Below, one piece after another: positions 1 to 64,000 of a DNA stretch of 64,000 bases. How positions within the stretch are numbered: the stretch's first letter is position 1; every line of letters starts with the position of its first letter. The translations under genes and the position numbers were made by a program. The notes under the pieces were generated by a model. That model saw only the letters and a program-made list of their open reading frames with translations. It searched no databases and was not told where the DNA came from. Source of the stretch: Protonemura montana (lineage: Eukaryota > Arthropoda > Insecta > Plecoptera > Nemouridae); NCBI GenBank assembly GCA_947568835.1, contig OX387610.1, forward strand, positions 16,911,050 through 16,975,049. Direction: 5' to 3'.

Positions 1-1476
1 GCTACACGCTCCAGACACTCTGATTCGCTACCCAGACGCTCCAGACACTTTGCCTCGCTACTTAGACACACCAGGCACTCTGCCTCGCCAGCAAGGCACT
101 TCAGACACTCTGTTTGGCTAGCTAGACGGTCCAGACACTCTGCCATTCTAGTCAGACGCTCCAGACTATCTGCCACGCTAGCCAGAGGCTCCAGACACTC
201 TGCCACGCTAGCCATACGCTGCAGACACTCAGCTATGCTAGCCACACGCTCCAGACTTTCTGCCACGCTAGCCAGACGCTCGAGACACCCTGCCACGCTA
301 GCCAGACGCTCAGACACTCTGATTCGCTACCCAGACTCTCCAGACAATTTGCCTCGCTACCCAGACACACCAGACACTCTGCCTCGCTAGCTAGACGCTC
401 CAGACACTCTGCCTTGCTACCCAGACCCTCCAGACACTCTGCCTTGCTACCCAGACCCTCCAGACATTCTGCCTCGCTAGCCAGGTGCTCCAGACACTCT
501 GCCTCGCTACCCAGACGCTCCAGACTATCTGCCACGCTAGCCAGTGGCTCCAGACTATCTGCCACGCTAGCCAGAGGCTGCAGACACTCTGCCACGCTAG
601 CTAGACGCTCCAGACACTCTGCCATGCTAGCTAGACGCTCCAGACACTCTTAGTCGCTACCCAGACGTTCCAGACACTTTGCCTTGCTACCCAAACGCTC
701 CAGACACTCTGCCTCGCTAGCCAGGCGCTTCAGAAGCTCTGCCTCGCTAGCGAGGCGCTCCAGACACTCTGCCATACTAGCCAGACGCTCCAGAGACTCT
801 GCCTCGCTAGCCAGGCGCTTCAGACACTCTGCCATGCTAGCCAGACGCTATAGACTATATGCCACGCTAGCCATAGGCTCCAGACACTCTGCTACGCTAG
901 CTAGACGCTCCAGACACTCTGCCTTGCTACCCAGACGCTCCAGACACTCTGCCATTCTAGTCAGACGCTCTAGACTATCTGCCACGCTAGCCAGACGCTC
1001 CAGACACTCTGCCACGCTAGCCAGACTCTCTAGACACTTTGCCCCGCTACCCAGACGCTCCAGACAATCTGCTTCGCTAGCTAGATGGTCCAGGCACTCT
1101 GCCATGCTAGTCAGACGCTTCAGACTTTCTGCCTTACTAGCAAGACGCTCAAGACACTCTGCCATTCTAGTCAGACGCTCCAGACTACCTGCTACGCTAG
1201 CCAGAGGCTCCAGACACTCTGCTTTGCTAGCCAGACGCTCCAGGTACTCTGCCTTGCTACCCAGACAATCCAGACTCTCTGCCATTCTAGTCAGACGCTC
1301 CAGACACTCTGCCTCGCTAGCCAGGCGCTCCAGACACTCTACCTCGCCACCCAGACGCTCCAGGCACTCTGCCTCGCCAGCAAGGCACTTCAGACACTCT
1401 GTTTTGCTAGCTAGACGGTCCAGACACTCAGCCATGCTAGCCAGACGCTCCAGGTACTCTGCCTTGCTACCCAGAC

Positions 1477-1866
1477 GCTCCAGACACTCTGCCATTCTAG
1501 TCAGACGCTCCAGACTATCTGCCACGCTAGCCAGAGGCTCCAGACACTCTGCCACGCTAGCCATACGCTGCAGACACTCAGCTATGCTAGCCACACGCTC
1601 CAGACTTTCTGCCACGCTAGCCAGACGCTCGAGACACTCTGCCACGCTAGCCAGACGCTCCAGACACTCTGATTCGCTACCCAGACGCTCCAGACACTTT
1701 GCCTCGCTACCCAGACACACCAGACACTCTGCCTTGCTACCCAGACCCTCCAGACACTCTGCCTTGCTAGCCAGGTGCTCCAGACACTCTGCCTCGCTAC
1801 CCAGACGCTCCAGACTATCTGCCACGCTAGCCAGTGGCTCCAGACTTTCTGACACGCTAGCTAGAC
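1477..1866 (+). repeat. 390-bp (13-monomer) subrepeat, first copy
   Basis: The ordered variants beginning with the monomer that contains gccattctag (1,491) recur exactly 390 bp later (1,881). They run through gccatacgctgcag, ctcgagacac and the cccagacacacc monomer. The boundaries are set where the two copies stop matching and are good to within one monomer. The same 390-bp spacing occurs inside the L-type modules, for example the gaccctcc monomers at 4,851 and 5,241. Confidence 0.8.
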
Positions 1867-2220
1867 GCTCCAGACACTCTGCCATTCTAGTCAGACGCTC
1901 CAGACTATCTGCCACGCTAGCCAGAGGCTCCAGACACTCTGCCACGCTAGCCATACGCTGCAGACACTCAGCTATGCTAGCCACACGCTCCAGACTTTCT
2001 GCCACGCTAGCCAGACGCTCGAGACACTCTGCCACGCTAGCCAGACGCTCCAGACACTCTGATTCGCTACCCAGACGCTCCAGACACTTTGCCTCGCTAC
2101 CCTGACACACCAGACACTCTGCCTTGCTACCCAGACCCTCCAGACACTCTGCCTTGCTAGCCAGGTGCTCCAGACACTCTGCCTCGCTACCCAGACGCTC
2201 CAGACTATCTGCCACGCTAG
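1867..2220 (+). repeat. 390-bp subrepeat, second (incomplete) copy
   Basis: This repeats the variant order of 1,477-1,830 at +390 bp. It has one visible difference, cctgacacac at 2,101 against ccagacacac at 1,711. After about 2,220 it diverges from the first copy (gaggctgcag instead of gtggctccag). Confidence 0.75.
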
Positions 2221-2701
2221 CCAGAGGCTGCAGACACTCTGCCACGCTAGCTAGACGCTCCAGACACTCTGCCATGCTAGCCAGACGCTCCAGACACTCT
2301 GATTCGCTACTTCGACGTTCCAGACACTTTGCCTTGCTACTGAGACGCTCCAGACACTCTGCCTCGCTAGCCAGGCGCTTCAGAAGCTCTGCCCCGCTAG
2401 TAAGGCTCTCCAGACACTCGGCCATGCCAGCCAGACGCTTCAGTTTATCTGCCACGCTAGCAAGAGGTTCCAGACACTCTGCCACGCTAGCTAGACGCTC
2501 CAGACACTCTGCTATTCTAGTCAGATGCTCCAGACTATCTGCCACGCTAGCCAGAGGCTCCAGACACTCTGCCACGCTAGCAAGACACTCCAGACACTCT
2601 GTCTTGCTAGCCAGGCGCTCCAGACACTCTGCCACGCTAGCTAGACGCTCCAGACACTCTGCCTTGCTACCCAGACGCTCCAGACACTCTGCTTCGCTAG
2701 C

Positions 2702-4708
2702 TTGACACTCCAGTCACTCTGCCATTCTATTCAGACGCTCCAGACTATCTGCCACGCTTGCCAGACGCTCCAGAAACTCTGCCACGCTAGCCAGACGATC
2801 CAGACACTTTGCCTCGCTACCCAGACGCTCCAGACACTCTGCCTCAATAGCCAGTCGCTTCAGACACTCTGCCTCGCTAGCTAGACGCTTCATACACTCT
2901 ACCATGCTAGTCAGACGCTCTAGACTTTCTGCCTCGCTAGAAAGACGCTCCTGACACACTGCCTCGCTACCCAGACGCTCCAACACTATGCCTCGCTACC
3001 CAGACGCTCCAGAGACTCTGCCTCGCTAGCCAGACGCTCAAGACACTCTGCCTCGCTAGCTAGACGCTCTAGACACTCTGCCATGCTAACCAGACGCTCC
3101 AGACTATCCGCCACGCTAGCCATAGGCTCCAGACACTCTGCCACGCTAGCAAGACGCTCCAGACACTCAGCCACGCTCGCCAGACGCTCCAGACACTCTG
3201 CCTCGCTATTCAGACGCTCCAGTTACTCTACCATGCTAGCTTGACGCTCCAGACACTCTGCCTCGCTAGCCAGGCGCTCCAGACACTCTGCATCGCTACC
3301 CAGACGCTCCAGACACTCTGCTACGCTAGCTAGACGCTCCAGACACTCTGTCTTGCTACCCAGACGCTCCAGACTCTCTGTCTTGCTACCCAGGCGCTCC
3401 AGACACTCTGCCTCGCTACCCAGCGCTCCAGACACTCTGCTACGATAGCTAGACGCTCCAGACACTCTGATTTGCTACCCAGACGCTCCAGACACTTTGC
3501 CTCGCTACCTAGACACACCAGACACTCTGCTTCGCTAGCTAGACGCTCCAGACACTCCGCCTTGCTACCCAGACAATCCAGACTCTCTGCCATTCTAGTC
3601 AGACGCTCCAGACACTCTGCCTCGCTAGCCAGGCGCTCCAGACACTCTACCTAGCCACCCAGACGCTCCAGGCACTCTGCCTCGCCAGCAAGGCACTTCA
3701 GACACTCTGTTTTGCTAGCTAGACGGTCCAGACACTCAGCCATGCTAGCCAGACGCTCCAGGTACTCTGCCTTGCTACCCAGACGCTCCAGACACTCTGC
3801 CATTCTAGTCAGACGCTCCAGACTATCTGCCACGCTAGCCAGAGGCTCCAGACACTCTGCCACGCTAGCCATACGCTGCAGACACTCAGCTATGCTAGCC
3901 ACACGCTCCAGACTTTCTGCCATGCTAGCCAGACGCTCGAGACACCCTGCCACGCTAGCCAGACGCTCAGACACTCTGATTCGCTACCCAGACGCTCCAG
4001 ACAATTTGCCTCGCTACCCAGACACACCAGACACTCTGCCTCGCTAGCTAGACGCTCCAGACACTCTGCCTTGCTACCCAGACCCTCCAGACACTCTGCC
4101 TTGCTACCCAGACCCTCCAGACATTCTGCCTCGCTAGCCAGGTGCTCCAGACACTCTGCCTCGCTACCCAGACGCTCCAGACTATCTGCCACGCTAGCCA
4201 GTGGCTCCAGACTATCTGCCACGCTAGCCAGAAGCTGCAGACACTCTGCCACGCTAGCTAGACGCTCCAGACACTCTGCCATGCTAGCCAGACGCTCCAG
4301 ACACTCTGATTCGCTACTTCGACGTTCCAGACACTTTGCCTTGCTACTGAGACGCTCCAGACACTCTGCCTCGCTAGCCAGGCGCTTCAGAAGCTCTGCC
4401 CCGCTAGTTAGGCTCTCCAGACACTCTGCCATGCCAGTCAGACGCTTCAGTTTATCTGCCACGCTAGCCAGAGGTTCCAGACACTCTGCCACGCTAGCTA
4501 GACGCTCCAGACACTCTGCTATTCTAGTCAGATGCTCCAGACTATCTGCCACGCTAGCCAGAGGCTCCAGACACTCTGCCACGCTAGCAAGACACTCCAG
4601 ACACTCTGTCTTGCTAGCCAGGCGCTCCAGACACTCTGCCACGCTAGCTAGACGCTCCAGACACTCTGCCTTGCTACCCAGACGCTCCAGACACTCTGCT
4701 TCGCTAGC
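2702..4708 (+). repeat. Higher-order module 1, N-type long, 2,007 bp
   Basis: It runs from one marker monomer to the next. It is N-type because the fifth to sixth monomers read cctcaatagccagtcgcttc. The length is 67 monomers minus 3 bases. Three 1-base losses account for the shortfall: ccaacac near 2,981, cccagcgctcc near 3,423, and gctcagacac near 3,967. It shares the 3,423 deletion and a gcttgacgctcc variant (about 3,238) with module 3. Confidence 0.88.
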
Positions 4709-5818
4709 TTGACACTCCAGTCACTCTGCCATTCTATTCAGACGCTCCAGACTATCTGCCACGCTTGCCAGACGCTCCAGAAACTCTGCCACGCTAGCCA
4801 GACGATCCAGACACTTTGCCTCGCTACCCGGACGCTCCAGACACTCTGCCTTGCTACCCAGACCCTCCAGACACTCTGCCTTGCTAGCCAGGTGCTCCAG
4901 ACACTCTGCCTCGCTACCCAGACGCTCCAGACTATCTGCCACGCTAGCCAGTGGCTCCAGACTTTCTGACACGCTAGCTAGACGCTCCAGACACTCTGCC
5001 ATTCTAGTCAGACGCTCCAGACTATCTGCCACGCTAGCCAGAGGCTCCAGACACTCTGCCACGCTAGCCATACGCTGCAGACACTCAGCTATGCTAGCCA
5101 CACGCTCCAGACTTTCTGCCACGCTAGCCAGACGCTCGAGACACTCTGCCACGCTAGCCAGACGCTCCAGACACTCTGATTCGCTACCCAGACGCTCCAG
5201 ACACTTTGCCTCGCTACCCAGACACACCAGACACTCTGCCTTGCTACCCAGACCCTCCAGACACTCTGCCTTGCTAGCCAGGTGCTCCAGACACTCTGCC
5301 TCGCTACCCAGACGCTCCAGACTATCTGCCACGCTAGCCAGAGGCTGCAGACACTCTGCCACGCTAGCTAGACGCTCCAGACACTCTGCCATGCTAGCCA
5401 GACGCTCCAGACACTCTGATTCGCTACTTCGACGTTCCAGACACTTTGCCTTGCTACTGAGACGCTCCAGACACTCTGCCTCGCTAGCCAGGCGCTTCAG
5501 AAGCTCTGCCCCGCTAGTAAGGCTCTCCAGACACTCGGCCATGCCAGCCAGACTCTTCAGTTTATCTGCCACGCTAGCAAGAGGTTCCAGACACTCTGCC
5601 ACGCTAGCTAGACGCTCCAGACACTCTGCTATTCTAGTCAGATGCTCCAGACTATCTGCCACGCTAGCCAGAGGCTCCAGACACTCTGCCACGCTAGCAA
5701 GACACTCCAGACACTCTGTCTTGCTAGCAAGGCGCTCCAGACACTCTGCCACGCTAGCTAGACGCTCCAGACACTCTGCCTTGCTACCCAGACGCTCCAG
5801 ACACTCTGCTTCGCTAGC
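4709..5818 (+). repeat. Higher-order module 2, L-type short, 1,110 bp
   Basis: Exactly 37 monomers, with no net indel. L-type means that the marker is followed by the gaccctcc / ccaggtgctcc monomers rather than the caatagccag monomer. It contains the 390-bp internal duplication (gaccctcc monomers at 4,851 and 5,241) and the cttcgacgttcc / ctgagacgctcc monomer pair near 5,427-5,470. Confidence 0.9.
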
Positions 5819-6927
5819 TTGACACTCCAGTCACTCTGCCATTCTATTCAGACGCTCCAGACTATCTGCCACGCTTGCCAGACGCTCCAGAAACTCTGCC
5901 ACGCTAGCCAGACGATCCAGACACTTTGCCTCGCTACCCAGACGCTCCAGACACTCTGCCTCAATAGCCAGTCGCTTCAGACACTCTGCCTCGCTAGCTA
6001 GACGCTTCATACACTCTACCATGCTAGTCAGACGCTCTTGACTTTCTGCCTCGCTAGAAAGACGCTCCTGACACACTGCCTCGCTACCCAGACGCTCCAG
6101 ACACTATGCCTCGCTACCCAGACGCTCCAGAGACTCTGCCTCGCTAGCCAGACGCTCAAGACACTCTGCCTCGCTAGCTAGACGCTCTAGACACTCTGCC
6201 ATGCTAACCAGACGCTCCAGACTATCCGCCACGCTAGCCATAGGCTCCAGACACTCTGCCACGCTAGCAAGACGCTCCAGACACTCAGCCACGCTCGCCA
6301 GACGCTCCAGACACTCTGCCTCGCTATTCAGACGCTCCAGTTACTCTACCATGCTAGCTTGACGCTCCAGACACTCTGCCTCGCTAGCCAGGCGCTCCAG
6401 ACACTCTGCATCGCTACCCAGACGCTCCAGACACTCTGCTACGCTAGCTAGACGCTCCAGACACTCTGTCTTGCTACCCAGACGCTCCAGACTCTCTGTC
6501 TTGCTACCCAGGCGCTCCAGACACTCTGCCTCGCTACCCAGCGCTCCAGACACTCTGCTACGATAGCTAGACGCTCCAGACACTCTGATTTGCTACCCAG
6601 ACGCTCCAGACACTTTGCCTCGCTACCTAGACACACCAGACACTCTGCTTCGCTAGCTAGACGCTCCAGACACTCCGCCTTGCTACCCAGACAATCCAGA
6701 CTCTCTGCCATTCTAGTCAGACGCTCCAGACACTCTGCCTCGCTAGCCAGGCGCTCCAGACACTCTACCTAGCCACCCAGACGCTCCAGGCACTCTGCCT
6801 CGCCAGCAAGGCACTTCAGACACTCTGTTTTGCTAGCTAGACGGTCCAGACACTCTGCCACGCTAGCTAGACGCTCCAGACACTCTGCCTTGCTACCCAG
6901 ACGCTCCAGACACTCTGCTTCGCTAGC
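5819..6927 (+). repeat. Higher-order module 3, N-type shortened, 1,109 bp
   Basis: It is N-type at its start and matches module 1 at an offset of 3,117-3,118 bp. It shares the private 1-base deletion cccagcgctcc (here near 6,541). It then jumps near 6,845 from the gacggtcc monomer straight to the end of a module. That omits 30 monomers (900 bp) compared with the 2,009-bp N-type modules, including the segment that carries the usual gctcagacac deletion. Confidence 0.87.
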
Positions 6928-8876
6928 TTGACACTCCAGTCACTCTGCCATTCTATTCAGACGCTCCAGACTATCTGCCACGCTTGCCAGACGCTCCAGA
7001 AACTCTGCCACGCTAGCCAGACGATCCAGACACTTTGCCTCGCTACCCAGACGCTCCAGACACTCTGCCTCAATAGCCAGTCGCTTCAGACACTCTGCCT
7101 CGCTAGCTAGACGCTTCATACACTCTACCATGCTAGTCAGACGCTCTAGACTTTCTGCCTCGCTAGAAAGACGCTCCTGACACACTGCCTCGCTACCCAG
7201 ACGCTCCAGACACTATGCCTCGCTACCCAGACGCTCCAGAGACTCTGCCTCGCTAGCCAGACGCTCAAGACACTCTGCCTCGCTAGCTAGACGCTCTAGA
7301 CACTCTGCCATGCTAACCAGACGCTCCAGACTATCCGCCACGCTAGCCATAGGCTCCAGACACTCTGCCACGCTAGCAAGACGCTCCAGACACTCAGCCA
7401 CGCTCGCCAGACGCTCCAGACACTCTGCCTCGCTATTCAGACGCTCCAGTTACTCTACCATGCTAGCTAGACGCTCCAGACACTCTGCCTCGCTAGCCAG
7501 GCGCTCCAGACACTCTGCATCGCTACCCAGACGCTCCAGACACTCTGCTACGCTAGCTAGACGCTCCAGACACTCTGTCTTGCTACCCAGACGCTCCAGA
7601 CTCTCTGTCTTGCTACCCAGGCGCTCCAGACACTCTGCCTCGCTACCCAGACGCTCCAGACACTCTGCTACGCTAGCTAGACGCTCCAGACACTCTGATT
7701 CGCTACCCAGACGCTCCAGACACTTTGCCTCGCTACTTAGACACACCAGACACTCTGCTTCGCTAGCTAGACGCTCCAGACACTCTGCCTTGCTACCCAG
7801 ACAATCCAGACTCTCTGCCATTCTAGTCAGACGCTCCAGACACTCTGCCTCGCTAGCCAGGCGCTCCAGACACTCTACCTAGCCACCCAGACGCTCCAGG
7901 CACTCTGCCTCGCCAGCAAGGCACTTCAGACACTCTGTTTTGCTAGCTAGACGGTCCAGACACTCAGCCATGCTAGCCAGACGCTCCAGGTACTCTGCCT
8001 TGCTACCCAGACGCTCCAGACACTCTGCCATTCTAGTCAGACGCTCCAGACTATCTGCCACGCTAGCCAGAGGCTCCAGACACTCTGCCACGCTAGCCAT
8101 ACGCTGCAGACACTCAGCTATGCTAGCCACACGCTCCAGACTTTCTGCCATGCTAGCCAGACGCTCGAGACACCCTGCCACGCTAGCCAGACGCTCAGAC
8201 ACTCTGATTCGCTACCCAGACGCTCCAGACAATTTGCCTCGCTACCCAGACACACCAGACACTCTGCCTCGCTAGCTAGACGCTCCAGACACTCTGCCTT
8301 GCTACCCAGACCCTCCAGACACTCTGCCTTGCTACCCAGACCCTCCAGACATTCTGCCTCGCTAGCCAGGTGCTCCAGACACTCTGCCTCGCTACCCAGA
8401 CGCTCCAGACTATCTGCCACGCTAGCCAGTGGCTCCAGACTATCTGCCACGCTAGCCAGAGGCTGCAGACACTCTGCCACGCTAGCTAGACGCTCCAGAC
8501 ACTCTGCCATGCTAGCCAGACGCTCCAGACACTCTGCCTCGCTAGCCAGGCGCTTCAGAAGCTCTGCCCCGCTAGTAAGGCTCTCCAGACACTCGGCCAT
8601 GCCAGCCAGACTCTTCAGTTTATCTGCCACGCTAGCAAGAGGTTCCAGACACTCTGCCACGCTAGCTAGACGCTCCAGACACTCTGCTATTCTAGTCAGA
8701 TGCTCCAGACTATCTGCCACGCTAGCCAGAGGCTCCAGACACTCTGCCACGCTAGCAAGACAATCCAGACACTCTGTCTTGCTAGCCAGGCGCTCCAGAC
8801 ACTCTGCCACGCTAGCTAGACGCTCCAGACACTCTGCCTTGCTACCCAGACGCTCCAGACACTCTGCTTCGCTAGC
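6928..8876 (+). repeat. Higher-order module 4, N-type long, 1,949 bp
   Basis: An N-type module two monomers (60 bp) shorter than the 2,009-bp form. Near 8,520-8,540 it lacks the cttcgacgttcc / ctgagacgctcc pair found in other modules. It has the gctcagacac 1-base deletion near 8,196. It has the intact cccagacgctcc where modules 1 and 3 carry a deletion. Confidence 0.88.
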
Positions 8877-9986
8877 TTGACACTCCAGTCACTCTGCCAT
8901 TCTATTCAGACGCTCCAGACTATCTGCCACGCTTGCCAGACGCTCCAGAAACTCTGCCACGCTAGCCAGACGATCCAGACACTTTGCCTCGCTACCCAGA
9001 CGCTCCAGACACTCTGCCTTGCTACCCAGACCCTCCAGACACTCTGCCTTGCTAGCCAGGTGCTCCAGACACTCTGCCTCGCTACCCAGACGCTCCAGAC
9101 TATCTGCCACGCTAGCCAGTGGCTCCAGACTTTCTGACACGCTAGCTAGACGCTCCAGACACTCTGCCATTCTAGTCAGACGCTCCAGACTATCTGCCAC
9201 GCTAGCCAGAGGCTCCAGACACTCTGCCACGCTAGCCATACGCTGCAGACACTCAGCTATGCTAGCCACACGCTCCAGACTTTCTGCCACGCTAGCCAGA
9301 CGCTCGAGACACTCTGCCACGCTAGCCAGACGCTCCAGACACTCTGATTCGCTACCCAGACGCTCCAGACACTTTGCCTCGCTACCCAGACACACCAGAC
9401 ACTCTGCCTTGCTACCCAGACCCTCCAGACACTCTGCCTTGCTAGCCAGGTGCTCCAGACACTCTGCCTCGCTACCCAGACGCTCCAGACTATCTGCCAC
9501 GCTAGCCAGAGGCTGCAGACACTCTGCCACGCTAGCTAGACGCTCCAGACACTCTGCCATGCTAGCCAGACGCTCCAGACACTCTGATTCGCTACTTCGA
9601 CGTTCCAGACACTTTGCCTTGCTACTGAGACGCTCCAGACACTCTGCCTCGCTAGCCAGGCGCTTCAGAAGCTCTGCCCCGCTAGTAAGGCTCTCCAGAC
9701 ACTCGGCCATGCCAGCCAGACTCTTCAGTTTATCTGCCACGCTAGCAAGAGGTTCCAGACACTCTGCCACGCTAGCTAGACGCTCCAGACACTCTGCTAT
9801 TCTAGTCAGATGCTCCAGACTATCTGCCACGCTAGCCAGAGGCTCCAGACACTCTGCCACGCTAGCAAGACACTCCAGACACTCTGTCTTGCTAGCAAGG
9901 CGCTCCAAACACTCTGCCACGCTAGCTAGACGCTCCAGACACTCTGCCTTGCTACCCAGACGCTCCAGACACTCTGCTTCGCTAGC
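8877..9986 (+). repeat. Higher-order module 5, L-type short, 1,110 bp
   Basis: Exactly 37 monomers, with the same variant order as modules 2, 8, 12, 14, 16 and 20. A small private variant, gctccaaacac near 9,904, distinguishes it. Modules 5 to 6 correspond to modules 14 to 15 at an offset of 14,784 bp. Confidence 0.9.
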
Positions 9987-11995
9987 TTGACACTCCAGTC
10001 ACTCTGCCATTCTATTCAGACGCTCCAGACTATCTGCCACGCTTGCCAGACGCTCCAGAAACTCTGCCACGCTAGCCAGACGATCCAGACACTTTGCCTC
10101 GCTACCCAGACGCTCCAGACACTCTGCCTCAATAGCCAGTCGCTTCAGACACTCTGCCTCGCTAGCTAGACGCTTCATACACTCTACCATGCTAGTCAGA
10201 CGCTCTAGACTTTCTGCCTCGCTAGAAAGACGCTCCTGACACACTGCCTCGCTACCCAGACGCTCCAGACACTATGCCTCGCTACCCAGACGCTCCAGAG
10301 ACTCTGCCTCGCTAGCCAGACGCTCAAGACACTCTGCCTCGCTAGCTAGACGCTCTAGACACTCTGCCATGCTAACCAGACGCTCCAGACTATCCGCCAC
10401 GCTAGCCATAGGCTCCAGACACTCTGCCACGCTAGCAAGACGCTCCAGACACTCAGCCACGCTCGCCAGACGCTCCAGACACTCTGCCTCGCTATTCAGA
10501 CGCTCCAGTTACTCTACCATGCTAGCTAGACGCTCCAGACACTCTGCCTCGCTAGCCAGGCGCTCCAGACACTCTGCATCGCTACCCAGACGCTCCAGAC
10601 ACTCTGCTACGCTAGCTAGACGCTCCAGACACTCTGTCTTGCTACCCAGACGCTCCAGACTCTCTGTCTTGCTACCCAGGCGCTCCAGACACTCTGCCTC
10701 GCTACCCAGACGCTCCAGACACTCTGCTACGCTAGCTAGACGCTCCAGACACTCTGATTCGCTACCCAGACGCTCCAGACACTCTGCCTCGCTACTTAGA
10801 CACACCAGACACTCTGCTTCGCTAGCTAGACGCTCCAGACACTCTGCCTTGCTACCCAGACAATCCAGACTCTCTGCCATTCTAGTCAGACGCTCCAGAC
10901 ACTCTGCCTCGCTAGCCAGGCGCTCCAGACACTCTACCTCGCCACCCAGACGCTCCAGGCACTCTGCCTCGCCAGCAAGGCACTTCAGACACTCTGTTTT
11001 GCTAGCTAGACGGTCCAGACACTCAGCCATGCTAGCCAGACGCTCCAGGTACTCTGCCTTGCTACCCAGACGCTCCAGACACTCTGCCATTCTAGTCAGA
11101 CGCTCCAGACTATCTGCCACGCTAGCCAGAGGCTCCAGACACTCTGCCACGCTAGCCATACGCTGCAGACACTCAGCTATGCTAGCCACACGCTCCAGAC
11201 TTTCTGCCACGCTAGCCAGACGCTCGAGACACCCTGCCACGCTAGCCAGACGCTCAGACACTCTGATTCGCTACCCAGACGCTCCAGACAATTTGCCTCG
11301 CTACCCAGACACACCAGACACTCTGCCTCGCTAGCTAGACGCTCCAGACACTCTGCCTTGCTACCCAGACCCTCCAGACACTCTGCCTTGCTACCCAGAC
11401 CCTCCAGACATTCTGCCTCGCTAGCCAGGTGCTCCAGACACTCTGCCTCGCTACCCAGACGCTCCAGACTATCTGCCACGCTAGCCAGTGGCTCCAGACT
11501 ATCTGCCACGCTAGCCAGAGGCTGCAGACACTCTGCCACGATAGCTAGACGCTCCAGACACTCTGCCATGCTAGCCAGACGCTCCAGACACTCTGATTCG
11601 CTACTTCGACGTTCCAGACACTTTGCCTTGCTACTGAGACGCTCCAGACATTCTGCCTCGCTAGCCAGGCGCTTCAGAAGCTCTGCCCCGCTAGTAAGGC
11701 TCTCCAGACACTCGGCCATGCCAGCCAGACTCTTCAGTTTATCTGCCACGCTAGCAAGAGGTTCCAGACACTCTGCCACGCTAGCTAGACGCTCCAGACA
11801 CTCTGCTATTCTAGTCAGATGCTCCAGACTATCTGCCACGCTAGCCAGAGGCTCCAGACACTCTGCCACGCTAGCAAGACACTCCAGACACTCTGTCTTG
11901 CTAGCCAGGCGCTCCAGACACTCTGCCACGCTAGCTAGACGCTCCAGACACTCTGCCTTGCTACCCAGACGCTCCAGACACTCTGCTTCGCTAGC
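9987..11995 (+). repeat. Higher-order module 6, N-type long, 2,009 bp
   Basis: 67 monomers minus one base; the missing base is in gctcagacac near 11,256. It carries cctcgccaccc near 10,938, where modules 4 and 15 have cctagccaccc. Module 17 shares the cctcgccaccc form. A private variant, cacgatagctag, lies near 11,538. Confidence 0.9.
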
Positions 11996-13884
11996 TTGAC
12001 ACTCCAGTCACTCTGCCATTCTATTCAGACGCTCCAGACTATCTGCCACGCTTGCCAGACGCTCCAGAAACTCTGCCACGCTAGCCAGACGATCCAGACA
12101 CTTTGCCTCGCTACCCAGACGCTCCAGACACTCTGCCTTGCTACCCAGACCCTCCAGACACTCTGCCTTGCTAGCCAGGTGCTCCAGACACTCTGCCTCG
12201 CTACCCAGACGCTCCAGACTATCTGCCACGCTAGCCAGTGGCTCCAGACTTTCTGACACGCTAGCTAGACGCTCCAGACACTCTGCCATTCTAGTCAGAC
12301 GCTCCAGACTATCTGCCACGCTAGCCAGAGGCTCCAGACACTCTGCCACGCTAGCCATACGCTGCAGACACTCAGCTATGCTAGCCACACGCTCCAGACT
12401 TTCTGCTACGCTAGCCAGACGCTCGAGACACTCTGCCACGCTAGCCAGACGCTCCAGACACTCTGATTCGCTACCCAGACGCTCCAGACACTTTGCCTCG
12501 CTACCCAGACACACCAGACACTCTGCCTTGCTACCCAGACCCTCCAGACACTCTGCCTTGCTAGCCAGGTGCTCCAGACACTCTGCCTCGCTACCCAGAC
12601 GCTCCAGACTATCTGCCACGCTAGCCAGAGGCTGCAGACACTCTGCCACGCTAGCTAGACGCTCCAGACACTCTGCCATGCTAGCCAGACGCTCCAGACA
12701 CTCTGATTCGCTACTTCGACGTTCCAGACACTTTGCCTTGCTACTGAGACGCTCCAGACACTCTGCCTCGCTAGCCAGGCGCTTCAGAAGCTCTGCCCCG
12801 CTAGTAAGGCTCTCCAGACACTCGGCCATGCCAGCCAGACTCTTCAGTTTATCTGCCACGCTAGCAAGAGGTTCCAGACACTCTGCCACGCTAGCTAGAC
12901 GCTCCAGACACTCTGCTATTCTAGTCAGATGCTCCAGACTATCTGCCACGCTAGCCAGAGGCTCCAGACACTCTGCCACGCTAGCAAGACACTCCAGACA
13001 CTCTGTCTTGCTAGCAAGGCGCTCCAGACACTCTGCCACGCTAGCCATACGCTGCAGACACTCAGCTATGCTAGCCACACGCTCCAGACTTTCTGCCATG
13101 CTAGCCAGACGCTCGAGACACCCTGCCACGCTAGCCAGACGCTCAGACACTCTGATTCGCTACCCAGACGCTCCAGACAATTTGCCTCGCTACCCAGACA
13201 CACCAGACACTCTGCCTCGCAAGCTAGACGCTCCAGACACTCTGCCTTGCTACCCAGACTCTCCAGACACTCTGCCTTGCTACCCAGACCCTCCAGACAT
13301 TCTGCCTCGCTAGCCAGGTGCTCCAGACACTCTGCCTCGCTACCCAGACGCTCCAGACTATCTGCCACGCTAGCCAGTGGCTCCAGACTATCTGCCACGC
13401 TAGCCAGAGGCTGCAGACACTCTGCCACGCTAGCTAGACGCTCCAGACACTCTGCCATGCTAGCCAGACGCTCCAGACACTCTGATTCGCTACTTCGACG
13501 TTCCAGACACTTTGCCTTGCTACTGAGACGCTCCAGACACTCTGCCTCGCTAGCCAGGCGCTTCAGAAGCTCTGCCCCGCTAGTAAGGCTCTCCAGACAC
13601 TCGGCCATGCCAGCCAGACTCTTCAGTTTATCTGCCACGCTAGCAAGAGGTTCCAGACACTCTGCCACGCTAGCTAGACGCTCCAGACACTCTGCTATTC
13701 TAGTCAGATGCTCCAGACTATCTGCCACGCTAGCCAGAGGCTCCAGACACTCTGCCACGCTAGCAAGACACTCCAGACACTCTGTCTTGCTAGCCAGGCG
13801 CTCCAGACACTCTGCCACGCTAGCTAGACGCTCCAGACACTCTGCCTTGCTACCCAGACGCTCCAGACACTCTGCTTCGCTAGC
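11996..13884 (+). repeat. Higher-order module 7, L-type long, 1,889 bp
   Basis: 63 monomers minus one base. The first part follows the 1,110-bp L-type order. About 779 bp (26 monomers minus one base) is then added before the next marker, including the gctcagacac deletion near 13,142. It carries the T variant at marker+411 (12,407) that defines a local subgroup. A private gcaagctagacg variant is near 13,219. Confidence 0.9.
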
Positions 13885-14994
13885 TTGACACTCCAGTCAC
13901 TCTGCCATTCTATTTAGACGCTCCAGACTATCTGCCACGCTTGCCAGACGCTCCAGAAACTCTGCCACGCTAGCCAGACGATCCAGACACTTTGCCTCGC
14001 TACCCAGACGCTCCAGACACTCTGCCTTGCTACCCAGACCCTCCAGACACTCTGCCTTGCTAGCCAGGTGCTCCAGACACTCTGCCTCGCTACCCAGACG
14101 CTCCAGACTATCTGCCACGCTAGCCAGTGGCTCCAGACTTTCTGACACGCTAGCTAGACGCTCCAGACACTCTGCCATTCTAGTCAGACGCTCCAGACTA
14201 TCTGCCACGCTAGCCAGAGGCTCCAGACACTCTGCCACGCTAGCCATACGCTGCAGACACTCAGCTATGCTAGCCACACGCTCCAGACTTTCTGCTACGC
14301 TAGCCAGACGCTCGAGACACTCTGCCACGCTAGCCAGACGCTCCAGACACTCTGATTCGCTACCCAGACGCTCCAGACACTTTGCCTCGCTACCCAGACA
14401 CACCAGACACTCTGCCTTGCTACCCAGACCCTCCAGACACTCTGCCTTGCTAGCCAGGTGCTCCAGACACTCTGCCTCGCTACCCAGACGCTCCAGACTA
14501 TCTGCCACGCTAGCCAGAGGCTGCAGACACTCTGCCACGCTAGCTAGACGCTCCAGACACTCTGCCATGCTAGCCAGACGCTCCAGACACTCTGATTCGC
14601 TACTTCGACGTTCCAGACACTTTGCCTTGCTACTGAGACGCTCCAGACACTCTGCCTCGCTAGCCAGGCGCTTCAGAAGCTCTGCCCCGCTAGTAAGGCT
14701 CTCCAGACACTCGGCCATGCCAGCCAGACTCTTCAGTTTATCTGCCACGCTAGCAAGAGGTTCCAGACACTCTGCCACGCTAGCTAGACGCTCCAGACAC
14801 TCTGCTATTCTAGTCAGATGCTCCAGACTATCTGCCACGCTAGCCAGAGGCTCCAGACACTCTGCCACGCTAGCAAGACACTCCAGACACTCTGTCTTGC
14901 TAGCAAGGCGCTCCAGACACTCTGCCACGCTAGCTAGACGCTCCAGACACTCTGCCTTGCTACCCAGACGCTCCAGACACTCTGCTTCGCTAGC
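13885..14994 (+). repeat. Higher-order module 8, L-type short, 1,110 bp
   Basis: 37 monomers. The marker has the tatttag variant at +30 (13,915), shared only with modules 12 and 14. It also has T at marker+411 (14,296), which modules 12 and 14 do not have. Confidence 0.9.
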
Positions 14995-16883
14995 TTGACA
15001 CTCCAGTCACTCTGCCATTCTATTCAGACGCTCCAGACTATCTGCCACGCTTGCCAGACGCTCCAGAAACTCTGCCACGCTAGCCAGACGATCCAGACAC
15101 TTTGCCTCGCTACCCAGACGCTCCAGACACTCTGCCTTGCTACCCAGACCCTCCAGACACTCTGCCTTGCTAGCCAGGTGCTCCAGACACTCTGCCTCGC
15201 TACCCAGACGCTCCAGACTATCTGCCACGCTAGCCAGTGGCTCCAGACTTTCTGACACGCTAGCTAGACGCTCCAGACACTCTGCCATTCTAGTCAGACG
15301 CTCCAGACTATCTGCCACGCTAGCCAGAGGCTCCAGACACTCTGCCACGCTAGCCATACGCTGCAGACACTCAGCTATGCTAGCCACACGCTCCAGACTT
15401 TCTGCTACGCTAGCCAGACGCTCGAGACACTCTGCCACGCTAGCCAGACGCTCCAGACACTCTGATTCGCTACCCAGACGCTCCAGACACTTTGCCTCGC
15501 TACCCAGACACACCAGACACTCTGCCTTGCTACCCAGACCCTCCAGACACTCTGCCTTGCTAGCCAGGTGCTCCAGACACTCTGCCTCGCTACCCAGACG
15601 CTCCAGACTATCTGCCACGCTAGCCAGAGGCTGCAGACACTCTGCCACGCTAGCTAGACGCTCCAGACACTCTGCCATGCTAGCCAGACGCTCCAGACAC
15701 TCTGATTCGCTACTTCGACGTTCCAGACACTTTGCCTTGCTACTGAGACGCTCCAGACACTCTGCCTCGCTAGCCAGGCGCTTCAGAAGCTCTGCCCCGC
15801 TAGTAAGGCTCTCCAGACACTCGGCCATGCCAGCCAGACTCTTCAGTTTATCTGCCACGCTAGCAAGAGGTTCCAGACACTCTGCCACGCTAGCTAGACG
15901 CTCCAGACACTCTGCTATTCTAGTCAGATGCTCCAGACTATCTGCCACGCTAGCCAGAGGCTCCAGACACTCTGCCACGCTAGCAAGACACTCCAGACAC
16001 TCTGTCTTGCTAGCAAGGCGCTCCAGACACTCTGCCACGCTAGCCATACGCTGCAGACACTCAGCTATGCTAGCCACACGCTCCAGACTTTCTGCCATGC
16101 TAGCCAGACGCTCGAGACACCCTGCCACGCTAGCCAGACGCTCAGACACTCTGATTCGCTACCCAGACGCTCCAGACAATTTGCCTCGCTACCCAGACAC
16201 ACCAGACACTCTGCCTCGCTAGCTAGACGCTCCAGACACTCTGCCTTGCTACCCAGACTCTCCAGACACTCTGCCTTGCTACCCAGACCCTCCAGACATT
16301 CTGCCTCGCTAGCCAGGTGCTCCAGACACTCTGCCTCGCTACCCAGACGCTCCAGACTATCTGCCACGCTAGCCAGTGGCTCCAGACTATCTGCCACGCT
16401 AGCCAGAGGCTGCAGACACTCTGCCACGCTAGCTAGACGCTCCAGACACTCTGCCATGCTAGCCAGACGCTCCAGACACTCTGATTCGCTACTTCGACGT
16501 TCCAGACACTTTGCCTTGCTACTGAGACGCTCCAGACACTCTGCCTCGCTAGCCAGGCGCTTCAGAAGCTCTGCCCCGCTAGTAAGGCTCTCCAGACACT
16601 CGGCCATGCCAGCCAGACTCTTCAGTTTATCTGCCACGCTAGCAAGAGGTTCCAGACACTCTGCCACGCTAGCTAGACGCTCCAGACACTCTGCTATTCT
16701 AGTCAGATGCTCCAGACTATCTGCCACGCTAGCCAGAGGCTCCAGACACTCTGCCACGCTAGCAAGACACTCCAGACACTCTGTCTTGCTAGCCAGGCGC
16801 TCCAGACACTCTGCCACGCTAGCTAGACGCTCCAGACACTCTGCCTTGCTACCCAGACGCTCCAGACACTCTGCTTCGCTAGC
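14995..16883 (+). repeat. Higher-order module 9, L-type long, 1,889 bp
   Basis: 63 monomers minus one base (gctcagacac near 16,141). It has T at marker+411 (15,406). Near 16,257 it carries the gactctcc monomer that is also found in modules 7, 10, 11 and 13, where the 2,009-bp modules have gaccctcc. Confidence 0.9.
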
Positions 16884-18772
16884 TTGACACTCCAGTCACT
16901 CTGCCATTCTATTCAGACGCTCCAGACTATCTGCCACGCTTGCCAGACGCTCCAGAAACTCTGCCACGCTAGCCAGACGATCCAGACACTTTGCCTCGCT
17001 ACCCAGACGCTCCAGACACTCTGCCTTGCTACCCAGACCCTCCAGACACTCTGCCTTGCTAGCCAGGTGCTCCAGACACTCTGCCTCGCTACCCAGACGG
17101 TCCAGACTATCTGCCACGCTAGCCAGTGGCTCCAGACTTTCTGACACGCTAGCTAGACGCTCCAGACACTCTGCCATTCTAGTCAGACGCTCCAGACTAT
17201 CTGCCACGCTAGCCAGAGGCTCCAGACACTCTGCCACGCTAGCCATACGCTGCAGACACTCAGCTATGCTAGCCACACGCTCCAGACTTTCTGCTACGCT
17301 AGCCAGACGCTCGAGACACTCTGCCACGCTAGCCAGACGCTCCAGACACTCTGATTCGCTACCCAGACGCTCCAGACACTTTGCCTCGCTACCCAGACAC
17401 ACCAGACACTCTGCCTTGCTACCCAGACCCTCCAGACACTCTGCCTTGCTAGCCAGGTGCTCCAGACACTCTGCCTCGCTACCCAGACGCTCCAGACTAT
17501 CTGCCACGCTAGCCAGAGGCTGCAGACACTCTGCCACGCTAGCTAGACGCTCCAGACACTCTGCCATGCTAGCCAGACGCTCCAGACACTCTGATTCGCT
17601 ACTTCGACGTTCCAGACACTTTGCCTTGCTACTGAGACGCTCCAGACACTCTGCCTCGCTAGCCAGGCGCTTCAGAAGCTCTGCCCCGCTAGTAAGGCTC
17701 TCCAGACACTCGGCCATGCCAGCCAGACTCTTCAGTTTATCTGCCACGCTAGCAAGAGGTTCCAGACACTCTGCCACGCTAGCTAGACGCTCCAGACACT
17801 CTGCTATTCTAGTCAGATGCTCCAGACTATCTGCCACGCTAGCCAGAGGCTCCAGACACTCTGCCACGCTAGCAAGACACTCCAGACACTCTGTCTTGCT
17901 AGCAAGGCGCTCCAGACACTCTGCCACGCTAGCCATACGCTGCAGACACTCAGCTATGCTAGCCACACGCTCCAGACTTTCTGCCATGCTAGCCAGACGC
18001 TCGAGACACCCTGCCACGCTAGCCAGACGCTCAGACACTCTGATTCGCTACCCAGACGCTCCAGACAATTTGCCTCGCTACCCAGACACACCAGACACTC
18101 TGCCTCGCTAGCTAGACGCTCCAGACACTCTGCCTTGCTACCCAGACTCTCCAGACACTCTGCCTTGCTACCCAGACCCTCCAGACATTCTGCCTCGCTA
18201 GCCAGGTGCTCCAGACACTCTGCCTCGCTACCCAGACGCTCCAGACTATCTGCCACGCTAGCCAGTGGCTCCAGACTATCTGCCACGCTAGCCAGAGGCT
18301 GCAGACACTCTGCCACGCTAGCTAGACGCTCCAGACACTCTGCCATGCTAGCCAGACGCTCCAGACACTCTGATTCGCTACTTCGACGTTCCAGACACTT
18401 TGCCTTGCTACTGAGACGCTCCAGACACTCTGCCTCGCTAGCCAGGCGCTTCAGAAGCTCTGCCCCGCTAGTAAGGCTCTCCAGACACTCGGCCATGCCA
18501 GCCAGACTCTTCAGTTTATCTGCCACGCTAGCAAGAGGTTCCAGACACTCTGCCACGCTAGCTAGACGCTCCAGACACTCTGCTATTCTAGTCAGATGCT
18601 CCAGACTATCTGCCACGCTAGCCAGAGGCTCCAGACACTCTGCCACGCTAGCAAGACACTCCAGACACTCTGTCTTGCTAGCCAGGCGCTCCAGACACTC
18701 TGCCACGCTAGCTAGACGCTCCAGACACTCTGCCTTGCTACCCAGACGCTCCAGACACTCTGCTTCGCTAGC
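16884..18772 (+). repeat. Higher-order module 10, L-type long, 1,889 bp
   Basis: 63 monomers minus one base (gctcagacac near 18,031). It has T at marker+411 (17,295). A private cagacggtcc variant lies near 17,100. It is adjacent to two other 1,889-bp modules (9 and 11), giving a run of three. Confidence 0.9.
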
Positions 18773-20661
18773 TTGACACTCCAGTCACTCTGCCATTCTA
18801 TTCAGACGCTCCAGACTATCTGCCACGCTTGCCAGACGCTCCAGAAACTCTGCCACGCTAGCCAGACGATCCAGACACTTTGCCTCGCTACCCAGACGCT
18901 CCAGACACTCTGCCTTGCTACCCAGACCCTCCAGACACTCTGCCTTGCTAGCCAGGTGCTCCAGACACTCTGCCTCGCTACCCAGACGCTCCAGACTATC
19001 TGCCACGCTAGCCAGTGGCTCCAGACTTTCTGACACGCTAGCTAGACGCTCCAGACACTCTGCCATTCTAGTCAGACGCTCCAGACTATCTGCCACGCTA
19101 GCCAGAGCCTCCAGACACTCTGCCACGCTAGCCATACGCTGCAGACACTCAGCTATGCTAGCCACACGCTCCAGACTTTCTGCTACGCTAGCCAGACGCT
19201 CGAGACACTCTGCCACGCTAGCCAGACGCTCCAGACACTCTGATTCGCTACCCAGACGCTCCAGACACTTTGCCTCGCTACCCAGACACACCAGACACTC
19301 TGCCTTGCTACCCAGACCCTCCAGACACTCTGCCTTGCTAGCCAGGTGCTCCAGACACTCTGCCTCGCTACCCAGACGCTCCAGACTATCTGCCACGCTA
19401 GCCAGAGGCTGCAGACACTCTGCCACGCTAGCTAGACGCTCCAGACACTCTGCCATGCTAGCCAGACGCTCCAGACACTCTGATTCGCTACTTCGACGTT
19501 CCAGACACTTTGCCTTGCTACTGAGACGCTCCAGACACTCTGCCTCGCTAGCCAGGCGCTTCAGAAGCTCTGCCCCGCTAGTAAGGCTCTCCAGACACTC
19601 GGCCATGCCAGCCAGACTCTTCAGTTTATCTGCCACGCTAGCAAGAGGTTCCAGACACTCTGCCACGCTAGCTAGACGCTCCAGACACTCTGCTATTCTA
19701 GTCAGATGCTCCAGACTATCTGCCACGCTAGCCAGAGGCTCCAGACACTCTGCCACGCTAGCAAGACACTCCAGACACTCTGTCTTGCTAGCAAGGCGCT
19801 CCAGACACTCTGCCACGCTAGCCATACGCTGCAGACACTCAGCTATGCTAGCCACACGCTCCAGACTTTCTGCCATGCTAGCCAGACGCTCGAGACACCC
19901 TGCCACGCTAGCCAGACGCTCAGACACTCTGATTCGCTACCCAGACGCTCCAGACAATTTGCCTCGCTACCCAGACACACCAGACACTCTGCCTCGCTAG
20001 CTAGACGCTCCAGACACTCTGCCTTGCTACCCAGACTCTCCAGACACTCTGCCTTGCTACCCAGACCCTCCAGACATTCTGCCTCGCTAGCCAGGTGCTC
20101 CAGACACTCTGCCTCGCTACCCAGACGCTCCAGACTATCTGCCACGCTAGCCAGTGGCTCCAGACTATCTGCCACGCTAGCCAGAGGCTGCAGACACTCT
20201 GCCACGCTAGCTAGACGCTCCAGACACTCTGCCATGCTAGCCAGACGCTCCAGACACTCTGATTCGCTACTTCGACGTTCCAGACACTTTGCCTTGCTAC
20301 TGAGACGCTCCAGACACTCTGCCTCGCTAGCCAGGCGCTTCAGAAGCTCTGCCCCGCTAGTAAGGCTCTCCAGACACTCGGCCATGCCAGCCAGACTCTT
20401 CAGTTTATCTGCCACGCTAGCAAGAGGTTCCAGACACTCTGCCACGCTAGCTAGACGCTCCAGACACTCTGCTATTCTAGTCAGATGCTCCAGACTATCT
20501 GCCACGCTAGCCAGAGGCTCCAGACACTCTGCCACGCTAGCAAGACACTCCAGACACTCTGTCTTGCTAGCCAGGCGCTCCAGACACTCTGCCACGCTAG
20601 CTAGACGCTCCAGACACTCTGCCTTGCTACCCAGACGCTCCAGACACTCTGCTTCGCTAGC
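18773..20661 (+). repeat. Higher-order module 11, L-type long, 1,889 bp
   Basis: 63 monomers minus one base (gctcagacac near 19,920). It carries the variant C at 19,108 (gagcctcc instead of gaggctcc), found otherwise only at 22,107 in module 13. It also has T at marker+411 (19,184). Confidence 0.92.
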
Positions 20662-21771
20662 TTGACACTCCAGTCACTCTGCCATTCTATTTAGACGCTC
20701 CAGACTATCTGCCACGCTTGCCAGACGCTCCAGAAACTCTGCCACGCTAGCCAGACGATCCAGACACTTTGCCTCGCTACCCAGACGCTCCAGACACTCT
20801 GCCTTGCTACCCAGACCCTCCAGACACTCTGCCTTGCTAGCCAGGTGCTCCAGACACTCTGCCTCGCTACCCAGACGCTCCAGACTATCTGCCACGCTAG
20901 CCAGTGGCTCCAGACTTTCTGACACGCTAGCTAGACGCTCCAGACACTCTGCCATTCTAGTCAGACGCTCCAGACTATCTGCCACGCTAGCCAGAGGCTC
21001 CAGACACTCTGCCACGCTAGCCATACGCTGCAGACACTCAGCTATGCTAGCCACACGCTCCAGACTTTCTGCCACGCTAGCCAGACGCTCGAGACACTCT
21101 GCCACGCTAGCCAGACGCTCCAGACACTCTGATTCGCTACCCAGACGCTCCAGACACTTTGCCTCGCTACCCAGACACACCAGACACTCTGCCTTGCTAC
21201 CCAGACCCTCCAGACACTCTGCCTTGCTAGCCAGGTGCTCCAGACACTCTGCCTCGCTACCCAGACGCTCCAGACTATCTGCCACGCTAGCCAGAGGCTG
21301 CAGACACTCTGCCACGCTAGCTAGACGCTCCAGACACTCTGCCATGCTAGCCAGACGCTCCAGACACTCTGATTCGCTACTTCGACGTTCCAGACACTTT
21401 GCCTTGCTACTGAGACGCTCCAGACACTCTGCCTCGCTAGCCAGGCGCTTCAGAAGCTCTGCCCCGCTAGTAAGGCTCTCCAGACACTCGGCCATGCCAG
21501 CCAGACTCTTCAGTTTATCTGCCACGCTAGCAAGAGGTTCCAGACACTCTGCCACGCTAGCTAGACGCTCCAGACACTCTGCTATTCTAGTCAGATGCTC
21601 CAGACTATCTGCCACGCTAGCCAGAGGCTCCAGACACTCTGCCACGCTAGCAAGACACTCCAGACACTCTGTCTTGCTAGCAAGGCGCTCCAGACACTCT
21701 GCCACGCTAGCTAGACGCTCCAGACACTCTGCCTTGCTACCCAGACGCTCCAGACACTCTGCTTCGCTAGC
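20662..21771 (+). repeat. Higher-order module 12, L-type short, 1,110 bp
   Basis: 37 monomers. It has the tatttag variant at 20,692 and C (not T) at marker+411. The same combination occurs in module 14, which lies 2,999 bp to the right. Confidence 0.92.
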
Positions 21772-23660
21772 TTGACACTCCAGTCACTCTGCCATTCTAT
21801 TCAGACGCTCCAGACTATCTGCCACGCTTGCCAGACGCTCCAGAAACTCTGCCACGCTAGCCAGACGATCCAGACACTTTGCCTCGCTACCCAGACGCTC
21901 CAGACACTCTGCCTTGCTACCCAGACCCTCCAGACACTCTGCCTTGCTAGCCAGGTGCTCCAGACACTCTGCCTCGCTACCCAGACGCTCCAGACTATCT
22001 GCCACGCTAGCCAGTGGCTCCAGACTTTCTGACACGCTAGCTAGACGCTCCAGACACTCTGCCATTCTAGTCAGACGCTCCAGACTATCTGCCACGCTAG
22101 CCAGAGCCTCCAGACACTCTGCCACGCTAGCCATACGCTGCAGACACTCAGCTATGCTAGCCACACGCTCCAGACTTTCTGCTACGCTAGCCAGACGCTC
22201 GAGACACTCTGCCACGCTAGCCAGACGCTCCAGACACTCTGATTCGCTACCCAGACGCTCCAGACACTTTGCCTCGCTACCCAGACACACCAGACACTCT
22301 GCCTTGCTACCCAGACCCTCCAGACACTCTGCCTTGCTAGCCAGGTGCTCCAGACACTCTGCCTCGCTACCCAGACGCTCCAGACTATCTGCCACGCTAG
22401 CCAGAGGCTGCAGACACTCTGCCACGCTAGCTAGACGCTCCAGACACTCTGCCATGCTAGCCAGACGCTCCAGACACTCTGATTCGCTACTTCGACGTTC
22501 CAGACACTTTGCCTTGCTACTGAGACGCTCCAGACACTCTGCCTCGCTAGCCAGGCGCTTCAGAAGCTCTGCCCCGCTAGTAAGGCTCTCCAGACACTCG
22601 GCCATGCCAGCCAGACTCTTCAGTTTATCTGCCACGCTAGCAAGAGGTTCCAGACACTCTGCCACGCTAGCTAGACGCTCCAGACACTCTGCTATTCTAG
22701 TCAGATGCTCCAGACTATCTGCCACGCTAGCCAGAGGCTCCAGACACTCTGCCACGCTAGCAAGACACTCCAGACACTCTGTCTTGCTAGCAAGGCGCTC
22801 CAGACACTCTGCCACGCTAGCCATACGCTGCAGACACTCAGCTATGCTAGCCACACGCTCCAGACTTTCTGCCATGCTAGCCAGACGCTCGAGACACCCT
22901 GCCACGCTAGCCAGACGCTCAGACACTCTGATTCGCTACCCAGACGCTCCAGACAATTTGCCTCGCTACCCAGACACACCAGACACTCTGCCTCGCTAGC
23001 TAGACGCTCCAGACACTCTGCCTTGCTACCCAGACTCTCCAGACACTCTGCCTTGCTACCCAGACCCTCCAGACATTCTGCCTCGCTAGCCAGGTGCTCC
23101 AGACACTCTGCCTCGCTACCCAGACGCTCCAGACTATCTGCCACGCTAGCCAGTGGCTCCAGACTATCTGCCACGCTAGCCAGAGGCTGCAGACACTCTG
23201 CCACGCTAGCTAGACGCTCCAGACACTCTGCCATGCTAGCCAGACGCTCCAGACACTCTGATTCGCTACTTCGACGTTCCAGACACTTTGCCTTGCTACT
23301 GAGACGCTCCAGACACTCTGCCTCGCTAGCCAGGCGCTTCAGAAGCTCTGCCCCGCTAGTAAGGCTCTCCAGACACTCGGCCATGCCAGCCAGACTCTTC
23401 AGTTTATCTGCCACGCTAGCAAGAGGTTCCAGACACTCTGCCACGCTAGCTAGACGCTCCAGACACTCTGCTATTCTAGTCAGATGCTCCAGACTATCTG
23501 CCACGCTAGCCAGAGGCTCCAGACACTCTGCCACGCTAGCAAGACACTCCAGACACTCTGTCTTGCTAGCCAGGCGCTCCAGACACTCTGCCACGCTAGC
23601 TAGACGCTCCAGACACTCTGCCTTGCTACCCAGACGCTCCAGACACTCTGCTTCGCTAGC
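21772..23660 (+). repeat. Higher-order module 13, L-type long, 1,889 bp
   Basis: 63 monomers minus one base (near 22,919). It is the second copy of module 11 at +2,999 bp, sharing gagcctcc (22,107) and T at marker+411 (22,183). Confidence 0.92.
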
Positions 23661-24770
23661 TTGACACTCCAGTCACTCTGCCATTCTATTTAGACGCTCC
23701 AGACTATCTGCCACGCTTGCCAGACGCTCCAGAAACTCTGCCACGCTAGCCAGACGATCCAGACACTTTGCCTCGCTACCCAGACGCTCCAGACACTCTG
23801 CCTTGCTACCCAGACCCTCCAGACACTCTGCCTTGCTAGCCAGGTGCTCCAGACACTCTGCCTCGCTACCCAGACGCTCCAGACTATCTGCCACGCTAGC
23901 CAGTGGCTCCAGACTTTCTGACACGCTAGCTAGACGCTCCAGACACTCTGCCATTCTAGTCAGACGCTCCAGACTATCTGCCACGCTAGCCAGAGGCTCC
24001 AGACACTCTGCCACGCTAGCCATACGCTGCAGACACTCAGCTATGCTAGCCACACGCTCCAGACTTTCTGCCACGCTAGCCAGACGCTCGAGACACTCTG
24101 CCACGCTAGCCAGACGCTCCAGACACTCTGATTCGCTACCCAGACGCTCCAGACACTTTGCCTCGCTACCCAGACACACCAGACACTCTGCCTTGCTACC
24201 CAGACCCTCCAGACACTCTGCCTTGCTAGCCAGGTGCTCCAGACACTCTGCCTCGCTACCCAGACGCTCCAGACTATCTGCCACGCTAGCCAGAGGCTGC
24301 AGACACTCTGCCACGCTAGCTAGACGCTCCAGACACTCTGCCATGCTAGCCAGACGCTCCAGACACTCTGATTCGCTACTTCGACGTTCCAGACACTTTG
24401 CCTTGCTACTGAGACGCTCCAGACACTCTGCCTCGCTAGCCAGGCGCTTCAGAAGCTCTGCCCCGCTAGTAAGGCTCTCCAGACACTCGGCCATGCCAGC
24501 CAGACTCTTCAGTTTATCTGCCACGCTAGCAAGAGGTTCCAGACACTCTGCCACGCTAGCTAGACGCTCCAGACACTCTGCTATTCTAGTCAGATGCTCC
24601 AGACTATCTGCCACGCTAGCCAGAGGCTCCAGACACTCTGCCACGCTAGCAAGACACTCCAGACACTCTGTCTTGCTAGCAAGGCGCTCCAGACACTCTG
24701 CCACGCTAGCTAGACGCTCCAGACACTCTGCCTTGCTACCCAGACGCTCCAGACACTCTGCTTCGCTAGC
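23661..24770 (+). repeat. Higher-order module 14, L-type short, 1,110 bp
   Basis: 37 monomers. It is the second copy of module 12 at +2,999 bp, sharing tatttag (23,691) and C at marker+411. It also aligns with module 5 at an offset of 14,784 bp. Confidence 0.92.
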
Positions 24771-26779
24771 TTGACACTCCAGTCACTCTGCCATTCTATT
24801 CAGACGCTCCAGACTATCTGCCACGCTTGCCAGACGCTCCAGAAACTCTGCCACGCTAGCCAGACGATCCAGACACTTTGCCTCGCTACCCAGACGCTCC
24901 AGACACTCTGCCTCAATAGCCAGTCGCTTCAGACACTCTGCCTCGCTAGCTAGACGCTTCATACACTCTACCATGCTAGTCAGACGCTCTAGACTTTCTG
25001 CCTCGCTAGAAAGACGCTCCTGACACACTGCCTCGCTACCCAGACGCTCCAGACACTATGCCTCGCTACCCAGACGCTCCAGAGACTCTGCCTCGCTAGC
25101 CAGACGCTCAAGACACTCTGCCTCGCTAGCTAGACGCTCTAGACACTCTGCCATGCTAACCAGACGCTCCAGACTATCCGCCACGCTAGCCATAGGCTCC
25201 AGACACTCTGCCACGCTAGCAAGACGCTCCAGACACTCAGCCACGCTCGCCAGACGCTCCAGACACTCTGCCTCGCTATTCAGACGCTCCAGTTACTCTA
25301 CCATGCTAGCTAGACGCTCCAGACACTCTGCCTCGCTAGCCAGGCGCTCCAGACACTCTGCATCGCTACCCAGACGCTCCAGACACTCTGCTATGCTAGC
25401 TAGACGCTCCAGACACTCTGTCTTGCTACCCAGACGCTCCAGACTCTCTGTCTTGCTACCCAGGCGCTCCAGACACTCTGCCTCGCTACCCAGACGCTCC
25501 AGACACTCTGCTACGCTAGCTAGACGCTCCAGACACTCTGATTCGCTACCCAGACGCTCCAGACACTTTGCCTCGCTACTTAGACACACCAGACACTCTG
25601 CTTCGCTAGCTAGACGCTCCAGACACTCTGCCTTGCTACCCAGACAATCCAGACTCTCTGCCATTCTAGTCAGACGCTCCAGACACTCTGCCTCGCTAGC
25701 CAGGCGCTCCAGACACTCTACCTAGCCACCCAGACGCTCCAGGCACTCTGCCTCGCCAGCAAGGCACTTCAGACACTCTGTTTTGCTAGCTAGACGGTCC
25801 AGACACTCAGCCATGCTAGCCAGACGCTCCAGGTACTCTGCCTTGCTACCCAGACGCTCCAGACACTCTGCCATTCTAGTCAGACGCTCCAGACTATCTG
25901 CCACGCTAGCCAGAGGCTCCAGACACTCTGCCACGCTAGCCATACGCTGCAGACACTCAGCTATGCTAGCCACACGCTCCAGACTTTCTGCCATGCTAGC
26001 CAGACGCTCGAGACACCCTGCCACGCTAGCCAGACGCTCAGACACTCTGATTCGCTACCCAGACGCTCCAGACAATTTGCCTCGCTACCCAGACACACCA
26101 GACACTCTGCCTCGCTAGCTAGACGCTCCAGACACTCTGCCTTGCTACCCAGACCCTCCAGACACTCTGCCTTGCTACCCAGACCCTCCAGACATTCTGC
26201 CTCGCTAGCCAGGTGCTCCAGACACTCTGCCTCGCTACCCAGACGCTCCAGACTATCTGCCACGCTAGCCAGTGGCTCCAGACTATCTGCCACGCTAGCC
26301 AGAGGCTGCAGACACTCTGCCACGCTAGCTAGACGCTCCAGACACTCTGCCATGCTAGCCAGACGCTCCAGACACTCTGATTCGCTACTTCGACGTTCCA
26401 GACACTTTGCCTTGCTACTGAGACGCTCCAGACACTCTGCCTCGCTAGCCAGGCGCTTCAGAAGCTCTGCCCCGCTAGTAAGGCTCTCCAGACACTCGGC
26501 CATGCCAGCCAGACTCTTCAGTTTATCTGCCACGCTAGCAAGAGGTTCCAGACACTCTGCCACGCTAGCTAGACGCTCCAGACACTCTGCTATTCTAGTC
26601 AGATGCTCCAGACTATCTGCCACGCTAGCCAGAGGCTCCAGACACTCTGCCACGCTAGCAAGACACTCCAGACACTCTGTCTTGCTAGCCAGGCGCTCCA
26701 GACACTCTGCCACGCTAGCTAGACGCTCCAGACACTCTGCCTTGCTACCCAGACGCTCCAGACACTCTGCTTCGCTAGC
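24771..26779 (+). repeat. Higher-order module 15, N-type long, 2,009 bp
   Basis: 67 monomers minus one base (gctcagacac near 26,038). It contains the left end of the 19,911-bp block (25,171). Its right-hand part therefore has a near-identical partner at 45,082-46,690. Confidence 0.9.
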
Positions 26780-27889
26780 TTGACACTCCAGTCACTCTGC
26801 CATTCTATTCAGACGCTCCAGACTATCTGCCACGCTTGCCAGACGCTCCAGAAACTCTGCCACGCTAGCCAGACGATCCAGACACTTTGCCTCGCTACCC
26901 AGACGCTCCAGACACTCTGCCTTGCTACCCAGACCCTCCAGACACTCTGCCTTGCTAGCCAGGTGCTCCAGACACTCTGCCTCGCTACCCAGACGCTCCA
27001 GACTATCTGCCACGCTAGCCAGTGGCTCCAGACTTTCTGACACGCTAGCTAGACGCTCCAGACACTCTGCCATTCTAGTCAGACGCTCCAGACTATCTGC
27101 CACGCTAGCCAGAGGCTCCAGACACTCTGCCACGCTAGCCATACGCTGCAGACACTCAGCTATGCTAGCCACACGCTCCAGACTTTCTGCCACGCTAGCC
27201 AGACGCTCGAGACACTCTGCCACGCTAGCCAGACGCTCCAGACACTCTGATTCGCTACCCAGACGCTCCAGACACTTTGCCTCGCTACCCAGACACACCA
27301 GACACTCTGCCTTGCTACCCAGACCCTCCAGACACTCTGCCTTGCTAGCCAGGTGCTCCAGACACTCTGCCTCGCTACCCAGACGCTCCAGACTATCTGC
27401 CACGCTAGCCAGAGGCTGCAGACACTCTGCCACGCTAGCTAGACGCTCCAGACACTCTGCCATGCTAGCCAGACGCTCCAGACACTCTGATTCGCTACTT
27501 CGACGTTCCAGACACTTTGCCTTGCTACTGAGACGCTCCAGACACTCTGCCTCGCTAGCCAGGCGCTTCAGAAGCTCTGCCCCGCTAGTAAGGCTCTCCA
27601 GACACTCGGCCATGCCAGCCAGACTCTTCAGTTTATCTGCCACGCTAGCAAGAGGTTCCAGACACTCTTCCACGCTAGCTAGACGCTCCAGACACTCTGC
27701 TATTCTAGTCAGATGCTCCAGACTATCTGCCACGCTAGCCAGAGGCTCCAGACACTCTGCCACGCTAGCAAGACACTCCAGACACTCTGTCTTGCTAGCA
27801 AGGCGCTCCAGACACTCTGCCACGCTAGCTAGACGCTCCAGACACTCTGCCTTGCTACCCAGACGCTCCAGACACTCTGCTTCGCTAGC
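26780..27889 (+). repeat. Higher-order module 16, L-type short, 1,110 bp
   Basis: 37 monomers. It is paired with module 20 at +19,911 bp. Differences seen: 27,004 (t; a at 46,915), 27,061 (g; a at 46,972) and 27,669 (t; g at 47,580). Confidence 0.9.
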
Positions 27890-29898
27890 TTGACACTCCA
27901 GTCACTCTGCCATTCTATTCAGACGCTCCAGACTATCTGCCACGCTTGCCAGACGCTCCAGAAACTCTGCCACGCTAGCCAGACGATCCAGACACTTTGC
28001 CTCGCTACCCAGACGCTCCAGACACTCTGCCTCAATAGCCAGTCGCTTCAGACACTCTGCCTCGCTAGCTAGACGCTTCATACACTCTACCATGCTAGTC
28101 AGACGCTCTAGACTTTCTGCCTCGCTAGAAAGACGCTCCTGACACACTGCCTCGCTACCCAGACGCTCCAGACACTATGCCTCGCTACCCAGACGCTCCA
28201 GAGACTCTGCCTCGCTAGCCAGACGCTCAAGACACTCTGCCTCGCTAGCTAGACGCTCTAGACACTCTGCCATGCTAACCAGACGCTCCAGACTATCCGC
28301 CACGCTAGCCATAGGCTCCAGACACTCTGCCACGCTAGCAAGACGCTCCAGACACTCAGCCACGCTCGCCAGACGCTCCAGACACTCTGCCTCGCTATTC
28401 AGACGCTCCAGTTACTCTACCATGCTAGCTAGACGCTCCAGACACTCTGCCTCGCTAGCCAGGCGCTCCAGACACTCTGCATCGCTACCCAGACGCTCCA
28501 GACACTCTGCTACGCTAGCTAGACGCTCCAGACACTCTATCTTGCTACCCAGACGCTCCAGACTCTCTGTCTTGCTACCCAGGCGCTCCAGACACTCTGC
28601 CTCGCTACCCAGACGCTCCAGACACTCTGCTACGCTAGCTAGACGCTCCAGACACTCTGATTCGCTACCCAGACGCTCCAGACACTTTGCCTCGCTACTT
28701 AGACACACCAGACACTCTGCTTCGCTAGCTAGACGCTCCAGACACTCTGCCTTGCTACCCAGACAATCCAGACTCTCTGCCATTCTAGTCAGACGCTCCA
28801 GACACTCTGCCTCGCTAGCCAGGCGCTCCAGACACTCTACCTCGCCACCCAGACGCTCCAGGCACTCTGCCTCGCCAGCAAGGCACTTCAGACACTCTGT
28901 TTTGCTAGCTAGACGGTCCAGACACTCAGCCATGCTAGCCAGACGCTCCAGGTACTCTGCCTTGCTACCCAGACGCTCCAGACACTCTGCCATTCTAGTC
29001 AGACGCTCCAGACTATCTGCCACGCTAGCCAGAGGCTCCAGACACTCTGCCACGCTAGCCATACGCTGCAGACACTCAGCTATGCTAGCCACACGCTCCA
29101 GACTTTCTGCCACGCTAGCCAGACGCTCGAGACACCCTGCCACGCTAGCCAGACGCTCAGACACTCTGATTCGCTACCCAGACGCTCCAGACAATTTGCC
29201 TCGCTACCCAGACACACCAGACACTCTGCCTCGCTAGCTAGACGCTCCAGACACTCTGCCTTGCTACCCAGACCCTCCAGACACTCTGCCATGCTACCCA
29301 GACCCTCCAGACATTCTGCCTCGCTAGCCAGGTGCTCCAGACACTCTGCCTCGCTACCCAGACGCTCCAGACTATCTGCCACGCTAGCCAGTGGCTCCAG
29401 ACTATCTGCCACGCTAGCCAGAGGCTGCAGACACTCTGCCACGCTAGCTAGACGCTCCAGACACTCTGCCATGCTAGCCAGACGCTCCAGACACTCTGAT
29501 TCGCTACTTCGACGTTCCAGACACTTTGCCTTGCTACTGAGACGCTCCAGACACTCTGCCTCGCTAGCCAGGCGCTTCAGAAGCTCTGCCCCGCTAGTTA
29601 GGCTCTCCAGACACTCTGCCATGCCAGCCAGACGCTTCAGTTTATCTGCCACGCTAGCCAGAGGTTCCAGACACTCTGCCACGCTAGCTAGACGCTCCAG
29701 ACACTCTGCTATTCTAGTCAGATGCTCCAGACTATCTGCCACGCTAGCCAGAGGCTCCAGACACTCTGCCACGCTAGCAAGACACTCCAGACACTCTGTC
29801 TTGCTAGCCAGGCGCTCCAGACACTCTGCCACGCTAGCTAGACGCTCCAGACACTCTGCCTTGCTACCCAGACGCTCCAGACACTCTGCTTCGCTAGC
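27890..29898 (+). repeat. Higher-order module 17, N-type long, 2,009 bp
   Basis: 67 monomers minus one base (gctcagacac near 29,157). It is paired with module 21 at +19,911 bp. Differences seen: 28,539 (a; g at 48,450) and 29,525 (t; g at 49,436). Confidence 0.9.
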
Positions 29899-32478
29899 TT
29901 GACACTCCAGTCACTCTGCCATTCTATTCAGACGCTCCAGACTATCTGCCACGCTTGCCAGACGCTCCAGAAACTCTGCCACGCTAGCCAGACGATCCAG
30001 ACACTTTGCCTCGCCACCCAGACGCTCCAGACACTCTGCCTCAATAGCCAGTCGCTTCAGACACTCTGCCTCGCTAGCTAGACGCTTCATACACTCTACC
30101 ATGCTAGTCAGACGCTCTAGACTTTCTGCCTCGCTAGAAAGACGCTCCAGACACTATGCCTCGCTACCCAGACGCTCCAGAGACTCTGCCTCGCTAGCCA
30201 GACGCTCAAGACACTCTGCCTCGCTAGCTAGACGCTCTAGACACTCTGCCATGCTAACCAGACGCTCCAGACTATCCGCCACGCTAGCCATAGGCTCCAG
30301 ACACTCTGCCACGCTAGCAAGACGCTCCAGACACTCAGCCACGTTCGCCAGACGCTCCAGACACTCTGCCTCGCTATTCAGACGCTCCAGTTACTCTACC
30401 ATGCTAGCTAGACGCTCCAGACACTCTGCCTCGCTAGCCAGGCGCTCCAGACACTCTGCATCGATACCCAGACGCTCCAGACACTCTGCTACGCTAGCTA
30501 GACGCTCCAGACACTCTGTCTTGCTACCCAGACGCTCCAGACTCTCTGTCTTGCTACCCAGGCGCTCCAGACACTCTGCCTCGCTACCCAGACGCTCCAG
30601 ACACTCTGCTTCGCTAGCTAGACGCTCCAGACACTCTGATTCGCTACCCAGACGCTCCAGACACTTTGCCTCGCTACTTAGACACACCAGACACTCTGCT
30701 TCGCTAGCTAGACGCTCCAGACACTCTGCCTTGCTACCCACACAATCCAGACTCTCTGCCATTCTAGTCAGACGCTCCAGACACTCTGCCTCGCTAGCCA
30801 GGCGCTCCAGACACTCTACCTCGCCACCCAGACGCTCCAGGCACTCTGCCTCGCCAGCAAGGCACTTCAGACACTCTGTTTTGCTAGCTAGACGGTCCAG
30901 ACACTCAGCCATGCTAGCCAGACGCTCCAGGTACTCTGCCTTGCTACCCAGACGCTCCAGACACTCTGCCATTCTAGTCAGACGCTCCAGACTATCTGCC
31001 ACGCTAGCCAGAGGCTCCAGACACTCTGCCACGCTAGCCATACGCTGCAGACACTCAGCTATGCTAGCCACACGCTCCAGACTTTCTGCCACGCTAGCCA
31101 GACGCTCGAGACACCCTGCCACGCTAGCCAGACGCTCCAGACACTCTGATTCGCTACCCAGACGCTCCAGACAATTTGCCTCGCTACCCAGACACACCAG
31201 ACACTCTGCCTCGCTAGCTAGACGCTCCAGACACTCTGCCTTGCTACCCAGACCCTCCAGACACTCTGCCTTGCTACCCAGACCCTCCAGACATTCTGCC
31301 TCGCTAGCCAGGTGCTCCAGACACTCTGCCTCGCTACCCAGACGCTCCAGACTATCTGCCACGCTAGCCAGTGGCTCCAGACTATCTGCCACGCTAGCCA
31401 GAGGCTGCAGACACTCTGCCACGCTAGCTAGACGCTCCAGACACTCTGCCATGCTAGCCAGACGCTCCAGACACTCTGATTCGCTACTTCGACGTTCCAG
31501 ACACTTTGCCTTGCTACTGAGACGCTCCAGACACTCTGCCTCGCTAGCCAGGCGCTTCAGAAGCTCTGCCCCGCTAGTTAGGCTCTCCAGACACTCTGCC
31601 ATGCCAGCCAGACGCTTCATTTTATCTGCCACGCTAGCCAGAGGTTCCAGACACTCTGCCACGCTAGCTTGACGCTCCAGACACTCTGCTTTTCTGGTCA
31701 GATGCTCCAGACTATCTGCCACGCTAGCCAGAGGCTCCAGACACTCTGCCACGCTAGCAAGACACTCCAGACACTCTGTCTTGCTAGCCAGGCGCTCCAG
31801 ACACTCTGCCACGCTAGCTAGACGCTCCAGACACTCTGCCTTGCTACCCAGACCCTCCAGACACTCTGCCTTGCTACCCAGACCCTCCAGACATTCTGCC
31901 TCGCTAGCCAGGTGCTCCAGACACTCTGCCTCGCTACCCAGACGCTCCAGACTATCTGCCACGCTAGCCAGTGGCTCTAAACTATCTGCCACGCTAGCCA
32001 GAGGCTGCAGACACTCTGCCACTCTAGCTAGACGCTCCAGACACTCTGCTATGCTTGCCAGACGCTCCAGACACTCTGATTCGCTACTTCGACGTTCCAG
32101 ACACTTTGCCTTGCTACTGAGACGCTCCAGACACTCTGCCTCGCTAGCCAGGCGCTTCAGAAGCTCTGCCCCGCTAGTTAGCCTCTCCAGACACTCTGCC
32201 ATGCCAGCCAGACGCTTCAGTTTATCTGCCACGCTAGCCAGAGGTTTCAGACACTCTGCCACGCTAGCTAGACGCTCCAGACACTCTGCTATTCTAGTCA
32301 GATGCTTCAGACTATCTGCCACGCTAGCCAGAGGCTCCAGACACTCTGCCACGCTAGCAAGACACTCCAGACACTCTGTCTTGCTAGCCAGGCGCTCCAG
32401 ACACTCTGCCACGCTAGCTAGACGCTCCAGACACTCTGCCTTGCTACCCAGACGCTCCAGACACTCTGCTTCGCTAGC
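29899..32478 (+). repeat. Higher-order module 18, N-type extended, 2,580 bp
   Basis: Exactly 86 monomers with no net indel. The site that carries gctcagacac in the other long modules has the full gctccagacac here (near 31,134). An extra L-like stretch is present, so the gaccctcc-gaccctcc pair occurs twice (about 31,251-31,290 and 31,851-31,890). It lacks one monomer after caatagccag, where tagaaagacgctcc joins directly to cagacactatg near 30,150. It is paired with module 22 at +19,911 bp. Confidence 0.9.
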
Positions 32479-35400
32479 TTGACACTCCAGTCACTCTGCC
32501 ATTCTATTCAGACGCTCCAGACTATCTGCCACGCTTGCCAGACGCTCCAGAAACTCTGCCAAGCTAGCCAGACGCTCCAGACACTATGCCTCGCTACCCA
32601 GACGCTCCAGAGACTTTGCCTCGCTAGCCAGACGCTCAAGACACTCTGCCTCGCTAGCTAGACGCTCTAGACACTCTGCCATGCTAACCAGACGCTCCAG
32701 ACTATCCGCCACGCTAGCCATAGGCTCCAGACACTCTGCCACGCTTGCAAGACGCTCCAGACACTCAGCCACGCTCGCCAGACGCTCCAGACACTCTGCC
32801 TCGCTATTCAGACGCTCCAGTTACCCTACCATGCTAGCTAGACGCTCCAGACACTCTGCCTCGCTAGCCAGGCGCTCCAGACACTCTGCCTCGCTACCCA
32901 GACGCTCCAGACACTCTGCTACGCTATCTAGACGCTCCAGACACTCTGTCTTGCTACCCAGACGCTCCAGACTCTCTGTCTTGCTACCCAGGCGCTCCAG
33001 ACACTCTGCCTCGCTACCCAGACGCTCCAGACACTCTGCTACGCTAGCTAGAAGCTCCAGACACTCTGATTCGCTACCCAGACGCTCCAGACACTTTGCC
33101 TCGCTACTTAGACACACCAGACACTCTGCTTCGCTAGCTAGACGCTCCAGACACTCTGCCTTGCTACCCAGACCCTCCAGACACTCTGCCTTCCTAGCCG
33201 GGTGCTCCAGACACTCAGCCTCGCTACCCAGACGCTCCAGACTATCTGCCACGCTAGCCAGACGCTCCAGACTATCCGCCACGCTAGCTATAGGCTCCAG
33301 ACACTCAGCCACGCTCGCCAGACGCTCCAGACACTCTGCCTCGCTATTCAGATGCTCCAGTTACTCTACCATGCTAGCTAGACGCTCCAGACACACTGCC
33401 TCGCTAGCCAGGCGCTCCAGACACTCTGCCTCGCTACCCAGACGCTCCAGGCACTCTGCCTCGCCAGCAAGGCACTTCAGACACTCTTTTTCGCTAGCTA
33501 GACGGTCCAGACACTCAGCCATGCTAGCCAGACGCTCCAGGTACTCTGCCTCGCATACCCAGACGCTCCAGACACTTTGCCTCGCTACCCAGACGCTCCA
33601 GACACTCTGCCTTGCTAGCTAGACGCTCTAGACACTCTGCCATGATAACCAGATGCTCCAGACTATCCGCCACGCTAGCCATAGGCTCCAGACACTCGGC
33701 CACGCTAGCAAGACGCTCCAGACACTCAGCCACGCTCGCCAGACGTTCCAGACACTCTGCCTCGCTATTCAGACGCTCCAGTTACTCTACCATGCTAGCT
33801 AGACGCTCCAGACACACTGCCTCGCTAGCCAGGCGCTCCAGACACTCTTGCTCGCTACCCAGACGCTCCAGACACTCTGCCTCGCTAGCCAGGCGCTCCA
33901 GACACTCTGCCTCGCTACCCAGACGCTCCAGGCACTCTGCCTCGCCAGCAAGTTACTTTAGACACTCTGTTTCGCTAGCTAGACGGTCCAGACACTCAGC
34001 CATGCTAGCCAGACGCTCCAGGTATTCTGCCTTGCTACCCAGACGCTCCAGACACACTGCCTCGCTTGCCAGGCGCTCAAAACACTCTGCCACGCTAGCA
34101 AGACGCTCCAGACACTCTGCCACGCTAGCCAGACGCTCCAGACACTCTGCCACGCTAGCAAGACGCTCCAGACACTCTGCCTCGCTACCCAGACGCTCAA
34201 GATTTTCTGCCTCGCTAGCCAGGCGCTTTAGACACTCTGCCTCGCTAGCTAGACGCCCCAGACACTCTACCATGCTAGCCAGACGCTATAGACTATCCGC
34301 CACGCTAGCCATAGGCTCCAGACACTCTGCCACGCTAGCAAGACGCTCCAGACACTCAGCCACGCTCGCCAGACGCTCCAGACACTCTGCCTCGCTATTC
34401 AGACGCTCCAGTTACTCTACCATGCTAGCTAGACGCTCCAGACACTCTGCCTCGCTAGCCAGGCGCTCCAGACACTCTGCCTCGCTACCCAGACGCTCCA
34501 GACTCTCTGCTACGCTAGCTAGACGCTCCAGACACTCTGTCTTGCTACCCAGACGCTCCAGACTCTCTGTCTTGCTACCCAGGCGCTCCAGACACTCTGC
34601 GTCGCTACCCAGACGCTCCAGACACTCTGTCTTGCTATCCAGACGCTCCAGACCCTCTGCTTTGCTAGCCAGGCGCTCCAGACACTCTGATTCGCTACCC
34701 AGACGCTCCAGACACTTTGCCTCGCTACTTAGACACACCAGACACTCTGCTTCGCTAGATAGACACTCCAGACACTCTGCCTTGCTACCCAGACCCTCCA
34801 GACACTCTGCCTTCCTAGCCGGGTGCTCCAGACACTCAGCCTCGCTACCCAGACGTTCCAGACACTCTGCCTCGCTATTCAGATGCTCCAGTTACTCTAC
34901 CATGCTAGCTAGAAGCTCCAGACACACTGCCTCGCTAGCCAGGCGCTCCAGACACTCTGCCTCGCTACCCAGGCGCTCCATACACTCTGCCTCGCTACCC
35001 AGGCGCTCCAGACACTCTGCCTCGCTACCCTGGCGATCCAGACACTCTGCCTTGCTACCCAGACGCTCCAGGCACTCTGCCTCGCAAGCAAGGCACTTCA
35101 GACACTCTTTTTCGCTAGCTAGACGGTCCAGACACTCAGCCATGCTGGCCAGACGCTCCAGGTACTCTGCCTTGCTACCCAGACGCTCCAGACACTCTGC
35201 TATTCTAGTCAGACGCTCCAGACTATCTGCCACGCTAGCCAGAGGCTCCAGACACTCTGCCACGCTAGCCATACGCTCTAGACACTCTGCTATGCTAGCC
35301 ACACGCTCCAGACTTTCCGCCACGCTAGCCAGACGCTCTAGACTTTCTGCCTCGCTAGCAAGACGCTCCTGACACTCTGCCTCGCTACCCAGACCCTCCA

Positions 35401-36403
35401 GACACTCTGCCTCGCTAGCCAGGCGCTCCAGACACGCTGCCTCGCTACCCAGACGCTCCAGACTATCTGCCACGCTAGCCAGTGGCTCCAGATTATCTGC
35501 CACGCTAGCCAGAGGCTCCAGACACTCTGCCACGCTAGCAAGACGCTCCAGACACTCTGCCTCGCTAGCCAGCCGCTCCAGACACTCTGCCATGCTAGCC
35601 AGAGATTTCAGACACTCTGCTACGCTAGCTAGACGCTCCAGACACTCTGCCACGCTATCTTGACGCTCCAGACACTCTGCCTTGCTACTAAGACCCTCCA
35701 GACACTCTGCCTCGCTAGCCAGGCGCTCCAGACACTCTGCCTCGCTACCCAGACGCTCTAGACACTCTGCCTCGCTAGCCAGCCGCTCCAGACACTCTGC
35801 CATGACAGCCAGACGTTTCAGACTTACTGCCACGCTAGCCAGAGGTTTCAGACACTCTGCTACGCTAGCAAGACTCTTCAGACTCTCTGCCTCGCTAGCT
35901 AGATGCTCCAAACACTCTGCCTTGCTACCCAGACCCTCCAGACACTCTACCTCGCTAGCCAGGCGCTCCAGACACGCTGCCTCGCTACCCAGACGCTCCA
36001 GACTATCTGCCACGCTAGCCAGTGGCTCCAGATTATCTGCCACGCTAGCCAGAGGCTCCAGACACTCTGCTTCGCTAGCTAGACGCTCCAGACACTCTGC
36101 CACGCTAGCCAGCCGCTCCAGACACTTTGCCTCGCTACCAAGACGCTCCAGACACTCTGCCTCGCTAGCTAGACGCTCTAGACACTCTGCCATGATAACC
36201 AGATGCTCCAGACTATCCGCCACGCTAGCCATAGGCTCCAGACACTCGGCCACGCTAACAAGACGCTCCAGACACTCAGCCACGCTCGCCAGATGTTCCA
36301 GACACTCTGCCTCGCTATTCAGACGCTCCAGTTACTCTACCATGCTAGCTAGACGCTCCAGACACACTGCCTCGCTAGCCAGACGCTCCAGACACTCTGT
36401 TTT

Positions 36404-37530
36404 GCTAGCTAGTCGCTCTAGACACTAAGCCTCGGTAAAAAGACACTCCAGACACTTTTCCCCGCTTGCCAGACTCTCTAGACAGTCTGCCTTAGAAGCA
36501 AGACGCTCCAGACATTCTGCCTCACTTGCTAGACGCTCTAAACACTCTGTCTTAGAAGCAAGACGCTCCAGACACCCTGTTTGGCATGCCTGACGCTCCA
36601 GATACTCTGCTTTGCTTGCCAGACGCTCCAGACACTCTACCACGCTAGCCAGAAGCTACAGACACTCTACTTTGCTAGGAAGACGCTTTAGACACTCTAC
36701 CTCGGTAATAAAACGCTCCAGAAACTCTGCCTCGCTTGCAAGACGCTCCAGACTATCTGCCTTCCTAGCCAGACTCTTCAGAAGCTCTGCCATGCTAGCA
36801 ATTCGCTCCAGACACTTTGCCTCACTAGCAAGAAGCTCCAGGCACTCTGCTTTGCTTGCCAGACGCTCCAGACACTCATCCATGCTAGCCAGACGCTCCA
36901 GACACGCTGCCTCGCTAAAAAGACGCTTCAGACACTCTGCCTCGCTAAAAAGACGCTCTAGACACTCTGCTTTGCTAGCAAGACGTTTCAGACACTCTTC
37001 CTCGCTAGCTAGACGCCCCAGACACTCTGCCTTGGTAGTAAGATGCTCCAGACTATCTGCCACGCTAGCTAGACGCTCCAGACACTCTGCCTTGGTAGTT
37101 AGATGCTCCAGACTATCTGCCACGCTAGCTAGACGCTCCAGACACTCTGCCTCGCTACCCAGACGCTCCAGAAACTCTGCCTCGCTAGATTGGCGTCAGA
37201 CACTTTGCCTTGCTAGACAGACGCTCCATACACTCTCGTTTTATTGCAAATCGCTTCAGACACTTTGCCTCGGTAATATCACGCTCAAGAAACTCTGCAT
37301 CGCTAGCAAGACGCTCCAGACACTCTGCCACGCTAGTCAGACGCTCCAGACACTCTGCCTCGCTAGCAAGACGCTCCAGAATTTCTGCTTAACTATCCAG
37401 ACGCTCCAGACACTCTGCCTCGCTAACAAGACGCTCCAGAATTTCTGCTTAACTATCCAGACGCCCCAGACACTCTGCCATGCTAGCCAGACGCTGCAGA
37501 CACTCTGCCTCACTAGCAAAAAGCTCCAGA
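36404..37530 (+). repeat. Divergent monomer block D1
   Basis: A run of monomers that depart from the main consensus but keep the 30-bp phase. They include cctcggtaaaaagacactcc, cttttccccgcttgcc, ccttagaagcaagacgctcc, tttggcatgcctgacgctcc, cctcggtaataaaacgctcc and ttaactatccagacg. Near 37,187 the monomer ctagattggcgtcagacac is 2 bases short. It is followed by a cgttttattgcaaatcgctt monomer and a cggtaatatcacgctc monomer. This is the longest D copy. It contains a roughly 240-bp stretch (about 36,610-36,850) missing from D2. Confidence 0.88.
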
Positions 37531-38291
37531 CACTCTGGCTTGCTATCCAGACGCTCTAGACCCTCTGCTTTGCTAGCCAGGCGCTCCAGACACTCTGATT
37601 CGCTACCCAGACGCTCCAGACACTCTGCTACGCTAGCTAGACGCTCCAGACACTCTGTCTTGCTACCCAGACGCTCCAGACTCTCTGTCTTGCTACCCAG
37701 GCGCTCCAGACACTCTGCCTCGCTACCCAGACGCTCCAGACACTCTGTCTTGCTATCCAGACGCTCCAGACCCTCTGCTTTGCTAGCCAGGCGCTCCAGA
37801 CACTCTGATTCGCTACCCAGACGCTCCAGACACTTTGCCTCGCTACTTAGACACACCAGACACTCTGCTTCGCTAGCTAGACGCTCCAGACACTCTGCCT
37901 TGCTACCCAGACCCTCCAGACACTCTGCCTTCCTAGCCGGGTGCTCCAGACACTCTGACATGCTAGCCAGAGATTTCAGACACTCTGCTACGCTAGCTAG
38001 ACGCTCCAGACACTCTGCCACGCTAGCAAGACGCTCCAGACACTCTGCCTCGCTACCCAGACGCTCAAGAGACTCTGCCTCGATAGCCAGGCGCTTTAGA
38101 CACTCTGCCTCGCTAGCCAGGCGCTCCAGACACTCTGCCTCGCTACCCAGACGCCCCAGACACTCTGCTACGCTAGCTAGACGCTCCAGACACTCTGTCT
38201 TGCTACCCAGACGCTCCAGACACTCTGCTACGCTAGCTAGACGCTCCAGACATTCTGTCTTGCTACCCAGACGCTCCAGACTCTCTGTCTT

Positions 38292-39235
38292 GCTAGCTAG
38301 TCGCTCTAGACACTAAGCCTCGGTAAAAAGACACTCCAGACACTTTTCCCCGCTTGCCAGACTCTCCAGACAGTCTGCCTTAGAAGCAAGACGCTCCAGA
38401 CATTCTGCCTCACTTGCTAGACGCTCTAAACACTCTGTCTTAGAAGCAAGACGCTCCAGACACCCTGTCTCGCTTGCCAGACGCTCCAAACACTCTGTCT
38501 TAGAAGCAAGACGCTCCAGACACCCTGTTTGGCATGCCTGACGCTCCAGGCACTCTGCTTTGCTTGCCAGACGCTCCAGACACTCATCCATGCTAGCCAG
38601 ACGCTCCAGACACGCTGCCTCGCTATAAAGACGCTTCAGACACTCTGCCTCGCTAACAAGACGCTCTAGACACTCTGCTTTGCTAGCAAGACGTTTCAGA
38701 CACTCTTCCTCGCTAGCTAGACGCCCCAGACACTCTGCCTTGGTAGTAAGATGCTCCAGACTATCTGCCACGCTAGCTAGACGCTCCAGACACTCTGCAT
38801 TGGTAGTTAGATGCTCCAGACTATCTGCCACGCTAGCTAGACGCTCCAGACACTCTGCCTTGGTAGTTAGATGCTCCAGACTATCTGCCACGCTAGCTAG
38901 ACGCTCCAGACACTCTGCCTCGCTACCCAGACGCTCCAGAAACTCTGCCTCGCTAGATTGGCGTCAGACACTTTGCCTTGCTAGACAGACGCTCCATACA
39001 CTCTCGTTTTATTGCAAATCGCTTCAGACACTTTGCCTCGGTAATATCACGCTCAAGAAACTCTGCCTCGCTAGCAAGACGCTCCAGACACTCTGCCACG
39101 CTAGTCAGACGCTCCAGACACTCTGCCTCGCTAGCAAGACGCTCCAGAATTTCTGCTTAACTATCCAGACGCTCCAGACACTCTGCCATGCTAGCCAGAC
39201 GCTGCAGTCACTCTGCCTCACTAGCAAAAAGCTCC
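38292..39235 (+). repeat. Divergent monomer block D2
   Basis: It has the same entry (gctagtcgctctagacacta) and exit (cactagcaaaaagctcc) as D1, with the 2-base deletion near 38,957. It lacks the segment equivalent to 36,610-36,850. It has three, not two, copies of the ttggtag-tagatgctcc / actatctgccacg pair (38,751-38,890). It also has an extra ctcgcttgccagacgctcc pair near 38,470. Confidence 0.86.
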
Positions 39236-41020
39236 AGACACTCTGTCTTGCTACCCAGACGCTCCAGACTCTCTGTCTTGCTACCCAGGCGCTCCAGACA
39301 CTCTGCCTCGCTACCCAGACGCTCCAGACACTCTGTCTTGCTATCCAGACGCTCCAGACCCTCTGCTTTGCTAGCCAGGCGCTCCAGACACTCTGATTCG
39401 CTACCCAGACGCTCCAGACACTTTGCATCGCTACTTAGACACACCAGACACTCTGCTTCGCTAGCTAGACGCTCCAGACACTCTGCCTTGCTACCCAGAC
39501 CCTCCAGACACTCTGCCTTCCTAGCCGGGTGCTCCAGACACTCAGCCTCGCTACCCAGACGCTCCAGACTATCTGCCACGCTAGCCAGTGGCTCCAGACA
39601 CTCTGCCACGCTAGCCAGAGGATCCAGACACTCAGCCTCGCTATTCAGATGCTCCAGTTACTCTACCATGCTAGCTAGACGCTCCAGACACACTGCCTCG
39701 CTAGCCAGGCGCTCCAGACACTCTGCCTCGCTACCCAGGCGCTCCAGACACTCTGCCTTGCTACCCAGACGCTCCAGGCACTCTGCCTCGCCAGCAAGTC
39801 ACGTCAGACACTCTTTTTCGCTAGCTAGACGGTCCAGACACTCAGCCATGCTAGCCAGACGCTCCAGGTACTCTGCCTTGCTACCCAGACGCTCCAGACA
39901 CTCTGCTATTCTAGTCAGACGCTCCAGACACTCTGCCACGCTAGCCATACGCTCTAGACACTCTGCTATGCTAGCCACACGCTCCAGACTTTCCGCCACG
40001 CCAGCCAGACGCTCTAGACTTTCTGCCTCGCTAGCAAGACGCTCCTGACACTCTGCCTCGCTACCCAGACGCTCCAGACACTTTGCCTCGCTACCCAGAC
40101 GCTCCAGACACTCTGCCTCGCTAGCTAGACGCTCTAGACACTCTGCCATGATAACCAGATGCTCCAGACTATCCGCCACGCTAGCCATAGGCTCCAGACA
40201 CTCGGCCATGCTAGCAAGACGCTCCAGACACTCAGCCACGCTCGCCAGACGTTCCAGACACTCTGCCTCGCTATTCAGACGCTCCAGTTACTCTACCATG
40301 CTAGCTAGACGCTCCAGACACACTGCCTCGCTAGCCAGGCGCTCCAGACACTCTGGCTCGCTACCCAGACGCTCCAGACACTCTGCCTCGCTAGCCAGGC
40401 GCTCCAGACACTCTGCCTCGCTACCCAGACGCTCCAGGCACTCTGCCTCACCAGCAAGTTACTTTAGACACTCTGTTTCGCTAGCTAGACGGTCCAGACA
40501 CTCAGCCATGCTAGCCACACGCTCCAGGTACTCTGCCTTGCTACCCAGACGCTCCAGACACACTGCCTCGCTTGCTAGGCGCTCAAAACACTCTGCCACG
40601 CAAGCAAGACGCTCCAGACACTCTGCCACGCTAGCCAGACGCTCCAGACACTCTGCTACGCTAGCAAGACGCTCCAGACACTCTGCCTCGCTACCCAGAC
40701 GCTCAAGAGACTCTGCCTCGCTAGCCAGGCGCTTTAGACACTCTGCCTCGCTAGCTAGACGCTCCAGACACTCTACCATGCTAGCCAGACGCTATAGACT
40801 ATCCGCCACGCTAGCCATAGGCTCCAGACACTCTGCCACGCTAGCAAGACGCTCCAGACACTCAGCCACGCTCGCCAGACGCTCCAGACACTCTGCCTCG
40901 CTATTCAGACGCTCCAGTTACTCTACCATGCTAGCTAGACTCTCCAGACACTCTGCCTCGCTAGCCAGGCGTTTCAGACACTCTGCCTCGCTACCCAGAC
41001 GCTCCAGACTCTCTGTCTTG

Positions 41021-42142
41021 CAAGCTAGTCGCTCTAGACACTAAGCCTCGGTAAAAAGACACTCCAGACACTTTTCCCCGCTTGCCAGACTCTCCAGACA
41101 GTCTGCCTTAGAAGCAAGACGCTCCAGACATTCTGCCTCACTTGCTAGACGCTCTAAACACTCTGTCTTAGAAGCAAGACGCTCCAGACACCCTGTCTCG
41201 CTTGCCAGACGCTCCAAACACTCTGTCTTAGAAGCAAGACGCTCCAGACACCCTGTTTGGCATGCCTGACGCTCCAGATACTCTGCTTTGCTTGCCAGAC
41301 GCTCCAGACACTCTCCCACGCTAGCCAGAAGCTACAGACACTCTACTTTGCTAGGAAGACGCTTTAGACACTCTACCTCGGTAATAAAACGCTCCAGAAA
41401 CTCTGCCTCGCTTGCAAGACGCTCCAGACTATCTGCCTTCCTAGCCAGACTCTTCAGAAGCTCTGCCATGCTAGCAATTCGCTCCAGACACTTTGCCTCA
41501 CTAGCAAGAAGCTCCAGGCACTCTGCTTTGCTTGCCAGACGCTCCAGACACTCATCCATGCTAGCCAGACGCTCCAGACACGCTGCCTCGCTAAAAAGAC
41601 GCTTCAGACACTCTGCCTCGCTAACAAGACGCTCTAGACACTCTGCTTTGCTAGCAAGACGTTTCAGACACTCTTCCTCGCTAGCTAGACGCCCCAGACA
41701 CTCTGCCTTGGTAGTAAGATGCTTTAGACTATCTGCCACGCTAGCTAGACGCTCCAGACACTCTGCCTTGGTAGTTAGATGCTCCAGACTATCTGCCACG
41801 CTAGCAAGACGCTCCAGACACTCTGCCTCGCTATCCAGACGCTCCAGAAACTCTGCCTCGCTAGATTGGCGTCAGACACTTTGCCTTGCTAGACAGACGC
41901 TCCATACACTCTCGTTTTATTGCAAATCGCTTCAGACACTTTGCCTCGGTAATATCACGCTCAAGAAACTCTGCCTCGCTAGCAAGACGCTCCAGACACT
42001 CTGCCACGCTAGTCAGACGCTCCAGACACTCTGCCTCGCTAGCAAGACGCTCCAGAATTTCTGCTTAACTATCCAGAGTCTCCAGACACTCTGCCATGCT
42101 AGCCAGACGCTGCAGACACTCTGCCTCACTTGCAAAAAGCTC
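41021..42142 (+). repeat. Divergent monomer block D3
   Basis: It matches D1 at an offset of about 4,676 bp through the central part (37,210 equals 41,886) and includes the segment missing from D2. The 2-base deletion is near 41,863. The exit differs: ttgcaaaaagctcc is followed by the AT-rich monomer at 42,175-42,210. Confidence 0.86.
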
Positions 42143-42174
42143 CAGACACTCTGCATCGCTACCCAGGCGCTCCA

Positions 42175-42210
42175 GACGCTTTGCTTTAATATTTTAATGC
42201 TTTAAACACT
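42175..42210 (+). repeat. AT-rich aberrant monomer
   Basis: The most diverged monomer in this copy: gctttgctttaatattttaa followed by tgctttaaacactctg. It keeps the 30-bp spacing, but its core is almost all A and T where the family is C-rich. Its origin is not apparent. It could be an old mutated monomer or a small conversion from elsewhere. Confidence 0.85.
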
Positions 42211-42649
42211 CTGCTACGCTAGCTAGTGGCTCCAGACACTCTGCCACGCTAGCTTGACGCTCCAGGCACTCTGCCTCGCTACTTAGACGCTCCAGAAACT
42301 CTGCCACGCTAGCCAGGCACTCCAGACACTCTGGCTCGCTACCAGGACGCTCCAGACACTCTGCCTTCCTAGCCAGCCGCTCCAGACACTCTGCCATGCT
42401 AGCCAGAGATTTCAGACACTCTGCTACGCTAGCTAGACGCTCCAGACACTCTGCCACGCTAGCTAGAAGCTCCAGACACTCTGCCTTGCTATTTAGACCC
42501 TCCAGACACTCTGCCTCGCTAGCCAGGCGCTCCAGACACTCTGCCTCGCTACCCAGACGCTCCAGACTATCTGCCACGCTAGCCAGTGGCTCCAGAATAT
42601 TTGCCACGCTAGCCAGAGGCTCCAGACACTCTGCCACGCTAGCTAGACG

Positions 42650-43220
42650 CTCCAGACACGCTGCCTCGCTTAAAAGACGCTTCAGACACTCTGCCTCGCT
42701 AACAAGACGCTCTAGACACTCTGCTTTGCTAGCAAGACGTTTCAGACACTCTTCCTCGCTAGCTAGACGCCCCAGACACTCTGCCTTGGTAGTAAGATGC
42801 TCCAGACTATCTGCCACGCTAGCTAGACGCTCCAGACACTCTGCCTTGGTAGTTAGATGCTCCAGACTACCTGCCACGCAAGCTAGACGCTCCAGACACT
42901 CTGCCTCGCTTCCCAGACGCTCCAGAAACTCTGCCTCGCTAGATTGGCGTCAGACACTTTGCCTTGCTAGACAGACGCTCCATACACTCTCGTTTTATTG
43001 CAAATCGCTTCAGACACTTTGCCTCGGTAATATCACGCTCAAGAAACTCTGCCTCGCTAGCAAGACGCTCCAGACACTCTGCCACGCTAGTCAGACGCTC
43101 CAGACACTCTGCCTCGCTAGCAAGACGCTCCAGAATTTCTGCTTAACTATCCAGACGCTCCAGACACTCTGCCATGCTAGCCAGACGCTGCAGACACTCT
43201 GCCTCACTAGCAAAAAGCTC
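42650..43220 (+). repeat. Divergent monomer block D4 (right half only)
   Basis: It starts at cacgctgcctcgcttaaaag and so lacks the left half of D1. It contains the ttggtag monomers, the 2-base deletion near 42,943, the attgcaaatcgcttc monomer and the exit cactagcaaaaagctcc. It aligns with D3 at an offset of 1,078 bp. Confidence 0.86.
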
Positions 43221-44600
43221 CAGACACTCTCTCTTGCTATCCAGACGCTCCAGACCCTCTGCTTTGATAGCCAGGCGCTCCAGACACCCTGATTCGCTAC
43301 CCAGACGCTCGAGACACTCTGCTACGCTAGCTAGACGCTCCAGACACTCTGTCTTGCTACCCAGACGCTCCAGACTCTCTGTCTTGCTACCCAGGCGCTC
43401 CAGACACTCTGCCTCGCTACCCAGACGCTCCAGACACTCTGTCTTGCTATCCAGACGCTCCAGACCCTCTGCTTTGCTAGCCAGGCGCTCCAGACACTCT
43501 GATTCGCTACCCAGACGCTCCAGACACTTTGCCTCGCTACTTAGACACACCAGACACTCTGCTTCGCTAGCTAGACGCTCCAGACACTCTGCCTTGCTAC
43601 CCAGACCCTCCAGACACTCTGCCTTCCTAGCCGGGTGCTCCAGACACTCAGCCTCGCTACCCAGACGCTCCAGACTATCTGCCACGCTAGCCAGACGCTC
43701 CAGACTATCCGCCACGCTAGCCATAGGCTCCAGACACTCAGCCACGCTCGCCAGACGTTCCAGACACTCTGCCTCGCTATTCAGATGCTCCAGTTACTCT
43801 ACCATGCTAGCTAGACGCTCCAGACACACTGCCTCGCTAGCCAGGCGCTCCAGACACTCTGCCTCGCTACCCAGGCGCTCCAGACACTCTGCCTTGCTAC
43901 CCAGACGCTCCAGGCACTCTGCCTCGCCAGCAAGGCACTTCAGACACTCTTTTTCGCCAGCTAGACGGTCCAGACACTCAGCCATGCTAGCCAGACGCTC
44001 CAGGTACTCTGCCTTGCTACCCAGACGCTCCAGACACTCTGCTATTCTAGTCAGACGCTCCAGACTATCTGCCACGCTAGCCAGAGGCTCCAGACACTCT
44101 GCCACGCTAGCCATACGCTCTAGACACTCTGCTATGCTAGCCACACGCTCCAGACTTTCCGCCACGCTAGCCAGACGCTCCAGTTACTCTACCATGCTAG
44201 CTAGACGCTCCAGACACACTGCCTCGCTACCCAGGCGCTCCAGACACTCTGGCTCGCTACCCAGACGCTCCAGACACTCTGCCTCGCTAGCCAGGCGCTC
44301 CAGACACTCTGCCTCGCTACCCAGACGCTCCAATCACTTTGCCTCGCTACCCAGACGCTCCAGATACTCTGCCTCGCTACCCAGACGCTCAAGAGACTCT
44401 GCCTCGCTAGCCAGGCGCTTTAGACACTCTGCCTCGCTAGCTAGACGCTCCAGACACTCTACCATGCTAGCCAGACGCTATAGACTATCCGCCACGCTAG
44501 CCATAGGCTCCAGACACTCTGCCACGCTAGCAAGACGCTCCAGACACTCAGCTACGCTCGCCAGACGCTCCAGACACTCTGCCTCGCAATTCAGACGCTC

Positions 44601-46690
44601 CAGTTACTCTACCATGCTAGCTAGACTCTCCAGACACTCTGCCTCGCTAGCCAGGCGCTCCAGACACTCTGCCTCGCTACCCAGACGCTCCAGACTATCT
44701 GCCACGCTAGCCAGTGGCTCCAGATTATCTGCCACGCTAGCCAGAGGCTCCAGACACTCTGCCACGCTAGCAAGACGCTCCAGACACTCTGCCTCGCTAG
44801 CCAGGCGCTCCAGACACTCTGCCTTGCTACCCAAAATCTCCAGACACTCTGTCTCGCTAGCCAGCCGCTCCAGACACTCTGACATGCTAGCCAGAGATTT
44901 CAGACACTCTGCTACGCTAGCTAGACGCTCCAGACACTCTGCCACGCTAGCAAGACGCTCCAGACACTCTGCCTCGCTACCCAGACGCTCAAGAGACTCT
45001 GCCTCGCTAGCGAGGCGCTTTACACACTCTGCCTCGCTAGCCAGACGCTCCAGACACTCTACCATGCTAGCCAGACGCTATAGACTATCCGCCACGCTAG
45101 CCATAGGCTCCAGACACTCTGCCACGCTAGCAAGACGCTCCAGACACTCAGCCACGCTCGCCAGACGCTCCAGACACTCTGCCTCGCTATTCAGACGCTC
45201 CAGTTACTCTACCATGCTAGCTAGACGCTCCAGACACTCTGCCTCGCTAGCCAGGCGCTCCAGACACTCTGCATCGCTACCCAGACGCTCCAGACACTCT
45301 GCTACGCTAGCTAGACGCTCCAGACACTCTGTCTTGCTACCCAGACGCTCCAGACTCTCTGTCTTGCTACCCAGGCGCTCCAGACACTCTGCCTCGCTAC
45401 CCAGACGCTCCAGACACTCTGCTACGCTAGCTAGACGCTCCAGACACTCTGATTCGCTACCCAGACGCTCCAGACACTTTGCCTCGCTACTTAGACACAC
45501 CAGACACTCTGCTTCGCTAGCTAGACGCTCCAGACACTCTGCCTTGCTACCCAGACAATCCAGACTCTCTGCCATTCTAGTCAGACGCTCCAGACACTCT
45601 GCCTCGCTAGCCAGGCGCTCCAGACACTCTACCTAGCCACCCAGACGCTCCAGGCACTCTGCCTCGCCAGCAAGGCACTTCAGACACTCTGTTTTGCTAG
45701 CTAGACGGTCCAGACACTCAGCCATGCTAGCCAGACGCTCCAGGTACTCTGCCTTGCTACCCAGACGCTCCAGACACTCTGCCATTCTAGTCAGACGCTC
45801 CAGACTATCTGCCACGCTAGCCAGAGGCTCCAGACACTCTGCCACGCTAGCCATACGCTGCAGACACTCAGCTATGCTAGCCACACGCTCCAGACTTTCT
45901 GCCATGCTAGCCAGACGCTCGAGACACCCTGCCACGCTAGCCAGACGCTCAGACACTCTGATTCGCTACCCAGACGCTCCAGACAATTTGCCTCGCTACC
46001 CAGACACACCAGACACTCTGCCTCGCTAGCTAGACGCTCCAGACACTCTGCCTTGCTACCCAGACCCTCCAGACACTCTGCCTTGCTACCCAGACCCTCC
46101 AGACATTCTGCCTCGCTAGCCAGGTGCTCCAGACACTCTGCCTCGCTACCCAGACGCTCCAGACTATCTGCCACGCTAGCCAGTGGCTCCAGACTATCTG
46201 CCACGCTAGCCAGAGGCTGCAGACACTCTGCCACGCTAGCTAGACGCTCCAGACACTCTGCCATGCTAGCCAGACGCTCCAGACACTCTGATTCGCTACT
46301 TCGACGTTCCAGACACTTTGCCTTGCTACTGAGACGCTCCAGACACTCTGCCTCGCTAGCCAGGCGCTTCAGAAGCTCTGCCCCGCTAGTAAGGCTCTCC
46401 AGACACTCGGCCATGCCAGCCAGACTCTTCAGTTTATCTGCCACGCTAGCAAGAGGTTCCAGACACTCTGCCACGCTAGCTAGACGCTCCAGACACTCTG
46501 CTATTCTAGTCAGATGCTCCAGACTATCTGCCACGCTAGCCAGAGGCTCCAGACACTCTGCCACGCTAGCAAGACACTCCAGACACTCTGTCTTGCTAGC
46601 CAGGCGCTCCAGACACTCTGCCACGCTAGCTAGACGCTCCAGACACTCTGCCTTGCTACCCAGACGCTCCAGACACTCTGCTTCGCTAGC
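44601..46690 (+). repeat. Transition segment across the large duplication junction
   Basis: This spans the end of the irregular domain, the 45,081/45,082 junction and the right part of an N-type module. From 45,082 it repeats 25,171-26,779, including gctcagacac near 45,949. A cctcgcaattcagacgctcc variant sits near 44,584, just left of this segment. Confidence 0.8.
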
Positions 46691-47800
46691 TTGACACTCC
46701 AGTCACTCTGCCATTCTATTCAGACGCTCCAGACTATCTGCCACGCTTGCCAGACGCTCCAGAAACTCTGCCACGCTAGCCAGACGATCCAGACACTTTG
46801 CCTCGCTACCCAGACGCTCCAGACACTCTGCCTTGCTACCCAGACCCTCCAGACACTCTGCCTTGCTAGCCAGGTGCTCCAGACACTCTGCCTCGCTACC
46901 CAGACGCTCCAGACAATCTGCCACGCTAGCCAGTGGCTCCAGACTTTCTGACACGCTAGCTAGACGCTCCAAACACTCTGCCATTCTAGTCAGACGCTCC
47001 AGACTATCTGCCACGCTAGCCAGAGGCTCCAGACACTCTGCCACGCTAGCCATACGCTGCAGACACTCAGCTATGCTAGCCACACGCTCCAGACTTTCTG
47101 CCACGCTAGCCAGACGCTCGAGACACTCTGCCACGCTAGCCAGACGCTCCAGACACTCTGATTCGCTACCCAGACGCTCCAGACACTTTGCCTCGCTACC
47201 CAGACACACCAGACACTCTGCCTTGCTACCCAGACCCTCCAGACACTCTGCCTTGCTAGCCAGGTGCTCCAGACACTCTGCCTCGCTACCCAGACGCTCC
47301 AGACTATCTGCCACGCTAGCCAGAGGCTGCAGACACTCTGCCACGCTAGCTAGACGCTCCAGACACTCTGCCATGCTAGCCAGACGCTCCAGACACTCTG
47401 ATTCGCTACTTCGACGTTCCAGACACTTTGCCTTGCTACTGAGACGCTCCAGACACTCTGCCTCGCTAGCCAGGCGCTTCAGAAGCTCTGCCCCGCTAGT
47501 AAGGCTCTCCAGACACTCGGCCATGCCAGCCAGACTCTTCAGTTTATCTGCCACGCTAGCAAGAGGTTCCAGACACTCTGCCACGCTAGCTAGACGCTCC
47601 AGACACTCTGCTATTCTAGTCAGATGCTCCAGACTATCTGCCACGCTAGCCAGAGGCTCCAGACACTCTGCCACGCTAGCAAGACACTCCAGACACTCTG
47701 TCTTGCTAGCAAGGCGCTCCAGACACTCTGCCACGCTAGCTAGACGCTCCAGACACTCTGCCTTGCTACCCAGACGCTCCAGACACTCTGCTTCGCTAGC
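46691..47800 (+). repeat. Higher-order module 20, L-type short, 1,110 bp
   Basis: 37 monomers, the copy-2 partner of module 16 (26,780). It carries its own variants at 46,915 (gacaatctg) and 46,972 (gctccaaacac). At 47,580 it has the usual g, where module 16 has t. Confidence 0.9.
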
Positions 47801-49809
47801 TTGACACTCCAGTCACTCTGCCATTCTATTCAGACGCTCCAGACTATCTGCCACGCTTGCCAGACGCTCCAGAAACTCTGCCACGCTAGCCAGACGATCC
47901 AGACACTTTGCCTCGCTACCCAGACGCTCCAGACACTCTGCCTCAATAGCCAGTCGCTTCAGACACTCTGCCTCGCTAGCTAGACGCTTCATACACTCTA
48001 CCATGCTAGTCAGACGCTCTAGACTTTCTGCCTCGCTAGAAAGACGCTCCTGACACACTGCCTCGCTACCCAGACGCTCCAGACACTATGCCTCGCTACC
48101 CAGACGCTCCAGAGACTCTGCCTCGCTAGCCAGACGCTCAAGACACTCTGCCTCGCTAGCTAGACGCTCTAGACACTCTGCCATGCTAACCAGACGCTCC
48201 AGACTATCCGCCACGCTAGCCATAGGCTCCAGACACTCTGCCACGCTAGCAAGACGCTCCAGACACTCAGCCACGCTCGCCAGACGCTCCAGACACTCTG
48301 CCTCGCTATTCAGACGCTCCAGTTACTCTACCATGCTAGCTAGACGCTCCAGACACTCTGCCTCGCTAGCCAGGCGCTCCAGACACTCTGCATCGCTACC
48401 CAGACGCTCCAGACACTCTGCTACGCTAGCTAGACGCTCCAGACACTCTGTCTTGCTACCCAGACGCTCCAGACTCTCTGTCTTGCTACCCAGGCGCTCC
48501 AGACACTCTGCCTCGCTACCCAGACGCTCCAGACACTCTGCTACGCTAGCTAGACGCTCCAGACACTCTGATTCGCTACCCAGACGCTCCAGACACTTTG
48601 CCTCGCTACTTAGACACACCAGACACTCTGCTTCGCTAGCTAGACGCTCCAGACACTCTGCCTTGCTACCCAGACAATCCAGACTCTCTGCCATTCTAGT
48701 CAGACGCTCCAGACACTCTGCCTCGCTAGCCAGGCGCTCCAGACACTCTACCTCGCCACCCAGACGCTCCAGGCACTCTGCCTCGCCAGCAAGGCACTTC
48801 AGACACTCTGTTTTGCTAGCTAGACGGTCCAGACACTCAGCCATGCTAGCCAGACGCTCCAGGTACTCTGCCTTGCTACCCAGACGCTCCAGACACTCTG
48901 CCATTCTAGTCAGACGCTCCAGACTATCTGCCACGCTAGCCAGAGGCTCCAGACACTCTGCCACGCTAGCCATACGCTGCAGACACTCAGCTATGCTAGC
49001 CACACGCTCCAGACTTTCTGCCACGCTAGCCAGACGCTCGAGACACCCTGCCACGCTAGCCAGACGCTCAGACACTCTGATTCGCTACCCAGACGCTCCA
49101 GACAATTTGCCTCGCTACCCAGACACACCAGACACTCTGCCTCGCTAGCTAGACGCTCCAGACACTCTGCCTTGCTACCCAGACCCTCCAGACACTCTGC
49201 CATGCTACCCAGACCCTCCAGACATTCTGCCTCGCTAGCCAGGTGCTCCAGACACTCTGCCTCGCTACCCAGACGCTCCAGACTATCTGCCACGCTAGCC
49301 AGTGGCTCCAGACTATCTGCCACGCTAGCCAGAGGCTGCAGACACTCTGCCACGCTAGCTAGACGCTCCAGACACTCTGCCATGCTAGCCAGACGCTCCA
49401 GACACTCTGATTCGCTACTTCGACGTTCCAGACACGTTGCCTTGCTACTGAGACGCTCCAGACACTCTGCCTCGCTAGCCAGGCGCTTCAGAAGCTCTGC
49501 CCCGCTAGTTAGGCTCTCCAGACACTCTGCCATGCCAGCCAGACGCTTCAGTTTATCTGCCACGCTAGCCAGAGGTTCCAGACACTCTGCCACGCTAGCT
49601 AGACGCTCCAGACACTCTGCTATTCTAGTCAGATGCTCCAGACTATCTGCCACGCTAGCCAGAGGCTCCAGACACTCTGCCACGCTAGCAAGACACTCCA
49701 GACACTCTGTCTTGCTAGCCAGGCGCTCCAGACACTCTGCCACGCTAGCTAGACGCTCCAGACACTCTGCCTTGCTACCCAGACGCTCCAGACACTCTGC
49801 TTCGCTAGC
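47801..49809 (+). repeat. Higher-order module 21, N-type long, 2,009 bp
   Basis: 67 monomers minus one base (gctcagacac near 49,068), the partner of module 17. It has a private variant at 49,436 (cacgttgcc for cactttgcc). Confidence 0.9.
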
Positions 49810-52389
49810 TTGACACTCCAGTCACTCTGCCATTCTATTCAGACGCTCCAGACTATCTGCCACGCTTGCCAGACGCTCCAGAAACTCTGCCACGCTAGCC
49901 AGACGATCCAGACACTTTGCCTCGCTACCCAGACGCTCCAGACACTCTGCCTCAATAGCCAGTCGCTTCAGACACTCTGCCTCGCTAGCTAGACGCTTCA
50001 TACACTCTACCATGCTAGTCAGACGCTCTAGACTTTCTGCCTCGCTAGAAAGACGCTCCAGACACTATGCCTCGCTACCCAGACGCTCCAGAGACTCTGC
50101 CTCGCTAGCCAGACGCTCAAGACACTCTGCCTCGCTAGCTAGACGCTCTAGACACTCTGCCATGCTAACCAGACGCTCCAGACTATCCGCCACGCTAGCC
50201 ATAGGCTCCAGACACTCTGCCACGCTAGCAAGACGCTCCAGACACTCAGCCACGTTCGCCAGACGCTCCAGACACTCTGCCTCGCTATTCAGACGCTCCA
50301 GTTACTCTACCATGCTAGCTAGACGCTCCAGACACTCTGCCTCGCTAGCCAGGCGCTCCAGACACTCTGCATCGATACCCAGACGCTCCAGACACTCTGC
50401 TACGCTAGCTAGACGCTCCAGACACTCTGTCTTGCTACCCAGACGCTCCAGACTCTCTGTCTTGCTACCCAGGCGCTCCAGACACTCTGCCTCGCTACCC
50501 AGACGCTCCAGACACTCTGCTTCGCTAGCTAGACGCTCCAGACACTCTGATTCGCTACCCAGACGCTCCAGACACTTTGCCTCGCTACTTAGACACACCA
50601 GACACTCTGCTTCGCTAGCTAGACGCTCCAGACACTCTGCCTTGCTACCCAGACAATCCAGACTCTCTGCCATTCTAGTCAGACGCTCCAGACACTCTGC
50701 CTCGCTAGCCAGGCGCTCCAGACACTCTACCTCGCCACCCAGACGCTCCAGGCACTCTGCCTCGCCAGCAAGGCACTTCAGACACTCTGTTTTGCTAGCT
50801 AGACGGTCCAGACACTCAGCCATGCTAGCCAGACGCTCCAGGTACTCTGCCTTGCTACCCAGACGCTCCAGACACTCTGCCATTCTAGTCAGACGCTCCA
50901 GACTATCTGCCACGCTAGCCAGAGGCTCCAGACACTCTGCCACGCTAGCCATACGCTGCAGACACTCAGCTATGCTAGCCACACGCTCCAGACTTTCTGC
51001 CACGCTAGCCAGACGCTCGAGACACCCTGCCACGCTAGCCAGACGCTCCAGACACTCTGATTCGCTACCCAGACGCTCCAGACAATTTGCCTCGCTACCC
51101 AGACACACCAGACACTCTGCCTCGCTAGCTAGACGCTCCAGACACTCTGCCTTGCTACCCAGACCCTCCAGACACTCTGCCTTGCTACCCAGACCCTCCA
51201 GACATTCTGCCTCGCTAGCCAGGTGCTCCAGACACTCTGCCTCGCTACCCAGACGCTCCAGACTATCTGCCACGCTAGCCAGTGGCTCCAGACTATCTGC
51301 CACGCTAGCCAGAGGCTGCAGACACTCTGCCACGCTAGCTAGACGCTCCAGACACTCTGCCATGCTAGCCAGACGCTCCAGACACTCTGATTCGCTACTT
51401 CGACGTTCCAGACACTTTGCCTTGCTACTGAGACGCTCCAGACACTCTGCCTCGCTAGCCAGGCGCTTCAGAAGCTCTGCCCCGCTAGTTAGGCTCTCCA
51501 GACACTCTGCCATGCCAGCCAGACGCTTCATTTTATCTGCCACGCTAGCCAGAGGTTCCAGACACTCTGCCACGCTAGCTTGACGCTCCAGACACTCTGC
51601 TTTTCTGGTCAGATGCTCCAGACTATCTGCCACGCTAGCCAGAGGCTCCAGACACTCTGCCACGCTAGCAAGACACTCCAGACACTCTGTCTTGCTAGCC
51701 AGGCGCTCCAGACACTCTGCCACGCTAGCTAGACGCTCCAGACACTCTGCCTTGCTACCCAGACCCTCCAGACACTCTGCCTTGCTACCCAGACCCTCCA
51801 GACATTCTGCCTCGCTAGCCAGGTGCTCCAGACACTCTGCCTCGCTACCCAGACGCTCCAGACTATCTGCCACGCTAGCCAGTGGCTCTAAACTATCTGC
51901 CACGCTAGCCAGAGGCTCCAGACACTCTGCCACTCTAGCTAGACGCTCCAGACACTCTGCTATGCTTGCCAGACGCTCCAGACACTCTGATTCGCTACTT
52001 CGACGTTCCAGACACTTTGCCTTGCTACTGAGACGCTCCAGACACTCTGCCTCGCTAGCCAGGCGCTTCAGAAGCTCTGCCCCGCTAGTTAGCCTCTCCA
52101 GACACTCTGCCATGCCAGCCAGACGCTTCAGTTTATCTGCCACGCTAGCCAGAGGTTTCAGACACTCTGCCACGCTAGCTAGACGCTCCAGACACTCTGC
52201 TATTCTAGTCAGATGCTTCAGACTATCTGCCACGCTAGCCAGAGGCTCCAGACACTCTGCCACGCTAGCAAGACACTCCAGACACTCTGTCTTGCTAGCC
52301 AGGCGCTCCAGACACTCTGCCACGCTAGCTAGACGCTCCAGACACTCTGCCTTGCTACCCAGACGCTCCAGACACTCTGCTTCGCTAGC
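49810..52389 (+). repeat. Higher-order module 22, N-type extended, 2,580 bp
   Basis: 86 monomers with no net indel, the partner of module 18. Differences seen: 49,926 (t; c at 30,015), 50,652 (g; c at 30,741) and 51,918 (c; g at 32,007). Confidence 0.9.
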
Positions 52390-55300
52390 TTGACACTCCA
52401 GTCACTCTGCCATTCTATTCAGACGCTCCAGACTATCTGCCACGCTTGCCAGACGCTCCAGAAACTCTGCCAAGCTAGCCAGACGATCCAGACACTATGC
52501 CTCGCTACCCAGACGCTCCAGAGACTTTGCCTCGCTAGCCAGACGCTCAAGACACTCTGCCTCGCTAGCTAGACGCTCTAGACACTCTGCCATGCTAACC
52601 AGACGCTCCAGACTATCCGCCACGCTAGCCATAGGCTCCAGACACTCTGCCACGCTAGCAAGACGCTCCAGACACTCAGCCACGCTCGCCAGACGCTCCA
52701 GACACTCTGCCTCGCTATTCAGACGCTCCAGTTACCCTACCATGCTAGCTAGACGCTCCAGACACTCTGCCTCGCTAGCCAGGCGCTCCAGACACTCTGC
52801 CTCGCTACCCAGACGCTCCAGACACTCTGCTACGCTATCTAGACGCTCCAGACACTCTGTCTTGCTACCCAGACGCTCCAGACTCTCTGTCTTGCTACCC
52901 AGGCGCTCCAGACACTCTGCCTCGCTACCCAGACGCTCCAGACACTCTGCTACGCTAGCTAGAAGCTCCAGACACTCTGATTCGCTACCCAGACGCTCCA
53001 GACACTTTGCCTCGCTACTTAGACACACCAGACACTCTGCTTCGCTAGCTAGACGCTCCAGACACTCTGCCTTGCTACCCAGACCCTCCAGACACTCTGC
53101 CTTCCTAGCCGGGTGCTCCAGACACTCAGCCTCGCTACCCAGACGCTCCAGACTATCTGCCACGCTAGCCAGACGCTCCAGACTATCCGCCACGCTAGCT
53201 ATAGGCTCCAGACACTCAGCCACGCTCGCCAGACGCTCCAGACACTCTGCCTCGCTATTCAGATGCTCCAGTTACTCTACCATGCTAGCTAGACGCTCCA
53301 GACACACTGCCTCGCTAGCCAGGCGCTCCAGACACTCTGCCTCGCTACCCAGACGCTCCAGGCACTCTGCCTCGCCAGCAAGGCACTTCAGACACTCTTT
53401 TTCGCTAGCTAGACGGTCCAGACACTCAGCCATGCTAGCCAGACGCTCCAGGTACTCTGCCTCGCATACCCAGACGCTCCAGACACTTTGCCTCGCTACC
53501 CAGACGCTCCAGACACTCTGCCTTGCTAGCTAGACGCTCTAGACACTCTGCCATGATAACCAGATGCTCCAGACTATCCGCCACGCTAGCCATAGGCTCC
53601 AGACACTCGGCCACGCTAGCAAGACGCTCCAGACACTCAGCCACGCTCGCCAGACGTTCCAGACACTCTGCCTCGCTATTCAGACGCTCCAGTTACTCTA
53701 CCATGCTAGCTAGACGCTCCAGACACACTGCCTCGCTAGCCAGGCGCTCCAGACACTCTTGCTCGCTACCCAGACGCTCCAGACACTCTGCCTCGCTAGC
53801 CAGGCGCTCCAGACACTCTGCCTCGCTACCCAGACGCTCCAGGCACTCTGCCTCGCCAGCAAGTTACTTTAGACACTCTGTTTCGCTAGCTAGACGGTCC
53901 AGACACTCAGCCATGCTAGCCAGACGCTCCAGGTATTCTGCCTTGCTACCCAGACGCTCCAGACACACTGCCTCGCTTGCCAGGCGCTCAAAACACTCTG
54001 CCACGCTAGCAAGACGCTCCAGACACTCTGCCACGCTAGCCAGACGCTCCAGACACTCTGCCACGCTAGCAAGACGCTCCAGACACTCTGCCTCGCTACC
54101 CAGACGCTCAAGATTTTCTGCCTCGCTAGCCAGGCGCTTTAGACACTCTGCCTCGCTAGCTAGACGCCCCAGACACTCTACCATGCTAGCCAGACGCTAT
54201 AGACTATCCGCCACGCTAGCCATAGGCTCCAGACACTCTGCCACGCTAGCAAGACGCTCCAGACACTCAGCCACGCTCGCCAGACGCTCCAGACACTCTG
54301 CCTCGCTATTCAGACGCTCCAGTTACTCTACCATGCTAGCTAGACGCTCCAGACACTCTGCCTCGCTAGCCAGGCGCTCCAGACACTCTGCCTCGCTACC
54401 CAGACGCTCCAGACTCTCTGCTACGCTAGCTAGACGCTCCAGACACTCTGTCTTGCTACCCAGACGCTCCAGACTCTCTGTCTTGCTACCCAGGCGCTCC
54501 AGACACTCTGCGTCGCTACCCAGACGCTCCAGACACTCTGTCTTGCTATCCAGACGCTCCAGACCCTCTGCTTTGCTAGCCAGGCGCTCCAGACACTCTG
54601 ATTCGCTACCCAGACGCTCCAGACACTTTGCCTCGCTACTTAGACACACCAGACACTCTGCTTCGCTAGATAGACACTCCAGACACTCTGCCTTGCTACC
54701 CAGACCCTCCAGACACTCTGCCTTCCTAGCCGGGTGCTCCAGACACTCAGCCTCGCTACCCAGACGTTCCAGACACTCTGCCTCGCTATTCAGATGCTCC
54801 AGTTACTCTACCATGCTAGCTAGAAGCTCCAGACACACTGCCTCGCTAGCCAGGCGCTCCAGACACTCTGCCTCGCTACCCAGGCGCTCCATACACTCTG
54901 CCTCGCTACCCAGGCGCTCCAGACACTCTGCCTCGCTACCCTGGCGATCCAGACACTCTGCCTTGCTACCCAGACGCTCCAGGCACTCTGCCTCGCAAGC
55001 AAGGCACTTCAGACACTCTTTTTCGCTAGCTAGACGGTCCAGACACTCAGCCATGCTGGCCAGACGCTCCAGGTACTCTGCCTTGCTACCCAGACGCTCC
55101 AGACACTCTGCTATTCTAGTCAGACGCTCCAGACTATCTGCCACGCTAGCCAGAGGCTCCAGACACTCTGCCACGCTAGCCATACGCTCTAGACACTCTG
55201 CTATGCTAGCCACACGCTCCAGACTTTCCGCCACGCTAGCCAGACGCTCTAGACTTTCTGCCTCGCTAGCAAGACGCTCCTGACACTCTGCCTCGCTACC

Positions 55301-56314
55301 CAGACCCTCCAGACACTCTGCCTCGCTAGCCAGGCGCTCCAGACACGCTGCCTCGCTACCCAGACGCTCCAGACTATCTGCCACGCTAGCCAGTGGCTCC
55401 AGATTATCTGCCACGCTAGCCAGAGGCTCCAGACACTCTGCCACGCTAGCAAGACGCTCCAGACACTCTGCCTCGCTAGCCAGCCGCTCCAGACACTCTG
55501 CCATGCTAGCCAGAGATTTCAGACACTCTGCTACGCTAGCTAGACGCTCCAGACACTCTGCCACGCTATCTTGACGCTCCAGACACTCTGCCTTGCTACT
55601 AAGACCCTCCAGACACTCTGCCTCGCTAGCCAGGCGCTCCAGACACTCTGCCTCGCTACCCAGACGCTCTAGACACTCTGCCTCGCTAGCCAGCCGCTCC
55701 AGACACTCTGCCATGACAGCCAGACGTTTCAGACTTACTGCCACGCTAGCCAGAGGTTTCAGACACTCTGCTACGCTAGCAAGACTCTTCAGACTCTCTG
55801 CCTCGCTAGCTAGATGCTCCAAACACTCTGCCTTGCTACCCAGACCCTCCAGACACTCTACCTCGCTAGCCAGGCGCTCCAGACACGCTGCCTCGCTACC
55901 CAGACGCTCCAGACTATCTGCCACGCTAGCCAGTGGCTCCAGATTATCTGCCACGCTAGCCAGAGGCTCCAGACACTCTGCTTCGCTAGCTAGACGCTCC
56001 AGACACTCTGCCACGCTAGCCAGCCGCTCCAGACACTTTGCCTCGCTACCAAGACGCTCCAGACACTCTGCCTCGCTAGCTAGACGCTCTAGACACTCTG
56101 CCATGATAACCAGATGCTCCAGACTATCCGCCACGCTAGCCATAGGCTCCAGACACTCGGCCACGCTAACAAGACGCTCCAGACACTCAGCCACGCTCGC
56201 CAGATGTTCCAGACACTCTGCCTCGCTATTCAGACGCTCCAGTTACTCTACCATGCTAGCTAGACGCTCCAGACACACTGCCTCGCTAGCCAGACGCTCC
56301 AGACACTCTGTTTT

Positions 56315-57441
56315 GCTAGCTAGTCGCTCTAGACACTAAGCCTCGGTAAAAAGACACTCCAGACACTTTTCCCCGCTTGCCAGACTCTCTAGACAGTCTG
56401 CCTTAGAAGCAAGACGCTCCAGACATTCTGCCTCACTTGCTAGACGCTCTAAACACTCTGTCTTAGAAGCAAGACGCTCCAGACACCCTGTTTGGCATGC
56501 CTGACGCTCCAGATACTCTGCTTTGCTTGCCAGACGCTCCAGACACTCTACCACGCTAGCCAGAAGCTACAGACACTCTACTTTGCTAGGAAGACGCTTT
56601 AGACACTCTACCTCGGTAATAAAACGCTCCAGAAACTCTGCCTCGCTTGCAAGACGCTCCAGACTATCTGCCTTCCTAGCCAGACTCTTCAGAAGCTCTG
56701 CCATGCTAGCAATTCGCTCCAGACACTTTGCCTCACTAGCAAGAAGCTCCAGGCACTCTGCTTTGCTTGCCAGACGCTCCAGACACTCATCCATGCTAGC
56801 CAGACGCTCCAGACACGCTGCCTCGCTAAAAAGACGCTTCAGACACTCTGCCTCGCTAAAAAGACGCTCTAGACACTCTGCTTTGCTAGCAAGACGTTTC
56901 AGACACTCTTCCTCGCTAGCTAGACGCCCCAGACACTCTGCCTTGGTAGTAAGATGCTCCAGACTATCTGCCACGCTAGCTAGACGCTCCAGACACTCTG
57001 CCTTGGTAGTTAGATGCTCCAGACTATCTGCCACGCTAGCTAGACGCTCCAGACACTCTGCCTCGCTACCCAGACGCTCCAGAAACTCTGCCTCGCTAGA
57101 TTGGCGTCAGACACTTTGCCTTGCTAGACAGACGCTCCATACACTCTCGTTTTATTGCAAATCGCTTCAGACACTTTGCCTCGGTAATATCACGCTCAAG
57201 AAACTCTGCATCGCTAGCAAGACGCTCCAGACACTCTGCCACGCTAGTCAGACGCTCCAGACACTCTGCCTCGCTAGCAAGACGCTCCAGAATTTCTGCT
57301 TAACTATCCAGACGCTCCAGACACTCTGCCTCGCTAACAAGACGCTCCAGAATTTCTGCTTAACTATCCAGACGCCCCAGACACTCTGCCATGCTAGCCA
57401 GACGCTGCAGACACTCTGCCTCACTAGCAAAAAGCTCCAGA
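56315..57441 (+). repeat. Divergent monomer block D1, copy 2
   Basis: The counterpart of 36,404-37,530 at +19,911 bp. No difference was seen, and the 2-base deletion is near 57,098. Confidence 0.88.
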
Positions 57442-58202
57442 CACTCTGGCTTGCTATCCAGACGCTCTAGACCCTCTGCTTTGCTAGCCAGGCGCTCCAG
57501 ACACTCTGATTCGCTACCCAGACGCTCCAGACACTCTGCTACGCTAGCTAGACGCTCCAGACACTCTGTCTTGCTACCCAGACGCTCCAGACTCTCTGTC
57601 TTGCTACCCAGGCGCTCCAGACACTCTGCCTCGCTACCCAGACGCTCCAGACACTCTGTCTTGCTATCCAGACGCTCCAGACCCTCTGCTTTGCTAGCCA
57701 GGCGCTCCAGACACTCTGATTCGCTACCCAGACGCTCCAGACACTTTGCCTCGCTACTTAGACACACCAGACACTCTGCTTCGCTAGCTAGACGCTCCAG
57801 ACACTCTGCCTTGCTACCCAGACCCTCCAGACACTCTGCCTTCCTAGCCGGGTGCTCCAGACACTCTGACATGCTAGCCAGAGATTTCAGACACTCTGCT
57901 ACGCTAGCTAGACGCTCCAGACACTCTGCCACGCTAGCAAGACGCTCCAGACACTCTGCCTCGCTACCCAGACGCTCAAGAGACTCTGCCTCGATAGCCA
58001 GGCGCTTTAGACACTCTGCCTCGCTAGCCAGGCGCTCCAGACACTCTGCCTCGCTACCCAGACGCCCCAGACACTCTGCTACGCTAGCTAGACGCTCCAG
58101 ACACTCTGTCTTGCTACCCAGACGCTCCAGACACTCTGCTACGCTAGCTAGACGCTCCAGACATTCTGTCTTGCTACCCAGACGCTCCAGACTCTCTGTC
58201 TT

Positions 58203-59146
58203 GCTAGCTAGTCGCTCTAGACACTAAGCCTCGGTAAAAAGACACTCCAGACACTTTTCCCCGCTTGCCAGACTCTCCAGACAGTCTGCCTTAGAAGCAA
58301 GACGCTCCAGACATTCTGCCTCACTTGCTAGACGCTCTAAACACTCTGTCTTAGAAGCAAGACGCTCCAGACACCCTGTCTCGCTTGCCAGACGCTCCAA
58401 ACACTCTGTCTTAGAAGCAAGACGCTCCAGACACCCTGTTTGGCATGCCTGACGCTCCAGGCACTCTGCTTTGCTTGCCAGACGCTCCAGACACTCATCC
58501 ATGCTAGCCAGACGCTCCAGACACGCTGCCTCGCTATAAAGACGCTTCAGACACTCTGCCTCGCTAACAAGACGCTCTAGACACTCTGCTTTGCTAGCAA
58601 GACGTTTCAGACACTCTTCCTCGCTAGCTAGACGCCCCAGACACTCTGCCTTGGTAGTAAGATGCTCCAGACTATCTGCCACGCTAGCTAGACGCTCCAG
58701 ACACTCTGCATTGGTAGTTAGATGCTCCAGACTATCTGCCACGCTAGCTAGACGCTCCAGACACTCTGCCTTGGTAGTTAGATGCTCCAGACTATCTGCC
58801 ACGCTAGCTAGACGCTCCAGACACTCTGCCTCGCTACCCAGACGCTCCAGAAACTCTGCCTCGCTAGATTGGCGTCAGACACTTTGCCTTGCTAGACAGA
58901 CGCTCCATACACTCTCGTTTTATTGCAAATCGCTTCAGACACTTTGCCTCGGTAATATCACGCTCAAGAAACTCTGCCTCGCTAGCAAGACGCTCCAGAC
59001 ACTCTGCCACGCTAGTCAGACGCTCCAGACACTCTGCCTCGCTAGCAAGACGCTCCAGAATTTCTGCTTAACTATCCAGACGCTCCAGACACTCTGCCAT
59101 GCTAGCCAGACGCTGCAGTCACTCTGCCTCACTAGCAAAAAGCTCC
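58203..59146 (+). repeat. Divergent monomer block D2, copy 2
   Basis: The counterpart of 38,292-39,235, including the tripled ttggtag/actatctg pair. No difference was seen. Confidence 0.86.
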
Positions 59147-60931
59147 AGACACTCTGTCTTGCTACCCAGACGCTCCAGACTCTCTGTCTTGCTACCCAGG
59201 CGCTCCAGACACTCTGCCTCGCTACCCAGACGCTCCAGACACTCTGTCTTGCTATCCAGACGCTCCAGACCCTCTGCTTTGCTAGCCAGGCGCTCCAGAC
59301 ACTCTGATTCGCTACCCAGACGCTCCAGACACTTTGCATCGCTACTTAGACACACCAGACACTCTGCTTCGCTAGCTAGACGCTCCAGACACTCTGCCTT
59401 GCTACCCAGACCCTCCAGACACTCTGCCTTCCTAGCCGGGTGCTCCAGACACTCAGCCTCGCTACCCAGACGCTCCAGACTATCTGCCACGCTAGCCAGT
59501 GGCTCCAGACACTCTGCCACGCTAGCCAGAGGATCCAGACACTCAGCCTCGCTATTCAGATGCTCCAGTTACTCTACCATGCTAGCTAGACGCTCCAGAC
59601 ACACTGCCTCGCTAGCCAGGCGCTCCAGACACTCTGCCTCGCTACCCAGGCGCTCCAGACACTCTGCCTTGCTACCCAGACGCTCCAGGCACTCTGCCTC
59701 GCCAGCAAGTCACGTCAGACACTCTTTTTCGCTAGCTAGACGGTCCAGACACTCAGCCATGCTAGCCAGACGCTCCAGGTACTCTGCCTTGCTACCCAGA
59801 CGCTCCAGACACTCTGCTATTCTAGTCAGACGCTCCAGACACTCTGCCACGCTAGCCATACGCTCTAGACACTCTGCTATGCTAGCCACACGCTCCAGAC
59901 TTTCCGCCACGCCAGCCAGACGCTCTAGACTTTCTGCCTCGCTAGCAAGACGCTCCTGACACTCTGCCTCGCTACCCAGACGCTCCAGACACTTTGCCTC
60001 GCTACCCAGACGCTCCAGACACTCTGCCTCGCTAGCTAGACGCTCTAGACACTCTGCCATGATAACCAGATGCTCCAGACTATCCGCCACGCTAGCCATA
60101 GGCTCCAGACACTCGGCCATGCTAGCAAGACGCTCCAGACACTCAGCCACGCTCGCCAGACGTTCCAGACACTCTGCCTCGCTATTCAGACGCTCCAGTT
60201 ACTCTACCATGCTAGCTAGACGCTCCAGACACACTGCCTCGCTAGCCAGGCGCTCCAGACACTCTGGCTCGCTACCCAGACGCTCCAGACACTCTGCCTC
60301 GCTAGCCAGGCGCTCCAGACACTCTGCCTCGCTACCCAGACGCTCCAGGCACTCTGCCTCACCAGCAAGTTACTTTAGACACTCTGTTTCGCTAGCTAGA
60401 CGGTCCAGACACTCAGCCATGCTAGCCACACGCTCCAGGTACTCTGCCTTGCTACCCAGACGCTCCAGACACACTGCCTCGCTTGCTAGGCGCTCAAAAC
60501 ACTCTGCCACGCAAGCAAGACGCTCCAGACACTCTGCCACGCTAGCCAGACGCTCCAGACACTCTGCTACGCTAGCAAGACGCTCCAGACACTCTGCCTC
60601 GCTACCCAGACGCTCAAGAGACTCTGCCTCGCTAGCCAGGCGCTTTAGACACTCTGCCTCGCTAGCTAGACGCTCCAGACACTCTACCATGCTAGCCAGA
60701 CGCTATAGACTATCCGCCACGCTAGCCATAGGCTCCAGACACTCTGCCACGCTAGCAAGACGCTCCAGACACTCAGCCACGCTCGCCAGACGCTCCAGAC
60801 ACTCTGCCTCGCTATTCAGACGCTCCAGTTACTCTACCATGCTAGCTAGACTCTCCAGACACTCTGCCTCGCTAGCCAGGCGTTTCAGACACTCTGCCTC
60901 GCTACCCAGACGCTCCAGACTCTCTGTCTTG

Positions 60932-62053
60932 CAAGCTAGTCGCTCTAGACACTAAGCCTCGGTAAAAAGACACTCCAGACACTTTTCCCCGCTTGCCAGA
61001 CTCTCCAGACAGTCTGCCTTAGAAGCAAGACGCTCCAGACATTCTGCCTCACTTGCTAGACGCTCTAAACACTCTGTCTTAGAAGCAAGACGCTCCAGAC
61101 ACCCTGTCTCGCTTGCCAGACGCTCCAAACACTCTGTCTTAGAAGCAAGACGCTCCAGACACCCTGTTTGGCATGCCTGACGCTCCAGATACTCTGCTTT
61201 GCTTGCCAGACGCTCCAGACACTCTCCCACGCTAGCCAGAAGCTACAGACACTCTACTTTGCTAGGAAGACGCTTTAGACACTCTACCTCGGTAATAAAA
61301 CGCTCCAGAAACTCTGCCTCGCTTGCAAGACGCTCCAGACTATCTGCCTTCCTAGCCAGACTCTTCAGAAGCTCTGCCATGCTAGCAATTCGCTCCAGAC
61401 ACTTTGCCTCACTAGCAAGAAGCTCCAGGCACTCTGCTTTGCTTGCCAGACGCTCCAGACACTCATCCATGCTAGCCAGACGCTCCAGACACGCTGCCTC
61501 GCTAAAAAGACGCTTCAGACACTCTGCCTCGCTAACAAGACGCTCTAGACACTCTGCTTTGCTAGCAAGACGTTTCAGACACTCTTCCTCGCTAGCTAGA
61601 CGCCCCAGACACTCTGCCTTGGTAGTAAGATGCTTTAGACTATCTGCCACGCTAGCTAGACGCTCCAGACACTCTGCCTTGGTAGTTAGATGCTCCAGAC
61701 TATCTGCCACGCTAGCAAGACGCTCCAGACACTCTGCCTCGCTATCCAGACGCTCCAGAAACTCTGCCTCGCTAGATTGGCGTCAGACACTTTGCCTTGC
61801 TAGACAGACGCTCCATACACTCTCGTTTTATTGCAAATCGCTTCAGACACTTTGCCTCGGTAATATCACGCTCAAGAAACTCTGCCTCGCTAGCAAGACG
61901 CTCCAGACACTCTGCCACGCTAGTCAGACGCTCCAGACACTCTGCCTCGCTAGCAAGACGCTCCAGAATTTCTGCTTAACTATCCAGAGTCTCCAGACAC
62001 TCTGCCATGCTAGCCAGACGCTGCAGACACTCTGCCTCACTTGCAAAAAGCTC
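60932..62053 (+). repeat. Divergent monomer block D3, copy 2
   Basis: The counterpart of 41,021-42,142. No difference was seen. Confidence 0.86.
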
Positions 62054-62085
62054 CAGACACTCTGCATCGCTACCCAGGCGCTCCA

Positions 62086-62121
62086 GACGCTTTGCTTTAA
62101 TATTTTAATGCTTTAAACACT
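62086..62121 (+). repeat. AT-rich aberrant monomer, copy 2
   Basis: The same AT-rich monomer as at 42,175-42,210, displaced by 19,911 bp. Confidence 0.85.
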
Positions 62122-62560
62122 CTGCTACGCTAGCTAGTGGCTCCAGACACTCTGCCACGCTAGCTTGACGCTCCAGGCACTCTGCCTCGCTACTTAGACG
62201 CTCCAGAAACTCTGCCACGCTAGCCAGGCACTCCAGACACTCTGGCTCGCTACCAGGACGCTCCAGACACTCTGCCTTCCTAGCCAGCCGCTCCAGACAC
62301 TCTGCCATGCTAGCCAGAGATTTCAGACACTCTGCTACGCTAGCTAGACGCTCCAGACACTCTGCCACGCTAGCTAGAAGCTCCAGACACTCTGCCTTGC
62401 TATTTAGACCCTCCAGACACTCTGCCTCGCTAGCCAGGCGCTCCAGACACTCTGCCTCGCTACCCAGACGCTCCAGACTATCTGCCACGCTAGCCAGTGG
62501 CTCCAGAATATTTGCCACGCTAGCCAGAGGCTCCAGACACTCTGCCACGCTAGCTAGACG

Positions 62561-63131
62561 CTCCAGACACGCTGCCTCGCTTAAAAGACGCTTCAGACAC
62601 TCTGCCTCGCTAACAAGACGCTCTAGACACTCTGCTTTGCTAGCAAGACGTTTCAGACACTCTTCCTCGCTAGCTAGACGCCCCAGACACTCTGCCTTGG
62701 TAGTAAGATGCTCCAGACTATCTGCCACGCTAGCTAGACGCTCCAGACACTCTGCCTTGGTAGTTAGATGCTCCAGACTACCTGCCACGCAAGCTAGACG
62801 CTCCAGACACTCTGCCTCGCTTCCCAGACGCTCCAGAAACTCTGCCTCGCTAGATTGGCGTCAGACACTTTGCCTTGCTAGACAGACGCTCCATACACTC
62901 TCGTTTTATTGCAAATCGCTTCAGACACTTTGCCTCGGTAATATCACGCTCAAGAAACTCTGCCTCGCTAGCAAGACGCTCCAGACACTCTGCCACGCTA
63001 GTCAGACGCTCCAGACACTCTGCCTCGCTAGCAAGACGCTCCAGAATTTCTGCTTAACTATCCAGACGCTCCAGACACTCTGCCATGCTAGCCAGACGCT
63101 GCAGACACTCTGCCTCACTAGCAAAAAGCTC
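62561..63131 (+). repeat. Divergent monomer block D4, copy 2
   Basis: The counterpart of 42,650-43,220. No difference was seen. Confidence 0.86.
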
Positions 63132-64000
63132 CAGACACTCTCTCTTGCTATCCAGACGCTCCAGACCCTCTGCTTTGATAGCCAGGCGCTCCAGACACCC
63201 TGATTCGCTACCCAGACGCTCGAGACACTCTGCTACGCTAGCTAGACGCTCCAGACACTCTGTCTTGCTACCCAGACGCTCCAGACTCTCTGTCTTGCTA
63301 CCCAGGCGCTCCAGACACTCTGCCTCGCTACCCAGACGCTCCAGACACTCTGTCTTGCTATCCAGACGCTCCAGACCCTCTGCTTTGCTAGCCAGGCGCT
63401 CCAGACACTCTGATTCGCTACCCAGACGCTCCAGACACTTTGCCTCGCTACTTAGACACACCAGACACTCTGCTTCGCTAGCTAGACGCTCCAGACACTC
63501 TGCCTTGCTACCCAGACCCTCCAGACACTCTGCCTTCCTAGCCGGGTGCTCCAGACACTCAGCCTCGCTACCCAGACGCTCCAGACTATCTGCCACGCTA
63601 GCCAGACGCTCCAGACTATCCGCCACGCTAGCCATAGGCTCCAGACACTCAGCCACGCTCGCCAGACGTTCCAGACACTCTGCCTCGCTATTCAGATGCT
63701 CCAGTTACTCTACCATGCTAGCTAGACGCTCCAGACACACTGCCTCGCTAGCCAGGCGCTCCAGACACTCTGCCTCGCTACCCAGGCGCTCCAGACACTC
63801 TGCCTTGCTACCCAGACGCTCCAGGCACTCTGCCTCGCCAGCAAGGCACTTCAGACACTCTTTTTCGCCAGCTAGACGGTCCAGACACTCAGCCATGCTA
63901 GCCAGACGCTCCAGGTACTCTGCCTTGCTACCCAGACGCTCCAGACACTCTGCTATTCTAGTCAGACGCTCCAGACTATCTGCCACGCTAGCCAGAGGCT

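Follow-up and report, generated by a model that had tools for sequence, protein, structure and literature searches.

Stepwise amplification of a 19.9-kb block within a 30-bp satellite array, most readily explained by homology-guided unequal exchange

Higher-order repeats (HORs) are described, in PMC8122249, for the human alpha-satellite and, as dimers and trimers, for Chrysolina carnifex. The same text sets out Smith-type evolution of tandem repeats by unequal crossover (PMC8122249), and a break-induced replication model of satellite expansion is presented in two sources (PMC11034957; PMC8122249), both routes being published models for satellites. The locus analysed here lies in a window of 64,000 bp (contig C13, 16,911,050-16,975,049) and resembles an HOR in that a block of diverged monomers appears to have been amplified as a unit, so that its copies are 99.9% alike (13 mismatches in 27,326 bp) as against about 79% identity for random in-register monomers. 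Unlike an HOR, the unit comprises some 664 monomers (19.9 kb) and is present in only three copies; it sits amid blocks of 1.1 to 31.2 kb with no regular unit across the array, 24 tandem duplications of many periods being found in 268 kb. As in Smith-type evolution, out-of-register, homology-guided exchange would both create and homogenise tandem blocks; the difference is that single events are legible here, with parental sites, a junction tract and an unduplicated homologue preserved in one assembly. The break-induced replication model would, we infer, predict the same junctions and the same in-register duplications.

We propose that the block arose by local amplification within the satellite array, through homology-guided unequal exchange or break-induced replication, and hold this to be very probable. 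The locus is best explained by ordinary homology-guided unequal exchange, unusually legible; from sequence, unequal crossing over and break-induced replication are indistinguishable. The process itself has long been known, and what the locus offers is resolution, with parental and derived states kept together, rather than a new kind of system. Our picture of satellite expansion otherwise comes largely from modelling and from the averaged structure of arrays. At this locus a single amplification is traceable at base level, from an unduplicated homologue through a 71-bp exchange tract and subsequent divergence to a 48-bp second exchange interval and a hybrid middle copy, and the array further permits register keeping and the identity used to be counted duplication by duplication.

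The window is satellite DNA almost from end to end. Tandem Repeats Finder (TRF) reports one short unit repeated head to tail from base 6 to base 64,000 (consensus ACGCTCCAGACACTCTGCCTCGCTAGCCAG, no strand assigned), in 2134.2 copies of 30 bp with 79% matches and 0% indels, and the array extends past both window ends, occupying 66 of 66 4-kb bins in the surrounding 264 kb. Phase is kept closely: 8,705 of the 8,817 monomers in the 264 kb are exactly 30 bp long, and the monomer phase changes only 103 times. Thirty bp is also ten codons, and 103 open reading frames in the window reach 150 aa or more, the longest 820 aa, as might be expected if the array were protein-coding or selected as a ten-codon repeat and its copies were gene duplications. 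We give this reading almost no credence. Stops per monomer are close to column expectation across the six frames (0.045 against 0.040 expected in the open forward frame, 0.062 against 0.056 in the open reverse frame), as would be expected of non-coding satellite DNA, and the monomer phase is broken by 28- and 29-bp monomers and by unit lengths such as 19,911. That such frames occur follows rather from the consensus, two of whose six frames contain few stops. At gathering scores, Rfam gave no match within the window, there is no indication that the amplified block has its own function, and the seven monomer-derived strings of 14-17 bases compared had no match in the literature. Within the monomer, a dyad, CAGA-N3-TCTG, is conserved at 0.92 against 0.83 elsewhere (762 distinct monomers; p=0.007, the positions having been picked post hoc).

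The genome assembly, probably that of an insect, comprises 258,480,905 bases in 34 contigs, and C13 accounts for 17,828,049 bp of it. The array is still present in the final 2 kb of C13; sampled points from 16.78 Mb to the contig end are array save those at 17.70 and 17.72 Mb, while at 16.76 Mb and at sampled points farther left it is absent, and the distribution of these points puts the C13 array at about 1.05 Mb as sampled. Other array sites are the end of C2, a position near the end of C5, contig C6 and the start of C8. An exact 27-mer of the consensus occurs 8,487 times forward and 551 times in reverse genome-wide; at the density of one per 655 bp seen in the 264 kb read, this extrapolates to a rough total of 5.9 Mb of satellite. 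Three consecutive perfect consensus monomers occur nowhere in the genome. The array as a whole may represent putative centromere-proximal or subtelomeric heterochromatin.

Against this background a far closer match stands out (feature coordinates within the window are on the + strand). The original prediction described a head-to-tail duplication with a period of 19,911 bp, and indeed the sequence from 25,171 recurs at that offset as far as the window end, with mismatches at 11 of 18,919 bp. A chance origin is excluded, since for pairs drawn at random in register the mean identity is 79% and the median exact run 7 bp. Our comparison took in a further 70 kb on the left and 130 kb on the right, in which the offset match continues past the window to 52,496/72,407, the stretch over which the 13 mismatches given above were counted. 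Copy 1 thus occupies 25,171-45,081, and copy 2, running from 45,082 to the window end at 64,000 and beyond, ends at 64,992, where it was predicted to end, because the match runs on to 72,407. The tandem arrangement therefore stands, but the count of two copies was incomplete: the search past the window for the end and for further copies found the end and, from 64,993 to about 84,423, one rearranged third copy of 19,431 bp. Its offsets in sequence are 20,091, 20,181, 19,311, 19,341, 19,401 and 19,431, and all six of its length changes relative to copy 2 are multiples of 30 bp. The unit itself is 663 x 30 + 21 bp. The 11 differences between copies 1 and 2 within the window are unevenly placed, none lying beyond unit position 7,576, and the longest exact run between these copies is 12,283 bp. 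Judging from the sequence, we take the 19,911-bp repeat to be real and correctly measured within the window, the number of copies being that of the assembly.

To the left of 25,171 similarity had been described as lost; it drops instead to the in-register background, which stays at 0.68-0.90 in 60-bp windows as far left as about 23,131 (2.0 kb), and fades near 22,950. As this sequence stays in register, similarity is reduced rather than lost. The neighbourhood is itself rich in tandem structure, with nested tandem blocks at 11,132-24,710 (periods 6,777, 2,999, 1,889 and 1,110 bp) and a further block of period 3,119 bp at 22,797-30,014 that extends into the beginning of copy 1. The surrounding satellite, copy 3, a second exchange (described below) that made copy 2 a hybrid, and the 23 further tandem duplications in 268 kb all go beyond the original account.

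The borders of the copies point to where the first exchange would have taken place. We label the left edge of copy 1 at 25,171 as X, the copy borders at 45,082 and 64,993 as J1 and J2, and the end of copy 3 at 84,424 as Y. Over the 180 bp left of position 0, J1 agrees with Y and not with X; from position 0 to +70 X, J1, J2 and Y are all identical; and from +71 rightward J1 is of X type and not of Y type. The parental site X thus carries a 71-bp tract (25,171-25,241) identical to Y at 84,424-84,494, and the corresponding junction tract (45,082-45,152) has Y-type sequence on its left, X-type sequence on its right and a common sequence in between, as is expected of an unequal-exchange junction. 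The base-level junction originally placed at 45,081/45,082 holds as the left limit of the shared tract; it does not itself fix the breakpoint, as the exchange may lie anywhere in the 71 bp. A 40-mer spanning J1 occurs 43 times in the 264 kb, so that the junction is not new sequence in itself.

Evidence from outside the C13 copies comes from contig C6. Two marker 60-mers, each restricted to the three copies within the 268 kb, were searched genome-wide: the first gives three matches on C13 and one each on C5 and C6; the second likewise matches C13 three times and C6 once, but has two matches on C5. C6 is a separate contig of 1.1 Mb, and in the stretch compared (168,001-198,000) it carries a single unit at 173,217-193,457 (20,241 bp). 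The left flank of this unit is that of X, identical across the 240 bp compared, and its right flank is of Y type, with two single-base differences left of the tract. Beyond the unit, C6 and C13 are alike at 0.96-1.0 identity (400-bp windows) between about 22,755 and the left edge of the unit, and at 0.988-0.998 over 84,424-85,623 (400-bp windows), and the identity declines farther out on either side. A single copy set between the two parental flanks is what the pre-duplication state should look like, and it lends support to the reading of the head-to-tail duplication as a product of unequal exchange. Divergence between the two contigs is 0.20-0.24% in the first 7,415 bp, and elsewhere 4-7 sites in 2,110 bp and 3-4 sites in 3,893 bp; the rate is therefore uneven. 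C6 may represent the second haplotype of this locus or a different chromosome, or may itself be recombinant.

The block on C5 presents a different picture. Both right-hand marker copies there, spaced 15,916 bp apart, lead into a Y-type right flank with 0 mismatches in 300 bp; no J-type copy border was found in 8.5 kb of C5, nor a left border of the block in 2.5 kb at the expected place. With Y-type flanks and no J border found, C5 seems to carry a separate duplication and gives no sign of the C13 event. A J-like context on C5, 600 bp before the block end, was considered as a copy border and set aside, as it corresponds to an internal site of the block itself (C13 44,482; 0-1 mismatches on each side).

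Using C6 as an outgroup to polarise the differences among copies, and leaving the rearranged middle of copy 3 (unit 9,686-14,750) out of the base comparisons, we find copy 2 to be a mosaic. At unit positions 1834, 1891, 4355 and 6837 it agrees with copy 3 against C6 and copy 1, and at 6886 it agrees with copy 1 against C6 and copy 3. Copies 1 and 2 additionally lack 180 bp near unit position 7405 (about 32,575-32,576 in copy 1, near 52,486-52,523 in copy 2) and 90 bp near 9722, both of which are present in C6 and copy 3. Copy 2 therefore resembles copy 3 as far as 6,837 and copy 1 from 6,886 onward, which confines the putative second exchange to a 48-bp interval at unit 6,838-6,885 (51,919-51,966 in copy 2; 32,008-32,055 in copy 1). 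The polarised shared changes are few, four joining copies 2 and 3, and one base and two length changes joining copies 1 and 2. Private changes are found at unit 224, 2499, 3369, 4845, 5571, 7405 and 7576 in copy 1, at 7677, 7678, 8784, 15095, 15986 and 18948 in copy 3 (together with its length changes) and at the single base 19860 in copy 2; an apparent length change of -600 in copy 2 at 64,934 is an aligner fault at two adjacent substitutions and was not counted. The asymmetry is also evident in plain counts: between copies 1 and 2 there are 9 differences in the left 6,885 bp as against 3 in the remaining 13,026 bp (Fisher p=0.005), and between copies 2 and 3 there are none in the left part and 8 in the right, where 7,962 bp are aligned (p=0.009), both p-values being optimistic because the split point was taken from the same data. 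A switch at unit 7,577-7,676 (Fisher p=4e-4), obtained before the outgroup was brought in, is superseded, its p-value included, by the position 6,838-6,885, as the outgroup makes 7,405 and 7,576 later private changes of copy 1.

These observations can be ordered into a putative two-step history. An initial exchange between X and Y inside their shared 71-bp tract would have produced two copies, which would then have diverged. A second exchange, at unit 6,838-6,885, between the first copy of one chromatid and the second copy of the other would have produced three, with the hybrid middle copy arising as its product in one step. Either exchange may have been an out-of-register crossover between sister chromatids or homologues, or break-induced replication, guided in each case by monomer homology. 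The divergence values fit two ages: 0.10-0.13% (first duplication) and 0-0.02% (second).

A mosaic middle copy would also be expected from a looped walk through an unresolved repeat graph which, like a switch between haplotypes, could have written the unit two or three times during assembly. Such an error is the main rival because the exact stretches are so long: 12,283 bp between copies 1 and 2, and 24,964 bp within a neighbouring duplication of 31,199 bp. Both lengths are near or above those usual for accurate long reads, and across them an assembler could miscount. Furthermore, the C13 contig ends inside the array, and the single-copy homologue lies on a contig of its own. A simple loop, however, would repeat copies unchanged, yet copy 2 has its private base at 19,860 and copy 1, right of the switch, its private bases at 7,405 and 7,576; nor are the 180 bp or the rearrangements inside copy 3 present in copy 2, which is unlike a simple graph loop (haplotype switching aside). 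The junction tract and the register, moreover, match the behaviour seen at other duplications in the array. We accordingly consider an assembly artefact unlikely, though less so than the other alternatives, and retain amplification by homology-guided exchange as the preferred reading.

Those other duplications form the broader record. In 268 kb, 24 tandem duplications of at least 98% identity, with periods from 1,110 to 31,199 bp, cover 66% of the sequence. Their left flanks keep the 30-bp register (shift 0) in 24 of 24 cases and their right flanks in 23 of 24, the sole exception being 87,083-88,339; this is the register behaviour expected of unequal exchange. Because several of the 24 descend from a single event that was copied along with a larger block, independent events are fewer, at about 17, and a binomial value for 24 of 24 overstates the evidence; a version with 15 of 15 was also computed. 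In a looser set of 368 repeated segment pairs of at least 1 kb, shift 0 was found in 341 of the 363 left flanks and 288 of the 314 right flanks that could be scored (5 left and 44 right flanks being too dissimilar, and 10 right flanks not comparable). The tracts identical at the exchange points span 6-71 bp in nine duplications, against a random in-register median of 7 (p=3e-4). These nine of the 24 were chosen by hand, with 71 bp entered for the 19,911-bp duplication; three repeats of events already counted were dropped (the second 2,128, the second 1,918 and the 1,889 at 11,132), as were twelve duplications in which a partial extra copy in the overhang hides the tract length. The other 23 tandem duplications in the 268 kb were probably made by the same process as the 19,911-bp block.

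It is on this larger set that copying without homology can be weighed, whether by end joining, by re-insertion of an extrachromosomal circle or by template switching at microhomology. Some of the tracts are indeed short enough for it, at 6-13 bp, and satellite circles are a published route of amplification (PMC8122249). Joining without homology would nevertheless be expected to keep register in about 1 case in 30, whereas all 24 left flanks keep it, which argues against end joining; the length changes within copies comprise whole monomers, and the tracts are longer than random in-register expectation. Taken together, these features leave homology-free copying very improbable. A circle re-inserted at its own site by homologous recombination would have the same appearance as the homology-guided exchange that we favour.

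Beyond the single locus, a wider picture may be offered tentatively, and we consider it somewhat less probable than its negation: satellite growth would proceed mainly by large in-register steps (1-31 kb) for which tens of identical bp, within DNA that is about 80% similar, would suffice, with large pieces of array additionally exchanged between chromosome ends. On that view the assembly would document individual satellite recombination events along with their parental sites. Three markers specific to the block follow one another in identical order on C5, C6 and C13, across about 90-120 kb, and C6 and C13 are about 0.2% apart where compared. Elsewhere in the assembly, tRNA genes flank COX1 on contig C34 (15,885 bp), in the order I-Q-M-(ND2)-W-C-Y-COX1-L2-(COX2)-K-D (ND2 and COX2 named by eye), which we take to be the insect/pancrustacean mitochondrial order.

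A second large tandem duplication is present on the same contig, C13 (OX387610.1), to the right of the window, with a period of 31,199 bp and an extent of C13:17,043,522-17,105,941 (window-relative positions 132,473-194,892). Over 31,221 bp its copies show only two mismatches, and they share an exact run of 24,964 bp; given its length, this duplication offers a means of testing the trustworthiness of the assembly.

Arrays on separate contigs show a large-scale relationship to one another, since three block-specific 60-mers occur in identical order, over a span of ~90-120 kb, on C13 (16.94-17.15 Mb), on C5 (20.01-20.20 Mb) and on C6 (0.18-0.43 Mb), the contig that carries a single unduplicated unit. 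The third of these 60-mers is the commoner, with 10 copies on C5, 14 on C6 and 7 on C13. The 19,911-bp unit's right-hand marker appears twice within C5:20,023,317-20,039,292, at a spacing of 15,916 bp, each time followed by the Y-type flank, that is, the sequence lying to the right of the last copy of the unit on C13. This C5 pair appears to be a duplication of overlapping sequence, separate from the one on C13.

Further along C13, neither of two samples taken within C13:17,700,001-17,720,400 is satellite, and the array is therefore broken between 17.68 and 17.75 Mb. One of the two samples contains a 266-aa open frame, which by eye looks similar to a retroelement gag. Where stretches adjoining the array were sampled (C13:16,700,001-16,760,400 and C2:29,100,001-29,150,400), putative C2H2 zinc-finger coding sequence, again recognized by eye, and other tandem repeats were observed next to the satellite.

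Contig ends in this one genome carry two telomere-type repeats, (TTTGG)n and (TTAGG)n. The former is found at the left end of C13 (C13:1-695), at the right end of C11 and at the right end of C1, in a terminal cluster whose first listed match is at 33,120,494 and of which the final 400 bp were read; the latter is found at the right ends of C12 and C17 and at the left end of C16. Counts of the TTAGG 40-mer were 5,509 forward and 4,163 reverse, with occurrences also inside C1, and those of the TTTGG 40-mer were 1,042 and 689, respectively. The main text of the TeloBase paper (PMC10767889) nowhere contains TTTGG.

Separately, C4:5,759,425-5,779,255 holds a nuclear copy of mitochondrial COX1 that scores equal to the mitochondrial contig, C34, together with a second, partial COX1 copy; the likely source is either mitochondrial DNA that was inserted recently or a fault in the assembly.
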